Shown piece by piece: positions 1 through 64,000 of a stretch of 64,000 bases of DNA. Position 1 is the stretch's first letter. Each line of letters begins with the position of its first letter. The notes beneath the pieces were generated by a model. The model was not told the DNA's origin. It made no database searches and worked only from the letters and a program-made list of their open reading frames with translations. Source of the stretch: Streptomyces sp. NBS 14/10 (GTDB lineage Bacteria > Actinomycetota > Actinomycetes > Streptomycetales > Streptomycetaceae); assembly GCF_002224125.1 (NCBI RefSeq), contig NZ_NCSM01000004.1:488130-552129 (forward strand). The letters are read 5' to 3'. A program made the translations under genes and the position numbers.

Positions 1-692
1 CAGCCCGCCTTGTAGCCGAAGCAGTGGAAGAACGGCGGGATGACCAGGAAGCTGTCCGAGGCGTCGAAGGTGTACTCCGTGGACATCCAGCCGTAGGCGC
101 GCAGCGACTGTCCGTGGGTGAGGATCACGCCCTTGGGATGGCCGGTGGTGCCGGAGGTGAACATCACGTCGCTGATGTGGTCCGGGGTGAGGCGGTCGAT
201 GGACTCGTGGGCCGCCGAGGGCGGCAGTTCGTCCCCCAGCGACAGGAAATCCCATGGCCGCCCCGGTTCGGGGAGTGACACGGTGGTGCGCAGGGCGGGC
301 AGCTCGGGGTCGGCCCGCCTCAGCTCGGCGAGGTAGTCGGTGCCGAGGAAGGAGCCGGCCGCGAACAGGGCCCTCGCACCGGACTTGCGCAGGATGTAGG
401 AGAGCTCCCGCGCCTTGAAGCGCGTGTTGAGCGGTACGACGACACCCCCGGCGCCCTGGATGCCGAGGGCCGCCACGATCCATTCGGCCGAGTTCGGGCC
501 GCACAGACCGACCCGGTCGCCCGGCCCGATGCCCAGCGCGAGCGCCGCCTTCACGGATCGCACCATCAGGGCTGCCAGCTCCCGGAAGCTCAGCCGCAGC
601 TCGCCGTCGACGAGAGCCGGGGCGTCCGCGAACCGCCGCGCGGCCACTCTCACCACGTTCGGGATGCTCTGGAACTCCTGGTCGTGTCGCAT
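1..692 (-). CDS. AMP-dependent acyl-CoA synthetase, N-terminal part (gene leaves the window)
   Basis: About 230 N-terminal residues of an ANL-superfamily acyl-CoA ligase are present; the C-terminal half lies beyond base 1. The protein begins MRHDQEFQSIPNVVRVAARR from an ATG at 692. The adenylation P-loop FTSGTTGHPKG is visible near residues 175-185, followed by FFHCFGYKAG. The family activates a carboxylic acid with ATP and CoA through an acyl-adenylate. It is the last visible gene of the minus-strand operon that starts at 3634 and follows the preceding dehydrogenase by 13 bp, so it probably activates the acid oxidised by those enzymes. Substrate unknown. Confidence 0.88.
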   Translation of the reverse strand, partial: MRHDQEFQSIPNVVRVAARRFADAPALVDGELRLSFRELAALMVRSVKAALALGIGPGDRVGLCGPNSAEWIVAALGIQGAGGVVVPLNTRFKARELSYILRKSGARALFAAGSFLGTDYLAELRRADPELPALRTTVSLPEPGRPWDFLSLGDELPPSAAHESIDRLTPDHISDVMFTSGTTGHPKGVILTHGQSLRAYGWMSTEYTFDASDSFLVIPPFFHCFGYKAG

Positions 693-705
693 CTCGGGAC
701 TCCGT

Positions 706-1866
706 TCAACGGCGGCCGTCGCCGGGCAGGCCCAGCAGCCGCTTGGCGATGATGTTCCGCTGGATCTGGGACGTCCCGCCGTACACGGACGCGGCCCTGG
801 AGTAGAGGTAGTCCCCGAAGACCTCGCCGCCCTCCCCGTACAGCTCCTCGGGGAACACCTTCAGCGCCGTCTCGTACAGCCTCTGCTCGGCCCGGGTCAT
901 CAGCAGCTTGTCGACGGACGACTCGGGGCCCGCGGCCTGCCCGGCGAGCCGTTCGGCGGTGCGGCGGCGGGCGTGGGCGACGAGGACCTGGTAGTCGACT
1001 ACGCACCGCCCGATCTCCGACAGCAGCCCGTCCGGGAGACTTTCGCGGTGCTCGTGGGCGCGGCGCCGCAGCCGCTCGATCAGCAGGCCGTACTTCGACA
1101 GATGGCCGGTGTCCAGGGCGTTGCGCTCGTACGACACCGTCGTCATGGCCAGCGGCCAGCCGTCGCCCTCGGCGCCGATCCGCTCGGCCTCCTCAAGGCG
1201 TACGGCGTCGAGGAACAGCTCGCAGAACTCGTCGTCGCCGTTCGCGGCCCGCAGCGGCCGTACGGTCACCCCGGGGCGGTCGAGGGGCAGGACGAACGCC
1301 GAGATCGAGGCGTGTGGGGCACCGGTCCGCTCGGTGCGGGCCAGGAGCAGGCAGAAGTCCGAGTGCTGCGCGTAACTCGTCCACAGCTTCTGGCCGGTGA
1401 TCGTGTAGCGGCCGTCCGGGCCGCGTTCGGCGTACGTGGCCATGGCGGCCAGGTCCGAACCGGCGCCCGGCTCACTGAAGCCCTGGCACCAGACGTCGTC
1501 GCCGGAGAGCATCCGCGGCAGCAGGCGGGCGCGCTGCTCCTCGGAGCCGAACTCCAGCAGGGCGTGGGCGAGATAGCCGATGCGCGGGACCCCGGGCGCG
1601 CCCCGTGCCCCCAGCTCGTCACTGATCGCGACTTGGTGGAGGGCGGTCAGCCCGCGTCCGCCGTACTCCCGCGGCACGTCGAGACCGACCCAGCCACCGG
1701 AGTGCAGCAGGCGGTGCCAGCGGTGCAGGAAGACGGGGACCGGCTCGTCCGCGCACCGCTCGGGCAGCGGATGGTCGGCCAGCCAGGTGCGGAAGTCGCG
1801 GCGCAGGCGCTCCAGGTCCGCCGGGTCGCCGAAGTCCAGGAGGGAGTCCGTCACGGTGTCCGTCAT
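706..1866 (-). CDS. Acyl-CoA dehydrogenase, large-type subunit
   Basis: 386 aa FAD-dependent acyl-CoA dehydrogenase. The ATG at 1866 overlaps the upstream dehydrogenase stop (ATGA), so an in-frame extension upstream is rejected. Visible landmarks are the flavin-binding stretch CQGFSEPGAGSDLA near residue 130 and the C-terminal YGGTSQIQRNIIAKRLLG. It is coupled to the shorter 321 aa dehydrogenase. In actinobacterial sterol catabolism adjacent pairs of this kind (FadE/ChsE) form alpha2beta2 heterotetramers, which is the likely arrangement here. The enzyme would introduce a 2,3 double bond into an acyl-CoA. The specific substrate is not readable. Confidence 0.9.
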   Translation of the reverse strand: MTDTVTDSLLDFGDPADLERLRRDFRTWLADHPLPERCADEPVPVFLHRWHRLLHSGGWVGLDVPREYGGRGLTALHQVAISDELGARGAPGVPRIGYLAHALLEFGSEEQRARLLPRMLSGDDVWCQGFSEPGAGSDLAAMATYAERGPDGRYTITGQKLWTSYAQHSDFCLLLARTERTGAPHASISAFVLPLDRPGVTVRPLRAANGDDEFCELFLDAVRLEEAERIGAEGDGWPLAMTTVSYERNALDTGHLSKYGLLIERLRRRAHEHRESLPDGLLSEIGRCVVDYQVLVAHARRRTAERLAGQAAGPESSVDKLLMTRAEQRLYETALKVFPEELYGEGGEVFGDYLYSRAASVYGGTSQIQRNIIAKRLLGLPGDGRR

Positions 1867-2828
1867 CGGGCGGCCTCCGAGGTGGCCAGGGCGGGTAGCA
1901 GATCGGCCGTGGTCGCGAGCAACCGCGCGCCCACCAGGACCCTGCGCAGATACAGATGGGCGATGTGCTCCCAGGTCTGGGCGATGCCGCCGAACACCTG
2001 CATCCCGGCGTACACCGCCTCGACCGCCGAGGTGTTCGCCTCCGCCTTGGCCACGCGGGCCGCCGCGAGCGCCCGGTCCGGCGGCTCGTGGTCCAGGCAC
2101 CAGGCGGCGTACCGGGCGGCGCTGGTGCAGGACTCCACCTGGACGGTCGCGTCCGCGAGCAGGTGCCGCACGGCCTGGAAGGAGCCGATCGGCCTGCCGT
2201 ACTGGTGCCGGTCGCGGGCGTAGCCCACGCTCAGCTCGACGAACGAGGCCGCCGTGCCGACGAGTTCCGCGGTGACGACGACCAGGGCGTACGCCTGCCA
2301 GTGCTGCCGTGCCTCGGGAGCGAGCCGTCCGACGACCTCACCGCCCGCGGAGGCGGTCCGTACGCCGCGCAGCAGGTCGGCGGTCGGCGCGGGCGGGCCC
2401 ACCCCGACCCTCCGCACGGTTCCGTCGGGGGTGACGGCGAGCGCGCAGTCGGCGCCCTCGCAGTCCCAGGCGACGAGGGCGGACGGGGTCGGTCCGGGGA
2501 AGCGCAGGTCTTGGGCGAGGGCGATCGTCGGCCGTGCTGGTGGGGGCGTTTCCCCGAGCAGCCGCAGCAGCTCCGGAGCGAGCAGGTCCGTGCCGAGCAG
2601 GGACGTGGTCAGGGGCTGTCTGCCGTGTTCTTCGGCGAGCAGCGCGCACTCCTGCACGGTGGCGGCGGGCGGGGAGGTGCGGCGCAGCTCCGCGAGGCCG
2701 AGCTCGTCGAGCGCCTGCCGCGCGGCCGCGCGGGTCTGCGGCTGCACCTCGTCGGCGGAGCCCACGCGGTACCGGGTCGCGAACGACCGCACCATGGCGC
2801 GGACCAGGGCGAACTCCTCGGGCTCCAC
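1863..2828 (-). CDS. Acyl-CoA dehydrogenase, small or divergent subunit
   Basis: 321 aa dehydrogenase-family protein, shorter than the usual 380 aa. I place the start at GTG 2828 (VEPEEFALVRAMVRSF), two bases after the hydratase stop; the frame stays open further upstream only as antisense or out-of-frame sequence. The recognisable C-terminal helical part includes SVGYARDRHQYGRPIGSFQA and the QVFGGIAQTWEHIAHLYLRR segment. The N-terminal and middle domains are divergent, as in partner subunits of heteromeric FadE complexes. Its stop overlaps the next dehydrogenase start by ATGA, which supports a 1:1 complex with the 386 aa protein. Confidence 0.87.
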   Translation of the reverse strand: MEPEEFALVRAMVRSFATRYRVGSADEVQPQTRAAARQALDELGLAELRRTSPPAATVQECALLAEEHGRQPLTTSLLGTDLLAPELLRLLGETPPPARPTIALAQDLRFPGPTPSALVAWDCEGADCALAVTPDGTVRRVGVGPPAPTADLLRGVRTASAGGEVVGRLAPEARQHWQAYALVVVTAELVGTAASFVELSVGYARDRHQYGRPIGSFQAVRHLLADATVQVESCTSAARYAAWCLDHEPPDRALAAARVAKAEANTSAVEAVYAGMQVFGGIAQTWEHIAHLYLRRVLVGARLLATTADLLPALATSEAAR

Positions 2829-2830
2829 GC

Positions 2831-3634
2831 TCAGTCCTCCTCGGGGACGGGCGGGCGGCGGTGCGCGCGGGAGGCGAGCTCGTCGATGATGCGGATGTGG
2901 TCCGGGCTGGTCATCGTGGACCGCTCGGCCAGCAGGGCCGCCTCCATGCCGCCGCGCGCGACCTGCTCGACCACCGCGGCCAGCGCCGCCTTGGTGGCGC
3001 GCAGCGCCTCCGCGGGCTGGGCGGCGAGCCGGTGGGCCAGCGCGAGCGCTTCGTGCATCAGGTCCGCGGTGGGTACGACCCGGTTGGCCAGGCCCAGTTC
3101 GACCGCCGTGGCCGCCGGGATCCGGTCCCCGGTGAACAGGTACTCCTTCACCCGCAGCAGACTCGTCAGCAGGGGCCACAGGGTGACCCCGCCGTCGCCC
3201 GCCACCAGACCGACCGACACATGGGGGTCGGCGAGATAGCCGTCCTCGGCCATCAGGACCAGGTCGCAGCCCAGGGCGAGGCTGCAACCGAGCCCGACCG
3301 CCGGGCCGTTGACGGCCGCGACCACCGGAAGCGGGAAGCGGATCATCTCCGTCTGGATGGTCCGGTCGAGCCGGATCGACCGCTCCCGCAGCTCCGGGTC
3401 GTGGTGGTGGCGGCGCAGATGGTCGAAGTCGCCCCCCGCGCTGAACGCCCGCCCCGCACCGGTGAGCACGACCGCCCGGGCCTTCGTGTCCTCGGCCAGC
3501 TCCCGCCACACCTCCGACAGCCGGCGGTGGAGCGCTTCGGAGACGCCGTTGAGTCGATCGGGTCGGTTCAGCGTGACGATGCGGACGTCGCCGTCGGCGG
3601 CCACGGTCAGGACGGGGCTCACGTCGTCGCTCAT
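2831..3634 (-). CDS. Enoyl-CoA hydratase/isomerase (crotonase) family protein
   Basis: 267 aa crotonase-fold protein beginning MSDDVSPVLTVAADGDVRIV. The oxyanion-hole region AFSAGGDFDHL and the GPAVGLGCSLALGCDLV helix are clear. By eye the first classical catalytic Glu position is His (ADPHVSVGLVAGDGG) and the second Glu is kept in VKEYLFTGD, a pattern common in actinobacterial EchA paralogues. It would hydrate or isomerise the enoyl-CoA made by the linked dehydrogenases. It is the first gene of the minus-strand operon to position 1. Upstream lie a GGTCAGACC box (3652-3660) and an exact island palindrome (3689-3703). Confidence 0.88.
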   Translation of the reverse strand: MSDDVSPVLTVAADGDVRIVTLNRPDRLNGVSEALHRRLSEVWRELAEDTKARAVVLTGAGRAFSAGGDFDHLRRHHHDPELRERSIRLDRTIQTEMIRFPLPVVAAVNGPAVGLGCSLALGCDLVLMAEDGYLADPHVSVGLVAGDGGVTLWPLLTSLLRVKEYLFTGDRIPAATAVELGLANRVVPTADLMHEALALAHRLAAQPAEALRATKAALAAVVEQVARGGMEAALLAERSTMTSPDHIRIIDELASRAHRRPPVPEED

Positions 3635-3651
3635 GCCGCGATGGTATTAAA

Positions 3652-3660
3652 GGTCAGACC
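3652..3660. promoter_or_regulatory. FadR/GntR-type operator GGTCAGACC (site 1)
   Basis: A 9-bp palindrome with context AAAGGTCAGACCGATAG lies 18-26 bp upstream of the hydratase ATG at 3634. The same box with nearly the same flanks occurs at 6618-6626. GGTC-N-GACC resembles the half-sites read by FadR-family GntR proteins, and such a regulator is encoded at 3727-4536. Binding is inferred. Confidence 0.55.
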
Positions 3661-3688
3661 GATAGTGTCAATGGTGTTGCGTGAATTG

Positions 3689-3703
3689 GAGAATCACATT
3701 CTC
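3689..3703. promoter_or_regulatory. Island operator 1, exact GAGAAT-CAC-ATTCTC
   Basis: Exact 15-bp inverted repeat between the GntR gene stop (3727) and the hydratase start (3634). It lies in the promoter region of the minus-strand hydratase/dehydrogenase/ligase operon. It is one of six exact copies of the same palindrome in this window. Confidence 0.8.
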
Positions 3704-3726
3704 GAGTGTTGTCGGGGCCGCGGGGG

Positions 3727-4536
3727 TCAGTCCTCGGGCTCGGTCAGCTCCACCCGGTCCCGCCGGTCCACCTCGGCGGCGGCGCGCGCGAACCCGCACA
3801 CATGGCGGCTCATCCGCCGCCGCGCCGCCGCCTCGTCGCCCGCCCGGATCGCCTCGTTGATCCGCGTGTGCGCGCGGGCCGTGAGCTCACGGATCCGGGC
3901 GTCCATGAACTGCTCCAGGTTGGTGGCCGCGTGGATCGACTCCGAAAGCGCGCTCAGAAACCCGATGAGCAGTTCGTTGTCCCCCGCCTTGGCCACCGCG
4001 TGGTGCCAGCGGATGTTGGCCCGCAGGAACCGCTGTACGTCGTCGCCGGCCTCGACCAGCTCCGTATGGGCGGCGTCCAGGTCCGCCAGGTCCCGCTCGC
4101 CGCGGCGCCGGGCCGCCAGCGCGGCGCACGCCGGCTCGATCGCCTCGCGGGTCTCGTGCAGCGCCTCCAGCCGGATCTGCTGCCCCCGGATGACCAACCG
4201 CACCGTGCTGGCCAGGGACTCGCGCCCCGGCCGGTGTACGAAGGCCCCGCCCCCGCGCCCCGGGCGGATCCGGACCAGTCGCTCGACCTCGAGGATGCGC
4301 AGCGCCTCCCGTACGGTCGCACGGCTCAGCCCCGTCTGCTCCACGAGCTGCCGCTCCGGCGGCAGCGCCGTACCCTCGCTGAACTCCCCGGACAGGATCC
4401 GTTCGCGCACCTCGGCAGCCAGCACGTCCGACGCCTTCGGCACGGTGAGCGTTCCGAAGCGGGGGAAAGGCGAGGTGGGTTCGGCGCTGGGCACGGGTTC
4501 AGGCCTCTCGTCGGACGACCGTTTTGGCTGAACCAT
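3727..4536 (-). CDS. GntR-family (FadR subfamily) transcriptional regulator
   Basis: 269 aa. A winged helix-turn-helix spans about residues 38-105, with the characteristic GTALPPERQLVEQTGLSR and ATVREALRILEVERLVRI. A helical FCD ligand domain follows (about 120-250, including EAIEPACAALAARRR and RWHHAVAKAGDNELL). FadR-type proteins usually repress and are released by acyl-CoAs or organic acids. It sits at the end of the minus-strand run 6571 to 3727 (dehydrogenase, SDR, regulator). GGTCAGACC boxes stand before that run and before the operon immediately downstream, so autoregulated control of both is the likely role. Confidence 0.9.
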   Translation of the reverse strand: MVQPKRSSDERPEPVPSAEPTSPFPRFGTLTVPKASDVLAAEVRERILSGEFSEGTALPPERQLVEQTGLSRATVREALRILEVERLVRIRPGRGGGAFVHRPGRESLASTVRLVIRGQQIRLEALHETREAIEPACAALAARRRGERDLADLDAAHTELVEAGDDVQRFLRANIRWHHAVAKAGDNELLIGFLSALSESIHAATNLEQFMDARIRELTARAHTRINEAIRAGDEAAARRRMSRHVCGFARAAAEVDRRDRVELTEPED

Positions 4537-4560
4537 TCAACACAGCGGGGGCGCGGACTG

Positions 4561-5373
4561 TCACATGACCATGCCCCCGTCCACCGGCAGGACCTGGCCG
4601 GTGACGAAGGAGGCGGCGTCCGAGGCGAAGAACACGAACGCCCCCGCGACCTCCTCCGGCTCGGCCCACCGGCCCAGCGGGATCCGGGCGAGCATCCGCT
4701 CCGCGAACTTCGGGTCGGTGCGGATGGTCTCCGTCATCGGCGTGGCGGCCAGCGGCGCCAGGGCGTTGACCAGGATCCGCTTCCTGGCCAGCTCCCGGGC
4801 GAGCGACTTGGTGAGGCCGATGATGCCCGCCTTGGCCGCGGAGTAGTTCACCTGGCCCAGGGTGCCGGTGAGGCCGGCCGAGGAGGTGACGTTGATGACG
4901 CGCCCGGTGCCGTCCGTCGGCAGGAAGGGCAGCGCGGCCTGGGTGCAGTGGAAGGCGCCCATCACATGGATGTCGACCAGCCGCCGGAAGGACTCCTCCT
5001 CGAGCTTGTCGAACATGGCCGGGGCGGTGACCCCGGCGTTGTTGACCAGGATGTGCAGACGGCCGTCAGCGAGCGCGGCGGCCCGCGACACCGCGCTGTC
5101 GGCCGCGGCCCGGTCCCGTACGTCGAGGGCGGCGCTGTCGGCGGTCAGGCCCGAGGCGGAGAGCTTCCCGGCGACGGCGGCGGCCGCCGCCCCGTCGACA
5201 TCGGTCACGAGCACGGCAGCCCCGGCGCGGGCCAGCGCCCCGGCGACCGCCGAGCCGATACCGCCCGCGGCGCCGGTCACCAGCGCCGAGCGGCCCGTGA
5301 GGTCGAACAGTCCCGTACGGTCGGTCATCCCCGATCCGTCCATCCCTGATCCGTCCATCCCTGACTCCTCCAT
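4561..5373 (-). CDS. Short-chain dehydrogenase/reductase (SDR)
   Basis: Up to 270 aa classical SDR. The NAD(P)-binding motif is TGAAGGIG, NNAG appears mid-protein, and the catalytic block is NVTSSAG with YSAAK. It would oxidise a hydroxyacyl-CoA or reduce the ketone. The start is ambiguous: four in-frame ATGs (5373, 5358, 5343, 5328) sit in four 15-bp repeats. ATG 5373 and ATG 5358 each have a GAGGAG ribosome site, while the conserved protein only begins near MTDRTGLFDLTGR (5328). It is 31 bp downstream of the acyl-CoA dehydrogenase and followed by the GntR gene, so the three are probably one operon. Confidence 0.9.
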   Translation of the reverse strand: MEESGMDGSGMDGSGMTDRTGLFDLTGRSALVTGAAGGIGSAVAGALARAGAAVLVTDVDGAAAAAVAGKLSASGLTADSAALDVRDRAAADSAVSRAAALADGRLHILVNNAGVTAPAMFDKLEEESFRRLVDIHVMGAFHCTQAALPFLPTDGTGRVINVTSSAGLTGTLGQVNYSAAKAGIIGLTKSLARELARKRILVNALAPLAATPMTETIRTDPKFAERMLARIPLGRWAEPEEVAGAFVFFASDAASFVTGQVLPVDGGMVM

Positions 5374-5385
5374 CCCTGACTCCTC
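5326..5385. repeat. Four tandem 15-bp units carrying four in-frame ATGs
   Basis: Four consecutive 15-bp units of the type CATCCCTGAtCCgTC run through the start region of the minus-strand SDR gene. Each unit contributes one ATG and a purine stretch on the minus strand, adding the peptide repeat GMDGS to the N-terminus. The units differ by one to three bases. Copy number would change protein length in steps of five residues without a frameshift. Confidence 0.85.
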
Positions 5386-5404
5386 GTCTTCGTCACCTGG
5401 CTCA

Positions 5405-6571
5405 TCAGTAACTCCGCGGCAGCCCCAGCGTGTGGGACCCCAGGTAGTTCAGGACCATCTCCTGGCTGACCGGCGCGATCCGCATCAGCCGGGCCTCGCG
5501 GAAGAAGCGGGCCACGGGGTACTCCTCGGAGTAGCCCATGCCGCCGTGGGTCTGCAGTGCCCGGTCGGCGGCGGTGAACCCCGCGTCCGCGCACAGGTAC
5601 TTGGCGGTGTTCGCCTCCCGCCCGCACGGGCGGCCACGGTCGTACAGCCAGGTCGCCTTGCGCAGCACCAGCTCCGCCGCGTCGAGCCGGGTGAGCGAGT
5701 CGGCCAGCGGGAACTGGATGCCCTGGTTCATGCCGATCGGCCGGCCGAACACCTCGCGTTCCCGGCCGTACCGCACCGCCCGGTCGAGGGCCACCCGGCC
5801 GATGCCGAGTGCTTCGGCGGCGATCAGCATCCGCTCCGGGTTCAGTCCGTCGAGCAGATAGCGGAACCCTTCGCCCTCCTCGCCGACCCGGTCCCGGGCC
5901 GGGACCCGCAGCTCGTCGATGTACAGCTCGTTCGAGGTGACGGCGTTGCGTCCCATCTTCGGGATGGGGCGGATGTCCACGTGGTCGCGGTTCAGGTCGG
6001 TGAGGAACAGCGTCATGCCGTCCGTGCGCTTCTCGACCTCGTCGACCTTCGATGTGCGGGTCAATAGCAGGATCTTCTCCGACTCCACCGCCTTGGAGAT
6101 CCACACCTTGCGGCCGCTGACGACGTAGTGGTCGCCGTCCCGGCGCGCGTACGTCGTGATGCTGGTGGTGTCCAGTCCGGCGCCGGGTTCCGTCACCCCG
6201 AAGCAGACGTGCAGGTCGCCGTCCGCGATCCGGGGGAGCGTACGGCGCTTGAGCTCTTCGGATCCGTGCACCACGACCGGGTGCATACCGAAGATCGACA
6301 GATGGATCGCGCTGGCGGCGTTCATACCGCCGCCCGAACGGGCCACCTCCTCCAGCAGGAGCGTGGCCTCGGTGATGCCCAGGCCATGACCGCCGTAGGC
6401 CTCCGGGATCGTGATGCCCAGCCAGCCGCCACCCGCGACGGTCGCGTAGAACTCCTCGGGAAAGGCGTGGTCGCGATCCTTCTCCATCCAGTAGCGGTCA
6501 TCGAAGTCACGCAGGAGACCGGCGACGGCCTTACGGATGGTCTCCTGATCCTCGGTCAGCTCAAAGTCCAC
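5405..6571 (-). CDS. Acyl-CoA dehydrogenase
   Basis: 388 aa with start GTG at 6571 (VDFELTEDQETIRKAV). A GAGGGG ribosome site lies upstream, and the family normally begins with this motif, so the 15-residue in-frame extension is rejected. Flavin and substrate motifs are CFGVTEPGAGLDTTS and VSGRKVWISKA, and the C-terminus holds QTHGGMGYSEEYPVARFFRE with the loop typical of short/medium-chain enzymes. It appears complete and homotetrameric in type, unlike the paired dehydrogenases elsewhere here. It heads the minus-strand operon with the SDR and GntR genes, with a FadR-type box at 6618-6626. Confidence 0.92.
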   Translation of the reverse strand: MDFELTEDQETIRKAVAGLLRDFDDRYWMEKDRDHAFPEEFYATVAGGGWLGITIPEAYGGHGLGITEATLLLEEVARSGGGMNAASAIHLSIFGMHPVVVHGSEELKRRTLPRIADGDLHVCFGVTEPGAGLDTTSITTYARRDGDHYVVSGRKVWISKAVESEKILLLTRTSKVDEVEKRTDGMTLFLTDLNRDHVDIRPIPKMGRNAVTSNELYIDELRVPARDRVGEEGEGFRYLLDGLNPERMLIAAEALGIGRVALDRAVRYGREREVFGRPIGMNQGIQFPLADSLTRLDAAELVLRKATWLYDRGRPCGREANTAKYLCADAGFTAADRALQTHGGMGYSEEYPVARFFREARLMRIAPVSQEMVLNYLGSHTLGLPRSY

Positions 6572-6617
6572 GGCGGGGAACCCCTCTGCCGGCTGCTGAT
6601 GCGTGAAACATATCAAA

Positions 6618-6626
6618 GGTCAGACC
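6618..6626. promoter_or_regulatory. FadR/GntR-type operator GGTCAGACC (site 2)
   Basis: Identical 9-bp palindrome to 3652-3660, in context ATCAAAGGTCAGACCGAAAG, about 47 bp upstream of the GTG of the dehydrogenase at 6571. The shared flanks (AAAGGTCAGACCGA) make chance unlikely. The GntR gene at 3727-4536 would be the reader. Confidence 0.55.
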
Positions 6627-6745
6627 GAAAGCTCGCGTCAACCGTTCGGAGGGCGGTGGCAGATGGGGAGGGCCGGGGATCCAGCCCTGGAAACGAGAAC
6701 GGGCCCGCACGGGTGCGGGCCCTTCGAAGTGGAACGACGGTCGTG

Positions 6746-7588
6746 TCAGGCCTTGCCGCGGTCGGTCCCCCGGGAGGTGGTGGCCTTCTTGGCCGCGGCC
6801 TTCTTCGTCGCCGGCTTCTTCGCCGTCGCCTTCTTGGCCGGGGCCGTCTTCGCGGCGGCGCTCCGGGGGGCGGTCTTCTCGGCCGAGGTGGCGGCGGGGG
6901 TGCTGTCGACGGGCGGGCGGCCCGTGCCGGTGATGCCGCCCAGGCAGAACTCCCACACCTCGTCCGCGCTGATCGGTGAAGGATGGGCGCCGACCGGAGC
7001 CGCGGGCGCCTGGGCGGTGAACATCGCCGTCTGCATGATCAGCGAGGCGATACGGCGCGGCCTGGGCGCGACGGCCTGACCGGCCTCGACCGCCTCCTCC
7101 ACCAGCTCCGTGAAGAAGCTGAGCAGCGGCAGATGGGCGGTCGCCACCTGGTCCGGGTGGGTGACCAGCAGCTGGATGGCGAAGTCGGTGAACAGCGGGG
7201 ACTGCTGGCCCTCGCGGGGCCTGCAGGAGTCGTACAGCAGGTCGACCGCGATCCGCAGCCGGTCCAGCGGATCCCGTCCCTCCGCGGACTTCTCCCGGAT
7301 CTCGGTGGCCGACCTCGACAGCGCGTCCTCGAAGAGGGCGAGCAGCAGCTCATGCTTGCCGTCGAAGTGCTGGTAGAAGCTGCGCAACGACTGCCGGGAG
7401 CGCTCCACGACCTCCTGCACGGTGAAGTCGGTGGTGCCCTTGTCGGCGATCAACTCCTGGGCCGCGTCGAGGAAGCGCTGCACGCGCTGCTCGGCGCGCA
7501 GCTTCGCGGCCCGGGTGGATCGCTCGACGGCGCGCTGCCGCCAGGCGGGCTCGGGGGTCTCGACGGGTTCTGCGGGGACGGCACTCAT
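6746..7588 (-). CDS. TetR-family regulator with a histone H1-like lysine-rich C-terminal tail
   Basis: 280 aa. The N-terminal TetR helix-turn-helix is at about residues 35-80 (AAQELIADKGTTDFTVQEVV, then RSFYQHFDGKHELLLALF), and the ligand domain runs to about residue 220. The last 45-50 residues are an Ala/Lys/Pro/Thr repeat (AKKATAKKPATKKAAAKKAT), as in the tails of actinobacterial HU-like and H1-like proteins; this is unusual for TetR proteins of about 200 aa. The gene is divergent from the dehydrogenase operon at 7744, with an exact island operator between them, so it is one candidate for the island-wide regulator. Confidence 0.9.
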   Translation of the reverse strand: MSAVPAEPVETPEPAWRQRAVERSTRAAKLRAEQRVQRFLDAAQELIADKGTTDFTVQEVVERSRQSLRSFYQHFDGKHELLLALFEDALSRSATEIREKSAEGRDPLDRLRIAVDLLYDSCRPREGQQSPLFTDFAIQLLVTHPDQVATAHLPLLSFFTELVEEAVEAGQAVAPRPRRIASLIMQTAMFTAQAPAAPVGAHPSPISADEVWEFCLGGITGTGRPPVDSTPAATSAEKTAPRSAAAKTAPAKKATAKKPATKKAAAKKATTSRGTDRGKA

Positions 7589-7681
7589 GAGTAGAACGGT
7601 ACTCCACTCATGTGAAAAGAGGGGGCCCTCCCCCTACCGAATCGCGCTCCATCATAAGCAAGACTCTTACTTCCCTATAGC

Positions 7682-7696
7682 GAGAATGTTATTCTC
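7682..7696. promoter_or_regulatory. Island operator 2, exact GAGAAT-GTT-ATTCTC
   Basis: Exact palindrome, extended to 17 bp by flanking C and G (7681-7697). It lies in the divergent region between the TetR gene (7588, minus) and the dehydrogenase operon (7744, plus). Its position is compatible with control of both directions. Confidence 0.8.
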
Positions 7697-7743
7697 GCCC
7701 GACCTGTATTGCCACCGGTACGGCGAGAGGGCGGAGGCCGGGC

Positions 7744-8598
7744 GTGGAGTTCGAGCTCGACGAGGAGCAGCGGCTGCTGCGGCGTACGGTGCGTGAGACG
7801 GTCGCCAAGGTGTGCGCCCAGCCCGAGGACCGGCAGTGGCAGACCTATCTGGAGCTCGGCTGGCTCGAGGCGCCCCCGCTGGAGCTCGCCCTCATCCTGG
7901 AGGAGCTGGGGTACGCGGCCGATCCGACGCCGTTCCTGGCCACCGCCACCTGGTTCACCCCGCTCACCGGGCGGCTCCCCGAGGGCAGCGGCACCGCCGT
8001 GTTCGACGGCACCGGCCGGTACGTCCTCGACGCCGACCGCGCCGACGAGATCGCGCTGCTCACACCGGACGGCGTGACCGTCGTACGGGGCGCCGACCTG
8101 GCCGCCGAACGGGTGCCCGTACTCGATCCCAAACTCCACGTCGCGCACATCGCCGCCGGTGAACTGGGTGTCGGCGTGCCCGATCTGGCCCTCACCGGTC
8201 TCGCGGCCACCGCTGTCGGCGCCTGCCGCCGCATCCTCGACCTGGTCCTCGCACATGTGAAGCAGCGGGTGCAGTTCGGTCGGCCGCTGGGCTCCTTCCA
8301 GGCCGTCAAACACAAGGCCGCCGATATGTACGTGGCCATCGAACGCGCCCGCGCCCTCACCCACTTCTCCGCCCTCACCATCGCCGAGGACGACCCACGC
8401 CGCACCCGCGCCGCGCATATGGCCAAGGCAGCGGCGGGGGAGTGCCAGCGCCTCGTCTTCCGGCACGGTCTGCAGCTGTTCGGCGCCATGGGTTTCACCT
8501 GGGAGAACGAGCTCCAATACCACCTGAAGCGGGCCCAAGTCTGCGATCTGCTCCTCGGCACCGCGTCCGACCACAGGAAGGCACTTCTGGTCTCATGA
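7744..8598 (+). CDS. Acyl-CoA dehydrogenase, small subunit of a heteromeric pair
   Basis: 284 aa, well below the usual 380 aa. The start is GTG at 7744 with GGAGG seven bases upstream (protein MEFELDEEQRLLRRTVRET). The C-terminal domain is recognisable (VKQRVQFGRPLGSFQAVKHK and HGLQLFGAMGFTWENEL), while much of the beta-barrel domain is missing. This matches the short partner of actinobacterial two-gene FadE complexes, and a 385 aa partner follows. It heads a three-gene operon (dehydrogenase, dehydrogenase, hydratase) behind an exact island operator. Confidence 0.88.
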   Translation: MEFELDEEQRLLRRTVRETVAKVCAQPEDRQWQTYLELGWLEAPPLELALILEELGYAADPTPFLATATWFTPLTGRLPEGSGTAVFDGTGRYVLDADRADEIALLTPDGVTVVRGADLAAERVPVLDPKLHVAHIAAGELGVGVPDLALTGLAATAVGACRRILDLVLAHVKQRVQFGRPLGSFQAVKHKAADMYVAIERARALTHFSALTIAEDDPRRTRAAHMAKAAAGECQRLVFRHGLQLFGAMGFTWENELQYHLKRAQVCDLLLGTASDHRKALLVS

Positions 8599-8639
8599 CA
8601 CTGTCCATGACACGTCCCATGAAACCCGCAGCCTCATGA
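8595..8639 (+). CDS. Possible 14-codon coupling ORF between two dehydrogenase subunits
   Basis: A 14-residue reading frame (MTLSMTRPMKPAAS) begins inside the stop of the first dehydrogenase (ATGA at 8595-8598). It ends in the start of the second (ATGA at 8636-8639). The second dehydrogenase has no convincing ribosome-binding site of its own. The arrangement would let ribosomes pass from one subunit to the other by two termination-reinitiation steps. It may be accidental; no function as a peptide is claimed. Confidence 0.3.
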   Translation: MTLSMTRPMKPAAS

Positions 8640-9793
8640 GGCTCGCCGACGACCCCGAGGTCGAGGAGTTCCGCACAGAGTTCGTCGCCTTCCTCGACGC
8701 CCATCTGCCCGCCGAGGACGAGGCCGGCGAGCGCTCCCGCTCCAGCGCTCATGTCCCCGGTTGGGCGCGCCGCTGGCAGCGCACGCTCTTCGACGCGGGC
8801 TGGCTGCTGCCCGGCCGGCCGCCCGAGTACGGCGGCCGGAACGCCACGCTGCCCCAGCAACTGGCCCACCTGGAGGAGCTGGCCCGCCGCCGCATTTACC
8901 ACAGCTTCAACCCGCAGGGCCTCGGTATCATCGCCGCCTCCCTCCTCTCCTTCGGCACCGAGGAGCAGAAGCGCCGCTGGGCCGTGCCGATCCTGCGCGC
9001 GGAGATCACCGCCGCGCTGGGCATGAGCGAACCGGACGCGGGCTCCGATCTGGCCTCCCTGCGCACACGCGCGGTCGGGCAAGGCGACGATCTCATCGTC
9101 AACGGGCAGAAGATCTGGACCTCCGGCGCCCACGACGCCGATGTGCTGCTCACCTTCGTACGCACCGACCCCGAGGCGCCGAAGCACAAGGGCATCAGCG
9201 CCCTCCTGATCCCGACGGACACCGACGGTGTCGTACGCCGCCCCTTCGGCTCGATCGCGGCCGAGGACGACCTCGACTTCAACGAGGTGTTCTTCACCGA
9301 CGTACGGGTGGACCGCGCGAATCTGGTCGGCCCCCTCAACGAGGGCTGGCGGGTCGCGAACGGCTCCCTCGGCCATGAGCGCACCCTGCTGTGGCTGTCG
9401 TACGCCGAACGCCTGGAGGACCTGGTGCGTGACGCCGCGGACATCGGCGGCGGACAGGAGTGGTACGCCACCCTCCTCATGGACCTCCAGGCGCTGCGGC
9501 TGCTCGGCTACCGGCAGCTCGGCCCGGACCGCGACCCCGCCGAGATATCCGTGCTCAAGCTGCTCGGCTCCGAGGCCGTGCAGTCCGCCTCCCTGTACGC
9601 GCTGGAGGCCCGCGGCGCCGAGGGGCTGCCGCATCCGGCCCGCACCGGGCCGTACCACCACATGAACAACGAGGACTTCATCGCCGGCTGGTTCGAGCGG
9701 TACGCGCGCAGCTTCGCGGGCACGATCGCCGGCGGCACCAGCGAGATCCAGCGGAACATCATCGCCGAGCGGCTGCTCGGCCTGCCCCGGTGA
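8636..9793 (+). CDS. Acyl-CoA dehydrogenase, large subunit of a heteromeric pair
   Basis: 385 aa, beginning MRLADDPEVEEFRTEFVAFL. The flavin-binding MSEPDAGSDLASLRTRAVG, the VNGQKIWTSGAHDADVLL strand and the C-terminal GGTSEIQRNIIAERLLGLPR are typical of FadE large subunits. Together with the 284 aa protein it probably forms a heterotetrameric dehydrogenase acting on a bulky acyl-CoA. No clear ribosome site precedes the ATG; a 14-codon frame overlaps both neighbours and may couple translation. It is followed 11 bp later by an enoyl-CoA hydratase. Confidence 0.9.
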   Translation: MRLADDPEVEEFRTEFVAFLDAHLPAEDEAGERSRSSAHVPGWARRWQRTLFDAGWLLPGRPPEYGGRNATLPQQLAHLEELARRRIYHSFNPQGLGIIAASLLSFGTEEQKRRWAVPILRAEITAALGMSEPDAGSDLASLRTRAVGQGDDLIVNGQKIWTSGAHDADVLLTFVRTDPEAPKHKGISALLIPTDTDGVVRRPFGSIAAEDDLDFNEVFFTDVRVDRANLVGPLNEGWRVANGSLGHERTLLWLSYAERLEDLVRDAADIGGGQEWYATLLMDLQALRLLGYRQLGPDRDPAEISVLKLLGSEAVQSASLYALEARGAEGLPHPARTGPYHHMNNEDFIAGWFERYARSFAGTIAGGTSEIQRNIIAERLLGLPR

Positions 9794-9804
9794 GGACATC
9801 GGCC

Positions 9805-10596
9805 ATGGACCAGATTCTGTACGCGGTCGAGGACGGCGTCGCGACCATCACCCTCAACCGCCCCGAGGCCGCCAACGCCCAGACCATGGCCCTCCTCGAC
9901 GACCTCGACGCGGCCTGGACCCGTGCGGCCCGCGACGAGGACGTACGGGTGGTCGTCCTCAGGGCCAACGGCCGCCACTTCTCCGCCGGACACGATCTGA
10001 AGGACCGCTGGCCCGGTCCGGGCGAGATCACACTGGAGTGGATCTACGACGCCGAGACGCGCCGCTATCTGGAGTACTCGCTGAAGTGGCGCAACATCCC
10101 CAAGCCCACCATCGCGGCCGTGCAGGGCAAGTGCATCGCCGCCGGGCTGATGCTGTGCTGGCCCTGCGATCTGATCGTGGCCGCGGAGAACGCCGAGTTC
10201 TCCGACCCGGTGGTGCACATGGGCATCGGCGGGGTCGAGTACCACGGGCACACCTGGGAACTCGGCCCGCGCAAGGCCAAGGAGATCCTGTTCACCGGCC
10301 GTCCGCTGACCGCCCGCGAGGCCGAGCAGGTCGGCATGGTGAACAAGGTCGTGCCGCCGGCCGGACTCGACGCGGCCGCGTACGAACTGGCCGCGCGTAT
10401 CGCGCAGATGCCGCCCTTCGGGCTCCGCCAGGCCAAGCGCGCCGTCAACCAGACCCTCGACGTGCAGGGCTTCTACGCCGCGCTCCAGGCCGTCTTCGAC
10501 ATCCACCAGACCGGGCACGGCAACGCGCTGAGCGTGTCCGGCTTTCCGATCCTGACCCGGCTGGACGAGATGAAGCAGCGCCTCAAGCAGGGCTGA
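9805..10596 (+). CDS. Enoyl-CoA hydratase/isomerase family protein
   Basis: 263 aa crotonase-fold protein from ATG 9805 (MDQILYAVEDGVATITLNRP). HFSAGHDLKDRW forms the oxyanion-hole strand and GKCIAAGLMLCWPCDLIVAA the central helix region. The first catalytic Glu position is not acidic (DPVVHMGIGGVEYHGHTWEL), while a Glu remains in KAKEILFTG. It is the third gene of the operon starting at 7744, so it probably acts on the product of the paired dehydrogenases by hydration, isomerisation or ring hydrolysis. Confidence 0.88.
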   Translation: MDQILYAVEDGVATITLNRPEAANAQTMALLDDLDAAWTRAARDEDVRVVVLRANGRHFSAGHDLKDRWPGPGEITLEWIYDAETRRYLEYSLKWRNIPKPTIAAVQGKCIAAGLMLCWPCDLIVAAENAEFSDPVVHMGIGGVEYHGHTWELGPRKAKEILFTGRPLTAREAEQVGMVNKVVPPAGLDAAAYELAARIAQMPPFGLRQAKRAVNQTLDVQGFYAALQAVFDIHQTGHGNALSVSGFPILTRLDEMKQRLKQG

Positions 10597-10605
10597 GCGG
10601 CTTCT

Positions 10606-10626
10606 GCCGACACTCAGGCGGTCGGC
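10606..10626. terminator. Weak hairpin between converging genes
   Basis: GCCGAC (10606-10611) and GTCGGC (10621-10626) form a 6-bp stem with a 9-nt loop between the stop at 10596 and the converging gene end at 10629. No T-tract follows. A weak bidirectional terminator is possible. Confidence 0.3.
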
Positions 10627-10628
10627 CC

Positions 10629-11690
10629 TCAGGCGAGGGCCGCGGTGAACGGGGGAAGGTCCACGGTCGTGCGGATGCCGGGGGCCGCCGCGCAGACGGC
10701 GGGGACGGCGTTGACGGCCCGGTGGGCGGTGTAGCCGGGGGAGACGGCGGCCATCCGGTCGAGCGGCACCGGGAAGCGCATGTCCATGTCGAGAGGCGTG
10801 TCGCCGTCGACCGTCAGATGCCAGCCGGTGGGGCGCAGGTCCCAGGCCGGGGCGAGGTCGGTGGTGCAGTACCAGGTCGCGTTGAACTCCAGCAGCGTAC
10901 GGCCGCCGCGCACACCGGACAGCGTCATCCGCTGCGCGGCCACCGTCCCGGCTCGGAGGACACCGGCGGCGATGTCCGCCGGGTGCGCGGCGGTGGCGAG
11001 GTGCCCGCTCGCCTCGACGGAGTCGAGGGGCAGGCCCAGGGCGTCGGCGACCAGACGCAGGGACGGCCCGAAACTCGACCGGACATGAGCGAGACGGCGT
11101 GTGTCGAACGCGGCGGTCGGCGCCCGGCCGAAGCCCATCACGTCGAACAGCAGCCCCGGCGAGTTCCGCCGGGACAGATCGGCGTACTCGTGGATGGTCA
11201 GGGTCTCCAGCCGCCGTTGCACGGAGGCCAGGACGAGCGGTACGGCCTCGGTGATGAAGCCCGGGCTGCTGCCGGTGGCGTGGATCGAGCTGCCACCCCG
11301 CGCGCAGGCGTCCTCGACCCTCCTCCGGACGGCGGGATCCATCCCGGCCGGGTGGTGAAATCCACCGGCCGTGGTCACGACGTTCGCGCCGGACGCGAGC
11401 AGGGCGCACAGCTCGTCGAGATCGGTCGCCCGCGGCATGTAGAGCACGCAGTCGGCGGCCAGGCCGAGGATGTCGTCGAGGCCGTGGGTGGTGGTGATGC
11501 CCGTCGGGCCCGTCCCGCACAGTTCGCCGGCATCGCGCCCGGCCTTGTCCGGATCATGGACGCGGACACCCGCAAGCGCCATGTGCGGATGGTCCAGAAC
11601 GGCGCGCAGCGAGCGCGTGCCGATGGTTCCCGTGGCCCACTGAACGACGCGAAGCGGCCTGTCGTGCTGTGCGGGACGCTGCATGCCCAA
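10629..11690 (-). CDS. DapB-fold NAD(P)-binding reductase-like protein
   Basis: 353 aa. The N-terminal Rossmann motif VVQWATGTIGTRSLRAV is that of the dihydrodipicolinate-reductase-like/2,4-diaminopentanoate dehydrogenase group, which is abundant in actinobacterial lipid and sterol clusters. GGFHHPAG and ATGSSPGFITEAVPLVLAS form the substrate-domain entry. Its natural reaction in these clusters is not known to me; reduction of a C=N or C=O group with NAD(P)H is the family theme. It follows the CMD-family gene by 25 bp as the probable last gene of the TauD operon. ATG 11684 is an alternative start. Confidence 0.8.
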   Translation of the reverse strand: MGMQRPAQHDRPLRVVQWATGTIGTRSLRAVLDHPHMALAGVRVHDPDKAGRDAGELCGTGPTGITTTHGLDDILGLAADCVLYMPRATDLDELCALLASGANVVTTAGGFHHPAGMDPAVRRRVEDACARGGSSIHATGSSPGFITEAVPLVLASVQRRLETLTIHEYADLSRRNSPGLLFDVMGFGRAPTAAFDTRRLAHVRSSFGPSLRLVADALGLPLDSVEASGHLATAAHPADIAAGVLRAGTVAAQRMTLSGVRGGRTLLEFNATWYCTTDLAPAWDLRPTGWHLTVDGDTPLDMDMRFPVPLDRMAAVSPGYTAHRAVNAVPAVCAAAPGIRTTVDLPPFTAALA

Positions 11691-11715
11691 CCCAACCCCT
11701 ATGCCGGTCGTTGTC

Positions 11716-12234
11716 TCAGTCCATCCCCTGGCAGTCCATCCCCGGATCGGGTTCCACCCCGAAGGTGTTGTACGCCATGGCCTGCATCCCGTACGCGCCG
11801 ACGGTGAACACGAAGTCCATCAGCTGCCGCTCGTCCAGCTCCTTCGCCAGCTCCGCGTAGAGCTCATCGGAGAGCGAGGAGGTGTCCTCGAGCTCGTCCA
11901 CGGCCCGGTTCACCAGGGTGCCGGTGCCCTGGCGTACCTCCGCCAGCTCCTTCTCGGTGACTCCGGCCGCACGGGCCGTCAGCACATGGTGCGCCCACTC
12001 GTACCGGCAGCGGTGCCGCCAGGCGACCCGGAGGATCGTCAGCTCGCGCAGCTTCGCCGGCAGCGTGCCGCGGTACACCAGTTGAGTGCTGAAGGTCAGG
12101 AACGCCTTGGCCAGGCGCGGGTGGTTCAGGAGCAGGCCGAGGGCGTTGGACGGCGGTATGGTGCGCCCGCCCGTCAGCGGCCGCAGCACATCGGCGTCCC
12201 ACTCCTCGTACGGGACCGGGGGCAGCCTCGTCAT
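11716..12234 (-). CDS. Carboxymuconolactone decarboxylase (CMD/AhpD-like) family protein
   Basis: 172 aa from ATG 12234, overlapping the SDR stop (ATGA). The AhpD-like helical core is visible (LRELTILRVAWRHRCRYEWA, then HHVLTARAAGVTEKEL). Only one Cys of the classical CxxC pair is present (CRYEWAHH), so a peroxidase role is unlikely and a decarboxylase- or lyase-type role is better supported. It is translationally coupled to the SDR and to the TauD-type oxygenase, so it probably acts on their oxidised product. Confidence 0.85.
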   Translation of the reverse strand: MTRLPPVPYEEWDADVLRPLTGGRTIPPSNALGLLLNHPRLAKAFLTFSTQLVYRGTLPAKLRELTILRVAWRHRCRYEWAHHVLTARAAGVTEKELAEVRQGTGTLVNRAVDELEDTSSLSDELYAELAKELDERQLMDFVFTVGAYGMQAMAYNTFGVEPDPGMDCQGMD

Positions 12235-12944
12235 GTGTTGCGGCCTCCGTTCACGCCGATGATCTGTCCGGTGAGGTATCCGGCCTCCTCCGAGACCAGG
12301 AACGAGCATGTCGCGGCGATGTCCTCGGGGCGGCCGACCCGGCGTACCGGTGTGCGCGCGATGTGGTCCTCGATGGTGCCGCCGAGCTGCTGGTTCCGCT
12401 CGGCGGTGCGCAGCATGGGGGTGTCGATGAAGCCGGGCGGGATGGCGTTCACCGTGATGCCCCGAGGGCCGAGTTCCAGTGCGAGGGACTTGGTCAGCCC
12501 GTTCACCGCGGACTTGGCGGCGACGTAGTGCGCCATGAAGGGCTGGCCGGCGTGGGTGCTGGAGGAGGAGATGTTGACGATCCGGCCCCAGCGGGCGTCC
12601 CACATGTCCGGCAGCGCCGACTGCACGCAGTGGAAGACCCCGTTGAGGTTGATGTCGACGACCCGCTGCCAGTCCTCGAAGGAGAGCTTGCCGAAGCGGG
12701 TGAAGCCGTCCTTGCCGGCCGCGTTGACCAGTACCTGGATCGGCCCGAGGCGTTCGCGTACCGCGTCCATCGCCTTGTCGACCTGAGCGCGGTCGGTGAC
12801 GTCCACCGTCACCCCGTACCCCTCCTGGGCGGGGGAGAGGTCGAGCACGGCGACCTTCAGCCCGTCGGCCGCCAGCCGGCGGGCGATCGCCCGGCCGATA
12901 CCGGAGGCGCCGCCGGTCACCACAGCCGTTTTGGCGGTGCTCAT
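12231..12944 (-). CDS. Short-chain dehydrogenase/reductase (SDR)
   Basis: 237 aa classical SDR starting MSTAKTAVVTGGASGIGRAI. The cofactor motif is TGGASGIG, NAAG is present, and the active site NISSSSTHAG with YVAAKSA is complete. The C-terminal VNGGRNT replaces the more common VDGG. It is bracketed by ATGA overlaps with the TauD oxygenase upstream and the CMD protein downstream. A likely role is oxidation of the alcohol produced by the dioxygenase, giving a ketone for the CMD-family enzyme. Confidence 0.9.
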   Translation of the reverse strand: MSTAKTAVVTGGASGIGRAIARRLAADGLKVAVLDLSPAQEGYGVTVDVTDRAQVDKAMDAVRERLGPIQVLVNAAGKDGFTRFGKLSFEDWQRVVDINLNGVFHCVQSALPDMWDARWGRIVNISSSSTHAGQPFMAHYVAAKSAVNGLTKSLALELGPRGITVNAIPPGFIDTPMLRTAERNQQLGGTIEDHIARTPVRRVGRPEDIAATCSFLVSEEAGYLTGQIIGVNGGRNT

Positions 12945-13747
12945 ATGAACGCCTCGTCGCCGACGACGGTCGTGCGGTGCAGCAGCCGCTCGGAGTTCTC
13001 GGCGTAGGGCAGCGCCCGGTGCAGGATGCCGGTGTTGTCCCAGACCACCAGGTCGCCGACCGCCCAGTCGTGGGTGTAGCGGAACCGCTCCTGAGACGTC
13101 CAGTCCAGCAACTCGTCCAGCAGGGCCCGGCTGTCGTCGGGGTCCATGCCGACGATGTGGTCGGCGGTGGCGCCGGTGACCAGTGAGCGGCGGCCGTCGC
13201 GGCGCTGCCACACCAGGGACATCTCATGGCTGGGCTGGGTGCGCCAGGCGGCCAGCTCCCGCTCGGTGGGATCGGGGGTGACCAGCCGCTGCGCGGCCTC
13301 GAAGCTGTGCACCACACGCAGGCCGTCGTAGCGCTCGCGGTCCTTCTCCGGCAGGTTCTCGTACGCCGCGTAGGTGCTGGCGAAGTCGGTGCCGCCGCCG
13401 ACCGTGGCGACCTGGCGGGCGGTCAGCGTGGTCGCCTTGATCGGCACGTCGTCGCTGGTGCCGTCGAGGTGCCAGTGGAACGCGCCCTTGAGGTACTCGG
13501 CGGTCCTGCTCTTCTCGGGGTTGATGGAGATCGGGAAGATCTCCCTGCCGCGCAGTGCGACCACCTCGCCCAGCCGGCGGCTGAAGGCCAGCTGCCGCTC
13601 GTCGTCGAGGTGCAGTCCCCGGACCAGGAGCACCCCCCGCCATCTGAGGGATTCGCCGCAGCGCTGCACGAAGGCATCGTCGAGCGGGTCGGTGACACCG
13701 GTGAACTCCACCCCGAACGACGGGGTCAAGGCCCTCGATTCGATCAT
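12941..13747 (-). CDS. TauD/TfdA-family Fe(II)/2-oxoglutarate dioxygenase
   Basis: 268 aa from ATG 13747 (MIESRALTPSFGVEFTGVTD), preceded by a GGAAGGGA ribosome site; longer in-frame versions run through the operator and are rejected. The 2-His-1-carboxylate iron site is visible as HWHLDG (His93, Asp95) and NTGILHRALP (His near 243), with the 2-oxoglutarate-binding Arg near 258. The family hydroxylates unactivated carbons. It is first in the minus-strand operon TauD-SDR-CMD-DapB-like and has an exact island operator in its leader. Confidence 0.92.
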   Translation of the reverse strand: MIESRALTPSFGVEFTGVTDPLDDAFVQRCGESLRWRGVLLVRGLHLDDERQLAFSRRLGEVVALRGREIFPISINPEKSRTAEYLKGAFHWHLDGTSDDVPIKATTLTARQVATVGGGTDFASTYAAYENLPEKDRERYDGLRVVHSFEAAQRLVTPDPTERELAAWRTQPSHEMSLVWQRRDGRRSLVTGATADHIVGMDPDDSRALLDELLDWTSQERFRYTHDWAVGDLVVWDNTGILHRALPYAENSERLLHRTTVVGDEAFI

Positions 13748-13768
13748 GGAAACATCCCTTCCGTATTC

Positions 13769-13783
13769 GAGAATCATATTCTC
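13769..13783. promoter_or_regulatory. Island operator 3, exact GAGAAT-CAT-ATTCTC
   Basis: Exact palindrome 22 bp upstream of the TauD-family start at 13747. It lies in a 142-bp divergent region that holds two more degenerate copies (13807-13821 and 13850-13864). Confidence 0.8.
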
Positions 13784-13806
13784 AAGTGAGGGCGGGTGGA
13801 AGCTGG

Positions 13807-13821
13807 GAGCATCATGTTCTC
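13807..13821. promoter_or_regulatory. Degenerate island operator, GAGCAT-CAT-GTTCTC
   Basis: Matches the consensus at 10 of 12 half-site positions. It lies midway between the divergent TauD and SDR genes, 38 bp (centre to centre) from the exact copy at 13769. Confidence 0.5.
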
Positions 13822-13849
13822 TTGCCTGAATCCTTGCTTCACTCATATG

Positions 13850-13864
13850 GAGAATGTAGTTTCC
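13850..13864. promoter_or_regulatory. Degenerate island operator, GAGAAT-GTA-GTTTCC
   Basis: One perfect half-site followed by GTTTCC, ending 25 bp before the SDR ATG at 13890. The same odd right half (AGTTTCC) recurs before the importer operon at 49546-49560, which suggests a real sub-class. Confidence 0.5.
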
Positions 13865-13889
13865 GGGCCAACCGAGCAAGGAGGCTGGG

Positions 13890-14621
13890 ATGCGGTTCAA
13901 GGACAAGGTGGCCATCGTCACCGGGGCCGGACAGGGCATCGGAGAGGGGTATGCCAAGGCGCTGGCCGCCGAGGGTGCGCGGGTCGTGGTCGCCGAGCTG
14001 AACGAGGAGCAGGGGCAGCGCGTCGCCAAGGAGATCGGCAACGCCCTGTTCGTGAAGGTCGACGTCTGCGACCCGGCCTCCGCCGAGGCACTGGCCGATA
14101 CGGTGATCCGCGAATGCGGGCGGATCGACTACCTGGTCAACAACGCCGCCATCTTCCACGGTATGCGCCGCGAGGGCATCGTCACCGTCGACTACGACTA
14201 CCTCGACCGGTTCCTGAAGGTGAACCTGCTGGGCGCGCTGTACGTCACCCGCGCCGTCCTGCCGCACCTCAAGGAGGGTGCGGCCATCGTCAACCAGTCG
14301 TCCACCGCGGCCTGGCAGGCCACCGGCTTCTACGGCCTCGCCAAGGCCGGTATCAACCACCTCACCGCGTCCCTCGCCTCCGAACTCGGCGGGCGCGGCA
14401 TCCGTGTCAACGCCATCGCGCCCGGCCCGACCGACACCGAGGCGACCCGAAGCATCATCCCGGAGGAGCACCGCACCGTCATGGTGCAATCCTTCGCCCT
14501 CAAGCGCATGGGAACCCCCGCCGACCAGGCGGGCGCCCTGCTGTTTCTGCTCTCCGACGACGCGGCCTGGGTCACCGGCCAGGTCATCGCCGTCGACGGC
14601 GGATCCGTGGTACGACTGTGA
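13890..14621 (+). CDS. Short-chain dehydrogenase/reductase (SDR)
   Basis: 243 aa, MRFKDKVAIVTGAGQGIGEG, with a complete SDR signature: TGAGQGIG, NNAA, the serine in NQSSTAAWQATG and YGLAKAG. Ribosome site AAGGAGG precedes the ATG. It is first of a long plus-strand operon that continues with an aldehyde dehydrogenase overlapping by GTGA. An alcohol-to-aldehyde or ketone step followed by oxidation to the acid is the natural reading. The region upstream holds three island operators. Confidence 0.9.
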   Translation: MRFKDKVAIVTGAGQGIGEGYAKALAAEGARVVVAELNEEQGQRVAKEIGNALFVKVDVCDPASAEALADTVIRECGRIDYLVNNAAIFHGMRREGIVTVDYDYLDRFLKVNLLGALYVTRAVLPHLKEGAAIVNQSSTAAWQATGFYGLAKAGINHLTASLASELGGRGIRVNAIAPGPTDTEATRSIIPEEHRTVMVQSFALKRMGTPADQAGALLFLLSDDAAWVTGQVIAVDGGSVVRL

Positions 14622-16093
14622 GCGCCCCCCTCGCCAAGTGCCAGTTGATCGACGGCAAGCTGCTCGCCGCCGACGCCCCTTCCACGACGTTTCCGTCGTA
14701 CAACCCCGCCACCGGCGAACTCCTCGGCCATGCCCCCGACGCGACGGAGGCCGACGCCAAGGCGGCGATCGCCGCCGCCCGCCGCGCCTTCGACACCACC
14801 GGCTGGGCCACCGACAAGGAGCTGCGCGTGCGCTGTCTGCGGCAGCTGCACACCGCCCTCGACGAGCACCGCGAGGAGCTGCGCGAGCTGACCATCGCCG
14901 AGGTGGGAGCGCCCCGTCAGCTCACCCACGGCCCACAGCTCGACGAGCCGATCGGCATCGTGAAGTACTACGCCGACCTCCTCGAGGGCTATGAGTTCAC
15001 CGAGGACCTCGGCGAGATCGAGTCGCGCGGCCGGCGCCATCACCGCTGGGTGGAGAGGGAGGCGGCGGGCGTCGTCGCCGCGATCCTGCCGTACAACTTC
15101 CCCAACCAACTCGCGCTCGCCAAGCTCGCCCCCGCCCTCGCCGCCGGCTGCACCGTGGTCCTCAAGGGCGCCCCGCAGACCCCGCTGACCACCCTCGCCC
15201 TCGGCGAGCTCATGGCCGAGCACACCGACCTCCCGCCCGGCGTCGTCAACATCCTCAGCTCCTCGCACGCCGAGGTCGGCGCGGTCCTGACCACCCACCC
15301 CGACGTCGACGCGGTCACCTTCACCGGCGCCACCACGACCGGCCGCCGCATCATGGCCGCCGCGGCCGACACGGTGAAGCGGGTCTTCCTCGAACTCGGC
15401 GGCAAGTCCGCCATGATCGTCCTTCGGGACGCGGACTTCGCCAAGTCCGCCATGTTCGCCGCGTTCACCATCTGCTCCCACTCCGGTCAGGGCTGCGCCC
15501 TGACCTCCCGCCTCCTCGTCCCGCGCGAACACCACGACCAGATCGTGCAACTGGTCGCGGCCGGTATGGAGCGCGTACGCGTCGGCGACCCCACCGACCT
15601 CAAGACGAACATGGGCCCGCTGATCAGCGAACAGCAGCGCGAGAAGGTCGACGGCATGGTCCGCCGCGCGGTCGAGGCCGGTGCCACCCTGGTGCGCGGC
15701 GGCAAGCCCACCGGCCCTGGTTTCTTCTACGAGCCCACCCTCCTGGCGAACGTCGACCCCGGCAGTGAGATCGCCCAGGAGGAGGTCTTCGGACCCGTCC
15801 TCGCCGTGATCCCGTACGACGACGAGGACGACGCCGTACGCATCGCCAACGACTCGAAGTACGGCCTGTCCGGCGCCGTGCACAGCGCCGACGAGCAGCG
15901 CGCGATCCGCCTCGCCCGCCGCATCCGCACCGGCACGTTCTCCATCAACGGCGGCAACTACTTCGCTCCCGATGTGCCCTTCGGCGGCTACAAGCAGTCC
16001 GGTATCGGCCGGGAGAGCGGACGCTCCGGATTCGAGGAGTTCCTGGAGGAGAAGTCCTTCGCGCGCGTCGTGGTCCCCCAGGAGCGGCCGTGA
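14618..16093 (+). CDS. NAD(P)-dependent aldehyde dehydrogenase
   Basis: 491 aa from GTG 14618, overlapping the SDR stop by four bases. The general-base motif VFLELGGKSA, the nucleophilic Cys in SGQGCALTSR and EEVFGPVLAVIPYDDEDDAV are intact, so an active enzyme is expected. It would oxidise an aldehyde to the acid (or an acyl-CoA if CoA-acylating, which I cannot decide). The next gene, a CaiB-type CoA-transferase, overlaps its stop, which suggests that the acid is passed directly to CoA activation. Confidence 0.93.
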   Translation: MSAPLAKCQLIDGKLLAADAPSTTFPSYNPATGELLGHAPDATEADAKAAIAAARRAFDTTGWATDKELRVRCLRQLHTALDEHREELRELTIAEVGAPRQLTHGPQLDEPIGIVKYYADLLEGYEFTEDLGEIESRGRRHHRWVEREAAGVVAAILPYNFPNQLALAKLAPALAAGCTVVLKGAPQTPLTTLALGELMAEHTDLPPGVVNILSSSHAEVGAVLTTHPDVDAVTFTGATTTGRRIMAAAADTVKRVFLELGGKSAMIVLRDADFAKSAMFAAFTICSHSGQGCALTSRLLVPREHHDQIVQLVAAGMERVRVGDPTDLKTNMGPLISEQQREKVDGMVRRAVEAGATLVRGGKPTGPGFFYEPTLLANVDPGSEIAQEEVFGPVLAVIPYDDEDDAVRIANDSKYGLSGAVHSADEQRAIRLARRIRTGTFSINGGNYFAPDVPFGGYKQSGIGRESGRSGFEEFLEEKSFARVVVPQERP

Positions 16094-17295
16094 AGCCGCT
16101 GGAGGGGATCCGCGTCCTGGAAGTCGCCATGTACGGCTTCGTGCCCTCGGCCGGCGCCGTGCTCGCCGACTGGGGCGCCGACGTGGTCAAGGTGGAGCAC
16201 GCGGTCAACGGCGACCCGCAGCGCGGACTGCGCCGGACCGGCAGTTTCGTGGTGGAGGGCGACCCCAACCCGAACATCGCGCACGCCAACCGCGGCAAGC
16301 GCTCCCTCGGTCTGGACATCGCCACGCCCGAGGGCCGCGGGGTGCTGTACGAGCTGGCCAAGGGCGCGGACGTGTTCCTCACCAGCTTTCTGCCCGCCGC
16401 CCGCGCACGCTTCGCCATCGACATCGCCGACATCCGCGCCGTGAACCCGCGGATCGTCTACGCCCGGGGCACGGCGCTGGGCCCGCGCGGCCCCGAGTCC
16501 GGCAAGGGCGGCTACGACATGACCGCCTTCTGGGCCCGCGCCGGCACGGCCGCCAGCATCACCCCGCCCGGCACCGACGGCATGGTCAGCCCGCCAGGAC
16601 CCGCCTACGGCGACACCATCTCCGGCACCAACCTGGCCGGCGGCATCGCCGCCGCGCTGCTGCGCCGCGAACGCACCGGCGAGCCGAGCGTGGTGGACGT
16701 CTCCCTGCTGGGCAGCGGTCTGTGGGCGATGGGCCACGCCATCGGCCTGTCCCTGCACCTCGACCGGGCGTGGGAGGGCATCGCCCCGAGCGGGCACGGC
16801 TCGCCCACCAACCCCCTGTCCGGGCTGTACCGTACCGCCGACGACCGGTACGTCTCCTTCGTCATGCTCCAGCCGGCGAGGTTCTGGGCGAACGTATGCC
16901 ACTGCCTCGGCCGACCCGACCTCGCCGACGATCCGCGCTTCGCCACCGCCGAGTCGATCGCCGAGCACACGGCGGACGCGGTGAAGATCCTCCGCGAGAC
17001 CGTCGCGACCCGCACCCTCGCCGAATGGTCCGAGAGCCTTGCCGCGCTCGACGGCCCCTGGGCGCCGGTCCAGGACACCCTGCAGGCCGCCGCCGACGCA
17101 CAGGTGCGCGCCAACGGCTACGTCGGACAGGCCGGCGAACTCGAACTGGTCGCCAGCCCAGTCCAGTTCGACGTGCGGGACACCCGGCTCGAACCCGCCC
17201 CCGAGTTCGCCGCGCACACCGAGCAGATCCTCACCGAGCTCGGCTACGACTGGGACCGCATCCTCGCCCTCAAGGCCCGGGGCGCGATCACCTGA
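16090..17295 (+). CDS. CaiB/BaiF family (class III) CoA-transferase
   Basis: 401 aa from GTG 16090 (4-bp overlap). N-terminal LEGIRVLEVAMYGFVPSAGA, then ADWGADVVKVEH and NRGKRSLGLDI are diagnostic of the family. Class III enzymes move CoA between carboxylates by an Asp-linked mixed anhydride, saving ATP. In the order SDR, ALDH, CoA-transferase it probably activates the acid produced by the aldehyde dehydrogenase. A second member of the family is encoded at 37872-38915. Confidence 0.9.
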   Translation: MKPLEGIRVLEVAMYGFVPSAGAVLADWGADVVKVEHAVNGDPQRGLRRTGSFVVEGDPNPNIAHANRGKRSLGLDIATPEGRGVLYELAKGADVFLTSFLPAARARFAIDIADIRAVNPRIVYARGTALGPRGPESGKGGYDMTAFWARAGTAASITPPGTDGMVSPPGPAYGDTISGTNLAGGIAAALLRRERTGEPSVVDVSLLGSGLWAMGHAIGLSLHLDRAWEGIAPSGHGSPTNPLSGLYRTADDRYVSFVMLQPARFWANVCHCLGRPDLADDPRFATAESIAEHTADAVKILRETVATRTLAEWSESLAALDGPWAPVQDTLQAAADAQVRANGYVGQAGELELVASPVQFDVRDTRLEPAPEFAAHTEQILTELGYDWDRILALKARGAIT

Positions 17296-17351
17296 CCCTC
17301 ATCCGAAGTCTCTCTCGGACGCCACTGTCCGAGCCTCCCCGAGGAGGCACC

Positions 17352-18755
17352 ATGCGCAGACTGCTCATCGGCGCGGTCACCGCGGTCGCGGTGCTGCTGG
17401 CCGGCTGCTCCACCCGCTCCGACGACGACACCGACACCGCCCGCTCGACGAGCCCCGCCGCGGGCGCCTCCTCCAAGGCGAACGGCGACTTCGGCACCCT
17501 GAAGAACGTATGCGGCCCCGGCACCGCCGAGGCGTCGAACGCCGCATCGAACGCCGCATCGGATGTCCAGGGCGTCACCGACAAGAAGATCCAGGTCGGC
17601 GTCATGACCGACATGGGATTCACCAAGAAGTCCGAATTCGTGGACGCCGCCGAGGTGTTCACCTCCTGGTGCAACGACGCGGGCGGCATCAACGGCCGCG
17701 AGATCGCCCCCGTGACGCGCGACACCAGGCTCATGGAGGTCCGCCAGCGCACCCTGGAGGCCTGCAAGGCGGACTTCGCCCTGGTCGGCGGCGGCGCGGC
17801 GCTGGACAGCCTCGGCGTCAAGGACCGGCTGAAGTGCCTCCTGCCGAACTTCCCCGGCCAGTCCAGCCAGATCGGCGCCATCGGGTCCGACCTCCAGGTC
17901 ATCGCCGCCGCACCGATCGCCGGGTACTTCCAGTACTCCGGCTACTACACCTGGCTGCTGAAGGAGAAGTACCCCGGCTCGGCGCGGAAGGTCGGGATCA
18001 TCGCGGGCGACTCCCCCGTCACCAAGGTCATGGCCGCCCAGTTCACGGAGGCGGTCGAAGGGCTCGGCGGCAAGGTCGACTACAGCGATCTGTACCCGGC
18101 GTCCGGCGTCGCCGACTGGACGCCGTACGCCCAGTCCATCAAGAAGAACGGCGTCAAGGGCCTGATCTTCCTCGGCGACTTCGCGAGCCTCGCCAAACTC
18201 GAGCAGGCGCTCACCAACATCGGCTACGCGCCCGACTGGATCGACGCCAACAGCAACGTCTACGGCCCCGCCTTCACCCAACTGGCCGGCCCGGCCCTCG
18301 CCAAGCAGCACAACTACGCCGAGCTGTTCGCCACCGTCCCGGTGGAGAGCGCGGCCGACAGCCCCGCCACCCAGCAGGTGATCGACCTGTTCAAGCAGTA
18401 CGCGCCCGGCAAACAGGTCACTTACCCGGCGCTGCGCGCCTTCTCCGCCTGGCTGCTGTTCGCCACCGCCGCCCGTGACTGCGCCGAGCTCACCCGCACG
18501 TGCGTATACGACAACGCGCGCAAGAACACCGACTGGACGGCGGGCGGCCTCCAGGCCCCCTTCGACCTGACGTCGAAGGAGCCGCCCACGTGCTACCTGG
18601 TCGTCGAGGCGACCACCAAGGGGTGGCGGGCGGCCGACTTCAAACCGGACAAGGGCGCCTTCCGCTGCGATGCGCCCGCCTACAAGTACCGGGGCGACTA
18701 CGGCAAGCCGGTCACCCTCGCCGACGTCGGCAAGTCCCTGTCCGATCTGACCTGA
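17352..18755 (+). CDS. Liv-type ABC importer substrate-binding lipoprotein
   Basis: 467 aa. A signal peptide with lipobox LLAGC (Cys near residue 20) is followed by a Ser/Ala/Thr-rich linker with a short SNAASNAAS repeat. The periplasmic-binding type I domain then follows (KIQVGVMTDMGFTKKSEF, then GGINGREIAPVTRDTR). The family delivers hydrophobic amino acids, amides or aromatic and other acids to LivHMGF transporters. No permease is adjacent; a fused LivH-LivM permease and two ATPases without a binding protein are encoded at 49566-53075, so the two loci probably form one importer. Confidence 0.9.
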   Translation: MRRLLIGAVTAVAVLLAGCSTRSDDDTDTARSTSPAAGASSKANGDFGTLKNVCGPGTAEASNAASNAASDVQGVTDKKIQVGVMTDMGFTKKSEFVDAAEVFTSWCNDAGGINGREIAPVTRDTRLMEVRQRTLEACKADFALVGGGAALDSLGVKDRLKCLLPNFPGQSSQIGAIGSDLQVIAAAPIAGYFQYSGYYTWLLKEKYPGSARKVGIIAGDSPVTKVMAAQFTEAVEGLGGKVDYSDLYPASGVADWTPYAQSIKKNGVKGLIFLGDFASLAKLEQALTNIGYAPDWIDANSNVYGPAFTQLAGPALAKQHNYAELFATVPVESAADSPATQQVIDLFKQYAPGKQVTYPALRAFSAWLLFATAARDCAELTRTCVYDNARKNTDWTAGGLQAPFDLTSKEPPTCYLVVEATTKGWRAADFKPDKGAFRCDAPAYKYRGDYGKPVTLADVGKSLSDLT

Positions 18756-18775
18756 CCCCGAGGGAGATGAGCCAG

Positions 18776-18967
18776 GTGAAGGTACGCGTCGACCCCGAGC
18801 GCTGCCAGGGCCACACCCTGTGCGCGATGCGCGCCCCGGAGGTGTTCGAGCTGAGCGAGATCGACGGGCACTCCTCGCCGGTCGCGGAGGAGGTGCCCAC
18901 CGGCCAGGAGAGCGCGGTCGTCGAGGCCGTCCGCTCCTGTCCCGAGCGCGCCATCAGCGTCACCTGA
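18776..18967 (+). CDS. 3Fe-4S-type ferredoxin (P450 partner)
   Basis: 63 aa from GTG 18776 (MKVRVDPERCQGHTLCAM). I prefer it to ATG 18767 because AGGGAG then lies nine bases upstream. Cysteine pattern C-x5-C near the N-terminus and a C-terminal Cys-Pro (RSCPERAISV) match single-cluster ferredoxins that feed actinobacterial P450s. The P450 gene starts 31 bp downstream, a very common pairing. A second ferredoxin/P450 pair lies at 55207-56708. Confidence 0.9.
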   Translation: MKVRVDPERCQGHTLCAMRAPEVFELSEIDGHSSPVAEEVPTGQESAVVEAVRSCPERAISVT

Positions 18968-18998
18968 GCGGCCACGAGGCACCGAAACGGAGGCACAC

Positions 18999-20375
18999 AT
19001 GACCGCACCGGACGCACCGGACACGACCGACGGCCGAGCCCGTAAACAACCCCGGGTCCACTTCGACCGGCACGCCCCCGAGTACCGGCACCGGTTCGAG
19101 GAGCAGACCCGGGAGTTCCACGCCCGCTGCCCGCTGGCCTGGTCCGATACCTACGGCGGACACTGGGTGGCCGCCGGCAACCGCGAGCTCCTGGCCCTCG
19201 CCCGGGCCGGCGACACCCTCTCCAACGACCACGACGTACACGGCGAGCGGCGGGGCTACCAGGGCATCAGCATCCCCGCGCCGCCCCGCGGCAGGGGCAT
19301 CCGGGGCGGTTTCCTGGAGATGGACCCGCCCGAACAGCGCGCCTACCGCAGCGCCCTCAACCCCTACCTCTCACCGGCGGCCGTCACGCGCTGGATCCCG
19401 TTCGTCGACGAGATCGCCCGCGCCTGCCTCGACGAGCGGATCGAGACCGGCCGGATCGACTTCGTCGACGACCTCGCCAACACCGTCCCCGCCGTTCTCA
19501 CCCTCGCCATGATGGGCATCCCGCTCAAGAAGTGGGAGCTGTACAACGAGCCCGCCCACTCCGGTGTCTACACCCCGCCCGACTCCCCGGAGATGGCCCG
19601 CGTGGTGCAGGCCCACCGGGCGATGCTCCAGGACATCGCGGCCACCATCCAGGACGTCCGCGCCCATCCGCGCCCCGGCCTGGCCGACGCCCTCGTCCGT
19701 ATGGAGATCGACGGCCGGGCCCCGGCCGAGGCGGACCTGGTCGGCGCCCTCGCGCTGCTCATCGGGGGCGGTTTCGACACCACCACCGCCCTGACCGCGC
19801 ACGCCCTGGAATGGCTCTCCCAGCACCCCGCCGAGCGCACCCGGCTCAGCCACGAGCGCGACACCCTGCTCGACACGGCCACCGAGGAGTTCCTGCGCTA
19901 CTTCACCCCGGCCCCCGGCGACGGCCGTACGGTCGCGCGGGACTGCGCCCTCGCGGGCGCCGAGTTCAAGGAGGGCGACCGGCTGTGGCTGTCCTGGGCG
20001 ATGGCCAACCGCGACCCCTCCGTCTTCCCCGACCCCGACCGCGTCGACCTGGCCCGCGGCGGCAACCGGCACACCGCGTTCGGCCTCGGCATCCACCGCT
20101 GCATCGGCTCCAACGTGGCCCGTACGGTCTTCAAACGGATGCTGGTCCATGTCCTCGACCGCATCCCGGACTTCGTATGCGACCCCGAGGGCACGGTCCA
20201 CTACCCGACCATCGGTGTCATCCAGGGCATGCGCCACCTCCCGGCCCGCTTCACCCCCGGCGAGCGCCTGGGCCCCGGCCTCGAAGAGACGCTGGTGACC
20301 CTCCAGCGGGCCTGTGACGAGCAGGGGCTCGCGGAGCCCGTCACCGTCCGCAGGGCGGAGGCGAAGATCCGTTGA
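18999..20375 (+). CDS. Cytochrome P450
   Basis: 458 aa, somewhat longer than the usual 400-410 aa soluble P450. The I-helix is GGGFDTTT, the K-helix ExxR is EEFLRY, and the heme-binding loop is FGLGIHRCIG with Cys near residue 368. About 60 residues follow the helix after the heme Cys, with an extended C-terminus (PGLEETLVTLQRACDEQG). It uses electrons from the ferredoxin encoded just upstream. The next gene begins inside its stop codon. Hydroxylation of the island substrate is inferred. Confidence 0.92.
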   Translation: MTAPDAPDTTDGRARKQPRVHFDRHAPEYRHRFEEQTREFHARCPLAWSDTYGGHWVAAGNRELLALARAGDTLSNDHDVHGERRGYQGISIPAPPRGRGIRGGFLEMDPPEQRAYRSALNPYLSPAAVTRWIPFVDEIARACLDERIETGRIDFVDDLANTVPAVLTLAMMGIPLKKWELYNEPAHSGVYTPPDSPEMARVVQAHRAMLQDIAATIQDVRAHPRPGLADALVRMEIDGRAPAEADLVGALALLIGGGFDTTTALTAHALEWLSQHPAERTRLSHERDTLLDTATEEFLRYFTPAPGDGRTVARDCALAGAEFKEGDRLWLSWAMANRDPSVFPDPDRVDLARGGNRHTAFGLGIHRCIGSNVARTVFKRMLVHVLDRIPDFVCDPEGTVHYPTIGVIQGMRHLPARFTPGERLGPGLEETLVTLQRACDEQGLAEPVTVRRAEAKIR

Positions 20376-22027
20376 GCGGCACACCGGGAGCCGTCCGTCC
20401 ACAGCCGCAGACCACCCAGGAGACCGAGTTCTTCTGGACCTCCGGCCGCGGCGGACGGCTCCGCTTCCGGTCCTGCGCCACCTGCCGCGGCCTGATCCAC
20501 CCACCGCAGCCCGTCTGCCGCCACTGCCGGAGCCATGACACGGACATCCGTGAGGTGTCCGGCCGGGCGACGCTGATCGGCTTCACCGTCAACCACCGCT
20601 TCCCGTTCCCGGGCCTGCCCACCCCCTTCGTCGTCGCCCAGGTGGCGATCGAGGAGGACCCGCGGATACGGCTGACGACCAACGTCGTCGACTGCGCCCC
20701 GGAGGACCTGCGGCTCGGGATGCACATGGAGGTGGCCTTCGAGCGGGCCGGTGAGGCGTGGCTGCCGCTGTTCCGGCCGTGCGCCGAACAGCCCGAACCA
20801 TCCCCCCTCCCCGCCGACGAGCCGATCCCCGAGACCCCTCGGGCCGCGCCTGTGCCGCGCAAGTTCGAGGAGCGCGCGGTCATCAGCGGCGCCGGAGCCT
20901 CCCGTATCGGCCGCCGCCTGTTGGTCCCGCCCCTCGAACTCACCGTCGAGGCCTGCGAGAAGGCCGTCGCCGACGCCGGGCTCACCCTCGACGACATCGA
21001 CGGCCTGTCCAGCTACCCCGGCGGCGGCGCCTACGGCGGCTTCGCCGAGGGCGGGGTGACCGCGCTGGAGTCCGCGCTCGGCATCCGCCCGGTGTGGCAC
21101 AACGGCGCGGCGGAGACCTTCGGCCCCGGCGGCTCGGTGATCGCCGCGATGCTCGCGGTGGCGGGCGGCCTCGCCCGCCATGTGCTGTGCTTCCGTACGG
21201 TCTGGGAGGCGACGTACGCCGAACTCCTGAAGCAGGGCCGGATCCGTATGCCGCCCTCGGCCGGCCCGGACGGCTGGTTCAAGCCCTTCGGCGCCGTCTC
21301 GCCCGCGATCATGCTGGCGATGAACGCCCAGCGGCATATGCACCGCTACGGCACCACCCGCGAAACCCTCGGCTGGATCGCCCTCAACCAGCGCGCCAAC
21401 GCCGCCCGCCACCCGGACGCGGTCTACCGCGCTCCGCTCACCATGGACGACTACCTCTCGGCGTGCCCCATCGCCACGCCCTTCGGGCTGTACGACTGCG
21501 ATGTGCCGTGCGACGCGGCGGTGGCGGTCGTCGTCTCCGCCGCCGAGACGGCCGCGGACGCGCCCAAGCCGCCCGTGCGGATCGAGGCCGTCGGCACGCG
21601 GATCGTGGAGCGCCCCGAATGGGACCAGGCATCCCTCACCCATGAGCCCCAGGTGCTCGGCCAGGCCGCCCATCTGTGGACCCGCACCGAGCTGCGCCCC
21701 ACCGACGTGGACGTGGCGCTGCTGTACGACGGCTTCACCTTCAACTGTCTGTCCTGGATCGAGGCGCTCGGTTTCTGTGGCATCGGCGAGGCCCGCGACT
21801 TCCTGGACGGCGGCAAGAACATCGCCCCCGACGGTCCGCTGCCGCTGAACCCGCACGGCGGGCAGCTCTCGCACGGCCGCACCCACGGCATGGGCCTGCT
21901 CCACGAGGCCGTACTCCAGCTGCGCGGCGAGGCCGGGGCGCGGCAGGTGGCGGGCGCGCGCACCGCGGTGGTCTCCAGCGGCGGCCTCACACCCAGCGGC
22001 GTACTCCTGCTCAGGACGGGCGCATGA
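20372..22027 (+). CDS. DUF35 (zinc-ribbon/OB-fold)-thiolase-like fusion, probable retro-aldolase or lipid-transfer protein
   Basis: 551 aa starting at TTG 20372, inside the P450 stop. Residues 20-136 are a DUF35 module with a zinc ribbon (Cys35, 38, 49, 52 in CATCRGLIHPPQPVCRHC). A Pro-rich linker (137-163) leads to a thiolase-like domain. That domain lacks the thiolase nucleophilic Cys (NGAAETFGPGGS) and carries YDGFT and GGQLSHGRTHGMG, as in Ltp2-type proteins. In steroid side-chain degradation the Ltp2 and ChsH2-DUF35 modules are on separate chains and cleave a beta-hydroxyacyl-CoA. Here both are on one chain. Confidence 0.85.
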   Translation: MSGTPGAVRPQPQTTQETEFFWTSGRGGRLRFRSCATCRGLIHPPQPVCRHCRSHDTDIREVSGRATLIGFTVNHRFPFPGLPTPFVVAQVAIEEDPRIRLTTNVVDCAPEDLRLGMHMEVAFERAGEAWLPLFRPCAEQPEPSPLPADEPIPETPRAAPVPRKFEERAVISGAGASRIGRRLLVPPLELTVEACEKAVADAGLTLDDIDGLSSYPGGGAYGGFAEGGVTALESALGIRPVWHNGAAETFGPGGSVIAAMLAVAGGLARHVLCFRTVWEATYAELLKQGRIRMPPSAGPDGWFKPFGAVSPAIMLAMNAQRHMHRYGTTRETLGWIALNQRANAARHPDAVYRAPLTMDDYLSACPIATPFGLYDCDVPCDAAVAVVVSAAETAADAPKPPVRIEAVGTRIVERPEWDQASLTHEPQVLGQAAHLWTRTELRPTDVDVALLYDGFTFNCLSWIEALGFCGIGEARDFLDGGKNIAPDGPLPLNPHGGQLSHGRTHGMGLLHEAVLQLRGEAGARQVAGARTAVVSSGGLTPSGVLLLRTGA

Positions 22028-22058
22028 CATCAGGACGCATGACTTCCGGGACGGCGGC

Positions 22059-22973
22059 ATGACCTCTCTCGAACCAGAACTCGCCACCCGCGTACACCAG
22101 CAGGTGGTGGACGTGCGGGGCGTCCCCGCCTCCGCGCTGGTCGCCGAGGCGCCCCGGCCACAGGCCGTGATCGTGGCCCTGCACGGCGGCGCCACCACCT
22201 CGGCCTACTTCGACCACCCGGGACACCCCCGGCTGTCCCTGCTGCGCACCGCCGCCGCGGCAGGTTTCACGGTCGTCGCCCTGGACCGCCCGGGCTACGG
22301 CAGCTCGGCCGGCCACGAGGAGCGTATGCGCACCCCCGAGCAGCGCACCGACTTCGCCTTCGAGGCCGTGGAGGCGCTGCTGGACGACCGCGAACGCGGG
22401 GTGGGTACGTTCCTCTGGGCGCACTCGGCGGGCGGCGAACTCACCGTGCGCATGGCGAGCGATCCGCGTGGCGCGCGGCTGCTCGGCGTGGAACTGGCCG
22501 GGATGGGCCGCAGCCACCATCCGAACGCGCTGAGCGCGATGGAGGAGTGGCGGCGCGATCCGGCCCGCACCCGGCCGAATCTGCGCCGGGCGCTGTGGCA
22601 CCCGCCGGACGCGTACCCGCCCGATGTGCACGGCGGCCGGCGCATCGGCGCCGCCTCACCCGCCTACGAGGGGCGCCGGGAGGGCTGGCAGGAGGAGTTC
22701 GCCCGGCTCGCGGCCCGCGTGGCGGTGCCGGTGCACCTCACCCTCGCCGAGCATGAGCAGGTGTGGGCCAATGGTCCGGAGGGCCTGGCCGACCTCGCCT
22801 CGATGTTCACCGGCTCGCCCCGCGTGGTGCCGCACGAGCAGGCGGGCGCGGGCCACAACACCAGCGTCGGCCGCACCGCCCTCGCCTACCATCTGCACGT
22901 CCTGGCCTTCGTCGAGGAGTGCGCGCTGGGCGTGCGGGCGCTGCCCACGGAGCGGGGGCGCCGCGATGGGTGA
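22059..22973 (+). CDS. Alpha/beta hydrolase
   Basis: 304 aa. Oxyanion motif LHGGATTSAYF, nucleophile elbow WAHSAGGELT (Ser near residue 127) and a C-terminal His in GAGHNTS outline a complete triad. The cap region (SPAYEGRREGWQEEF) is unassigned. The substrate could be an ester, lactone or C-C bond in the pathway. It sits between the DUF35-thiolase fusion and the DoxX gene in the long operon and overlaps the latter by 8 bp. Confidence 0.85.
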   Translation: MTSLEPELATRVHQQVVDVRGVPASALVAEAPRPQAVIVALHGGATTSAYFDHPGHPRLSLLRTAAAAGFTVVALDRPGYGSSAGHEERMRTPEQRTDFAFEAVEALLDDRERGVGTFLWAHSAGGELTVRMASDPRGARLLGVELAGMGRSHHPNALSAMEEWRRDPARTRPNLRRALWHPPDAYPPDVHGGRRIGAASPAYEGRREGWQEEFARLAARVAVPVHLTLAEHEQVWANGPEGLADLASMFTGSPRVVPHEQAGAGHNTSVGRTALAYHLHVLAFVEECALGVRALPTERGRRDG

Positions 22974-23466
22974 GGCGTCGGACGCGGCCCTGCTGGCCGT
23001 ACGGCTCGTGCTCGGCGCGGTCATGGTGGTGCACGGCTGGAACCACTGGCGCGGCGGGGGCGGTATCACCGGTACGGCACGCTGGTTCGCGGGCCTCGGG
23101 CTGACCCGCCCGCGCCTTCAGGCGTGGCTGAGCGTGCTCACCGAACTGGGCGCGGGCGCCCTGCTCATCGCCGGGCTGCTGACCCCGCTGGCCTGCGCGG
23201 CCGTGCTCTCGGTGATGCTGGTCGCCGGGCTGCTGGCGCACCGGCCGCACGGCTTCTTCGTCTTCAAGGAGGGCTACGAGTACGTCCTCGTCCTGGGCGT
23301 GCTCGCGGTGGCGCTCGGCGCCTGGGGACCTGGACAGTACGCGCTGGACGAGGCCGCCGGCATCGCGGTGACCGGATGGGCGGGCGCCGGGCTGGTGCTC
23401 GGGGTCGGCGCGGTCGCGACGGCGGGGCTGCTCGCCGTGTTCTGGCGGCCACGGAAGGCGGCCTGA
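22966..23466 (+). CDS. DoxX-family membrane protein
   Basis: 166 aa with four predicted membrane helices. The N-terminal RLVLGAVMVVHGWNHW helix and the motif GGGGITGTARWFAGLGL match the DoxX/DoxD-like family of small quinone-linked or redox membrane proteins. FVFKEGYEYVLVLGVLAVAL is the third helix. Its role in catabolic operons is not established; electron transfer near the P450 system is one possibility. ATG 22966 overlaps the hydrolase end. Confidence 0.82.
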   Translation: MGEASDAALLAVRLVLGAVMVVHGWNHWRGGGGITGTARWFAGLGLTRPRLQAWLSVLTELGAGALLIAGLLTPLACAAVLSVMLVAGLLAHRPHGFFVFKEGYEYVLVLGVLAVALGAWGPGQYALDEAAGIAVTGWAGAGLVLGVGAVATAGLLAVFWRPRKAA

Positions 23467-23566
23467 GGAGGGGAGGACTTCGGGCGGCCCGGTACGCCCC
23501 CTCGTCGCGCCGGGCGGTCGTCCGTAGGGTGAGCGGGCACCTGTCCAATGGCGGAAGGGGCGAGAC

Positions 23567-24163
23567 GTGGTGTCCGCACAGCGTGAGGAAATCCTTCAGG
23601 CGGCGCTGGAGGTCTTCGGCGCCCGCGGGTTCAAGGGCACCTCGATCGACGCGGTCGCCGAGCGCGTCGGCCTCACCCGGCAGGGCGTACTGCACTACTT
23701 CCCCAGCAAGAAGCGTCTGTTGCTGGAGATCATGGAGTTCCGCCAGCGGCGCGTCCGGGAGCATCTGTCCGACCGGCCGGTCGGCGAGGACTGGGCCGGC
23801 GACTTCGCCGAGGTCATCGCCTTCGAACTCGACCACCCCTGCTTCGCCACCGTCCACAACGTGATGGTCGCCGAGGCGATCACCGGTCAGGAGCCGGCCG
23901 CCGGATATGTACGGGACCGCTGCCGCTCCATCCAGGACCATCTCACCGAGCGGCTGATCGAGCGGTACGGGGAGCGGCTGCCCAGCGGCCTCGACGCGCG
24001 GACCGCGGCGACCGCCGTCCACTGTCTGATCGAGGGCGTCCACCAGCTGTGGCTCGTGGACCGGGACGCCGACCGCTATCCGCAGGTCATTCGCGAGGCG
24101 CTGTCCGCACTGCTCGGCACGGAGGTGGCCGACGGGCCTCAGCCATCCGCGACGAAGGGGTAG
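23567..24163 (+). CDS. TetR-family transcriptional regulator
   Basis: 198 aa from GTG 23567 (ribosome site GGAAGG). Standard TetR HTH: ILQAALEVFGARGFKGTSID, then GLTRQGVLHYFPSKKRLLLE. The ligand domain contains ATAVHCLIEGVHQLWLVD. It lies 100 bp after the DoxX gene at the end of the long operon and converges with, and overlaps by 25 bp, the dehydrogenase gene at 24139. No island palindrome is visible directly in front of it, so it may read a different site. Confidence 0.9.
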   Translation: MVSAQREEILQAALEVFGARGFKGTSIDAVAERVGLTRQGVLHYFPSKKRLLLEIMEFRQRRVREHLSDRPVGEDWAGDFAEVIAFELDHPCFATVHNVMVAEAITGQEPAAGYVRDRCRSIQDHLTERLIERYGERLPSGLDARTAATAVHCLIEGVHQLWLVDRDADRYPQVIREALSALLGTEVADGPQPSATKG

Positions 24164-24990
24164 ATACGGGTGAAGTCGGCGCCCGGTTCCGCGGCGGAGA
24201 ACGCCTGCCACACCGTCTCCATGACGGAGGCCACCGCCGCGGCCCCGCCCAGCCTGCCCACTTCGCGCAGATACAGCCGTACGTCCTTGGCCATGAGCGT
24301 GTTGCTGAAGCCGGCGGCGTAGCGCCCGGTCAGCACCTCGTCGGGGAACTTGTCGGCAGTGGCGCCGCTGCGGCCGCTGGAGGCGTTGAGGACGTCCAGC
24401 ATCACGGCCATGTCCAGTCCGGCCGCCTGCCCGAAGGCCACGGCCTCGCTGGTGGCCGCGAGGGCGGTGGCGGACAGGAAGTTGTTGGCGAGCTTGAGCG
24501 CCTGCGCCTGCCCGGGCCGGTCGCCGACCCGGCGGCGGCGGTCGCTCAGCCCGGCCAGCACCGGTTCGACATGCGCGCAGTCCGCGTCCGGGCCGGCGTA
24601 CATGACCATCAGGGTGCGGTTGCGGGCCCCGGCGATCCCGCCGGACACCGGCGCGTCCACGTACGCCAGTTGCATGGCGGCCAGCTGCCGTGCGGCCGTC
24701 ACGCCGACCGTGGAGGTGTCCACGACGTGGGTGACGCGCCGGTCGCGGGTGCCCGCCAGCTCCCGTACCACCTGGGCGCAGACCTCGCCGTCCGGCAGGC
24801 TGAGCACCACGGTGTCCGCCGCCCGTGCCACGTCCGCCGGGCCCTGCGCCCACCGGGCGCCCGGCGGGGTGCGAGCGGGGCCGGCCGCGTCGTACGCGAC
24901 GACCTCGAAGCCCGAGCGCACCAGGTTCGACGCCAGCACACCGCCCATGTTGCCCAGCCCCACGAACCCGACAGTCCCGCGCCCGTTCAT
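24139..24990 (-). CDS. 3-hydroxyisobutyrate dehydrogenase family oxidoreductase
   Basis: 283 aa from ATG 24990 (MNGRGTVGFVGLGNMGGVLA). The N-terminal Rossmann GLGNMGG, the substrate motif DAPVSGGIAGARNRTLMVM and the catalytic Lys in LKLANNFLSATALAATSEAV identify the beta-hydroxyacid dehydrogenase family. It oxidises beta-hydroxy acids with NAD(P). It is transcribed alone on the minus strand. Its promoter region is shared with the Rieske oxygenase gene and holds two 12-bp direct repeats and a degenerate island operator. Confidence 0.88.
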   Translation of the reverse strand: MNGRGTVGFVGLGNMGGVLASNLVRSGFEVVAYDAAGPARTPPGARWAQGPADVARAADTVVLSLPDGEVCAQVVRELAGTRDRRVTHVVDTSTVGVTAARQLAAMQLAYVDAPVSGGIAGARNRTLMVMYAGPDADCAHVEPVLAGLSDRRRRVGDRPGQAQALKLANNFLSATALAATSEAVAFGQAAGLDMAVMLDVLNASSGRSGATADKFPDEVLTGRYAAGFSNTLMAKDVRLYLREVGRLGGAAAVASVMETVWQAFSAAEPGADFTRIYPFVADG

Positions 24991-25048
24991 CCGCCATCTC
25001 CTCCGCCGGTAGCCCGTAGCCGGGGTGCAGGGCACGGCCCTGAACACC

Positions 25049-25076
25049 CATCATTGCCAGACACCATCATTGCCAG
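25049..25076. repeat. Two 12-bp direct repeats CATCATTGCCAG
   Basis: Copies at 25049-25060 and 25065-25076 with a 16-bp period, in the divergent promoter region between the hydroxyacid dehydrogenase (24990) and the Rieske oxygenase (25152). They are distinct from the island palindrome that follows at 25082. They may bind a second regulator. Confidence 0.5.
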
Positions 25077-25081
25077 TTTAC

Positions 25082-25096
25082 GGAAATGGTATTCTC
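25082..25096. promoter_or_regulatory. Degenerate island operator, GGAAAT-GGT-ATTCTC
   Basis: Right half-site exact and left half four of six, with a GGAGAA...TTTCC character when read on the other strand. It lies 56 bp upstream of the Rieske oxygenase ATG. Confidence 0.5.
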
Positions 25097-25151
25097 CGAT
25101 TTTGAGATCACTGTTATCTTTGCGGGGTCAACCGACCGGAGGTTCCGACCC

Positions 25152-26435
25152 ATGGCGCACTTCCCGAAGCCCCCCGAGGGCAGCTGGACCGAGCACTTCA
25201 AGATCGACACGGAGCCGGTCTCCTACGCGGACTCGATCTCGCCGGAGTTCTACGAGCTGGAGCGAGACGCCATCTTCCGCCGGACCTGGCTGAACGTCGG
25301 GCGCGTCGAGCAACTGCCGCGCAAGGGGAGCTACTTCACCAAGGAACTGGACGCCGCCCGTGCCTCCGTGGTCGTGGTGCGCGGCTCGGACGGCGAGGTG
25401 CGCGCGTTCCACAACGTGTGCCGGCACCGCGGCAACAAGCTCGTATGGGACGACTATCCCCGCGAGGAGACCAAGGGCACCTGCCGGGCCTTCACCTGCA
25501 AGTACCACGCCTGGCGCTACGACCTCGAAGGCAAGCTCACCTTCGTCCAGCAGGAGTCGGAGTTCTTCGACATCGACAAGTCGAAGTACGGGCTGCTCCC
25601 CGTGCGGACCGAGGTGTGGGAGGGGTTCGTCTTCGTGAACCTCGATCCCGACAACACCACCCCGCTCCGTGACTACCTGGGCAAGTTCGCCCAGGGCATC
25701 GAGGGCTACCCCTTCCACAAGCTGACCCAGGTGCATAAGTACCGTGCCGAGATCGGCAGCAACTGGAAGCTGTTCATCGACGCGTTCGCCGAGTTCTACC
25801 ACGCGCCGATCCTGCACTCGGGCCAGTACGTGGCCGAGGAGGCCGCCAAGATCAAGAAGTACGGCTACGAGGCGCTGTCCTACGACATCGACGGCCCGCA
25901 CAGCTTGGTCTCGTCCTGGGGCGGCATCGCGCCCCCGAAGGAGCGGGCGATGGTCAAGCCCGTCGAACGGGCCCTGCGCAGCGGCCTGTTCGGACCCTGG
26001 GAGGCACCCGACATCGGCCTGAGCACCGAGGAACTGCCCCCGGCGATCAACCCGACGCGCAGCAAGGTATGGGGGATGGATTCGTTCGTGTTCTTCCCCA
26101 ACTTCATGCTGCTGATCTGGCGGCCGAACTGGGTGCTGACCTACCACTACTGGCCCACCTCGTACAACACCCACATCTTCGAGGGCACGGCGTACTTCGT
26201 GCCGCCGGAGAACGCCTTCCAGCGCCTCCAGCAGGAGCTCGCGGTGGTGTCGTTCAAGGAGTACGGCCTACAGGACGGCAACACCCTGGAGGCGACCCAG
26301 ACGATGCTCGAATCGCGCACGGTGAACGAGTTCCCGCTGTGCGACCAGGAGGTCCTGCTGCGCCATCTGCACACCACCGCGCGGCAGTACGTGCGTAGCT
26401 ACGAGCAGTCCGCGGCGCCGGCCCCCGCATCCTGA
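25152..26435 (+). CDS. Rieske non-heme iron oxygenase, alpha (catalytic) subunit
   Basis: 427 aa from ATG 25152 (MAHFPKPPEGSWTEHFKIDT). Rieske ligands are Cys90-x-His92 and Cys116-x-x-His119, with a longer than usual gap between the pairs. The mononuclear iron site is in the stretch NWKLFIDAFAEFYHAPILH (His217 and His222, with Asp210/Glu214 nearby). These enzymes mono- or dioxygenate rings with electrons from a reductase; a KshB/PaaE-like reductase is encoded at 29606-30628. It is followed by a 109 aa protein of unknown type and an amidohydrolase-like protein. Confidence 0.92.
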   Translation: MAHFPKPPEGSWTEHFKIDTEPVSYADSISPEFYELERDAIFRRTWLNVGRVEQLPRKGSYFTKELDAARASVVVVRGSDGEVRAFHNVCRHRGNKLVWDDYPREETKGTCRAFTCKYHAWRYDLEGKLTFVQQESEFFDIDKSKYGLLPVRTEVWEGFVFVNLDPDNTTPLRDYLGKFAQGIEGYPFHKLTQVHKYRAEIGSNWKLFIDAFAEFYHAPILHSGQYVAEEAAKIKKYGYEALSYDIDGPHSLVSSWGGIAPPKERAMVKPVERALRSGLFGPWEAPDIGLSTEELPPAINPTRSKVWGMDSFVFFPNFMLLIWRPNWVLTYHYWPTSYNTHIFEGTAYFVPPENAFQRLQQELAVVSFKEYGLQDGNTLEATQTMLESRTVNEFPLCDQEVLLRHLHTTARQYVRSYEQSAAPAPAS

Positions 26436-26468
26436 GACGCCCAGCGAGCAGACACGGAGAGTGCAGAC

Positions 26469-26798
26469 ATGGCCATGGTCTTTCCCGCCGAGTTCCATGA
26501 GCTGGAGCCCTTCGCGGACTGGGCGATCCAGGGCGAACGGGCCCGCTACGCCAAGCGCGTCGCGAGCACCATGGAGGAACTGCAGGCCTTCTACGACGTG
26601 GCGTTCCCCCTGCTGCGGAAGGGCACCGCGTACCTGGAGCAGGTCGGCCTCGACGGCATCGGCGACCAGGACAAACACCTGCTGTGGGCATTCTGCTCGC
26701 TGGTGACCGTCGCGTTCCCGGTGGAGGCGTGGGGCCAGCCACGGGTCCCGGACAGCGGTCCCTCCAGCATCGACGCCGTCGTCGAACCCGCCGTGTGA
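26469..26798 (+). CDS. Small hypothetical protein between Rieske oxygenase and amidohydrolase
   Basis: 109 aa, acidic, not recognised. It begins MAMVFPAEFHELEPFADWAI and looks mainly helical (GERARYAKRVASTMEELQAF, then FYDVAFPLLRKGTAYLEQ). No cysteine cluster, signal peptide or membrane helix. It is 33 bp after the oxygenase and its stop overlaps the amidohydrolase start (TGATG), so it is part of that operon. It is too short and the wrong type for a classical ring-hydroxylating beta subunit (about 170 aa, cystatin-like). An accessory subunit is a guess from position. Confidence 0.75.
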   Translation: MAMVFPAEFHELEPFADWAIQGERARYAKRVASTMEELQAFYDVAFPLLRKGTAYLEQVGLDGIGDQDKHLLWAFCSLVTVAFPVEAWGQPRVPDSGPSSIDAVVEPAV

Positions 26799-28063
26799 TG
26801 GCGGCGCGCGCGAGGACACCGCAACCGCCCGTGCTCCTGCGGGCGGCGCGGCTGCTCGACATCGACGCGGGCGAACTCGTCGAGCCGGGCGAGGTGCTGG
26901 TGGTCGACGGCCGCATCGCCGAGGTCGGGCGGCCGGCCCGGCTCCCCGAGGGCACGGTGGTGCGCGACCTCGGCGATGTCACCCTGCTGCCGGGCCTGAT
27001 GGACATGGAGGTCAACCTCTTCCTCGGCGGCCCCGACCACCGCAGCCCCCTCATCCCGGTCCAGGAGGACCCGGCGCTGCGGACCCTGCGCGCGGTCGCC
27101 AACGCCCGCCGCACCCTCCGGCGCGGCTATACGACCGTACGGAACCTCGGTCTGTTCGTGCAGACCGGAGGCGTCCTCCTCGATGTCGCGCTGAAGAAGG
27201 CGATCGACCTCGGCTGGACCGAGGGGCCGCGGATCGTGCCCGCCGGACACGCGATCGCGCCGACCGGGGGCCACCTCGACCCGACCATGTTCCAGGCCTT
27301 CGCGCCCGGGGTGCTGCCGCTCACCGTCGAGGAGGGCATCGCCAACGGAGTGGCCGAGGTGCGCAAGGCGGTCCGCTACCAGATCAAGTACGGGGCCAGG
27401 GTCATCAAGGTGTGCGCCTCCAACGGGGTCATGTCGCACACCGGCCCGGCGGGCGCCCAGCAGTACTCGGACGACGAACTGCGCGCCATCGTCGACGAGG
27501 CACACCGGGCGGGGGTGAAGGTGGCCGCGCACTGCATGGGCGACTCGGCGATCCGGGCCGCGGTCGAGGCCGGCATCGACTGCATCGAGCACGGCTTCCT
27601 CGCCAGCGACGCCACCCTCGACCTGATGGTGGAGCGCGGCACCTTCCTGGTCGCCACCACCTACCTCACCGAAGGCATGAACACCGCCCACGCGGACCCC
27701 GCACTCCAGGCGAAGGCCGCGGACGTCTTCCCGCGCGCCCGCGAGTCCACGTCACGCGCGATCCGGCGCGGCGTCAAGGTCGCCCTGGGCACCGACGCTC
27801 CCGCCATCCCGCACGGCAAGGGCGCCCTGGAACTGCTCGCCCTGGTCGAGCGGGGCATGCGGCCCCTCCAGGCGCTGCGCGCCGCGACCACCGTCGCCGC
27901 CGAACTCATCGACGCCGACGACCGGGGGCGGCTGCGGGCCGGCTTGCTCGCGGATGTGATCGCTGTCCCCCGCGATCCGCTCGCGGACATCTCCGTCACC
28001 GAACGGGTGTGCTTCGTGATGAAGGGCGGGCAGGTCCATCACGACAGCACGACCGGGTCCTGA
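26798..28063 (+). CDS. Amidohydrolase-superfamily protein lacking the HxH metal motif
   Basis: 421 aa, MAARARTPQPPVLLRAARLL. The overall fold matches imidazolonepropionase/prolidase-like amidohydrolases: beta-sandwich start, IKVCASNGVMSH near the bridging Lys, VAAHCMG, CIEHGF and LGTDAP. The first metal motif, normally D-x-H-x-H after PGL-D, reads LLPGLMDMEVNLF, so both histidines are replaced by Glu and Asn. It may bind a single metal or have changed function. It is coupled to the small protein upstream in the Rieske operon. Confidence 0.82.
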   Translation: MAARARTPQPPVLLRAARLLDIDAGELVEPGEVLVVDGRIAEVGRPARLPEGTVVRDLGDVTLLPGLMDMEVNLFLGGPDHRSPLIPVQEDPALRTLRAVANARRTLRRGYTTVRNLGLFVQTGGVLLDVALKKAIDLGWTEGPRIVPAGHAIAPTGGHLDPTMFQAFAPGVLPLTVEEGIANGVAEVRKAVRYQIKYGARVIKVCASNGVMSHTGPAGAQQYSDDELRAIVDEAHRAGVKVAAHCMGDSAIRAAVEAGIDCIEHGFLASDATLDLMVERGTFLVATTYLTEGMNTAHADPALQAKAADVFPRARESTSRAIRRGVKVALGTDAPAIPHGKGALELLALVERGMRPLQALRAATTVAAELIDADDRGRLRAGLLADVIAVPRDPLADISVTERVCFVMKGGQVHHDSTTGS

Positions 28064-28069
28064 CGCGAA

Positions 28070-28102
28070 CGCGCCCCGGCGGAGCCTCCCTGCCGGGGCG
28101 CG
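28070..28102. terminator. Strong GC hairpin between converging operons
   Basis: Perfect 11-bp inverted repeat CGCGCCCCGGC / GCCGGGGCGCG with an 11-nt loop, between the amidohydrolase stop (28063) and the converging hydrolase-like gene end (28123). No long T-run, as is usual in high-GC actinomycetes. Probably works in both directions. Confidence 0.75.
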
Positions 28103-28122
28103 TCTGCGTCAGGACGGCGGCC

Positions 28123-28854
28123 TCATCCGCGAGGCGTGACCGCGGCGCTCGGCCACCAGGCGCGCAGAAACTCCGCCATCGCCCCCAGCTGGCGCAGCCC
28201 TTGCGCCGACGCGTCCTCGTAGATACGTACGTCCACGGCGACCCCCGAGTGCGCCGCCCGCGTCGCGAAGGACAGCGTGTCGTCCAGCAGCACCTCCGTA
28301 CCGGCGGCGTGGAGCTGAAGCGGCGGCAGACCGTGGAGGTTGCCGTGCAGGGGGCTCAGCAGCGGATGGTCGCGCGGTGCCGTGCCCGCGTACGCCGCCG
28401 CGCGGACCGGCAGCGCCTCGGCGTCCACCGTACGGTCGGCGGCGGCGTTGAGCAGCAGGCTCGGCGCGTCCAGCGTGAAGTCCAGCAGAGGTGACGACAG
28501 CACCGCGCAGGACGGCGGTGCCGCGCCCTCGTCGCGCAGCCGCAGCAGCAGACCGGCGGCCAGGGCTCCGCCGAGGCGCTTGCCGGCCACCGCGGCCGGA
28601 CCCTGGCCGTGGCAGTGTTCCCAGGCGGCGTACGCGTCCTCCACCGCCTCGGGGAAGTGCGGACGATAGCGGGCGCAGACGACCGCGCAACTGGTGAGCC
28701 TGGCCAGTTCGCGGGCCGTCGGCAGAGCGTCCTGGGGGCTTCCCCCGAGCCGCGGATCACCGTGCAGAAACAGCACGGTCTGTTCCACGGTGCCTCCCTC
28801 CGGACGCACCTCGGGTCCGAACGGCCCGTCCTCGACGCGGACTTCACTTGCCAC
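28123..28854 (-). CDS. HSL-type alpha/beta hydrolase-fold protein with degenerate active site
   Basis: 243 aa from GTG 28854. The hormone-sensitive-lipase fold is recognisable (VLFLHGDPRLGG, CAVVCARYRPHFPEAVEDAY, LSPLHGNLHGLPPLQL, GTEVLLDD). However, the nucleophile elbow usually GDSAGG reads GKRLGG, the oxyanion HGG reads HGD, and the C-terminal catalytic His position reads ASAQGL. Only the Asp remains, so esterase activity is unlikely. It overlaps the crotonase gene by 11 bp at the end of the reductase operon. A non-catalytic or altered role is inferred. Confidence 0.75.
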   Translation of the reverse strand: MASEVRVEDGPFGPEVRPEGGTVEQTVLFLHGDPRLGGSPQDALPTARELARLTSCAVVCARYRPHFPEAVEDAYAAWEHCHGQGPAAVAGKRLGGALAAGLLLRLRDEGAAPPSCAVLSSPLLDFTLDAPSLLLNAAADRTVDAEALPVRAAAYAGTAPRDHPLLSPLHGNLHGLPPLQLHAAGTEVLLDDTLSFATRAAHSGVAVDVRIYEDASAQGLRQLGAMAEFLRAWWPSAAVTPRG

Positions 28855-29563
28855 GGGACATCACCTTCTCCGCCGCTTGCCAGTGTTCCTCGGACACCCA
28901 CAGCCGGGCGAAGGCCGCAGCGGCCTCGCGCGGTGGGCGCGTCCGGGTCGTGAGGGTCTTGATCTCGCGGGACTGCGGGGTGGCGAGGGCGAGTGCCACC
29001 TCACGCCAGCCGTCCTGGAAGGCGGGCCGCGGCAGTACGAGATCCACCAGGCCCAGCCGTTCGGCCTCGGCCGCGGCCATGACCCGGCCGGTGCCGGCCA
29101 GCAGCAGCGCCCGCCCCGGCCCCACCAGCCGGGCCAGCCGCTCGGCGCCGCCCCAGGCGGGCACGATGGCCAGCTTGGTCTGGTTGAAGCCGATCCGGAT
29201 GTCGTCAGCGGCGACGCGGATGTCGGCGGCGACCGCCAGCTCCGCTCCGCCGCCCAGCGCGTGCCCGTTGAGCGCGGCCAGCACCGGGCCGGGGAAGGCG
29301 GCGATCCGGTCGCACAGCGCCCGCATGCGCAGGGCCATGGCGGCGGCCTGCCGCTCGGTGCGCAACCGGGCCAGCTCCTTGAGGTCCCCGCCGGACACGA
29401 AGGCCTTCTCGCCCGCCCCGGTCACCGCAAGCGCCATCGCGCCCTCGGCCATGTCCAGGGCTTTTTCCAGCTCGCCCATGGTGTCGAGGTCGATGGCGTT
29501 GCGGGCGTGCGGTCGGTCGATGGTGACGACGGCCAGGCCGTCCTGAAGCTCCAGCTCAACCAT
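28844..29563 (-). CDS. Enoyl-CoA hydratase/isomerase family protein
   Basis: 239 aa, MVELELQDGLAVVTIDRPHA, crotonase fold with AFVSGGDLKELA and GHALGGGAELAVAADIRVAA. By eye neither classical catalytic Glu is present: the first position lies in FNQTKLAIVPAWGG and the second in GRALLLAGTG. The reaction may therefore differ from hydration. It is second in the minus-strand operon, 42 bp after the Rieske-type reductase, and overlaps the degenerate hydrolase. Confidence 0.85.
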   Translation of the reverse strand: MVELELQDGLAVVTIDRPHARNAIDLDTMGELEKALDMAEGAMALAVTGAGEKAFVSGGDLKELARLRTERQAAAMALRMRALCDRIAAFPGPVLAALNGHALGGGAELAVAADIRVAADDIRIGFNQTKLAIVPAWGGAERLARLVGPGRALLLAGTGRVMAAAEAERLGLVDLVLPRPAFQDGWREVALALATPQSREIKTLTTRTRPPREAAAAFARLWVSEEHWQAAEKVMSRGK

Positions 29564-29605
29564 GGGCGGCCCTTCCGATCGGTCGACGGTGGTCGGTGGG
29601 TGCGG

Positions 29606-30628
29606 TCAGTCCTCGTACACCACGGTCACCTCGGGTGTGGTGGGCTCGGCCTGGCAGGTGAGCACCCAGCCCTCGTCGACCTCGTCGGGGTCGAGGGCGT
29701 TGTTGACGCGCATCTTGGCCTCGCCGTCGGTCAGCCGGGCCATGCACGTGGCGCAGTCCCCGGACTCACAGGAGAAGGGCGGGGTGAACCCGGCCCGTCG
29801 GGCGCTCTGCAGCAACGTCTCGCCGTGCCGTTGCGGCACGGCACGACGCCGGCCGCGCAGGTCGACGGTGACGGTGCCGTCGGCGGGGCGGTCGGGCGCG
29901 ACGGTGCCGTCGGCGGGGCGGCTGGGCGCGTCGTCGGGTTCCGCGGGCGCGAACCGCTCGACGAAGATCCGCTCGGCGGCCACCCCGTGGGCGGTCAGGG
30001 TGTTCTCCACCAGCGCCATGAAGGGCTCAGGACCGCACAGATAGAAGTCCGCCTCATCGGCGTGGCCGTCGGCGAGGGCTCGGATCTCGTCCTCGGTGAC
30101 CAGCCCGTCCCGGTCGTCGAGATGGTGGCGCAGCCGCAGCTGGTCGGCGTGGCGCTCGGCGAGCGCGTCAAGCGCCTCACGGAAGATCGCCGCCCCGGCG
30201 TTCTGATGGGCCGACAGCAGCATGACGGGCCGGTCGGTCGTCGCCAGCGCGCTCTTGACCAGGGAGAACACCGGCGTGATCCCGCTTCCGCCCGCATAGG
30301 CGACCAACGGCCGCCGCGTCGCGTCCTCGCGCAGGCAGAACGACCCGGTGGGCCGAGTGGCCTCCAGGACGTCACCCGGCCTCAGCTCCGTGTGCATCCA
30401 CCCGGACACCAGTCCGCCCGCCACGCGCTTCACGGTCACGCGGATCTCGCCGTCGGTGTCGGGCGAACTCGACATCGAATAGCTGCGCAGCGTCCCGCAC
30501 ACCTTGAACGTCAGGAACTGCCCGGCCCGGTACGGAAAACGCGCGTCGAGGGTGAAGGTGCGCACATCCGGCGTCTCGTCGACGATCCGGGTGATCCGCA
30601 CCGGATGGAAGCCGTGGTCGCGTGCCAT
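29606..30628 (-). CDS. KshB/PaaE-type oxygenase reductase (FAD, NAD, C-terminal 2Fe-2S)
   Basis: 340 aa. FAD-binding RSYSMSS at residues 48-54, nucleotide-binding AYAGGSGITPVFSLVK and LCGPEPFM, then a C-terminal plant-type ferredoxin domain with Cys ligands in SCESGDCATCMA and VLTCQAEP. This order matches 3-ketosteroid 9-alpha-hydroxylase reductase KshB and phenylacetyl-CoA epoxidase PaaE. It is the only such reductase here, so it probably serves the Rieske oxygenase at 25152. The linker before the ferredoxin domain holds a duplicated PADGTVAPDR-type segment. An island operator lies 26 bp upstream of the start. Confidence 0.92.
   Translation of the reverse strand: MARDHGFHPVRITRIVDETPDVRTFTLDARFPYRAGQFLTFKVCGTLRSYSMSSSPDTDGEIRVTVKRVAGGLVSGWMHTELRPGDVLEATRPTGSFCLREDATRRPLVAYAGGSGITPVFSLVKSALATTDRPVMLLSAHQNAGAAIFREALDALAERHADQLRLRHHLDDRDGLVTEDEIRALADGHADEADFYLCGPEPFMALVENTLTAHGVAAERIFVERFAPAEPDDAPSRPADGTVAPDRPADGTVTVDLRGRRRAVPQRHGETLLQSARRAGFTPPFSCESGDCATCMARLTDGEAKMRVNNALDPDEVDEGWVLTCQAEPTTPEVTVVYED
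29870..29929. repeat. Two tandem 30-bp units inside the reductase gene
   Basis: GACGGTGCCGTCGGCGGGGC begins each unit (29870 and 29900); the units differ at two positions. In frame they duplicate ten residues (PADGTVAPDR, PADGTVTVDL) in the flexible linker between the NAD and 2Fe-2S domains. Confidence 0.85.
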
Positions 30629-30654
30629 GTGTGGAACTTACCTTCTCGTCATGG

Positions 30655-30669
30655 GAGAGTGCAATTCTC
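30655..30669. promoter_or_regulatory. Island operator, GAGAGT-GCA-ATTCTC
   Basis: One mismatch from the consensus. It lies in the 89-bp divergent region between the reductase (30628, minus) and the acyl-CoA ligase (30718, plus), so it can serve both operons. Confidence 0.7.
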
Positions 30670-30717
30670 ATACGCTCATCAGCGTGCGCCGCCGTGTGCG
30701 AGAGGAGAGCCCCTGCC

Positions 30718-32277
30718 ATGTCGACGATTCCCTCCGGTGCCCTGCGACCGCCGTCGGCCGAACTGGCCGCGCGCTACGAGGCCGAGGGCTGGTGGACCCG
30801 CGAGACCCTGGGCGAGATGCTGGCGAGCGGCCTGGGCAAGGCGGGGGACGTGGAGTTCCGCGTGCACTCCGAGGCGCGGCCCTGGTCGGGGACGTTCGCG
30901 GAGGTGGAACGGGTCGCCCGGCGGCTGGCCGCCGGTCTGCGGGACCGCGGGGTCGGCCCCGGTGACGTGGTGGTGATGCAGCTGCCCAACTGGATGGAGG
31001 CGGCCGCCGTGTTCTGGGCCTCGGCCTTCCTCGGCGCCGTCGTCGTCCCGATCGTCCACTTCTATGGCCCCAAGGAAGTCCGCTATATCCTCCGGGCCAC
31101 CCGCCCGAAGGCGTTCTTCGCCCCCGAGCGCTTCGGCCGGTTCACCTTCCGGCCAGACCTGTGCGCCGAGGTGCCGATCGTCGGCGTCGTCGGCCGCGAC
31201 TTCGGCGCCCTGCTCGCCGACGAGCCGATGTCCGGTCTCCTCCCGGTCGACCCCGGCGGGCCCGCGCTGATCGCCTTCACCTCCGGCACCACCCGCGACC
31301 CCAAGGGCGTGGTGCACAGCCACCAGACCCTCGGCTATGAGACCCGCCAGCTGGCCGCGAGCTACCCGCCGGACCGCGGAAGGCAGTTCACCGTCGCACC
31401 GGTCGGCCACTTCATCGGCATGGTGAACGCCTTCCTCATCCCCGTGCTCGACGGCTCCCCGGTCAACCTCGGGGACACCTGGGACCCCGCCCAGGCGCTC
31501 GCCCTCATCCGCTCCGACGGCCTCGCGGTCGGCGGCGGAGCCACGTACTACATGACCACCCTGCTCGACCACCCCGACTGCATCCCCGAGCACATCGCAC
31601 ATCTGAGGTACGCCGGTCTGGGCGGCGCGGCCGTGCCCTCCGCCGTGACGACCCGGCTGGAGCGCCTGGGCATCTCCGTCTTCCGCGCCTACGGCTCCAC
31701 CGAGCACCCCTCCGTCACCTGCACCCCCTACGACGGCCCGGCGGACAAACGCCTGCACACCGACGGACTGCCGCTGCCCGGCGTGGAGCTGAGGCTCGCC
31801 GAGGACGGCGAGATCCTGACCCGCGGACCGGATCTGTGCCTCGGCTACACCGACCCCGACCTCACCCGGGCCGCCTTCGACGCCGACGGCTGGTATCGCA
31901 CGGGCGATATCGGCGCCCTCGACGCGGACGGCTGGCTGACGATCACCGACCGCAAGGCCGACGTCATCATCCGCGGCGGTGAGAACATCAGCGCCCTGGA
32001 AGTGGAGGAGGCCCTGCTCGGGCTGGACGGAGTGGCGGAGGCGGCCGTGGTCGGTGTGCCCGACGTACGCCTGGGGGAGCGTGCGGCGGCCGTGCTGCGT
32101 CTGCTGCCCGGCTGGTCCGCGCCGGGCCTGGCCGAGCTGCGGCTGCACCTCGAACGAGCCGGTCTGGCCAGGCAGAAGTGGCCCGAGGAGATCCACGCGG
32201 TCGACGACCTCCCGCGCACCCCCAGCGGCAAGGTCAAGAAGTTCGTCCTCCGCGATCGCATTGCCACTCTCCTTTGA
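30718..32277 (+). CDS. AMP-dependent acyl-CoA synthetase
   Basis: 519 aa from ATG 30718 (MSTIPSGALRPPSAELAARY) with an AGAGGAGAG ribosome site; an upstream in-frame ATG lies before the operator and is rejected. Adenylation motifs are AFTSGTTRDPKGVVH, YGSTEHP and WYRTGDIGALDADGW, and the C-terminal RGGENISALEVEEAL and TPSGKVKKFVLRD carry the catalytic Lys. It activates a carboxylate as the CoA thioester. Tyr-Gly-Ser-Thr-Glu rather than Tyr-Gly-Leu-Thr-Glu hints at a cyclohexanecarboxylate- or alicyclic-type ligase, but this is weak. Confidence 0.9.
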   Translation: MSTIPSGALRPPSAELAARYEAEGWWTRETLGEMLASGLGKAGDVEFRVHSEARPWSGTFAEVERVARRLAAGLRDRGVGPGDVVVMQLPNWMEAAAVFWASAFLGAVVVPIVHFYGPKEVRYILRATRPKAFFAPERFGRFTFRPDLCAEVPIVGVVGRDFGALLADEPMSGLLPVDPGGPALIAFTSGTTRDPKGVVHSHQTLGYETRQLAASYPPDRGRQFTVAPVGHFIGMVNAFLIPVLDGSPVNLGDTWDPAQALALIRSDGLAVGGGATYYMTTLLDHPDCIPEHIAHLRYAGLGGAAVPSAVTTRLERLGISVFRAYGSTEHPSVTCTPYDGPADKRLHTDGLPLPGVELRLAEDGEILTRGPDLCLGYTDPDLTRAAFDADGWYRTGDIGALDADGWLTITDRKADVIIRGGENISALEVEEALLGLDGVAEAAVVGVPDVRLGERAAAVLRLLPGWSAPGLAELRLHLERAGLARQKWPEEIHAVDDLPRTPSGKVKKFVLRDRIATLL

Positions 32278-32278
32278 T

Positions 32279-32293
32279 GAGAATACGCTTCTC
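32279..32293. promoter_or_regulatory. Island operator, GAGAAT-ACG-CTTCTC
   Basis: One mismatch. It starts two bases after the ligase stop (32277) and ends 22 bp before the amidohydrolase ATG (32316). This implies a separate promoter for the 32316-38915 operon within an otherwise collinear block. Confidence 0.65.
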
Positions 32294-32315
32294 TGAATCA
32301 GTGAAGGAGGATTTC

Positions 32316-33494
32316 ATGCCCTCTCGCGCGCTCGCCTATCCGCTGTTCGACGCGGACAACCACCTCTACGAGACCCAGGAAGCGCTCACCAGGTACCTCC
32401 CGAAGGAGTACGACGGGGCCATCGAGTATGTGAACGTCCGCGGCCGCACCAAGATCGCGATACGCGGGCAGATCAGCGAGTACATCCCGAACCCCACCTT
32501 CGACGTGGTCGCCCGCCCCGGCGCCATGGAGGAGTACTTCAAGATCGGCAATCCCAACGGCAAGACCCGCCGTGAGATCTTCGGCGAGCCGATGCGCTCC
32601 GTCCCCGCCTTCCGCGAACCGGCCCCGCGCCTGGAGCTGATGGACGAGCTCGGCATCCAGCGCAGCCTGATGTTCCCGACGCTGGCCAGCCTCATCGAGG
32701 AGCGGATGAAGGACGATCCGGAGCTGATCCACGCGGTCATCCACGCCCTCAACCAGTGGCTGCACGAGACCTGGGGCTTCACTTACCAGGACCGCATCTT
32801 CACCGTCCCCGTGATCACCCTCCCGATCGTCGAGAAGGCGATCGCGGAGCTGAACTGGGTGGTGGAGCGCGGCGCGCGGGCGATCCTGATCCGCCCCGCC
32901 CCCGTCCCCGGCTTCGGCGGCACCCGCTCCTTCGCCCTGCCGGAGTTCGACCCGTTCTGGAAGCGGGTCGTCGAGACCGGTGTGCTGGTCGCCTTCCACT
33001 CCTCCGACAGCGGCTACGCCAACTACGCAGGCGACTGGGAGGGCAACCGGCGCGAGTTCCTGCCCTTCAAGCCCAACGCCTTCCGCCAGGTCAACGAGTG
33101 GCGCCCGATCGAGGACGCCGTCTCCTCGCTGATCTGCCACGGCGCCCTGTCCCGCTTCCCCGAGCTGAAGGTCGCCGTCATCGAGAACGGCGCCTCCTGG
33201 GTGGAGCCGGTGCTGAGCCGCCTGGCCGATGTGTACAAGAAGATGCCGCACGAGTTCCAGGAGGACCCGGTCCAGGTCTTCAAGCGGAACATCCACATCA
33301 GCCCGTTCTGGGAGGAGGACATGGCCGCCCTCGGCGACCTCATCGGCATCGAGCGCGTCCTGTTCGGCTCCGACTATCCGCACCCCGAGGGCCTGGCCGA
33401 CCCGGTCAGCTATGTCGACCATCTGGTCAAGCTCACCGAGGGCGACAAGGCCAAGGTCATGGGCGGCAACCTGGCACGCCTGATCGACGCATGA
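32316..33494 (+). CDS. Amidohydrolase 2 (PF04909-type) TIM-barrel hydrolase/decarboxylase
   Basis: 392 aa from ATG 32316 behind AAGGAGG. The N-terminal metal motif is FDADNHLYE, followed by a mid-barrel His (VLVAFHSSD) and the C-terminal Asp in VLFGSDYPHPEG. The family covers nonoxidative decarboxylases and C-C hydrolases of ring-cleavage products. A related but distinct copy lies at 53786-55084. It is first of an operon followed with ATGA overlaps by an acyl-CoA ligase and a B12 mutase. Confidence 0.87.
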   Translation: MPSRALAYPLFDADNHLYETQEALTRYLPKEYDGAIEYVNVRGRTKIAIRGQISEYIPNPTFDVVARPGAMEEYFKIGNPNGKTRREIFGEPMRSVPAFREPAPRLELMDELGIQRSLMFPTLASLIEERMKDDPELIHAVIHALNQWLHETWGFTYQDRIFTVPVITLPIVEKAIAELNWVVERGARAILIRPAPVPGFGGTRSFALPEFDPFWKRVVETGVLVAFHSSDSGYANYAGDWEGNRREFLPFKPNAFRQVNEWRPIEDAVSSLICHGALSRFPELKVAVIENGASWVEPVLSRLADVYKKMPHEFQEDPVQVFKRNIHISPFWEEDMAALGDLIGIERVLFGSDYPHPEGLADPVSYVDHLVKLTEGDKAKVMGGNLARLIDA

Positions 33495-34942
33495 CCACCC
33501 CCGCACGGTGGCGCAGCATCCCCGAGCTGGTGCTCGGCGCCGCGACACGGTTCGGCGACGCGGAGGCCGTGGTCGACGGCGAGGAGCGGCTGACCTTCAC
33601 CGACCTCGCCGACCGGGTGCGGCGGACCGCCGGGGCGTTCGCCTCGGCGGGCGTCGGGCCGGGTGACCGGGTGGCGATCTGGGCGCCCAACTCGGCCGAG
33701 TGGATCGTCGCCGCGTTCGGTCTGCTCACGGCGGGCGGTGTCCTCGTCCCGGTGAACACCCGGTTCCGCGACGAGGAGGCGCACGACATCGTCGTACGCA
33801 GCGGAGCCAAGGCCCTGTGCGTCCAGAACGGCTTCCTCGACCGGGAGTTCGGCGGCCCGCCCGGCGTCCCCGTCATCGACCTGAAGACCGACGGGTTCCT
33901 CGCCTCGGGCGAACCCCTGGAGCGGAAGGTCGGCGAGGACGACCTGGCCGACATCATCTTCACCTCCGGCACGACGGGCCGCCCCAAGGGCGTGCTGACC
34001 ACCCACGGCCAGACGCTGCGGCTGTACGCCGAGTGGTGCGAACTGGCCGGGCTCCGGCAGGGCGACCGGTACCTGATCGTCAGCCCGTTCTTCCACATCT
34101 TCGGCTACAAGGCCGGCTGCGTCGCCTCCATGATCCGCGGCGCGACGATCCTGCCGGTCGCCGTCTTCGACGTCGACCGGGTGCTGGAGCTGGTGGAGAA
34201 GGAGCGGGTGACGGTCCTGCCCGGCCCGCCGACCGTCTACCACTCCCTGCTCGCGTCGGGCGGCGGCAGGGACCTGTCCTCGCTGCGGGTCGCGGTGACC
34301 GGCGCCGCCGACATCCCCGTCGAGCTGGTCCGCCGTATCACCACCGAACTGCCCTTCAGCCACCTCATGACGGGCTACGGCCTCACCGAGGCCGGCACCG
34401 TCACCGCCTCCCGCCCCGGCGACCCGTACGAGGCCGTCGCCAGCACCGTCGGCAGCCCCTGCGAGGGCTTCGAGGTGCGCCTGGCCGACGACAAGGAGGT
34501 CCTGGTCCGCGGCTACGCCGTCATGCGCGGCTATCTCGACGACCCCGAGGCCACCGCCGAGGCGATCGACGCCGACGGCTGGCTGCACACCGGCGACCTG
34601 GGCGAACTGGACGAGGCAGGGCGGTTGAAGATCATCGGCCGTAAGAAGGACATGTTCATCGTCGGCGGCTTCAACGCCTATCCGGCCGAGATCGAGGGCT
34701 TCCTGCTCCGGCACCCGGCCGTCGCCCAGGTCGCCGTCATCGGCGTGCCCGACGAGCGGATGGGGCAGGTCGGCAAGGCATTCGTCGTGCCGCGCGGCGA
34801 TTTCGCCGAGATCACAGCGGCGGAGCTGATCGCCTGGGCGAAGGAGCGCATGGCCGGCTTCAAGGTGCCCCGCCATGTGGTGTTCCGCACCGAACTGCCG
34901 CTGAACGCCACCGGCAAGGTGATGAAGGACCAACTGTCATGA
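33491..34942 (+). CDS. AMP-dependent acyl-CoA synthetase
   Basis: 483 aa, MTTPARWRSIPELVLGAATR; ATG overlaps the amidohydrolase stop. FTSGTTGRPKGVLTTHGQ, GYGLTEAG, WLHTGDLGELDEAGR and the Lys-bearing NATGKVMKDQL are all present, so the enzyme should be active. It is close in style to the partial ligase at 1-692 (same start motif SIPE/SIPN, FFHIFGYKAG). It would activate the acid released by the upstream amidohydrolase or the precursor of the mutase substrate. Confidence 0.9.
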   Translation: MTTPARWRSIPELVLGAATRFGDAEAVVDGEERLTFTDLADRVRRTAGAFASAGVGPGDRVAIWAPNSAEWIVAAFGLLTAGGVLVPVNTRFRDEEAHDIVVRSGAKALCVQNGFLDREFGGPPGVPVIDLKTDGFLASGEPLERKVGEDDLADIIFTSGTTGRPKGVLTTHGQTLRLYAEWCELAGLRQGDRYLIVSPFFHIFGYKAGCVASMIRGATILPVAVFDVDRVLELVEKERVTVLPGPPTVYHSLLASGGGRDLSSLRVAVTGAADIPVELVRRITTELPFSHLMTGYGLTEAGTVTASRPGDPYEAVASTVGSPCEGFEVRLADDKEVLVRGYAVMRGYLDDPEATAEAIDADGWLHTGDLGELDEAGRLKIIGRKKDMFIVGGFNAYPAEIEGFLLRHPAVAQVAVIGVPDERMGQVGKAFVVPRGDFAEITAAELIAWAKERMAGFKVPRHVVFRTELPLNATGKVMKDQLS

Positions 34943-36516
34943 CCCAAGACCCCCGTACCGCCTCCGGCATCCCCCTCAAACCGGTCTACGGCCCGGCCGA
35001 CCGCCGTACCGAACCGCCCGCCCCGGGCAGCTACCCGTTCACCCGCGGCAACTACCCGACCGGCTATCGGGGCCGCACCTGGACCCTGCGCCAGTACTCG
35101 GGATTCGGCACCCCGGAGGAGTCCAACCGCCGCTACCGCTATCTGCTCGACCAGGGCGGCACGGGCCTGTCGGTGGCGCTCGACCTGCCCACCCAGTGCG
35201 GCTACGACTCCGACGACCCGGAGTACGCCGACGAGGTCGGCCGGGTCGGCGTCGCCCTCGACACCCTCGCCGACGCCGAGATCCTGTTCGACACCATCCC
35301 GCTGGACCGGATCAGCACCAGCTTCACCATCAACGGCACCGCCGCGATCCTGCTCGCCTTGTACGTGGCCGCCGCCGAGAAGCGCGGCATCCCCAGGGCC
35401 AAGCTCACCGGCACGATCCAGAACGACATCCTCAAGGAGTACGCCTCACGCGGCACCTGGATCTGGCCGCCCGAACCGTCACTCAGGCTCATCGCCGACA
35501 CCATCGAGTTCTGCGCCGAACAGGTGCCCCGCTTCAACGCGATCTCGGTCGCCGGGGCGCACTTCCGCGACGCGGGCGCCAACGCCGTACAGGAGATGGC
35601 GTTCACGCTCGCCGACGGCGTCACATACTGCGAGACGGTGCTCGAACGCGGCCGTATGACCATCGACGAGTTCGCCCCGCAGATCTCCTTCTTCTTCTAC
35701 ACGCACGGCGATTTCTTCGAGGAGATCGCCAAGTACCGGGCGGGACGCAGACGCTGGGCCACGCTGGTGCGCGAGCGGTTCGGGGCGAAGACGGACAAGG
35801 CGTGCATGTTCCGCTTCGGCTGCGTCGCCGGCGGGGCCTCGCTGTACGCGCCGCAGGCCCGCAACAACACCGTGCGCGTCGCGTACGAGGCGCTGGCCTC
35901 CGTCCTCGGCGGGGTGCAGTCGATGTTCACCGCCGCATGGGACGAGCCGTTCGCGCTGCCCAGCGAGGAGTCCGCGACGCTCGCCCTGCGCACCCAGCAG
36001 ATCCTCGCCCATGAGACGGGCGTGCCCCGCGTCGCCGACCCGCTGGGCGGCTCGTACTTCGTGGAGGCGCTCACCGATGCCACCGAGGAACGCATCGTGC
36101 GGATCATGGCCGATCTGGAGGCCCACGGCGGCATGGTCCGCTGCGTCGAGGACGGCTACCTGCAAGGGCTCATCGCCGACGAGGCGTGGCGCGTACACCA
36201 GGAGACCGACTCCGGTGAGCGGCCGGTCGTCGGCGTCAACCGTTTCACGGTGGACGAACCGCCGCCCGACCTCGCCACCTACGAACTCGACGCCGAAGGC
36301 CGCGAACGGCAGCTCAAGCGGCTCGCGCGGGTGAAGTCGGAGCGGAGCACCGCCGACGTACGGGCCCGCCTCGCCGAACTGCGGCGTGCCGCCGAGAGAG
36401 ACACCAACCTGATGGATCCGCTGATCGCCTGTGTCAACGCCTACTGCACGGTCGGCGAGATGGCCGACGCCCTGCGCGAGGTGTGGGGCGAGTTCCGGCA
36501 GCCGGTGGTGTTCTGA
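34939..36516 (+). CDS. Acyl-CoA mutase, large substrate-binding subunit (methylmalonyl/isobutyryl-CoA mutase family)
   Basis: 525 aa TIM-barrel subunit of a B12-dependent carbon-skeleton mutase. Conserved [52 protein letters not shown] and [16 protein letters not shown] are clear. The residue equivalent to MCM Tyr89 appears to be Tyr (RQYSG), and the Arg near ASRGTW fits a carboxylated substrate; isobutyryl- and 2-hydroxyisobutyryl-CoA mutases usually carry Phe/Ile and Gln there. The cobalamin domain is on the next gene. Its placement suggests a pathway-specific rearrangement rather than housekeeping propionate metabolism. Confidence 0.88.
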
Positions 36517-36917
36517 TGCCGGCACCCGTGCGCGTACTCGTCGCCAAGCCCGGCCTCGACGGACATGACCGCGGCGCCAAACTCGTGGCCCGCCGGCTCA
36601 GGGACGCCGGGTTCGAGGTGGTGTTCACCGGCATCCGCCGACGCGTGGACGACATCGTCAGCACCGCCGTCCAGGAGGACGTGGCCGTCGTCGGCCTGTC
36701 CATTCTCTCCGGAGCCCACCTCGCGCTCACCCACCGCACGGTGGCGGCCCTGCGCGCGGCGGGCGCCGACGACATCCCTGTTGTGGTCGGCGGCACCATC
36801 CCGGCCGCCGACGTGGCGCGCCTGCGCGAGGCCGGAGCCGCCGCCGTGTTCCCCACGGGCACTTCGCTGGACGCGATCGTCGCGGACATCCGTGCCCTGA
36901 CCGCCCCGGAGGACTGA
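36516..36917 (+). CDS. Acyl-CoA mutase, small B12-binding subunit
   Basis: 133 aa from ATG 36516 (TGATG overlap with the large subunit). The cobalamin lower-ligand motif D-x-H-x-x-G is present ([16 protein letters not shown]), with the following SILSGAH and VVVGGTIP segments. The two-gene layout is that of isobutyryl-CoA and 2-hydroxyisobutyryl-CoA mutases. No MeaB/ArgK-type chaperone or epimerase is encoded nearby. Confidence 0.92.
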
Positions 36918-36918
36918 G

Positions 36919-37875
36919 ATGCGAGTCGGAGTGATGAGCGGCCCCGAACGGGGCGACGCCGCGCACAAGGCGGCACGGATGGCCGAGGACGCCCGGTGGG
37001 CGGAGGGGGCCGGGTTCGACACGGTGTGGGTGCCGCAGGTGCCCACCGACTTCGACGCCCTGACCGCCATCTCGCTGATGGGCCAGGCCACTTCGCGGAT
37101 CGAGCTCGGCACGGCGGTCGTCCCGGTGCACGCCCAGCACCCCATCGCCCTCGCCCGCCAGGCGCTGTCCGCGCACGCGGCGGCGGGCGGGCGGCTGGCG
37201 CTGGGCGTCGGGGCCTCCCACCACTGGATCGTGCGCGACATGCTCGGCATCCCGTACGAGAAGCCCGCCGCGTACAGCCGCGCCTACCTGGAAGTGCTCA
37301 ACGCCGCGCTGAGCGGGGCGAGTTCGGTGGACGTCGAGAACGAGGTCTTCCGCGTCCACAACCCGCTCACCCTTGGCCCGGTCGCTCCGCTGCCGGTGCT
37401 GCTGGCCGCGCTCGGCCCGGTGATGCTGCGCATCGCGGGGGAGTACACGGACGGCACCGTGCTGTGGATGGCCGACGAGCGGGCGGTGGCCGAGCATGTC
37501 GTACCGACGATCACCAAGGCGGCCGAGGCCGCGGGCCGCCCCGCCCCGCGTGTCGTGGCGGGCATCCCGGTGTGCCTGTGCGCGCCGCACGAGGTGGACG
37601 CGGCCCGTGAACGCGCCAACCGCATCCTCGGCGAGGCCGAGATCTCGCCCAACTACCGGCGCCTGCTGGGGCACGGCGACGCCCGCGACGTGGGCGACCT
37701 GTGCGCGGCCGGCGACGAGGCGGCCATCGCCACCCGCTTCAGGCGGTTCGCGGACGCGGGCGTGACCGACCTGTCCGTCCGCCTGCTGCCCATCGGCACC
37801 GGGCGGGACGAACTCGTCGCGTCCAAGCTCCGTACCCGCGACGCGGTCGCGGCGATCGCCGCGGACTTCCGGTGA
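36919..37875 (+). CDS. Luciferase-like (LLM class) flavin/F420-dependent oxidoreductase
   Basis: 318 aa. MRVGVMSGPERGDAAHKAAR opens the TIM barrel. RIELGTAVVPVHAQHPIALA and LGVGASHHWIVRDMLGIPY are the usual LLM landmarks and fit the F420-dependent branch common in actinobacteria. It starts 1 bp after the B12 subunit stop and overlaps the CoA-transferase by four bases, so it belongs to the pathway. It could reduce or oxidise a C-C or C-O bond of an acyl-CoA intermediate; substrate unknown. Confidence 0.85.
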   Translation: MRVGVMSGPERGDAAHKAARMAEDARWAEGAGFDTVWVPQVPTDFDALTAISLMGQATSRIELGTAVVPVHAQHPIALARQALSAHAAAGGRLALGVGASHHWIVRDMLGIPYEKPAAYSRAYLEVLNAALSGASSVDVENEVFRVHNPLTLGPVAPLPVLLAALGPVMLRIAGEYTDGTVLWMADERAVAEHVVPTITKAAEAAGRPAPRVVAGIPVCLCAPHEVDAARERANRILGEAEISPNYRRLLGHGDARDVGDLCAAGDEAAIATRFRRFADAGVTDLSVRLLPIGTGRDELVASKLRTRDAVAAIAADFR

Positions 37876-38915
37876 GCGGTTCCGGCCCGCTGGCGGGGCT
37901 ACGGGTGCTGGAGGTCGGCCACATCCTCGCCGGACCGTACGCCACCATGCTGCTCGCCGACCTGGGGGCGCGGGTCACCAAGGTGGAGCCGCCCGGCGGC
38001 GACCTCTCCCGCCAGGTCTCGGACGCCTACTTCGCCAGCCTCAACCGGGGCAAACGCTCGGTCCGACTGGACCTGGCCACGCACCAGGGCCAGGAAAAGC
38101 TGCACGAGCTGGTACGTGGCGCTGACGCGCTGCTGGTCAACCTCAAACCGTCCGCCATCCGCCGCTTCGGCCTTACCTACGAGGCCCTGAAGCCCGTCAA
38201 CGAGCGTCTGGTGTGCGTGGCCCTGACCGGCTGGGGCATGGACGCGGGCGACGACCCCGCCTTCGACTACGTCGTCCAGGCCGCCACCGGGATCGCCGCC
38301 CTCACCGGCGACCCGGACGGCCCGCCCCTGCTGCCCGGCTACTCCTCGGCCGACAACTCGGCCGGCCTCGCCGCCGCCCTCGGTCTGCTGGCGCAGGTGC
38401 ACTCCGGGCGGGGCGGGCAGATCGAGGTCTCGCTGCGGGACGTCATGCTCTCCCAGCTGAACTACCACGCCGCCGCCTGGCTGAACGGCGGAGCCGCCCC
38501 GCGCCGCCTCGGCGGCGCCCACGCCTACTACGTCCCCGCCCAGCTCTTCCCCACGGCCGACGGCCACTTGGCCCTGTTCATCACCCACGACGGCTTCTGG
38601 CGCTCCTTCGCCGCCGAGGCCGGTATCGACGGCTACGCGACGATGGCCGAGCGCGCGGCCCGCCGGGACGAGGTCATCGCGGCCGTGACGAAGGCACTCG
38701 CGGCGGACACGGCGCCCGCCTGGGAAGCCCGCCTGCGCCCCCTCGGCGTTCCCGCCGCGGCTGTCCGCACCCTTCCCGAGGCCCTGGCCGCGGCACCGGG
38801 CGCGGTGGTGGAGGCGGGCGGATACCGCCTGGTCGGCAGCCCGTTCCGGGGCGCCGGTCTGCCGGGGGCGTTCGGGCCGCCGCCGCGGCTGGGAGAGCAC
38901 GGTGACATGACCTGA
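37872..38915 (+). CDS. CaiB/BaiF family CoA-transferase
   Basis: 347 aa from GTG 37872 (GTGA overlap). LRVLEVGHILAGPYATMLLA, GARVTKVEPPGGDLSRQ, NRGKRSVRLDL and TGWGMDAGDDPAFDYVVQA are typical. It is slightly shorter than usual (about 390-400 aa) at the C-terminus. The same family includes alpha-methylacyl-CoA racemases, but the motif order fits CoA transfer equally; I cannot separate the two. A racemase would suit a branched-chain or isoprenoid-type substrate. Confidence 0.87.
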   Translation: MSGSGPLAGLRVLEVGHILAGPYATMLLADLGARVTKVEPPGGDLSRQVSDAYFASLNRGKRSVRLDLATHQGQEKLHELVRGADALLVNLKPSAIRRFGLTYEALKPVNERLVCVALTGWGMDAGDDPAFDYVVQAATGIAALTGDPDGPPLLPGYSSADNSAGLAAALGLLAQVHSGRGGQIEVSLRDVMLSQLNYHAAAWLNGGAAPRRLGGAHAYYVPAQLFPTADGHLALFITHDGFWRSFAAEAGIDGYATMAERAARRDEVIAAVTKALAADTAPAWEARLRPLGVPAAAVRTLPEALAAAPGAVVEAGGYRLVGSPFRGAGLPGAFGPPPRLGEHGDMT

Positions 38916-38943
38916 CACTGATCAGGCCCTGCCGGTCGCGGTG

Positions 38944-39711
38944 TCACGGCATCCCGCCGTCCACCCGAAGCGTCGCCCCGCTCGTGTACGAGGAGGCGTC
39001 GGAGATCAGGTACAGCGCGGCGCCCACCACCTCGGCCGGGTCGCCGATGCGCTGGAGGGCGTGCGGGCGGACGCCGTCGGCGAGCTGGTCCGGGTCCTGC
39101 TGCCAGCCGCGGGTGGCCCAGGTGGCGAACGGCCCGCACATCAGCGTGTTGACCCGGACCGCCGGGCCGAGCGCCTGCGCCAGCCCGACGGTCACCGCGT
39201 TCAGCCCGGCCTTGGCGGCCGCGTACGGCACGATCGCCGGGCGTGGCCGGATCGAGCCGGTGGAGCTGACGTTGACGATCGTGCCGCCGCCCGCCTCCGC
39301 CATCCGCGAACCGGCCAGCACGGACAGCCGGAACGGGCCCTTGAGGTTGAGGCCCAGCACCGAGTCGAACATCTGCTCAGTGACGGTGGTGAGGTCGTCG
39401 TAGACCGGGGACATGCCGGCGTTGTTGACCAGCGCGTCGAGCCTGCCGAAGCGCTCGTACACGGCGTCGACCAGACCCGGCAGCTCGTCCCAGCGGCCCA
39501 CGTGCACGGCATAGGGCAGGGCGGCGCGCCCCGTCCCCTTCTCGATCCCGGCGCTCACCGCGGCGCAGGCGTCGTACTTCCGGCTGGCGACGACCACGTC
39601 CGCGCCACAGCGCGCGGCGGCCAGCGCCATCGCGCGCCCCAGCCCCCGGCTGCCGCCGGTGACCAGGACCACCCGGCCGGAGAGGTCGAAGAGCTCGTCC
39701 GCGTACCCCAT
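38944..39711 (-). CDS. Short-chain dehydrogenase/reductase (SDR)
   Basis: 255 aa from ATG 39711 with GGAGGC upstream (MGYADELFDLSGRVVLVTGG). SDR signature: TGGSRGLG, NNAG, NVSSTGSIRPRP and YAAAKAG. The C-terminal SGATLRVDGGMP is intact. It is a single-gene minus-strand unit, divergent from the TetR at 39758 with a shared 46-bp region that holds one G-type and one C-type operator. Confidence 0.9.
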   Translation of the reverse strand: MGYADELFDLSGRVVLVTGGSRGLGRAMALAAARCGADVVVASRKYDACAAVSAGIEKGTGRAALPYAVHVGRWDELPGLVDAVYERFGRLDALVNNAGMSPVYDDLTTVTEQMFDSVLGLNLKGPFRLSVLAGSRMAEAGGGTIVNVSSTGSIRPRPAIVPYAAAKAGLNAVTVGLAQALGPAVRVNTLMCGPFATWATRGWQQDPDQLADGVRPHALQRIGDPAEVVGAALYLISDASSYTSGATLRVDGGMP

Positions 39712-39738
39712 GGCGCCTCCTGTAGGGTTCTCGATCCT

Positions 39739-39753
39739 GAGATTATGATTCTC
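39739..39753. promoter_or_regulatory. Island operator, GAGATT-ATG-ATTCTC
   Basis: One mismatch. It lies 28 bp upstream of the SDR ATG (39711, minus) and 4 bp before the TetR ATG (39758, plus), so occupancy would affect both genes. Confidence 0.65.
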
Positions 39754-39757
39754 TTTC

Positions 39758-40357
39758 ATGCAGAATAATATTCTGAAGTCGGATGTCGATGCCTTGCTGG
39801 ATGCCGGGCTGGCGCTGATGGTCGCGGGTGACGGGCGCGGGCCGCGCGTGGCCGACATCGTGGCCGCGGCCGGGCTGTCCAACGATGCCTTCTATCGGTC
39901 GTTCACCGGCAAGGACGCGCTGGTCGAGGCGATCGTCGAGCGTGGCGCGCGTACGGTCGTCGGATACGTACGCCACCGGATCGCGCAGGCGGCCGGGGAG
40001 GGGCCCGAAGCGCAGCTGCGGGCCGGGCTCGCGGCGGTGCTGCGGCAGGCGTCCGACGCCGGTCTCGCCCGGCAGACCCGGGCCGTCCTGGCCAACGCGA
40101 CCGGCGGCCCTGCCCCGCGCGCCGGTCATGTCACTGTCGCGCTGGTGGACGCGCTCACGGCGCTGTTCGCCGGGCCGGCCGCCGAGTTGGGGGCAGGTGA
40201 TCCGGTGCGTGCCGCGCGGACCGCCGCCGGTGCGGTGGTCGCCGCGCTGCAGTACTGGCTGTTCACGGAGGAGGTGCCAGGTCAGGTGGAGGTGGAGCAC
40301 CTGGTCGGCTTCGTCCTCGCGGGAGTGCGCGCGCCCGACGTCCGTAACCGGCAGTGA
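39758..40357 (+). CDS. TetR-family transcriptional regulator
   Basis: 199 aa, MQNNILKSDVDALLDAGLAL. HTH: RVADIVAAAGLSNDAFYRSF, then TGKDALVEAIV. The ligand domain has GAVVAALQYWLFTEEV. The first seven codons themselves form a perfect CAGAAT-AAT-ATTCTG palindrome, so the operator lies in the coding start and a leaderless or very short leader is likely. Two more sites of the same variant precede the next gene, so this protein is the best candidate for the C-type palindrome and probably autoregulates. Confidence 0.9.
   Translation: MQNNILKSDVDALLDAGLALMVAGDGRGPRVADIVAAAGLSNDAFYRSFTGKDALVEAIVERGARTVVGYVRHRIAQAAGEGPEAQLRAGLAAVLRQASDAGLARQTRAVLANATGGPAPRAGHVTVALVDALTALFAGPAAELGAGDPVRAARTAAGAVVAALQYWLFTEEVPGQVEVEHLVGFVLAGVRAPDVRNRQ
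39761..39775. promoter_or_regulatory. Variant operator, perfect CAGAAT-AAT-ATTCTG
   Basis: Perfect palindrome beginning three bases into the TetR start codon region; it encodes the N-terminal QNNIL. Outer base pair C/G replaces the usual G/C. Probably an autoregulatory site. Confidence 0.7.
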
Positions 40358-40371
40358 CCATCTCTGGACTG

Positions 40372-40386
40372 GAGAATGCCATTCTG
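40372..40386. promoter_or_regulatory. Hybrid operator, GAGAAT-GCC-ATTCTG
   Basis: First of two tandem sites upstream of the dehydrogenase at 40430; left half G-type, right half C-type. Centre-to-centre distance to the next site is 22 bp, about two helical turns. Confidence 0.65.
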
Positions 40387-40393
40387 TTAACTT

Positions 40394-40408
40394 CAGAACG
40401 CCATTCTG
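40394..40408. promoter_or_regulatory. Variant operator, CAGAAC-GCC-ATTCTG
   Basis: Second tandem site, 21 bp before the dehydrogenase ATG at 40430. It shares the GCC spacer and the C-type outer bases with its neighbours, on the same DNA face as the site at 40372. Confidence 0.65.
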
Positions 40409-40429
40409 ATGGAGAGTGGAGGCTGCGTC

Positions 40430-41755
40430 ATGTGGGACTTCAGTACCGAGGCCGAGTTCCAGCAGAGACTCGACTGGGCCGCCGGATTCGTCCGCGAGGA
40501 GATCGAACCGCTCGACGTCCTGTTCCCGGGAAACGCCGATCCGTACGACCGTGACAGCGAGGTCTTCCGCGAGGTGGTCCGTCCGCTGCAGGGGCGGGTG
40601 CGCGAGCAGGGGCTGTGGGCCGCTCATCTGCCGCCGTCGCTCGGCGGTATGGGCATGGGCCAGGTGAACCTGGGCCTGCTCAACGAGATCCTGGGCCGGT
40701 CGAGCTGGGCGCCGATGGTGTTCGGCACCCAAGCCCCGGACTCCGGCAACGCGGAGATCCTGGCCCACTACGGCAACGAGGAGCAGCGTACGAAGTACCT
40801 GGAACCGCTGCTCGACGGGCGGATCGTCTCCACCTTCGCGATGACCGAGCCGACCGGCGGCGCCGACCCCGGCGGCTTCGCCTGCCGCGCTGTCCGCGAG
40901 GGCGACGAGTGGATGATCAACGGCGAGAAGTGGTTCGCGTCCAACTACCCGCATGCCGCCTTCGTCATCGCCGTGGTGATCACGGACCCGGACGTGCCGG
41001 TGCACCAGGGCGCCTCCATGATCCTGATCCCGGCCGGAACGCCCGGCATGGAGATGGTGCGCGGAACGGGTCTGGCCGGGGAGCCACTGGGCCAGGGCGT
41101 CCACGCCTATCTGCGGTTCGCCGACTGCCGCGTCCCCGCCGACAACCTGCTCGGCGAGCCCGGCTCCGGCTTCCTCATCGCACAGACCCGGCTCGGCGGT
41201 GGGCGGCTGCACCACGCGATGCGGTCCGTAGGGCAGTGCAAGCGCGCACTGGAGATGATGACCGAGCGGATCGCTTCCCGTCGTACGCGTGGCGGCCCGC
41301 TCTCCGACCAGCAGTCCGTCCGCCACCAACTGGCCGACAGCTGGATCCAGATCGAGCAGTTCCGCCTCCAGGTCCTGCACGCGGCCTGGCAGCTGGACCG
41401 GGCAGGCCGCACCGGCGACAAGGCCGACGCGCGCCGCGCCCGCCTCCACGTCTCCGGTGTGAAGGTCGTCACCCCGAAGATCCTGGTCGACATCGCCTAT
41501 CGCGCCCTCCATCTGCACGGCGCCCTCGGCGTCTCCAACGAGCTGCCGCTGACCCGTATGTGGCAGTCAGGCCCGACGCTCGGCGTCGCCGACGGCCCCA
41601 CCGAGGCCCACCAGGACGTCGTGGCGCGACTCCTCCTCAAGGACGCCGTGCCCGCCGAGGACCCTCTCTTCGGCTCCGAACATCTGCCCACCCGGCTGGC
41701 CGCGGCCCGCGCCACCTACGCGGACCGGCTGAAGGAAACGGCGGTGACCTGGTGA
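40430..41755 (+). CDS. Acyl-CoA dehydrogenase of the ACAD10/11-like or LvaC-like type
   Basis: 441 aa from ATG 40430 (MWDFSTEAEFQQRLDWAAGF) with GGAGG nine bases upstream. It is longer than the other dehydrogenases. FAMTEPTGGADPGG, NGEKWFASNYPHAAFVIAVV, VGQCKRALEMMTERIASR and HGALGVSNELPLTRMWQ are present. It overlaps by GTGA an aminoglycoside-phosphotransferase-like kinase. The same two domains occur fused in vertebrate ACAD10/11 and side by side in bacterial LvaA/LvaC, where 4-hydroxyacyl-CoA is phosphorylated and isomerised to 3-hydroxyacyl-CoA. That chemistry is inferred here. Confidence 0.88.
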   Translation: MWDFSTEAEFQQRLDWAAGFVREEIEPLDVLFPGNADPYDRDSEVFREVVRPLQGRVREQGLWAAHLPPSLGGMGMGQVNLGLLNEILGRSSWAPMVFGTQAPDSGNAEILAHYGNEEQRTKYLEPLLDGRIVSTFAMTEPTGGADPGGFACRAVREGDEWMINGEKWFASNYPHAAFVIAVVITDPDVPVHQGASMILIPAGTPGMEMVRGTGLAGEPLGQGVHAYLRFADCRVPADNLLGEPGSGFLIAQTRLGGGRLHHAMRSVGQCKRALEMMTERIASRRTRGGPLSDQQSVRHQLADSWIQIEQFRLQVLHAAWQLDRAGRTGDKADARRARLHVSGVKVVTPKILVDIAYRALHLHGALGVSNELPLTRMWQSGPTLGVADGPTEAHQDVVARLLLKDAVPAEDPLFGSEHLPTRLAAARATYADRLKETAVTW

Positions 41756-42801
41756 CCACCGGCGACGATGCCAAAGAAGACCTCGGCCGCCTCAACGCCT
41801 GGCCGGGCCTCGCCGAGCTCCCCGGGGACGGCCCCGTGACCGCCCTGGAACCCCTCACCGGCGGCGCCCAGAACCTCCTGTTCACCCTCCGCCGCGCCGA
41901 CGGCACCGAACTCGTGCTGCGCCGCCCGGGACGCCAGCTGGCCTCCGGGGCCTCGGACGCCTTCCGGCGCGAGAGCCGCGCCCTCGCCGCCCTCGCCGAC
42001 ACGGACGTACCGCATCCGCGCCTGCACGCGAGCGTGCTCGAGGAATCGGTGCTGGGTGGTCCGTTCTCCGTTCTGGAGAAGATCGACGGCTTTATGCCAC
42101 GGGGCCGGCTGCCCGGCAGCTACGCCGAGGACGCCGAGTGGCGGCGTACGGTCGCCCTCGCCCTCGTCGAGGGCGCCGCGAGACTCGCCGCCGTCGACCC
42201 GTACGCGCATGGCCTGGACGACCTGGGCCGTGCCGAGGGCTGGCTGGAGCGGCAGCCGCCCAAGTATCTGAAGATGCTGCACGGCTACCGTGCCGACGCC
42301 ACCTACCGCGAGAACGAGTCCCCGCTGGTCGACACCGTCGCCGACTGGCTCACCGCCCACGCCCCGAAGTCCGGCGCCACCGGGATCGTCCACGGCGACC
42401 TTCAGCTCGCCAATGTGATGTTCGCCCACGACGCCCCGCGCCTCGCCGCGATCGTCGACTGGGAGATGACCTCGCTGGGCGATCCGCTGCTCGACCTGGC
42501 CTGGATCCTGACCGCCTGGCGGGAGAAGGGCGACCCGCCCGGCAGCGATCCGCAGTTCCAGCCCTGGGACGGGGTGCCCGGCCGGGCCGAGCTCGTCGCG
42601 TACTACGGCGAGGCGACCGGGCGCGACGTCTCCGCGTTCCGCTGGTACCAGGTCCTCGCCTGCTTCCGGCTCGCCGCCCTCCTCGAGGGCAGCTACGCCC
42701 GCGCCCTCGCCGGCCGGATGAACCGCGAACTCGGCGAGGGGCTGCACACCTACGCGGCCTGGCTGTGGGCCAAGGCGCGCCAGGAGATGGCCGCCGACTG
42801 A
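41752..42801 (+). CDS. APH-fold kinase, probable hydroxyacyl-CoA kinase (LvaA-like)
   Basis: 349 aa from GTG 41752 (overlap with the dehydrogenase). Phosphotransferase motifs: GGAQNLLFTLRRADGTELVL (nucleotide loop), catalytic HGDLQLANVMF and metal-binding DWEMTSLGDPLLDLAW. Such proteins are often labelled aminoglycoside phosphotransferase, but pairing with an ACAD10/11-type dehydrogenase argues for phosphorylation of a 4-hydroxyacyl-CoA, which prepares loss of phosphate and double-bond formation. Antibiotic resistance is unlikely from context. Confidence 0.85.
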   Translation: MTTGDDAKEDLGRLNAWPGLAELPGDGPVTALEPLTGGAQNLLFTLRRADGTELVLRRPGRQLASGASDAFRRESRALAALADTDVPHPRLHASVLEESVLGGPFSVLEKIDGFMPRGRLPGSYAEDAEWRRTVALALVEGAARLAAVDPYAHGLDDLGRAEGWLERQPPKYLKMLHGYRADATYRENESPLVDTVADWLTAHAPKSGATGIVHGDLQLANVMFAHDAPRLAAIVDWEMTSLGDPLLDLAWILTAWREKGDPPGSDPQFQPWDGVPGRAELVAYYGEATGRDVSAFRWYQVLACFRLAALLEGSYARALAGRMNRELGEGLHTYAAWLWAKARQEMAAD

Positions 42802-42809
42802 ACACCGGG

Positions 42810-42858
42810 CGGCCGTCACCTGGGTCAATTGGGTCATGGGTCACTTGGGTCACTTGGG
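42810..42858. repeat. Short TGGGTCAnT repeats at an operon junction
   Basis: Several imperfect copies of (A/T)TGGGTCA occur between the kinase stop (42801) and the converging SDR end (42850), partly inside the latter. They give the SDR C-terminus its PPK ending. No function seen; probably slippage. Confidence 0.5.
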
Positions 42859-43635
42859 CGGGAACCTCAACCCGCCGTCCAGACGGATCACTTCGCCGTT
42901 GAGGTAGTCGTTCTCGCACAGGTGCTGGACCAGGGCCGCGTACTCCTCAGGCCGCCCCATCCGCCGCGGGTGGGGCACCTGCGGACCCCAGTACGCCTCC
43001 AGCGTGCCGGCTGCCTTCCCGTACGCGGGCGTGAGCACCGTGCCGGGCGCGACGGACACCACCCGGATGCCGAGCGGGGACAGGTCGCGCGCCGCGACCA
43101 GCGTCATCGCGCCCACCCCGCCCTTCGCGGCGGCGTACGGCAGCTGGCCGATCTGCCCCTCGTACGCCGCGATGGACGACGTCATGACGACCACGCCGCG
43201 CCCGCCGTCGTCGCCGGCCGGCGCGGTGCGGGCGATCGCCGCGGCGGCCAGCCGCAGTACGTTGAAGACCCCGGTCAGGTAGACGTCGACGGTGGTGCGG
43301 AATCCGGCGAGGTCCAGGGGGGAGCCGTCCTTGCCGACGAGCCGCCCGCCGCTCGCCGGGCCGCCGTGGCAGTCCACCGCGATACGGAACTCCCCGGCGT
43401 CCCCGGTGCCCCCGGCGTCCTCGGCCGCCTCGACGGCGGCCGTGACCGACGCCTCGTCCGTGGCGTCGGTGCGGACGTAGCGCACCCCGAGCTCGGCCTC
43501 CAGCGCCTTGCCCTTGTCGTCGGCGAGATCGGCGACCACGACCCGGGCTCCCGCGGCGTGCAGTCGCCGTACCGTCGCCTCGCCCAGCCCGCCCGCGCCG
43601 CCGACCACCAGGGCCGAGGAACCTTCGATGCGCAC
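42850..43635 (-). CDS. Short-chain dehydrogenase/reductase (SDR)
   Basis: 261 aa from GTG 43635 ([20 protein letters not shown]) with GAGAGGGG upstream. The cofactor motif GGAGGLG is a variant of TGxxx[23 protein letters not shown] contains the catalytic Ser, Tyr and Lys. This sequence pattern ([11 protein letters not shown], then [11 protein letters not shown]) is that of 3-hydroxyacyl-CoA dehydrogenase type II (HSD17B10-like), so oxidation of a 3-hydroxyacyl-CoA is likely. It is divergent from the ligase-thiolase operon across an exact operator. Confidence 0.9.
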
Positions 43636-43674
43636 TATCGTTCCCCTCTCTTGCGAGTGAGCCTCTGAGTATAT

Positions 43675-43689
43675 GAGAATGGAATTCTC
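43675..43689. promoter_or_regulatory. Island operator, exact GAGAAT-GGA-ATTCTC
   Basis: Exact copy, extended to a perfect 19-bp palindrome ATGAGAATGGAATTCTCAT (43673-43691). Its right end contains the ATG of the plus-strand ligase (43690). It also lies 40 bp upstream of the minus-strand SDR start. Confidence 0.82.
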
Positions 43690-45120
43690 ATGAATATAGC
43701 CGTGATCCTGGAAATGGCCGCCTCGGCGGGGGACCGGTCGGCCGTCACCGAGGACGGCCGTTCGCTCTCCGCCGCCGAACTCCAGCGCCTCGCGCGCCAT
43801 GCGGCCGACCGCTTCCGCGACCGCTCGGCGGTCCTGTACCTGGGCGCGAACCACGTCTCCTACCCGGTGGCCCTGTTCGGCGCGGCCCTGGCCGGCGTAC
43901 CGTTCGTCCCCCTCAACTACCGGCTGGGAGAAGACCAGCTGAGCGCCCTGCTGGAGCGGCACCCGGGCGCCGAGGTGCTGCACCCCCGCGATCTCGACGC
44001 CCTGCTGGCCCCGGCCGGTGAACCGGAGTGGCGGCCGGTGCCGGACGACCGGGACGCCACCGCCGTCATCCTCTACACCAGCGGCACCACCTCCGCCCCC
44101 AAGGCGGCCCTGCTCCGCCACCGCCATCTGCTCGCCTACGTCTTCAACACCCAGGACTTCGGCTCGGCCGAACCGGGCGACGCGACGCTGGTGGCGCTCC
44201 CGCCGTACCACGTGGCCGGGCTGATGAACCTGCTGACGAACCTCTACGCGGGCCGCCGGATCGTCTACCAGTCCGCCTTCGATCCCACGGGCTGGCTGGC
44301 GACCGTACGCCGCGAGGGCGTCACCCACGCCATGCTGGTGCCGACCATGCTCGCCCGGATCACGGCCGAGCTCGGCGACGGCCGGGCCGACACACCCACC
44401 CTGCGCAGCCTCGCCTACGGCGGGGCGCGCGCCCCGCGCCCGGTGGTGGAGCGGGCGCTGCGGCAGTTCCCCGGGACCGGGTTCGTGGGCGCCTACGGGT
44501 TGACCGAGACCGCCTCCTCCATCTGCGTCCTCGGCCCCGAGGACCACCGGAGGGCGCTGGCCTCCGGCGATCCGGCGGTACGCGAACGGCTCGGCTCGGT
44601 GGGCCGCCCGCTGCCCGGGATCGGGGTGGAGATCCGGGACGCGGACGGCAAGGTGCTCGTTCCCGGCCGGACCGGGCTCGTCTTCGTATGCGGCGAGCAG
44701 ATCTCCGGGGAGTACGCCGGAGACCACGCCCTCGAAACCGACGGCTGGTTCGCCACCCGCGACCGGGGACGACTGGACGATATGGGCTACCTCTTCATCG
44801 AGGGCCGCGCCGACGACACCATCATCCGCGGCGGCGAGAACATCGCGCCCGCCGAGATCGAGGACGTACTGCTCCAGTACCCGGGCGTACGGGAGGCCGC
44901 CGTGCTCGGCGTGCCCGACCCCGAGTGGGGGCAGCGGCTGGTCGCCGTCCTGGTCGGGGCCGGAGACCCCGAGGACATCCGGTCCTTCGCCCGGCAGCGG
45001 CTGCGCTCCGCCAAGACCCCGGACACCGTCGTCTTCCGCCCCGAACTGCCCCGCACACCCACCGGCAAGCTCCTGCGCCGCACCCTCGTCACCGAACTGG
45101 AAGAGGCCGCCGATGCCTGA
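43690..45120 (+). CDS. AMP-dependent acyl-CoA synthetase
   Basis: 476 aa, MNIAVILEMAASAGDRSAVT. ILYTSGTTSAPKAALL is a slightly unusual P-loop; GAYGLTETASS, DGWFATRDRGRLDDMGY, RGGENIAPAEIEDVL and TPTGKLLRRTL are intact. The ATG is the last three bases but one of the operator palindrome and has no ribosome site, so the mRNA is probably leaderless or the real start is ATG 43714. The thiolase follows with an 8-bp overlap, so ligase and thiolase act in one module. Confidence 0.88.
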   Translation: MNIAVILEMAASAGDRSAVTEDGRSLSAAELQRLARHAADRFRDRSAVLYLGANHVSYPVALFGAALAGVPFVPLNYRLGEDQLSALLERHPGAEVLHPRDLDALLAPAGEPEWRPVPDDRDATAVILYTSGTTSAPKAALLRHRHLLAYVFNTQDFGSAEPGDATLVALPPYHVAGLMNLLTNLYAGRRIVYQSAFDPTGWLATVRREGVTHAMLVPTMLARITAELGDGRADTPTLRSLAYGGARAPRPVVERALRQFPGTGFVGAYGLTETASSICVLGPEDHRRALASGDPAVRERLGSVGRPLPGIGVEIRDADGKVLVPGRTGLVFVCGEQISGEYAGDHALETDGWFATRDRGRLDDMGYLFIEGRADDTIIRGGENIAPAEIEDVLLQYPGVREAAVLGVPDPEWGQRLVAVLVGAGDPEDIRSFARQRLRSAKTPDTVVFRPELPRTPTGKLLRRTLVTELEEAADA

Positions 45121-46243
45121 AGCCGTCCTGGTCACCGCCCTGCGCACACCGATCGGCACCGCGTTCAAGGGGAGCCTGCGGGACACCACCGCCTACGAGC
45201 TGGCCGACCGCGTCGTCACGGCGGTCGCCGAGGGCCTTGACCCCGCCCTCGTCGACGATGTGGTGCTCGCCGAGTCCCACTACGGCGGCGGGGTCGTCGC
45301 CCGCCATGCGGCCGTCACCGCCGGACTGCCGCGCGTGCCGGGCCTGGCCCTCAACCGGCACTGCGCGGCAGGGCTCGCCGCGGTCCAGGCCGCCGCGGCC
45401 TCGATCCGCGCCGGCATGGACCGGCTCGTACTGGCCGGAGGGGTCAACTCCGCCTCCACCGCGCCCAAGCTGTCCTACCAGGGCGCCGAGAAGTGGGTGC
45501 CGCCCTCGCACCCCGACCGCCCCGAAGCCCCCAACCTCGATATGTCGATCACGGTCGGCTGGAACACGGCGGTGCGTGCCGGGATCACCCGCGAGGACAT
45601 GGACGCATGGGCGCTGCGCTCGCACCGCAACGCCGTCCGCGCGCTCGACGAGGGCCGGTTCAAGACCGAGGTCGTGCCCGTCGACACCCCGCACGGCCCC
45701 TTCGAGGCCGATGAGCATCCGCGCCGTAACACCAGCGCGGAAAAGCTCGCCGCCCTCAAGCCGCTCCACCCGGAGATCGAGGGCTTCTCGATCACGGCGG
45801 GCAACGCGTGCGGGGCGAACGACGCGGCGGCGGCCGTGGCGGTCGCTGACGGGCGCCTCGGCCTGCCCGCCCTGGCCACCGTGCGCTCCTGGGCGTCGGT
45901 CGCCCTGGACCCCGCCGAGACCGGGCTCACCCCCGGGTACGCCATCCCCAAAGCGCTTCAGCGGGCCGGTATGGCGGTGTCCGACGTGGATCTGTTCGAG
46001 ATCAACGAGGCGTTCGCATCGGTGCCGGTCGCGGCCGTCCGCGAACTCGGCCTGGACCCGGAGGCGGTGAACGTCAACGGCAGCGGCTGCTCCCTCGGCC
46101 ACCCGGTCGCCGCGACGGGAGCGCGCATGGTCGTCACCCTCGTCCACGAACTGCGCCGCAGGGGTGGGGGAGTGGGCGTGGCCGCCATGTGCGCGGGAGG
46201 CGGTATGGGCTCCGCGCTGGTCGTGGAGGTGCCCGCGCCCTGA
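45113..46243 (+). CDS. Thiolase (acetyl-CoA acyltransferase)
   Basis: 376 aa. MPEAVLVTALRTPIGTAFKG, the nucleophilic Cys in LNRHCAAGLAAVQAA (near residue 84), FEINEAFA, the His in GSGCSLGHPVAATGARM and the second Cys in CAGGGMGSA complete the Cys-His-Cys catalytic set of degradative thiolases. It cleaves a 3-ketoacyl-CoA to a shortened acyl-CoA and acetyl- or propionyl-CoA. It is the only canonical thiolase here, and pairs naturally with the divergent 3-hydroxyacyl-CoA dehydrogenase-like SDR. Confidence 0.93.
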   Translation: MPEAVLVTALRTPIGTAFKGSLRDTTAYELADRVVTAVAEGLDPALVDDVVLAESHYGGGVVARHAAVTAGLPRVPGLALNRHCAAGLAAVQAAAASIRAGMDRLVLAGGVNSASTAPKLSYQGAEKWVPPSHPDRPEAPNLDMSITVGWNTAVRAGITREDMDAWALRSHRNAVRALDEGRFKTEVVPVDTPHGPFEADEHPRRNTSAEKLAALKPLHPEIEGFSITAGNACGANDAAAAVAVADGRLGLPALATVRSWASVALDPAETGLTPGYAIPKALQRAGMAVSDVDLFEINEAFASVPVAAVRELGLDPEAVNVNGSGCSLGHPVAATGARMVVTLVHELRRRGGGVGVAAMCAGGGMGSALVVEVPAP

Positions 46244-46248
46244 GCCGC

Positions 46249-46281
46249 GCCCGGGGGGCCCTTAGGTTCACCCCGGGCGGC
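46249..46281. terminator. GC hairpin downstream of thiolase
   Basis: GCCCGGGG (46249-46256) pairs with CCCCGGGC (46271-46278) across a 14-nt loop, between converging genes ending at 46243 and 46311. A 17-bp direct repeat CTGAGCCGCGCCCGGGG overlaps it (about 46240 and 46288). Probable bidirectional terminator. Confidence 0.5.
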
Positions 46282-46310
46282 GTGCAACTGAGCCGCGCCC
46301 GGGGCGGGCG

Positions 46311-47111
46311 TCAGCCGAAGCGCAACAGCGCCTCCTGCGCGTACGACGCGATCAGCGCCCCCTGCCCGCTCAGTACGTCGCCGCGCCCGAAGCACCGCCC
46401 GTGCGCGGCGAGCGGGCTGTGCTGGCGCAGCAGCAGCCACTCCCCGGTGTCGAACGGGCGGTGGAACCACACGGTGTGCGAGGTGACGGCCGATGTGAAC
46501 GCCCGCCCGGCGCCCGCCTGCGTGACGCCTGCCATGGGCCGCAGCGCGGTGCCGATCGGCGTGAGGTCGGTGGCGTAGGCGACAAGAGCGGGCGCCAGGA
46601 CCCGGTGGACCTGGGGGATCAGGGTCCACAGCTCGTAGCCGGGCGGCTCGGACTTCTCGGTGTCGAGGTCGGTCGCCGCCCTCGACTCCCAGGGCAGCAG
46701 GCCGAGGTCCACGGTCCGCTCCGGGCCGGGCAGCGCCGGTGCGGGATCGACCGTCTGCCGCTCCGGCTGTCCGTCCTCCCAGGTGTGCAGGCTCGCGTTC
46801 GCCACCGCGATGACCCGCTGCCCCTGGGAGGCGGTGAGCCGTACGGTCGCGAAGGCGCGCCCCTGCTGCGGCACGTCCGTCTCGTAGTGCACGGGCTCAC
46901 CGGTGCGGCCCTCGCGCAGGAACTGCGTGTGCAGGGACTTCAGGCCCTTGTCGGGCGCGGCGAGGGTGGCGGCGCGCGCGAACTGGGCGAGGAACTGGCC
47001 GCCGAACAGCCGGCGGTACTCCAGTTGCTGCGAGCGGCCTTCGTAGGCGCCGCCTCCGAGCGGCGCGAGGTCGAGGCAGCCGAGCAGATCGTTCCACAGG
47101 TCCGTGGCCAT
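46311..47111 (-). CDS. TesB-type acyl-CoA thioesterase II
   Basis: 266 aa double-hotdog thioesterase. RRLFGGQFLAQFARAA and SLHTQFLREG in the first hotdog, and SHTVWFHRPFDTGEWLLL and GRGDVLSGQGALIASYAQEA in the second, match TesB. It hydrolyses acyl-CoA to the free acid and CoA, and probably relieves CoA sequestration by dead-end thioesters. It is the last gene of the minus-strand operon 49429-46311. Confidence 0.92.
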   Translation of the reverse strand: MATDLWNDLLGCLDLAPLGGGAYEGRSQQLEYRRLFGGQFLAQFARAATLAAPDKGLKSLHTQFLREGRTGEPVHYETDVPQQGRAFATVRLTASQGQRVIAVANASLHTWEDGQPERQTVDPAPALPGPERTVDLGLLPWESRAATDLDTEKSEPPGYELWTLIPQVHRVLAPALVAYATDLTPIGTALRPMAGVTQAGAGRAFTSAVTSHTVWFHRPFDTGEWLLLRQHSPLAAHGRCFGRGDVLSGQGALIASYAQEALLRFG

Positions 47112-47121
47112 ACGTACTCCC

Positions 47122-47913
47122 TCACAGGTCGACGAGGCGGGGCGCCCGCCCCTCGCGCAGCAGCGACGCGCCCGCCTCGCGGGTCAGCTCGCGGGCCGAG
47201 CCGAGCAGCCCGTCGAGCACCAGGGCGCGTCTGACGTGCCGGTGCAGGCCGTGCTCGGCGGTGAACCCGATGCCGCCGAGTGCCTGCTGGCAGTGGCGGG
47301 CGGCGGTGCGCGCGGCCCGGCCTGCCGCCGCTTTGGCGAGCAGGGCGCCGGTGTCGTCCGCGGCGGCGGCGAGGGCCGCCTCGGCGCCCTCCAGGGCCAC
47401 GTACGTCTCGGCGAGCCGGTGCCGAAGGGCCTGGAAGGAGGCGAGCGGGCGACCGAACTGGACCCTGTCCAGCACGTGTTGGCGAGCGAGCGCGAGCATC
47501 GCGCGGCCCGTGCCGAGCAGCCACCAGCCGAGTGCCAGGCGCCCGGCGGCCAGCGGGACCGGATCGCCCGGGTCCACCCGGCGGAGCGGGAGCGCGGGGT
47601 CCAGCGCCGTCCCGTCGCCCGATCCGTCCCGCGGCCACTCCACCCAGGCGCCTCCCGCGTACGGCAGCGGAAGCGTGCCCCCGAGCGGCCGGCCGGCCGC
47701 GTGCAGGAGGACGTCGTTGAGGACCGGAGCGTGCGCGCCCGTCTCGCCGAGCAGCCGGAAGACGAGCGGGACGGCGGTGCCGGGTTCCTCCACCAGCATC
47801 TGCGGCCAGCCCAGGTCCGCCAGGCCGGTGGCCGCGTCGGCGTCCGCGTCGGTGTCCGGCGTCATCGTCTTGCGCAGGGCCTCTGTCAGCAGTTCCCGTT
47901 CGGCGGCGTCCAC
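47122..47913 (-). CDS. Acyl-CoA dehydrogenase, small subunit of a heteromeric pair
   Basis: 263 aa, strongly shortened and divergent. I prefer GTG 47913 (VDAAERELLTEALRK) because AAGGAG lies eight bases upstream; GTG 47922 overlaps the preceding stop but has no spaced ribosome site. VLDRVQFGRPLASFQALRHR and HCQQALGGIGFTAEHGLHRH mark the C-terminal dehydrogenase domain. It probably pairs with the 365 aa protein encoded just upstream, the third such pair in the window. Confidence 0.85.
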   Translation of the reverse strand: MDAAERELLTEALRKTMTPDTDADADAATGLADLGWPQMLVEEPGTAVPLVFRLLGETGAHAPVLNDVLLHAAGRPLGGTLPLPYAGGAWVEWPRDGSGDGTALDPALPLRRVDPGDPVPLAAGRLALGWWLLGTGRAMLALARQHVLDRVQFGRPLASFQALRHRLAETYVALEGAEAALAAAADDTGALLAKAAAGRAARTAARHCQQALGGIGFTAEHGLHRHVRRALVLDGLLGSARELTREAGASLLREGRAPRLVDL

Positions 47914-47918
47914 GCGCC

Positions 47919-49016
47919 TCACTCCTTCCCGAGGTCCAGCAGACGGCGGGCGACGATGTTGCGCTGGATCTCGGCGGTGCCGCCGTAGATGGTCGCGGCC
48001 CGCGAGTAGAGGTACTCGGTGCGCCACGTGTCGTCCGCCGCGAGTTCGACGGCGCCCGGCAGCAGGTCACGCGCGGTGTCGAACAGCCGTTGTTCGGCGG
48101 TGGCCAGCAGGATCTTGTCGACGGAGGTCTCCGGACCGAGCCGCCCGGTCTCCGCGAGGGACCGCTGGGTGGCGGCCGAGCGGCAGCGCACGGTGTGCAG
48201 ATCGAGCCAGGCGGCGCCGAGCGCGTCGGCGTCGGGTTCGCAGCCCTGCGCGAGGAGGCGGTCGAGGCGGCTGTAGAGGTGGGCGACCCGGTGCCAGAAG
48301 CAGGTGGACCGTTCGTGCGGCAGCAGGTCCATGGCCAGCCGCCAGCCGTCCCCCGGAGCCCCGAGGAGACGTCCCGCCGGGACACGTACCTCGTCGAGGA
48401 AGACCTCGGCGAACTCGTCGACGCCGTGCATGGTGCGCAGGGGACGCACGGTGACGCCGGGGGAGTCCATGTCGACGAAGAAGGCGCTGATGCCGTCGTG
48501 CCCCGGTCCTCCGGTGCGGGCCAGCAGCACGCAGCGGGCCGCGTACTGCGCGAGGCTCGTCCACACCTTCTGGCCGGTCACCACCCACGCGTTCCCGTCG
48601 CGCACCGCCCGCGTGGACAGCGATGCCAGATCGCTGCCCGAACCGGGCTCGGAGAAGCCCTGGCACCACTGCTCCGCGCCGCCCAGCAGCCGCGGCACCA
48701 TCTCGGCGGCGAGGGCGGGCGGTGCGTAGTCGATGAGGGTGGGGACCAGGACCTCGACCATGGACCAGATGCCGGGTTCCGCCAGATCGCGGGAGGCGAC
48801 GTCCTCGCCCAGCACCGCGCGCAGCACGCTCGGTCCGCCGAGCCCGCCGACCTCCCGCGGCCAGCCGTGGCGCATCCAGCCGGCGTCCCACAACGCCCGG
48901 CGGACCCGGGCCAGTTGGGCCACCTGGGCGTCGAGGTCGTAATGGTTCGTATCCGGGGTCAGGTCATGGGTGTCGAGCCAGCTCCGCAGGGACTGCCGGA
49001 ACTCCTCGGTCCTCAT
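47919..49016 (-). CDS. Acyl-CoA dehydrogenase, large subunit of a heteromeric pair
   Basis: 365 aa from ATG 49016 (MRTEEFRQSLRSWLDTHDLT), overlapping the SnoaL-like stop by ATGA. CQGFSEPGSGSDLASLSTRA, VTGQKVWTSLAQYAARCVLL and the C-terminal YGGTAEIQRNIVARRLLDLG are clear and closely resemble the large subunit at 706-1866. Partner of the 263 aa protein downstream. Both pairs may act at analogous steps on successively shorter intermediates. Confidence 0.9.
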   Translation of the reverse strand: MRTEEFRQSLRSWLDTHDLTPDTNHYDLDAQVAQLARVRRALWDAGWMRHGWPREVGGLGGPSVLRAVLGEDVASRDLAEPGIWSMVEVLVPTLIDYAPPALAAEMVPRLLGGAEQWCQGFSEPGSGSDLASLSTRAVRDGNAWVVTGQKVWTSLAQYAARCVLLARTGGPGHDGISAFFVDMDSPGVTVRPLRTMHGVDEFAEVFLDEVRVPAGRLLGAPGDGWRLAMDLLPHERSTCFWHRVAHLYSRLDRLLAQGCEPDADALGAAWLDLHTVRCRSAATQRSLAETGRLGPETSVDKILLATAEQRLFDTARDLLPGAVELAADDTWRTEYLYSRAATIYGGTAEIQRNIVARRLLDLGKE

Positions 49017-49429
49017 GAACGGCCGCGTTCGAAGGCGTGCGGACGGCCCGAGTCGTGTGCGCCGCTGCGCCGGATGAAGGTCATGGCCCTGGTGCGCAGG
49101 CGCCAGCCGTCCTGCGTGCGGGCGTAGGTGTCGTGGTAGTAGCCGATGCGCATCTCGTGCTCGGAGTGCTCGACGAAGCACAGTGGCTGGGTGCCGGTGG
49201 CGCTGTCGCCGTCGAGCTCGATCACGGGCGTGCCGACGAGGAAGAGGCCCTTGGGCGCGGCGGCTATCAGCGCCGGGAGCTCGTCGAGGGGGTAGCTGTC
49301 GCCGAAGGCGCTGTAGGTGCCGTCCGGGGTGAAGACGGCGAGCACCCGGTCCACGTCACCGCGGGTCATGGCGACCGCGTAGCGGGCCAGGAGCTGTTCG
49401 ATCGCCACCAGATCGTCGGTGTCACTCAC
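49013..49429 (-). CDS. SnoaL-like / NTF2-fold protein
   Basis: 138 aa. LVAIEQLLARYAVAMTRGDV followed by DRVLAVFTPDGTYSAFG and TYARTQDGWRLRTRAMTFIR is the usual SnoaL-like (NTF2-fold) pattern. The fold serves as isomerase, dehydratase, cyclase or as a ligand-binding partner. It is first in the operon with the dehydrogenase pair and TesB, directly behind an exact island operator. A keto-steroid-isomerase-like double-bond shift is possible but not shown. Confidence 0.85.
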   Translation of the reverse strand: MSDTDDLVAIEQLLARYAVAMTRGDVDRVLAVFTPDGTYSAFGDSYPLDELPALIAAAPKGLFLVGTPVIELDGDSATGTQPLCFVEHSEHEMRIGYYHDTYARTQDGWRLRTRAMTFIRRSGAHDSGRPHAFERGRS

Positions 49430-49442
49430 CGGGTCCTCCTGT

Positions 49443-49457
49443 GAGAATGTGATTCTC
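49443..49457. promoter_or_regulatory. Island operator, exact GAGAAT-GTG-ATTCTC
   Basis: Exact copy 13 bp upstream of the SnoaL-like ATG (49429, minus strand), in the 136-bp divergent region shared with the importer operon at 49566. Confidence 0.8.
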
Positions 49458-49531
49458 GAAATCGAGTATCACGCTTCCATGTGGCACGGGAAGTCGTCAA
49501 CGGCAAGGAAGCTCCCTCTGCTCGAATGGTT

Positions 49532-49552
49532 GCTTCTCTAATAAGGAGAAGC
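49532..49552. promoter_or_regulatory. Perfect inverted repeat GCTTCTC-N7-GAGAAGC before the importer operon
   Basis: 7-bp arms separated by 7 bp. The right arm overlaps the degenerate operator at 49546-49560, and the whole element ends 13 bp before the permease ATG. It may be an mRNA hairpin in a short leader or a second operator geometry with a wider spacer. Confidence 0.4.
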
Positions 49553-49560
49553 TAGTTTCC
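49546..49560. promoter_or_regulatory. Degenerate island operator, GAGAAG-CTA-GTTTCC
   Basis: Five of six left-half matches and the AGTTTCC right half also seen at 13850-13864. It ends 5 bp before the permease start, so repressor binding would sit on the start region. Confidence 0.5.
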
Positions 49561-49565
49561 AAATC

Positions 49566-51674
49566 ATGGATCAGTTCCTGGCCTTCACGGTGGTGGGCCT
49601 GAGTACCGCCGCCATCTACGCCGTGATCGGCAGCGGCCTGGTGCTCACCCACACCACGGCCGGAGTGTTCAACTTCGCCCATGGTGCGGCCGGGATGCTC
49701 GCCGCCTTCGCCTACTGGCAGCTCGCCGTCGGCTGGGGCTGGCCGGTGCCGCTCGCCCTCGCGGCCGTTCTGCTCGTGCTCGCCCCCGCCTTCGGACTGT
49801 TCGTGGAACGCGTCCTGATGCGCCCGGTACAGGCGCTCGGCGAGGCCGAACGCCTCGTGATGACGGTGGCCCTGCTCACCGGGTGCATCGCGCTCGCCCG
49901 CTGGGTGTGGGACCCCAACACCCCGCGCCCGCTCAGCCCCTTCCTCGCCGACCGTCCCGCGATCCGGCTGGGCCCGGCCGCCGTCACCTGGCACCAGGCG
50001 ATCACCATGGCGGTCGCCCTCGCGATCGCGGCGGCCCTGTGGGTCCTGCTGCACCGCACCCGCGCCGGCACCCAGATGCGCGCCTCCGTCGACGACCGCG
50101 CACTCGCCCGGCTCACCGGAGCCGACCCGCTGCGCGCGGGGCGGCTGGCCTGGGTGCTTGGCATCCAGCTCGCCGCCGTCGGCGGCATCCTCATCGCCCC
50201 CACCGTCGCGCTGGACGCCCAGCAGCTGTCGCTGCTCATCGTCAGCGCCTACACCGCCGCCGTCTTCGGCCGCCTGCGCAGCCTCCCGCTCACCTTCCTC
50301 GGCGCGGTCGTCGTCGGCCTCCTGGAGGCATACCTCACCGGCTACCTGCCGCGGAACGACTACCTGCCGGGCCTGCGGCTGGCCGCCCCGGCCCTGCTGC
50401 TCCTCCTGGCCCTGCTCGCCTTCCCGCACCGAAGGCTGCGCGGCCGCGACCGCACCCTGGTGCGGGTGCCGCTGCCGACGGTGCGCGGCAGTCTGCTCCT
50501 CGCGGGGAGCATCCTCGTGTTCGCGCTGCTCCTCGTGACCGTGCTGACCGAGGACGCGATCATCTCGTACGGCACGGTCTTCTCGCTCGGCGTCATCGCC
50601 CTGTCGTACGTCCCACTCGCCGGGTACGCCGGGCAGATCTCCCTGTGCCAGCTGTCCATCGCCGGGATCGGCGCGGTGGTGTGGGGGCACCTCGGCGCGC
50701 AGGGACAACTGTGGGCGCTGCCGGTCGCCGTGCTGGTGGCCGCGGCCGTCGGCGCGCTCATCGCGCTGCCGGCCCTGCACCTGTCCGGGATCTACCTGGC
50801 CCTGGGCACCGTCGCCTTCGCCGTCGTCCTCGACCGCTGGATCTTCACCCTACCCGCCTTCGACGTACTCGGTGTGCGCATCGCCCTGTTCGACCAGGGC
50901 TCGGTGGCCATCACCGGACCCGACCTCTTCGGCCTGCACCTCACCTCGCCGACTCAGTTGCTGCTCCTGGCCGCGGTCTGCCTCGCCCTCGCCTCGCTCG
51001 GTGTCGTCGCGCTGCGCCGCGGCAGGTTCGGCCGCCGCCTGATCGCCCTGCGGGACAGCGAGGCCGCCTACGCCACCCTCGGCGGGCGCCTGCTCGCCGC
51101 CAAGGCGGCGGTGTTCGCGCTGTCGGCCGGGATCGCGGGGCTGGGCGGCGCCCTGTACGGCATGCAGTTGCAGACCGTCACCGCCGAGCAGTTCAACCTC
51201 GTCGCCGGACTGCCCATCTTCCTCATCGCGGTGATCGGCGGGCTCGGCGCGGTCGGCGCGGGTCTGTTCACCGGTGTCGCCTTCGTCGTACCGGCCCAGT
51301 TGCTGGACGGGCTCGGCCCCTGGGCCCACGACGTGACCGCGCTCCTCGTCGCGCTCGCCGGGATGGGCCTGGCCCACAGCCCGAGCGGCGTGCTCGCCGG
51401 GATGCGCGCCGAATGGGCGCCGCTGGCCCGCGACCGGCTGCTGATGCCGGCCCTGTGCGCCGTACTCGCCGGCTGCTGGCTGCTCGCCGCGGTCGGCGCC
51501 GCCGACGGATGGCCGCCGCTCGCCGTGGCCCTGGCGGCGGCCCTGGCGCTACGGGTCGGGGCCGCCGGACGCCAACGAGGGCCCTCCGACATCCCGTTGG
51601 AGTGGTGGGGACTGCGCCGCCCCTGGCGGCCCGAGGACGGGGAGGTGCTGAACCGTGCCACTGCTGCGGGCTGA
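49566..51674 (+). CDS. Fused LivH-LivM branched-chain-type ABC permease
   Basis: 702 aa, about the sum of LivH and LivM. The LivH half (1 to about 290) contains IYAVIGSGLVLTHTTAGVFN, NFAHGAAGMLAAFAYW and TRAGTQMRASVDDRALARLT. The LivM half (about 310-650) contains GYAGQISLCQLSIAGIGAVV, LSGIYLALGTVAFAVVLDRW and RRLIALRDSEAAYATLGG. Together they would form the membrane channel. Two ATPase genes follow with overlaps. No binding protein is in the operon; the lipoprotein at 17352 is the likely partner. Uptake of the pathway substrate is inferred. Confidence 0.92.
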   Translation: MDQFLAFTVVGLSTAAIYAVIGSGLVLTHTTAGVFNFAHGAAGMLAAFAYWQLAVGWGWPVPLALAAVLLVLAPAFGLFVERVLMRPVQALGEAERLVMTVALLTGCIALARWVWDPNTPRPLSPFLADRPAIRLGPAAVTWHQAITMAVALAIAAALWVLLHRTRAGTQMRASVDDRALARLTGADPLRAGRLAWVLGIQLAAVGGILIAPTVALDAQQLSLLIVSAYTAAVFGRLRSLPLTFLGAVVVGLLEAYLTGYLPRNDYLPGLRLAAPALLLLLALLAFPHRRLRGRDRTLVRVPLPTVRGSLLLAGSILVFALLLVTVLTEDAIISYGTVFSLGVIALSYVPLAGYAGQISLCQLSIAGIGAVVWGHLGAQGQLWALPVAVLVAAAVGALIALPALHLSGIYLALGTVAFAVVLDRWIFTLPAFDVLGVRIALFDQGSVAITGPDLFGLHLTSPTQLLLLAAVCLALASLGVVALRRGRFGRRLIALRDSEAAYATLGGRLLAAKAAVFALSAGIAGLGGALYGMQLQTVTAEQFNLVAGLPIFLIAVIGGLGAVGAGLFTGVAFVVPAQLLDGLGPWAHDVTALLVALAGMGLAHSPSGVLAGMRAEWAPLARDRLLMPALCAVLAGCWLLAAVGAADGWPPLAVALAAALALRVGAAGRQRGPSDIPLEWWGLRRPWRPEDGEVLNRATAAG

Positions 51675-52371
51675 GGAGGTGACCGTCGCCTTCGGCGGAC
51701 GCCGCGCCCTCGACGGGGTGTCGCTGACCGCCGAGGCGGGCCGTGTCACCGGGCTCATCGGACCCAACGGAGCCGGGAAGAGCACCCTGTTCGACGTGGT
51801 CTGCGGGCTGCGCCGCCCCCGGACCGGCCGGGTGCGGCTGGACGGCAGGGACATCACCCGCGAGGGCCCCGCCCGCCGCGCCCGCCGTGGCCTGTCCCGC
51901 ACCTTCCAGCACCTGGAGCTCTTCGGCCGCCTCTCGGTGCGCGACAACCTTCTCGTCGCCGCCGAACTCGGCTCCGGGCGGCGCCAGGCGTCCCGTACTA
52001 CGGAGGCCGTGCTTGACCGGCTAGGGCTGACCCAGGTGGCCGACGACCCCGCCGACGCGCTCCCCACCGGACTCGCCCGCCTCGTGGAGGTCGGCCGCGC
52101 CCTCGCCCTCGACCCGCGCGTACTGCTCCTCGACGAACCGGCGGCCGGACAGGACGCCGAGGAGACCGAACGCTTCGCCGCCCTGCTCCGCTCCCTCGCG
52201 GACGGGGGCACGGCGGTGCTGCTCGTCGAACACGACATGAGCCTGGTGATGGGCGTCTGCGACGAGGTGTACGTCCTCGATCTGGGGGCCGTCGTCGCCT
52301 GCGGTCCGCCCGCGCGGATCCGGCAGGACAAGGCGGTCCTCGCGGCCTATCTGGGGGAGGCACAACCGTGA
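51655..52371 (+). CDS. LivG-type ABC transporter ATPase
   Basis: 238 aa from GTG 51655, overlapping the permease by 20 bp. Walker A GPNGAGKST, Walker B VLLLDEPAAG and switch His in VLLVEHDMSLVMGVCDEV. RTFQHLELFGRLSVRDNLLV is typical of LivG. The signature motif is relaxed (ALPTGLARLVEVGRALA). It pairs with the LivF-type ATPase that follows. Confidence 0.93.
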   Translation: MPLLRAEEVTVAFGGRRALDGVSLTAEAGRVTGLIGPNGAGKSTLFDVVCGLRRPRTGRVRLDGRDITREGPARRARRGLSRTFQHLELFGRLSVRDNLLVAAELGSGRRQASRTTEAVLDRLGLTQVADDPADALPTGLARLVEVGRALALDPRVLLLDEPAAGQDAEETERFAALLRSLADGGTAVLLVEHDMSLVMGVCDEVYVLDLGAVVACGPPARIRQDKAVLAAYLGEAQP

Positions 52372-53075
52372 CCCCGCTGCTCGAACTGTCCCGCATCCGG
52401 GCCGCCTACGGTGGCATCACCGTTCTGCACGGCATCGATCTCGCCGTCGCGGCCGGTCAGGTGGTGACGCTCCTCGGCCCCAACGGCGCCGGAAAGACCA
52501 CCGCCCTCAAGGTCGCCGCCGGTATGCACCCGTCCACCGGCGGCCGGGTGCTCCTCGGCGGCCGGGACACCACCGGTGCACGGCCCCAGGACCTCGCCCG
52601 CGTCGGCGTCTGCCTCATCCCCGAGGGCCGCGGCGTCTTCCCCAACCTCTCCGTACGCGACAACCTGCTGATGATGACCTTCGCCGGTCGCGGCCGGGAG
52701 GAGATCGAGGAGACCGCGTACGCCCGGTTCCCCGTACTCGGCGCCCGCCGCGCACAGCACGCCGGCACGCTCTCCGGCGGCGAACAGCAGATGCTCGCCC
52801 TCGCCCGGGGCCTGGCCACCGACCCCGCCGTCCTGCTGCTGGACGAGCTCTCCATGGGCCTCGCCCCGCTGGTCGTCGCCGAACTGTACGAGCACGTCGC
52901 CGAGATCGCGCGGCAGGGCGTCGCGGTGCTCGTGGTCGAACAGTTCGCCGCCGCCGTCCTGAAGATCGCCGACCACGCCGCCGTCCTCGCCGGTGGCCGG
53001 ATCCAGTGGCAGGGGCACCCCGACAGCTCCCTGCACGCCGAACTGTCCTCCTATTACCTGGGGAGCCCGACATGA
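52368..53075 (+). CDS. LivF-type ABC transporter ATPase
   Basis: 235 aa from GTG 52368 (GTGA overlap). Walker A GPNGAGKTT, signature LSGGEQQMLALARGL, Walker B LLLDELSMGLAP and VLVVEQFAAAVLKIADHAAV match LivF. IPEGRGVFPNLSVRDNLLMM is the standard LivF block. It is followed with an ATGA overlap by a small membrane protein. Confidence 0.93.
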   Translation: MTPLLELSRIRAAYGGITVLHGIDLAVAAGQVVTLLGPNGAGKTTALKVAAGMHPSTGGRVLLGGRDTTGARPQDLARVGVCLIPEGRGVFPNLSVRDNLLMMTFAGRGREEIEETAYARFPVLGARRAQHAGTLSGGEQQMLALARGLATDPAVLLLDELSMGLAPLVVAELYEHVAEIARQGVAVLVVEQFAAAVLKIADHAAVLAGGRIQWQGHPDSSLHAELSSYYLGSPT

Positions 53076-53476
53076 CCTCCGCCTCCGAGGCGCGCGCGGA
53101 CCGGTTCGTCCGCGAGCTCGCCGAGCTGAAGATCCCCGACCCCGCCGCCGCCCGCGCGGCCCTGTGGCTGCGCCTCGGCGGACTGCTCATGGCGGCGGGC
53201 CTCTTCCTCGGCGCCCTCGCCTTCCCGCTCGCCCACGCCACCGACAACTCCCTGGCCCAGGGCGACGCCCTCGCCATCGGCCTCGGCGGGATCGCCGCCG
53301 CCGTGGTGGGCGGCGCGCTGTTCCTGCGCTACTCGCTCACCGGCTTCCTGCGCTTCTGGCTCGCCCGCCAGTCGTACGACCTGGACCGGCTGGGGGAGCG
53401 CCTCGGCACACCAGCACCCGTACCCGAAGGAGAACCGCGCAATGGAGTCCCCCGCACCGACCCCGCGCCCCGGTGA
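53072..53476 (+). CDS. Small membrane protein in the importer operon
   Basis: 134 aa from ATG 53072, overlapping the LivF stop. Two predicted membrane helices (GGLLMAAGLFLGALAFPLAH and LAIGLGGIAAAVVGGALFLR) are flanked by an amphipathic N-terminus (FVRELAELKIPDPAAARAAL) and a basic/aromatic segment (FLRFWLARQSYDLDRL). Family not recognised. Position suggests an accessory role for the transporter or a membrane anchor for a pathway enzyme. Confidence 0.8.
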   Translation: MTSASEARADRFVRELAELKIPDPAAARAALWLRLGGLLMAAGLFLGALAFPLAHATDNSLAQGDALAIGLGGIAAAVVGGALFLRYSLTGFLRFWLARQSYDLDRLGERLGTPAPVPEGEPRNGVPRTDPAPR

Positions 53477-53759
53477 CCAGCTCGCCTCCGCCACCAGCAC
53501 CACCCGCGTCATCGTCATCCGGGCCCCGCGGGACGCGGCGGGCACCGTCGAGTGCGGCGGCAGTCCGATGGTCCCCGCCACCGAAGTGCCCGCCCCGCTC
53601 CCCTCCGACGAGGCGCCCGGCGCCCTCATCGGCAAGCGGTACGTCGACGCCGCCGGCACCCTCGAACTCCTCTGCACCGCCTCCGGCGCCGGTCCGCTCA
53701 CCTACGGCGGCAAGCCGCTGACCATCAAGGCCCCCAAAGCGCTGCCCGCCTCGGACTGA
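53442..53759 (+). CDS. Small soluble hypothetical protein in the importer operon
   Basis: 105 aa from ATG 53442, overlapping the membrane-protein gene by 35 bp and preceded by AAGGAGAA. Features: Pro-rich N-terminus, VECGGSPMVPATEV, a GALIGKRYVDAAGTLELLCT strand block with a second Cys, and a C-terminal LPASD. The pattern suggests a small all-beta domain; I do not recognise a named family. It lies between transporter genes and an amidohydrolase. Confidence 0.75.
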   Translation: MESPAPTPRPGDQLASATSTTRVIVIRAPRDAAGTVECGGSPMVPATEVPAPLPSDEAPGALIGKRYVDAAGTLELLCTASGAGPLTYGGKPLTIKAPKALPASD

Positions 53760-53785
53760 TCCCAGCCAAGCCCCAAGGAGCCCGT

Positions 53786-55084
53786 ATGAACCGCGAGGAC
53801 ATGATCCTGATCAGCGTCGACGACCACATCATCGAGCCGCCCGACATCTTCGCCAACCACCTGCCGGAGCGGTACAAGAAGGACGCCCCGCGCCTGGTCC
53901 ACCGCGAGGACGGCAGTGATGTCTGGCAGTTCCGGGACAACACCGTCGGCAACTCCGCCCTCAACGCGGTCGCCGGGCGGCCCAAGGAGGAGTACGGCAT
54001 GGAGCCGCAGGGCCTGGACGAGATCCGGCCCGGCTGCTACGACGTCGACGAGCGGGTCGCCGATATGAACGCCGGCGGTGTCCTCGCCCAGATGAACTTC
54101 CCCTCCTTCCCCGGCTTCTCGGCCCGGATGTTCGCCACCGAGGACTCCGACTTCTCCCTCGCCCTGGTACGGGCGTACAACGACTGGCACATCGACGAGT
54201 GGTGCGCGGCCCACCCCGGCCGCTTCATCCCGATGGCTCTCCCCGCGATCTGGGACGCCGAACTGTGCGCCCAGGAGATCCGGCGGGTCGCCGAGAAGGG
54301 CTGCCACTCGCTCACCTTCCCCGAGAACCCGGTCCCGCTCGGCTACCCCAGCTTCCACACCGACTACTGGGACCCGGTATGGCGGGCGCTGACGGACTGC
54401 GGCACGGTGATGAACCTGCACATCGGCTCCTCCGGCCGCCTCGCCATCACCTCCGCCGACGCCCCGCCGGATGTGATGATCACGCTTCAGCCGGTCAACC
54501 TCGTTCAGGCGGCGGGCGACCTGATGTGGTCCCGCGTCCTCAAGGAGTACCCCGACGTCAAGATCGCGCTGTCGGAGGGCGGCACCGGCTGGATCCCGTA
54601 CTTCCTGGAGCGGATCGACCGCACCTACGAGATGCACGCCACCTGGACCCTCCAGGACTTCGGCGGCAAGCTGCCGTCCGAGATCTTCCGTGAGCACTTC
54701 CTGACCTGCTTCATCTCCGATCCCGTAGGAGTGAAGCTGCGCCACGAGATCGGCATCGACAACATCTGCTGGGAGGCCGACTACCCGCACAGCGACTCCA
54801 TGTGGCCGAACGCCCCGGAGGAACTGCACGACGTGCTCACCGCGAACTCCGTACCGGACGCGGAGATCAACAAGATGACGTACGAGAACGCGATGCGCTG
54901 GTACTCCTTCGACCCGTTCGCGCACATCCCGCGCGAGCAGGCCACCGTGGGCGCCCTGCGGAAGGCCGCCGAGGGCCACGACGTGTCCATCAAGTCCCGC
55001 AGCCACCAGATCGTCGCCCCGGCGGAGAAGCTCGCCGTCTACCGTACGAAGGCGCAGGCGGCGCTGGCGGCCGCGGAGAATTGA
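53786..55084 (+). CDS. Amidohydrolase 2 (PF04909-type) TIM-barrel hydrolase/decarboxylase
   Basis: 432 aa from ATG 53786 behind AAGGAG (MNREDMILISVDDHIIEPPD). Metal motif VDDHIIEPP, a barrel His in VMNLHIGSSG, and the C-terminal NICWEADYPHSDS provide the expected ligands. IALSEGGTGWIPYFLERIDR and the long C-terminus (WYSFDPFAHIPREQATVGAL) are common in actinobacterial members. It ends the importer operon. Like the copy at 32316 it may decarboxylate or hydrolyse a ring-derived acid. Confidence 0.87.
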   Translation: MNREDMILISVDDHIIEPPDIFANHLPERYKKDAPRLVHREDGSDVWQFRDNTVGNSALNAVAGRPKEEYGMEPQGLDEIRPGCYDVDERVADMNAGGVLAQMNFPSFPGFSARMFATEDSDFSLALVRAYNDWHIDEWCAAHPGRFIPMALPAIWDAELCAQEIRRVAEKGCHSLTFPENPVPLGYPSFHTDYWDPVWRALTDCGTVMNLHIGSSGRLAITSADAPPDVMITLQPVNLVQAAGDLMWSRVLKEYPDVKIALSEGGTGWIPYFLERIDRTYEMHATWTLQDFGGKLPSEIFREHFLTCFISDPVGVKLRHEIGIDNICWEADYPHSDSMWPNAPEELHDVLTANSVPDAEINKMTYENAMRWYSFDPFAHIPREQATVGALRKAAEGHDVSIKSRSHQIVAPAEKLAVYRTKAQAALAAAEN

Positions 55085-55131
55085 GCCGCCCGGGGACCGT
55101 TCCGGCCCGGTGCCTCGCCGTCGGCTCCGGG

Positions 55132-55170
55132 CCGGACCGCTCGCCCGGACCGCTCGCCCGGACCGCTCGC
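55132..55170. repeat. Three exact 13-bp tandem units CCGGACCGCTCGC
   Basis: Contiguous units at 55132, 55145 and 55158 in the 122-bp space between the converging amidohydrolase (55084) and ferredoxin (55207) genes. No coding or terminator structure is obvious. Confidence 0.75.
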
Positions 55171-55206
55171 TCAGGGCCGCGACGGGCGGCAGGCACCGGC
55201 CACGGG

Positions 55207-55398
55207 TCAGTTCAGCACGGTGATGGCACGTTCGGGGCAGGACATCGCCGCGGTGCGTACGGCCTGCTCGAACTGCGCTGGAACGTCGGCCGGTTCGACG
55301 ACCGCGTAGCCGTCGTCGCCGATGTCGAAGACCTCGGGGCAGAACGTGCAGCAGACCGCGTGTCCGCGGCAGCGGTCCTCGTCGATGACGACCTTCAT
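55207..55398 (-). CDS. 3Fe-4S-type ferredoxin (P450 partner)
   Basis: 63 aa, MKVVIDEDRCRGHAVCCTFC. Cysteines at C-x5-C, an extra Cys pair (CCTFCP) and the C-terminal SCPERAI. The extra Cys could allow a 4Fe-4S cluster; the size and the downstream end match P450 ferredoxins. ATG overlaps the P450 stop by ATGA, so the two are made together. Confidence 0.9.
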   Translation of the reverse strand: MKVVIDEDRCRGHAVCCTFCPEVFDIGDDGYAVVEPADVPAQFEQAVRTAAMSCPERAITVLN

Positions 55399-56708
55399 CG
55401 GGTGGCCTCCCCGGCGGGCGCGAATTCCAGATTGAGGTGGGTCAGGCCCCGCAGGATGTACGTCGGCAGATACCGGTAGCGGCGCGCGCCCGCGGGGCCG
55501 TGCACACGCTCGGAGATCCTGATGTCGCTGGTGCGGTCCAGCAGCCTCTCGATGCCCACCCGCGCCTCGGCCCGGGCCAGCGGTGCGCCGGGGCAGGTGT
55601 GGATGCCGCGGCCGAAGGCGAGGTGGTGACGGGCGTTGGGACGGGCCGGATCGAAGGTGGCCGGGTCCTCGAACTTGCGCGGATCGCGGTTGGCGGCGCC
55701 GTTGAGCAGCATGAGGGTGGTGCCCGCCGGAATGTCGACGCCGCCCACCGTGGTGGGGATCCGGGAGAGCCGGAAGTCGCCCTTGACCGGGCTCTCCGCC
55801 CGCAGCACCTCCTCGACGAAGTTGGGGATGAGACCGCGTTCCGCGCGCAACCGCTCCTGGACCTCCGGGTGTTCGGCGATCAGCATGAGTGCGGAGCTGA
55901 GCAGCCGTACGGTCGTCTCCTGCCCGGCCGAGAACACATTGGCGGCCACCCGCACCGCATCGGCGACATCGGGCAGGGAGCCGTCCGGGAACCTGGCGGT
56001 GGCCAGGCCGGTCAGCACATCGTCGCGTGGCTGCCGCCGCCGGTCCTCGATGTAGTCCGCGAAGCGCCCGTACAGGAACTCCAACGGCGAGTGCGCCATC
56101 GCGCCCTCGCCGGTGCTGCCGATGGCGCCCCCGGCCCGCGGCCGGCGCTGGAGCCGGTCGAGGAATTCCTCCCGGTCCTCCTCGGGCACCCCCAGCAGAT
56201 CGGCGATGACCAGCAGTGTGAAGGGGCCGGCGAACTCGCTGATGAACTCGCCCTCGCCACGCGCCAGGAAGGTGTCCAGCATCCGGTCGGCGATCTCCCC
56301 GATCGCCGCCTCGTTCTGCTTGAGGCGCTTGGGCGTGATCAGCCGCATCAGCAGTGCGCGGTGCGCGGTGTGCACCGGCGGGTCGAGGGTCGGCAGCTGG
56401 TCGCTCATCGGCAGCTCGTCGCGGTGCCGCTCGATCAGGTCGCTGACGTCGTCCCCCTCGAGCGGGACCGGGAAGCCAGGGAAGGGGCCGGTGACCGAGA
56501 CGCAGGCCGAGAAGGTCTTGGAGTCCTGGGCCACCTCCACCACCTCGTCGTATCCCGTCACCATCACGACGTCGTGGTGGGGTTCGCGGAGCACGGGACA
56601 GCGTGTCCGCAGGGAGTCGAAGTAGGGGTACGGGTCCGCCACCGCCCCGTCGTCACGGAAGAAGTCGATCGCGTGAATGTCGTCGGACGGCTCGTCGGTG
56701 GGCGCCAC
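55395..56708 (-). CDS. Cytochrome P450
   Basis: 437 aa. I-helix FSAGQETT (the usual acid-Thr pair appears as Glu-Thr), K-helix EEVLR, heme loop FGRGIHTCPG with Cys near residue 372. N-terminal DPYPYFDSLRTRCPVLREPH is typical of actinobacterial class I P450s. It is preceded by an exact island operator and followed by its ferredoxin. It differs clearly from the P450 at 18999, so two distinct hydroxylations are likely. Confidence 0.93.
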   Translation of the reverse strand: MAPTDEPSDDIHAIDFFRDDGAVADPYPYFDSLRTRCPVLREPHHDVVMVTGYDEVVEVAQDSKTFSACVSVTGPFPGFPVPLEGDDVSDLIERHRDELPMSDQLPTLDPPVHTAHRALLMRLITPKRLKQNEAAIGEIADRMLDTFLARGEGEFISEFAGPFTLLVIADLLGVPEEDREEFLDRLQRRPRAGGAIGSTGEGAMAHSPLEFLYGRFADYIEDRRRQPRDDVLTGLATARFPDGSLPDVADAVRVAANVFSAGQETTVRLLSSALMLIAEHPEVQERLRAERGLIPNFVEEVLRAESPVKGDFRLSRIPTTVGGVDIPAGTTLMLLNGAANRDPRKFEDPATFDPARPNARHHLAFGRGIHTCPGAPLARAEARVGIERLLDRTSDIRISERVHGPAGARRYRYLPTYILRGLTHLNLEFAPAGEATR

Positions 56709-56765
56709 TGGCCCGCCTCCCTCGCTCTGGAACGGCAGTCGGATGGTGATTGGATTCTCGCAGCA

Positions 56766-56780
56766 GAGAATCTAATTCTC
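56766..56780. promoter_or_regulatory. Island operator, exact GAGAAT-CTA-ATTCTC
   Basis: Exact copy 57 bp upstream of the P450 ATG (56708, minus), with an additional half-site ATTCTC at about 56754-56759. It lies in the divergent region shared with the TetR gene at 56905. It is the last copy I see in the window. Confidence 0.8.
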
Positions 56781-56904
56781 CAGACCCAAGATCGCTAGTC
56801 GCTGGGGAGGAGGAGTCCTGCCGGAGCCCTAGTTCCATCTGCTGACATGGACTGGGGCCGGGGTCGCATCCCGGCACCGTCCCGCCCCGTTAGCCTCGGC
56901 GCTG

Positions 56905-57519
56905 ATGGAGACACCGAATGGCACCGCCGTCGGCGCCGAGCGTTGCGACGCCGCCCGCAACCGCGCCCGGCTGCTGGCGGCCGCCCGTCGCCTGGTCAGC
57001 GAGCACGGCGCCGAGCATGTGACGATGGAGGCGGTCGCGAAGGAGGCCGGGGTGGGGAAGGGCACCCTCTTCCGTCGTTTCGGTGATCGGGAGGGCCTTC
57101 TGTGCGTCCTCCTCGAGGAGGCCGAGGCCGACTTCCACGAGGTGTACACCTCGGGTCCCCCGCCCCTCGGCCCCGGTGCGCCGGCGGCGGACCGGCTGAC
57201 GGCGTTCGGCTGCACCCTGATCGACCGCATCGCCGATGTCACGGACCTGGGGACCGCCCTGGCGCGACAACTCCGGCCCCGGAACCGCAACGCCTCCAAG
57301 ACGGGCCGCGCGTTTCACCGCCATGTCGCGGACCTCCTGTGGGAAGCGGGCGTCGACACCGACTCCGACGTGCTCGCCCATGCCCTGCTCGCCTTTACGA
57401 CCTTCGAGACGGCGGACCATCTGGTCCGCGATCGCGGAATCCCCGCCGACGACCTCCAGGCCACCTGGGCGGACCTGGTGCGCCTGGTGACTCGACCGGA
57501 CGGCTCCTTGGCCGGCTGA
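56905..57519 (+). CDS. TetR-family transcriptional regulator
   Basis: 204 aa, METPNGTAVGAERCDAARNR. HTH: LLAAARRLVSEHGAEHVTME, then KEAGVGKGTLFRRFGDREGL. The ligand domain contains ALLAFTTFETADHLVRDRGI. It is divergent from the P450/ferredoxin operon with an exact island operator between them. It is another candidate reader of the palindrome and marks the right end of the catabolic island. Confidence 0.9.
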   Translation: METPNGTAVGAERCDAARNRARLLAAARRLVSEHGAEHVTMEAVAKEAGVGKGTLFRRFGDREGLLCVLLEEAEADFHEVYTSGPPPLGPGAPAADRLTAFGCTLIDRIADVTDLGTALARQLRPRNRNASKTGRAFHRHVADLLWEAGVDTDSDVLAHALLAFTTFETADHLVRDRGIPADDLQATWADLVRLVTRPDGSLAG

Positions 57520-57533
57520 TGCTGCCGCAGGAA

Positions 57534-58130
57534 CTACCCGGGTGCCGGACGAGCCACGGGTACGACGGCTTCGCTCGTGTACACGAGGAAGGTCAGCGAC
57601 TCCTGGAAGTACAGCCGGATGCTGCGCCCGTCGTGCGACAGATAGCCGATGGACACGTCCTGGCCGATGCGCAGTTCGAAGTCGCCGCCCCTGGTGGACA
57701 GCAGGAAGGCCCCGTCGATCGCGGGCGCCCAGACGATGTCGCCGTCCAGGAGGCGGGCCATGTGCTTGATGACCGGATAGCCGTGGTCGGACGTACCGCT
57801 CACGGCGGTGTACGCCTCGGCGCTCAGCGCCATGGCGTACGGACCGCCGACCCCCGCCAGCCGCAGCGCGCTCATGGCCTCGCTGACGACGGTCGGGTAC
57901 TCGCGTACCTCGGCGGGCATGGTGAGCGCCCGGTTCGACGAGCTCGAGCGCAGGCCCGCGATTCCGGCGGCGGCGTAGCCCTCGAACACGGCCCGGTCCT
58001 CGGCGAACGCGATGTCTCGCGCCGCGTCCTGCACCGGCTGCCAGTCCGTGTCCATGGCACCGCGTTCCACATCGTCCACCTGCTGCCGGTCCACGGTGAA
58101 CGGCACCCGCAGCTCCACCAGGGGCTGGGC
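57534..58130 (-). pseudogene. Encapsulin shell protein, C-terminal fragment
   Basis: About 195 residues match the C-terminal three quarters of family 1 encapsulin (linocin/CFP29 type): LVELRVPFTVDRQQVDDVER, DTDWQPVQDAARDIAFAEDR, SDHGYPVIKHMARLLDGDI, WAPAIDGAFLLSTRGGDFEL and IGYLSHDGRSIRLYFQES. Similarity stops sharply at 58127 (residue about 73 of a full shell protein). The N-terminal arm and E-loop are missing, so no nanocompartment can be made. Immediately upstream is an out-of-frame fragment of an unrelated glycosidase. The stop (57534) is intact. Confidence 0.85.
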
Positions 58131-58558
58131 GTGTCGTAGATGTGCTGGATCACGGTCTCGCCGTTGTCCAGCCGGTGGGTGTACGGGACATGGCGCAGGA
58201 AGAGGAACAGTTCCTCGGGGCAGTTCTCCAGCGACTCGTAGGCGTCCCGTATCGTCGGCGCGTACAGCTTGGTGTAGCCGTCGCCGGTGGCGGCGGTGCG
58301 GTCGTAGCCGATGCCTTCGCGGTTGGACTTGTGGAACTGGGTGGTCGTCGTCGGGCTGGGGTCGAGGTGCCCGGTCACCGAGCCGTCCGGCGGGTGGGTG
58401 AGGTATCCGGTGCCCAGTGGCGAGGTGTAGTCCTCGTAGGTGCGCCAGGAGTCCCGGAGCAGGGCCGAGACCGTCTCGACCACGTGCGGGTCGTTGCCAA
58501 AAGTCATCCGGGTCCACTCGGCGGCCAGGTCCTCCGCGGACAGGTCCGGGTTCCAGGA
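58130..58558 (-). pseudogene. GH67 alpha-glucuronidase, internal/C-terminal fragment
   Basis: About 143 residues typical of xylan alpha-glucuronidase: NPDLSAEDLAAEWTRMTFG, YTSPLGTGYLTHPPDG, FHKSNREGIGYDRTAATGDG, CPEELFLFLRHVPYTHRLDN and GETVIQHIYDT. The intact enzyme is about 700 aa, so both ends are lost. The fragment joins the encapsulin piece at 58128-58133 in a different frame and the type III polyketide synthase piece at 58558-58566 on the opposite strand. No functional product is expected. Confidence 0.82.
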
Positions 58559-58562
58559 GACA

Positions 58563-58925
58563 GCCGGAAGGTTCCGTTTCTTTCTGGACCGGGACGTCCC
58601 CTCCGTACTCGGCGCGGATGTCGAAACCGTTGTCGACCGGCTCCTGGACGGCACGGGACTGGGGCGCGGCGATGTGGCGCACTGGGTGATCCACTCCGGC
58701 GGAATGAAAATCATCGAATCCGTCCGAGCGAATCTGGGTCTCACCCGCCATGACGTGCGCCATTCCATAGGAGTTCTCCGTGACTACGGAAATCTCTCCA
58801 GCGGTTCGTTTCTGTTCTCCTATGAACGCCTTCTGGGTGAGGGCATAGTGAACTCAGGAGAGTACGGAGTTCTGATGACGATGGGGCCAGGATTGACCAT
58901 CGAAAGCGCACTTGTCCGTTTCTGA
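58563..58925 (+). pseudogene. DpgA-like type III polyketide synthase, C-terminal fragment
   Basis: About 120 residues of the chalcone-synthase-like C-terminal domain with an intact stop: RFRFFLDRDVPSVLGADVET, HWVIHSGGMKIIESVRANLG, RHDVRHSIGVLRDYGNLSSG, SFLFSYERLL and YGVLMTMGPGLTIESALVRF. This is the C-terminus of 3,5-dihydroxyphenylacetyl-CoA synthase-type enzymes. It retains the His and Asn regions, but the Cys-bearing N-terminal two thirds are absent. It abuts the glycosidase fragment head-on. No other glycopeptide-type (dpg) genes are nearby. Confidence 0.83.
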
Positions 58926-59005
58926 GTGAACGCGGAGGAGCGGCCGTCAGCCAGGCCGGATGCTGTGCCGGACATGACTCACCGCGCACCCCACGGCACC
59001 GAGCG

Positions 59006-59149
59006 GTGCGCGTTCGGGAGGTGGCCACCTTTCGACAGGCCGGACGAGAGCTGCTGTTCCCGATGCCCGTCCACACGGTGACGGTGGCCGCCAACGGCTG
59101 GCTCATCGTCGGATTCGGCAACGAAGCCGCCGCGTTCAGCCGCCGCTGA
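59006..59149 (+). other. 47-codon open frame, possible gene remnant
   Basis: A frame from GTG 59006 to TGA 59147-59149 encodes VRVREVATFRQAGRELLFPM and ends GNEAAAFSRR. Codon usage looks coding and the GC-rich stop is followed 48 bp later by a strong terminator. It has no recognisable family and lies in the scar region 58925-59245, which otherwise holds nothing that I can identify. It may be the 3' end of a lost gene. Confidence 0.3.
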
Positions 59150-59196
59150 CCGAGGGCCCAGGCCGGGTCCGGCCGACCGGATCGACGGGAAACCAC

Positions 59197-59230
59197 GGAC
59201 GGGACGCCGGCGCCGGCGTCCCGTCCTTCT
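59197..59230. terminator. Strong rho-independent terminator
   Basis: Perfect 15-bp inverted repeat with no loop spacer (GGACGGGACGCCGGC at 59197-59211, complement at 59212-59226), followed by TTCTT. It terminates the remnant transcript from the left and lies just beyond the end of the small minus-strand gene at 59245, so it can act in both directions. Confidence 0.8.
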
Positions 59231-59244
59231 TACGCCGAGCAGCG

Positions 59245-59418
59245 CTAACGGCCGCGGTGGGGGCACTGGATGTCGTGCCCGCCCGCGGCGAGTGCCTTGC
59301 CGTCGGTGCCGTAGGGAATCAGGGCCATCTGAAGCCGTCCGCAGGCGCACCGGCGCCAGACCACGACACCCTTGCTGGTGGTGTGCCGGGAAACGATGGT
59401 GTTCGTGTCGGTGTTCAT
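59245..59418 (-). CDS. Small Cys-containing hypothetical protein
   Basis: 57 aa from ATG 59418: begins MNTDTNTIVSRHTTSKGVVV and continues WRRCACGRLQMALIP, ending DIQCPHRGR. The Cys-x-Cys and later Cys-Pro-His pattern resembles a compact zinc ribbon. It is divergent from the LysR regulator at 59492, with a 73-bp promoter region between them. LysR proteins commonly control the divergent gene, so it may be the target. Family not recognised. Confidence 0.65.
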   Translation of the reverse strand: MNTDTNTIVSRHTTSKGVVVWRRCACGRLQMALIPYGTDGKALAAGGHDIQCPHRGR

Positions 59419-59455
59419 AACAGCAGGATGACCCCGTACAACCGTTGCGGTCTAT

Positions 59456-59490
59456 TGCAAGTTTTACTGGTCGTATGTGCAAAATAACTT
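59456..59490. promoter_or_regulatory. Possible LysR-type binding region with 22-bp spaced repeats
   Basis: TGCAA occurs at 59456-59460 and 59478-59482 (22 bp apart). AAGTT (59459) faces AACTT (59486) at the same spacing. The region is AT-rich compared with its surroundings and lies between the divergent LysR and small-protein genes. Suggestive only. Confidence 0.35.
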
Positions 59491-59491
59491 C

Positions 59492-60427
59492 ATGATTGAC
59501 CTACGTCGGCTTCATATGCTCCGCGTGGTGCACCAGCAGGGCACGGTCACCGCGGCCGCGGAGGCTCTGCACCTCACCCCGTCGGCGGTCTCCCACCACA
59601 TGCGCGAGCTCGCGCGGCAGCTCAAGGTCCCGCTCCTGGAGCCGCAGGGCCGCCGCGTCCGGCTGACCCCGGCCGGGCACCTGCTCATCGACCACGCCGA
59701 CGCGCTGCTGGCCCGGTGGGAGGCGGCGCAGGCGGAGTTGGAGTCCTATCGGGTGGGCATGGCCGGACCACTGCGCATGGCGGGTTTCCCCACCGCGATC
59801 AGCGGCCTGATCGCCCCCGCGGCCGGGCGGCTGCGGCACAGCCATCCCGACCTCCTGGTGCAGGTGCGCGAGTGCGACACCGTGGAGAGCATGGACCTGC
59901 TGGTGGCGGGCAAGGTGGATCTCGCGGTCGTGGAGCCCACCGAGGGCGGGCCACCGCTGGATGACCCGCGGTTCGAGCAGAGCCCCCTGCTGGAGGAGCC
60001 GCACATCATGCTGGTGCCCGCCGACCACCCGCTTGCGCGAGCGAAATCAGTGCGGTTGGAGGACGCGGCGGCCGAGGACTGGGTCGTTGCCGACCCGGAC
60101 AGCTGCGACCACGCCCAGCGGGTGCGGATGCTCTGCGCGGCGGCCGGGTTCTCGCCGCGGATCGTGCACGCCGCCATCCAGTGGGCGGCGATCTGGCCAC
60201 TGGTCGGGAACGGGCTGGGCGTCTCGCTGGTCCCGCGGCTGGCCGAGGGCGCGGCGGGCCAGGCGGTGGTGCGGGTGCCGGTGTCGAACGAGAACATGCC
60301 GACGCGGCGGCTTCTCACCTGCGTGCGCCGGGGCAGCCGCCGGCACCCGCTTGTCGACCTCGGGATACGTGCCCTGGAAGAGGTGCGCGACCACCGGACC
60401 ATGGCCGACTGGCCCCGATCCGCCTGA
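59492..60427 (+). CDS. LysR-family transcriptional regulator
   Basis: 311 aa from ATG 59492 (MIDLRRLHMLRVVHQQGTVT); a GTG 15 bp upstream is in frame but adds an atypical N-terminus. HTH: AAAEALHLTPSAVSHHMREL, then LKVPLLEPQGRRVRLTPAGH. The periplasmic-binding-like effector domain starts near residue 90 (GPLRMAGFPTAISGLIAPAA) and is complete. Targets are unknown; the divergent small gene and the luciferase-like/FMN-reductase operon to the right are candidates. Confidence 0.92.
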   Translation: MIDLRRLHMLRVVHQQGTVTAAAEALHLTPSAVSHHMRELARQLKVPLLEPQGRRVRLTPAGHLLIDHADALLARWEAAQAELESYRVGMAGPLRMAGFPTAISGLIAPAAGRLRHSHPDLLVQVRECDTVESMDLLVAGKVDLAVVEPTEGGPPLDDPRFEQSPLLEEPHIMLVPADHPLARAKSVRLEDAAAEDWVVADPDSCDHAQRVRMLCAAAGFSPRIVHAAIQWAAIWPLVGNGLGVSLVPRLAEGAAGQAVVRVPVSNENMPTRRLLTCVRRGSRRHPLVDLGIRALEEVRDHRTMADWPRSA

Positions 60428-60558
60428 GGGCTGTACAGCGTCCCGTACACCGACGGACAAGAATCCGTGCGCCGTCGGCAAACCCGCGGCGGGGACATCC
60501 GCATAGCGTCATGCCGCATCGCTGATGCCTGCTGTTGCCCTGTACGGAGGATTGCCGA

Positions 60559-60789
60559 GTGAACGCGAATGAGTCGAATTCGGACAACGGCCACCCCCAT
60601 ATCCGGCACATCATGGAGCGAATGACCGAGCACCACCGCCGTGCTCAAGCCGAACGCGCGGAGTCCGCTCTGGAGGACGCGGTCGGAGAGGCAGCATTCG
60701 ACCTGGGGGCCGACATCGCGCATCCCACGGCCGGCCGGGCGGAATCCGGCTACGACGTCGATGCGGATCTCGGGGTGGAGCCGCGGTAG
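60559..60789 (+). CDS. Small hypothetical protein
   Basis: 76 aa from GTG 60559, preceded by GGAGGA ten bases upstream. Hydrophilic and acidic: HIRHIMERMTEHHRRAQAER, then ALEDAVGEAAFDLGADIAHP and a Gly/Asp-rich end. Probably helical in the first half. It lies 41 bp before the luciferase-like gene and may share its transcript. No family recognised. Confidence 0.6.
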   Translation: MNANESNSDNGHPHIRHIMERMTEHHRRAQAERAESALEDAVGEAAFDLGADIAHPTAGRAESGYDVDADLGVEPR

Positions 60790-60830
60790 ACCGTCGGGCC
60801 TCGCACCATTAACGAAAGAATGAGTGACCC

Positions 60831-61964
60831 ATGCAGTTCGGCATTTTCTCGGTCGGAGACGTGACGACCGATCCGACCGACAACCGCACTCCGTCCGAGC
60901 ACGAACGGATCAAGGCGATGGTCGCCATCGCCCTCAAGGCGGAGGAGGTGGGCCTGGACGTCTTCGCGACCGGCGAGCACCACAACCCCCCGTTCGTGCC
61001 GTCGTCCCCGACGACGATGCTCGGCTACATAGCCGCCCGTACCGAGAAGTTGGTCCTGTCCACCGCCACCACGCTGATCACCACCAACGACCCGGTGAAG
61101 ATCGCCGAGGACTACGCGATGCTCCAGCACGTCGCGGACGGCCGGGTCGACCTGATGCTGGGCCGTGGAAACACCGGCCCCGTCTATCCCTGGTTCGGGC
61201 AGGACATCCGGCAGGGCATCAACCTCGCCAAGGAGAACTACGCGCTGCTGCGCCGGCTGTGGCGTGAGGACGTCGTGGACTGGGAGGGGAAGTTCCGTAC
61301 GCCTCTGCAGGGCTTCACTTCCACTCCCCGTCCGCTGGACGGCGTACCGCCGTTCGTCTGGCACGGCTCGATCCGTTCGCCGGAGATCGCCGAGCAGGCC
61401 GCGTTCTACGGGGACGGCTTCTTCCACAACAACATCTTCTGGCCGGCCGAGCACACGAGGCGGATGGTCCAGCTGTACCGGCGGCGGTACGCCCACCACG
61501 GCCACGGCCGACCCGAGGACGCCATCGTCGGCCTCGGCGGGCAGGTGTTCATGCGGAAGAACTCGCAGGACGCCGTGCGGGAGTTCCGCCCCTACTTCGA
61601 CAACGCGCCCGTCTACGGCCACGGGCCGTCGTTGGAGGACTTCACCGAGCAGACCCCGCTGACGGTGGGCTCCCCGCAGCAGGTCATCGAGCGGACGCTG
61701 TCCTTCCGTGAGACCGTCGGCGACTACCAGCGGCAGCTGTTCCTGATGGACCACGCGGGCCTGCCGCTGAAGACCGTGCTGGAACAGCTCGACATACTCG
61801 GTGAGGAGGTCGTGCCCGTCCTGCGCAAGGAGTTCGCGAACGGCCGTCCCGCCGATGTGCCGGACGCGCCGACGCACCCGGCGCGGGTCGCCGCTGCTCT
61901 GTCTGCCAAGGGTGCTGTGTCCGCCAACGCCGCCGTGTCCGCCGAGGGGGAGACCGCCGCATGA
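60831..61964 (+). CDS. Luciferase-like (LLM class) flavin-dependent monooxygenase
   Basis: 377 aa. MQFGIFSVGDVTTDPTDNRT, VGLDVFATGEHHNPPFVPSS and LQHVADGRVDLMLGRGNTGP are characteristic of the FMN-dependent LLM subgroup that is normally co-encoded with an NADPH:FMN reductase, as here. The C-terminal 35 residues are Ala/Val-rich and look unstructured. The ATG of the reductase overlaps its stop. It lies outside the palindrome-controlled island, so a separate function is likely. Confidence 0.9.
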   Translation: MQFGIFSVGDVTTDPTDNRTPSEHERIKAMVAIALKAEEVGLDVFATGEHHNPPFVPSSPTTMLGYIAARTEKLVLSTATTLITTNDPVKIAEDYAMLQHVADGRVDLMLGRGNTGPVYPWFGQDIRQGINLAKENYALLRRLWREDVVDWEGKFRTPLQGFTSTPRPLDGVPPFVWHGSIRSPEIAEQAAFYGDGFFHNNIFWPAEHTRRMVQLYRRRYAHHGHGRPEDAIVGLGGQVFMRKNSQDAVREFRPYFDNAPVYGHGPSLEDFTEQTPLTVGSPQQVIERTLSFRETVGDYQRQLFLMDHAGLPLKTVLEQLDILGEEVVPVLRKEFANGRPADVPDAPTHPARVAAALSAKGAVSANAAVSAEGETAA

Positions 61965-62575
61965 AGCTCGTCGCCGTGTCCGCGGGGCTCAGCACCCCGT
62001 CCTCCACCCGTCTGCTCGCGGACCGTCTCACCGAGTCGGCCCGCGACGAACTCGTCGCTCAGGGCCACGACGTGGAGACCGAAGCCATCGAGCTGCGCGA
62101 ACTGGCCGTCGCCGTCGCCAACCACCTCGTGACCGGGTTTCCGCCGCCCGCTCTGGCCGCCGCGATCGACTCGGTGACGGGCGCCGGCGGCCTGATCGTG
62201 GTGACGCCCGTGTTCACCGCTTCCTACAGCGGACTGTTCAAGTCCTTCTTCGACCTGATCGATCCGGACGCCCTCACCGGCAAGCCGGTCCTGATTGCGG
62301 CGACGGGCGGGACGGCCCGCCACTCTTTGGTCCTGGAGCACGCTCTGCGCCCGCTGTTCTCCTATCTGCGCGCCGCCGTCGTCCCCACCGCGGTGTACGC
62401 GGCGTCCGAGGACTGGGGTTCCGGCGGCGACGAGTACACGGAGGGACTGCCCGTACGTATCCGTCGGGCGGGGGGTGAGCTGGCCGCCGTGATGGCCGCT
62501 CGTCCGGCCGAGGCGGCTCCTGAGGACGACGTCACCGCACTCGAACGGCAGCTGTCCGACCTGCGTTTCGACTGA
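61961..62575 (+). CDS. NADPH-dependent FMN reductase
   Basis: 204 aa flavodoxin-fold protein. MKLVAVSAGLSTPSSTRLLA is the FMN phosphate loop, VTPVFTASYSGLFKSFFDLI the conserved pocket, and GGTARHSLVLEHALRPLFSY the later signature of the CE1759-type reductases. It supplies reduced FMN to the luciferase-like enzyme whose stop it overlaps (ATGA). Confidence 0.9.
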   Translation: MKLVAVSAGLSTPSSTRLLADRLTESARDELVAQGHDVETEAIELRELAVAVANHLVTGFPPPALAAAIDSVTGAGGLIVVTPVFTASYSGLFKSFFDLIDPDALTGKPVLIAATGGTARHSLVLEHALRPLFSYLRAAVVPTAVYAASEDWGSGGDEYTEGLPVRIRRAGGELAAVMAARPAEAAPEDDVTALERQLSDLRFD

Positions 62576-62589
62576 GCCCATGCGCCGAC

Positions 62590-63163
62590 CGGGCCCACGG
62601 CGAGCCGTCAGCGGTATGACCGAGGCGGACGACCGCCGTCGGCGCCCGGTCCAGCAGATCGACGTCCCGCTCCTGCAACGCGATCACCAGAGATGTCCCG
62701 GGCAGCGCTCGGGGCAGCGCGGCCAGCAGCGCCTCGGCGGTGGGTTCGTCGAGCAGCAGGACCGGAGGCGCCTGAGCAGGGCGCGCGCGGTGGCGAGGCG
62801 CCTGCGCTGCCCCTGGGACAGCAGTCGCCCGCCGCGCGCGGGCACCGCGGGCGGCGGCCGCCTCACCCGCGTACAGCAGTACGGCCCGCAGGGCGACGCC
62901 GGCCGCCGTCACCAGGGCGGGCACCAGGACGGCGGACACGGGGGCGCCGTGGAGCGCGCCCAAGCCGCGTTGGGCCGTCCACGCCGGCCCGCCGGCCCGC
63001 CGGCCCAGACGACCGTGCCCGACTGGGCAGCGCCGCGCAGAAGTCTCGCGCGGCGCAGTTCGGGCCGGCCCACGGCCGTCCACTCCCGTAGCCGCTCGGG
63101 CACCGGGTCTCCGGTGCGGTTCGCGGCCGGCTCGTCCAGCAGCACGGTCGGGGCGGTGCTCAC
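62590..63163 (-). pseudogene. CydD-like ABC exporter remnant with internal deletion and frameshifts
   Basis: On the minus strand a GTG near 63163 opens VSTAPTVLLDEPAANRTGDP, then a piece like a first transmembrane helix (LVPALVTAAGVALRAVLLYA). This is directly followed in another frame by the ABC signature LLSQGQRRRLATARALLRR, and again in the first frame by Walker B VLLLDEPTAEALLAALPRAL and ALQERDVDLLD. An intact CydC/CydD half-transporter is about 550 aa, so more than 350 residues between the first helix and the nucleotide domain are gone. The rest of 62576-63298 holds nothing else that I recognise. Confidence 0.6.
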
Positions 63164-63298
63164 GGGGTGCGCTCCGCCCTCGCGCCCGTGCCCGAGCCCG
63201 CCCGCGCCCCCGTGCCCGCGCCCGTGTCCACGTCGAAGTGTCCGGGCCGCCGGTGACGGCGGTTCCCGGCGAGCCACGCGGCGCGGATCAGACGCGGA

Positions 63299-63874
63299 TC
63301 AGACGCGGACCAGCGGGGTGTCGACCAGGTGTTCCGCCAGGAACCAGGACTGCAGTTCGCCGGTGCGGATGATCTGCGAGACCAGCAGGTCGTTGGTGCC
63401 GTCGTCGCCCAGCTCGGCGGTGCGGGCGGCCGCGTCATGGGCTTCCGTCAGGATGAGCTCATGCGCCTCGAGCAGCCGCGAGAGCATGGCCGGGACCTCC
63501 TCCACACCGTCCGGCGGGCGCGGAATCGACGTGATCTCGGCGACGTGCCGGGAATCGCCCACGGCGACGCCGCCCAGCGTCTGGACGCGCTCGGCGAGGG
63601 TGTCGACGAGTTCCAGCTGTTCTCCCGCGTGCTTGTCCAGGAGCAGGTGCAGCTGGTAGAAGGTCGCGCCCCGCATGATCCAGTGGTGCTTCTTGTAGAG
63701 GCCGTAAAGGATCTGGGTATCGGCCAGCACCTTGTTCAGGCGCTGGGACGAATACATGCGCGCCTCGTAGGACAGCGCGATGGGGAACTGCTTGACGGTC
63801 CCGAACTCCTGGATGACCGAGCCCTTTTGGTGCAGCCACGGCTGACTGCTCGTGGGTGTGGAGCCGGTGGTCAT
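63299..63874 (-). CDS. Dps-type ferritin-like protein
   Basis: 191 aa from ATG 63874 behind AGGAGG. The ferroxidase pattern of Dps is visible: HHWIMRGATFYQLHLLLDKH, then AGEQLELVDTLAERVQTLGG (His, His, Asp, Glu ligands at subunit interfaces). It has an N-terminal extension of about 25 residues and a C-terminal tail (WFLAEHLVDTPLV). It is expected to be a dodecameric iron-storage and DNA-protecting protein. It is transcribed alone. The 126 bp upstream to the window end show no gene. Confidence 0.9.
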   Translation of the reverse strand: MTTGSTPTSSQPWLHQKGSVIQEFGTVKQFPIALSYEARMYSSQRLNKVLADTQILYGLYKKHHWIMRGATFYQLHLLLDKHAGEQLELVDTLAERVQTLGGVAVGDSRHVAEITSIPRPPDGVEEVPAMLSRLLEAHELILTEAHDAAARTAELGDDGTNDLLVSQIIRTGELQSWFLAEHLVDTPLVRV

Positions 63875-64000
63875 GAGGTGCCTCCTGCGATGCTGTGCTG
63901 AATATCCGCGGTCGACCCTAGGAGCCGAATCCGGAGCCGCTTTGTCCGGGAGCGCACGCGCAGGTGTCCGTCAGCGCACCGAGCGTCCTGCCGGTCGAGG

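Follow-up and report, generated by a model that had tools for sequence, protein, structure and literature searches.

The window analyzed here, a 64,000-nucleotide stretch of Streptomyces sp. NBS 14/10 DNA, carries a large set of catabolic genes among which the palindrome GAGAAT-N3-ATTCTC recurs. There are two P450 genes, one at 18999..20375 (+), whose closest solved chains are P450cin and CYP125, and one at 55395..56708 (-), whose nearest solved chain is CYP150A6 (516 bits). A B12-dependent acyl-CoA mutase is encoded as two subunits (34939-36516 and 36516-36917, both +); its best match is 2-hydroxyisobutyryl-CoA mutase (518.9 bits), with methylmalonyl-CoA mutase nearly equal (479.4). The thiolase at 20372 has 6ok1, a lipid-transfer protein with ChsH2, as its nearest solved chain, the TauD-like protein has a 2,4-D-dioxygenase-like chain, and the Rieske enzyme has carnitine monooxygenase, at a modest score. 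Judged by gene content only, these enzymes suggest as substrate an acid resembling a cyclic terpenoid or a steroid and processed in the form of CoA thioesters. The four TetR genes counted in this island by the sequence-only reading are present, at 6746..7588 (-), 23567..24163 (+), 39758..40357 (+) and 56905 (+), together with a GntR gene and, to the right of the last palindrome, a LysR gene. Genes were called with a simple script trained on the window; in place of an SDR gene at 42850-43635 (-), which it overlooked, it reported a spurious frame.

All six exact copies of the palindrome that had been read from the sequence are confirmed. The first, at 3689..3703, is upstream of a leftward enoyl-CoA hydratase and acyl-CoA dehydrogenase operon (from 3634), and the second, at 7682..7696, occupies the divergent promoter of TetR 6746-7588 (-) and an acyl-CoA dehydrogenase gene at 7744 (+). 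The copy at 13769..13783 separates a TauD-like dioxygenase gene (-) from SDR, aldehyde dehydrogenase and CoA-transferase genes (+), and that at 43675..43689 ends at the ATG of the acyl-CoA ligase gene 43690 (+), with the SDR gene 42850-43635 divergent from it. Farther right, 49443..49457 lies between SnoaL-like and acyl-CoA dehydrogenase genes (-) and an ABC-transporter operon at 49566 (+), and 56766..56780 lies between the genes for the CYP150-like P450 and a ferredoxin (-) and TetR 56905 (+), with a weak partner 21 bp before it at 56745..56759.

Imperfect copies are placed in the same manner. Sites with one mismatch are found at 30655..30669, between a flavin/2Fe-2S reductase gene (-) and an acyl-CoA ligase gene (+), and at 32279..32293, upstream of the amidohydrolase, ligase and mutase genes (+). 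Two sites have two mismatches: 13807..13821 is a second site in the promoter region of 13769, and 25082..25096 lies between the dehydrogenase gene 24990 (-) and the Rieske oxygenase gene 25152 (+), with a weak partner 22 bp further on at 25104. A tandem pair with 22-bp spacing begins at 39739..39753, between an SDR gene (-) and TetR 39758 (+), and its second member, 39761..39775, overlaps the start of that TetR gene. Another pair, 40372..40386 and, 22 bp after it, 40394..40408, is upstream of the acyl-CoA dehydrogenase gene 40430 (+). Those at 39761, 40372, 40394 and 56745 are additions to the sequence-only reading. The near-copies which that reading had listed at 13807, 13850, 25082, 30655, 32279 and 39739 are present, whereas its copy at 49546 has four mismatches and falls outside the matches with up to three; 49546 and 13850 (three mismatches) are doubtful and were not kept as firm sites because their matrix scores are only 9.0 and 8.6.

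Altogether the palindrome occupies eleven intergenic regions in the window and could feed up to 19 transcription units. A pattern search found the exact palindrome at 7 places in the 12.1-Mb genome, 6 of them in the window, and the palindrome with one mismatch at 6 places, 4 of them in the window. With up to two mismatches there are 90 places genome-wide, compared to 15 for a reversed control pattern, and with up to three the window holds 20 matches where 100 shuffles gave 5.48 +/- 2.31 and at most 12. Further searches used a scoring matrix made from 11 window sites, the one at the TetR 6746 promoter among them. Its scan of the window gives nothing scoring at least 7 to the right of 56,780, in keeping with the right-hand limit proposed earlier. 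The proposed regulon of some 53 kb is not confined to the island: a second cluster, with three sites, is found on contig C13 of the same genome. In 200 kb of this genome that adjoin the two clusters without being part of them, the matrix scan found no site scoring at least 16.

Sites collected across genomes show the same placement and are not found equally often inside unrelated genes. In a non-redundant set of 193 sites, 183 fall in the 350 bp before a gene, against 33% of random positions, and 4 are confined to coding DNA, although coding sequence makes up 89% of the full set. This set drops 40 of the 80 named loci described below, which are more than 85% alike, as well as L096 and L098, inferred repeats of G178 and G019. 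The palindrome is a genuine feature of this DNA. A frequent second site 21 to 22 bp away is a new observation: such a partner accompanies 62 of the 171 sites that score at least 20. Outside TetR promoters, 46 of 138 sites have a partner at 21 or 22 bp, and every other offset is represented at most 4 times in the 138. The spacing suggests two dimers bound side by side.

The best candidate for a protein that reads these sites is the TetR-family regulator encoded at 6746..7588 (-). Its 280 residues contain a single match to Pfam TetR_N (PF00440; 39.9 bits against a cut-off of 24), with the helix-turn-helix (HTH) at residues 40-85 and a Lys/Ala-rich C-terminal tail. The gene is present in a single copy in the genome, the next best match having an E value of 5e-8. 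Among 200 genomes of the family, the motif occurs in 9, this TetR (E <= 1e-40) in 9 and both in 8 (Fisher 1.5e-12, uncorrected for kinship). Among 98 genomes from the genus of Mycobacterium numidiamassiliense, the motif occurs in 80, the TetR in 81, both in 78 and neither in 15 (Fisher 6e-13, likewise uncorrected for kinship). One genome of the family set, G164, has one exact site without the TetR, as do two of the genus set, G248 and G274. G003 has the TetR and no site scoring at least 12 in 60 kb, with a degenerate one visible by eye. In G089, the first TetR copy has no site, and two weak ones (14.1 and 15.5) accompany the second.

The palindrome also recurs at the promoters of this type of TetR gene. 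Among the best 80 of 207 relatives, taken as loci in named genomes, 65 have a site upstream; many of these loci are close relatives, and after collapse at 85% identity the figure is 28 of 40, where 200 permuted matrices averaged 0.24 and never exceeded 11 of 40. The same is true in 7 of 8 family clusters. Of the 15 named loci without an upstream site scoring at least 16, 7 have none scoring at least 20 anywhere in the fetched locus. Judging by these sequences, relatives of TetR 6746 seem to read the palindrome in other actinobacteria too, Streptomyces, Nocardia, Actinomadura and Mycobacterium among them. The earlier proposal of one operator for one regulator gains good support from co-occurrence in two genome sets and from the site at 6746-type promoters, and, of the three TetRs it named for testing (6746, 39758 and 56905), 6746 fits best by comparative genomics.

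From the computed sites, their placement at promoters, their tandem spacing, their co-inheritance with TetR 6746 and the copy in that gene's promoter, we infer that GAGAAT-N3-ATTCTC is the operator of TetR 6746-7588, and we put at about 0.87 the probability of this reading, with dimer binding, catabolic targets and release by a CoA thioester. TetR 6746 would bind the palindrome, most probably in dimeric form and frequently as a pair of dimers spaced by 21-22 bp, and would occupy its own promoter and those of as many as 19 transcription units belonging to a catabolic pathway. The pathway would degrade a hydrophobic carboxylic acid, probably cyclic and terpenoid- or steroid-like, and one of its CoA-thioester intermediates would bind the C-terminal domain of the regulator and cause it to leave the DNA.

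The ligand is proposed from a fold search. An AlphaFold model of TetR 6746, of moderate quality (pLDDT 72.8, pTM 0.64), is essentially helical, in line with the all-helical ligand and dimer domain that TetR proteins have at the C-terminus, and TetR-family chains are its best matches. Acyl-CoA regulators are frequent among the best 50 Foldseek matches, with FadR chains at ranks 1, 2, 7 and 8 and at others, KstR2 at rank 30 and FasR at rank 33, and the same list contains Rv0078, EthR2, YvdT, RolR and QacR. A CoA-thioester ligand is only weakly suggested by this search, because the list is mixed, the model is moderate and TetR folds resemble one another.

Other readings of the sites were weighed. 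TetR 6746 might be the correct reader and yet act as an activator in the manner of FasR, which is its best NCBIfam match, at 33.7 bits and so far under the cut-off of 330. We consider this unlikely and repression the probable mode, since two sites touch start codons, 43675 abutting the ATG of 43690 and 39761 running into that of 39758, and a protein sitting there would presumably act as a block.

The remaining TetRs of the window appear, from the sequence comparisons, to fit worse than 6746 as the main regulator. TetR 39758, which matched nothing in the PDB but the second HTH of Mce3R, could be the cognate regulator or a second one that uses the same operator: its gene is bracketed by the tandem sites 39739/39761 and 40372/40394, and in G009 an 82% relative likewise stands next to a tandem pair. 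Among the fetched clusters, however, a close orthologue was seen only in G009, with a 39% one in G018, and two mycobacterial loci place a 34% relative third or later in a run whose site precedes the first gene, as expected of a target. A reading role is improbable for TetR 39758, which is better regarded as a likely target and a possible second regulator. The case for TetR 23567 is poorer still. Orthologues of it (43-71% identity, E <= 1.2e-49) occur in 7 of the 200 genomes, including the window's own, and all 7 have the motif, the C13 cluster itself holding a 67-68% paralogue. None of seven genes of this type (in the window, C13, G009, G178, G019, G103 and G030, with the G018 gene left out) is preceded by a site within 250 bp, either by eye or as a matrix match of at least 13. 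G089 has a motif cluster without a relative of TetR 23567 at E <= 1e-30, and 17 further genomes have weaker relatives and no motif. TetR 56905 was rejected as main regulator, having only matches of about 60 residues over the HTH region in the fetched stretches (G089 and L023).

That the palindromes are chance matches or a repeated element of no regulatory role can be dismissed: some matches are plainly not operators, such as that at 35419, inside the mutase gene, where the letters recur in other genomes because they encode a conserved QNDIL stretch, and C95:243098, within a 968-residue open frame, but the sites are scarce away from the clusters, sit at promoters and recur with the TetR across genera, all of which opposes this view.

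If TetR 6746 is the reader, a large catabolic gene set gains a candidate regulator, an operator and a list of targets. This TetR and the motif occur together in 78 of the 98 genomes sampled from one Mycobacterium-type genus and in 8 of 200 from the Streptomyces family. A broader reading, to which we give slightly less than even odds, is that this is an actinobacteria-wide catabolic regulon, parallel to and separate from KstR/KstR2, with tandem 22-bp operators and a widespread cyclic terpenoid- or steroid-like substrate. Its apparent mycobacterial targets include an operon for Mce-type import, a CYP150-like P450 and, at a distance, a 2-oxoacid:ferredoxin oxidoreductase of two subunits; genes in other genomes are named by their best BLAST match to a window protein, except where a Pfam call is the basis. 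With the operator in hand, a reporter strain could serve to find the inducing compound and so lead directly to the substrate.

The KstR and KstR2 systems of actinobacterial steroid catabolism are likewise of TetR type, with palindromic operators distributed over many catabolic operons. The window contains P450s, paired acyl-CoA dehydrogenases and a thiolase carrying a ChsH2-type domain, and such genes also occur in KstR regulons. TetR 6746 scores 25.6 bits against the NCBIfam KstR family, whose cut-off is 280. The FadR and FasR acyl-CoA-responsive TetRs are frequent among the best fold matches, whereas the sequence scores are far under the family cut-offs. The KstR consensus, TNNAACGTGTTNNA in the part of PMC8228715 available, differs by eye from the island operator, GAGAATNNNATTCTC.

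A search with six spellings of GAGAAT-N3-ATTCTC found it in the text of no published paper among the matches listed, figures not being text-searchable. Half-site letters in the accessible parts of PMC8228715, PMC7413915 and PMC6127294 belong to primers, and the operators named there (LcpR and EilR) differ; neither half-site is in the available text of the PccD paper (PMC11596240). A published likeness is to "motif X" of Mycobacterium sp. VKM Ac-1817D, described in the available part of PMC6593523 as a palindrome by 14 operons, 12 of them up more than 3-fold with phytosterol. The two systems share a palindrome, P450, SDR and aldehyde dehydrogenase genes among the targets, and a TetR whose own start has the motif close by; for motif X this TetR is G155_05115, the Rv0767c orthologue (PMC6593523). 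Motif X, whose letters are given there as a figure only, could be the same motif as GAGAAT-N3-ATTCTC. The M. tuberculosis Rv0767c sites, rich in GAC and GTC in the accessible portion of PMC10312376, do not point to it. Mce3R of M. tuberculosis is likewise a TetR-type regulator, of lipid-transport and oxidoreductase genes; according to the part of PMC11667970 available, it has two HTH units per chain and two asymmetric 25-bp sites, whereas TetR 6746 has one HTH and a palindromic candidate site.

The exact GAGAAT-N3-ATTCTC palindrome occurs at seven places in the 12.1-Mb genome: six in the window (3689, 7682, 13769, 43675, 49443, and 56766, where a pattern match confirmed the positions assigned in the sequence-only reading) and one on contig C13. 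One-mismatch copies occur at six places, of which four are in the window, one is on C13, and one is within an open frame on contig C95. When up to two mismatches are allowed, the pattern matches 90 places in the genome, compared to 15 for the reversed control. The matrix built from 11 window sites found none scoring at least 16 across 200 kb flanking the clusters in the same genome. By gene calls, the well-supported window sites fall in 11 intergenic regions, 8 of them divergent, so that they could affect as many as 19 transcription units. Site 43675 is in a divergent promoter because of an SDR gene at 42850-43635 (-), which was overlooked by the gene caller and added afterwards.

The reader of the motif that we favor is the TetR protein encoded at 6746-7588 (-). 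Among 200 genomes of the window's family, nine carry the exact motif, nine a close relative of this TetR (E ≤ 1e-40), and eight both (Fisher's test, 1.5e-12, ignoring kinship). The exceptions are G164, with one site and no TetR, and G003, with the TetR and no site of at least 12 found in 60 kb. Sites are often clustered in genomes with the motif, e.g., six in 49 kb in G103 and six within 70 kb of one contig in G178. Exact sites also number 7 in M. numidiamassiliense, 5 in Rhodococcus globerulus, 10 in Nocardia vaccinii, 5 in Prauserella endophytica, and 4 in Actinomadura craniellae; the control pattern gave none in these five genomes. Across 98 genomes of the M. numidiamassiliense genus, the motif is present in 80, the TetR in 81, both in 78, the motif only in 2, the TetR only in 3, and neither in 15 (again with a Fisher test that ignores kinship). 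The TetR-only genomes are G260, where a site with one mismatch lies 144 bp upstream of the TetR; G213, whose TetR is only distantly related to the window's protein (36%) and lies in a different context; and G293.

A site is found upstream of the TetR start in 7 of the 8 family clusters, and second TetR copies have one site at 24.9 (G018) or two weak sites at 14.1 and 15.5 (G089). A scan of named genomes covered 80 loci of the 207 relatives found, from Streptomyces, Actinomadura, Nocardia, Thermomonospora, Rhodococcus, Prauserella, Mycobacterium, and other genera. In 65 of these 80 a site of at least 16 lies between -350 and +30 of the TetR match; once loci are collapsed at 85% protein identity, positives number 28 of 40, while 200 column-permuted matrices on the same 40 averaged 0.24 and reached 11/40 at most. 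Eight of the 15 negative loci have a site of at least 20 elsewhere in the locus, and seven have none. Residues ~223 to 280 of the window's TetR form a Lys/Ala-rich, histone H1-like tail (pLDDT under 50) that is absent from several orthologues.

Two other TetR proteins of the island were weighed as readers of the motif. The gene at 39758 has tandem sites on both flanks, but its close orthologues are rare among the fetched clusters, and it is more likely a member or target of the regulon; its sole PDB match is the second HTH of Mce3R. The TetR at 23567, too, is more likely a member or target: its orthologues (E ≤ 1.2e-49) occur in 7/200 genomes, all 7 with the motif, but none of the 7 such genes examined has a site at its own promoter, G089 has sites without this TetR, and the motif is absent from 17 genomes with weaker relatives. 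A GntR/FCD regulator at 3727-4494 (-), which is conserved along almost its whole length at 79 to 86% in four other clusters and partially (95 residues) in a fifth, may provide a second layer of control.

Placement was assessed in 56 non-redundant regions (1.71 Mb) holding 193 sites that score at least 18. Of these, 183 have a called gene beginning within 350 bp downstream, as do 33% of random positions, with 4 in coding DNA only and 6 elsewhere. Among site pairs within 80 bp, 28 of 38 are spaced 21 or 22 bp apart. A partner of at least 8 is found at this spacing for 62 of 171 sites of at least 20 and, outside TetR promoters, for 46 of 138 sites, every other offset giving at most 4; these counts include homologous promoters of common ancestry, and so the pairs are not all independent events. 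The 21/22-bp spacing is a new feature and, judged from sequence, would fit two helical turns, with two dimers on one face. Window promoters with a partner above 8 are four (25104, 39761, 40394, and 56745).

A small second cluster with three sites lies at ~575 to 594 kb of contig C13 and includes genes for SDR, P450-like, and dehydrogenase proteins and a 67% paralogue of the TetR at 23567. It also has yet another TetR gene, immediately preceded by an exact site, so further TetR genes are likely among the targets of the regulon. Since the favored TetR is single copy in this genome (next match, E = 5e-8), any reading of the C13 sites would be in trans.

The M. numidiamassiliense cluster extends ~96 kb from its first strong site to its last and includes an Mce-type operon (by Pfam, one Mce4_CUP1 protein and two MlaE permeases) that directly follows a CoA-transferase gene, itself preceded by two sites. 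Three further genomes of the Mycobacterium set have an exact site (L170:10222, L172:10346, and L173:9816) ahead of a two-subunit 2-oxoacid ferredoxin oxidoreductase, which we take to be KorAB; both large subunits scanned (L170 and L172) have Pfam pyruvate-ferredoxin-oxidoreductase domains. In two genomes of this set, relatives of window genes 38944-42801 are separated from the main cluster and have an exact site of their own upstream (L161:10461 and L169:10210).

The island encodes acyl-CoA ligases, CoA transferases, hydratases, a thiolase bearing an OB domain of the ChsH2 type, and acyl-CoA dehydrogenases, among them three pairs in which a full-length form is accompanied by a short one. Oxygenases of the Rieske and luciferase-like types and two P450s with ferredoxins are also encoded, as are amidohydrolases, a B12 acyl-CoA mutase, and an ABC importer of the branched-chain type. 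The two-subunit mutase (34939-36917) is closest to 2-hydroxyisobutyryl-CoA mutase, with methylmalonyl-CoA mutase nearly as close. It reads Tyr at what is presumably the position of Ile90 in the former, and so its substrate may be unusual. Of the P450s, the one at 18999 has P450cin and CYP125 as its nearest matches, and the one at 55395 closely resembles CYP150A6 (516 bits); CYP150A5 of M. marinum is reported to convert beta-ionone to 4-hydroxy-beta-ionone (PMC6237146). Our best guess for the substrate of the pathway is a cyclic terpenoid- or steroid-like acid. Acyl-CoA regulators are frequent among the fold matches listed for the model of the favored TetR, which weakly fits a CoA-thioester ligand.

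No GAGAAT-N3-ATTCTC operator was found among the publications listed for the motif or regulon. The nearest report describes a palindrome, motif X, beside 14 operons of Mycobacterium sp. VKM Ac-1817D, 12 of them upregulated >3-fold with phytosterol, and ascribes it to an Rv0767c orthologue (PMC6593523); motif X, whose letters are given only as a figure, could be the same as the window motif. Rv0767c itself is listed with a motif of E = 1.2e-14, likewise given without letters (PMC4482099), and in another study GAC and GTC are enriched at its sites (PMC10312376), which does not favor identity with the window motif. Part of this regulon may already have been published under another name.
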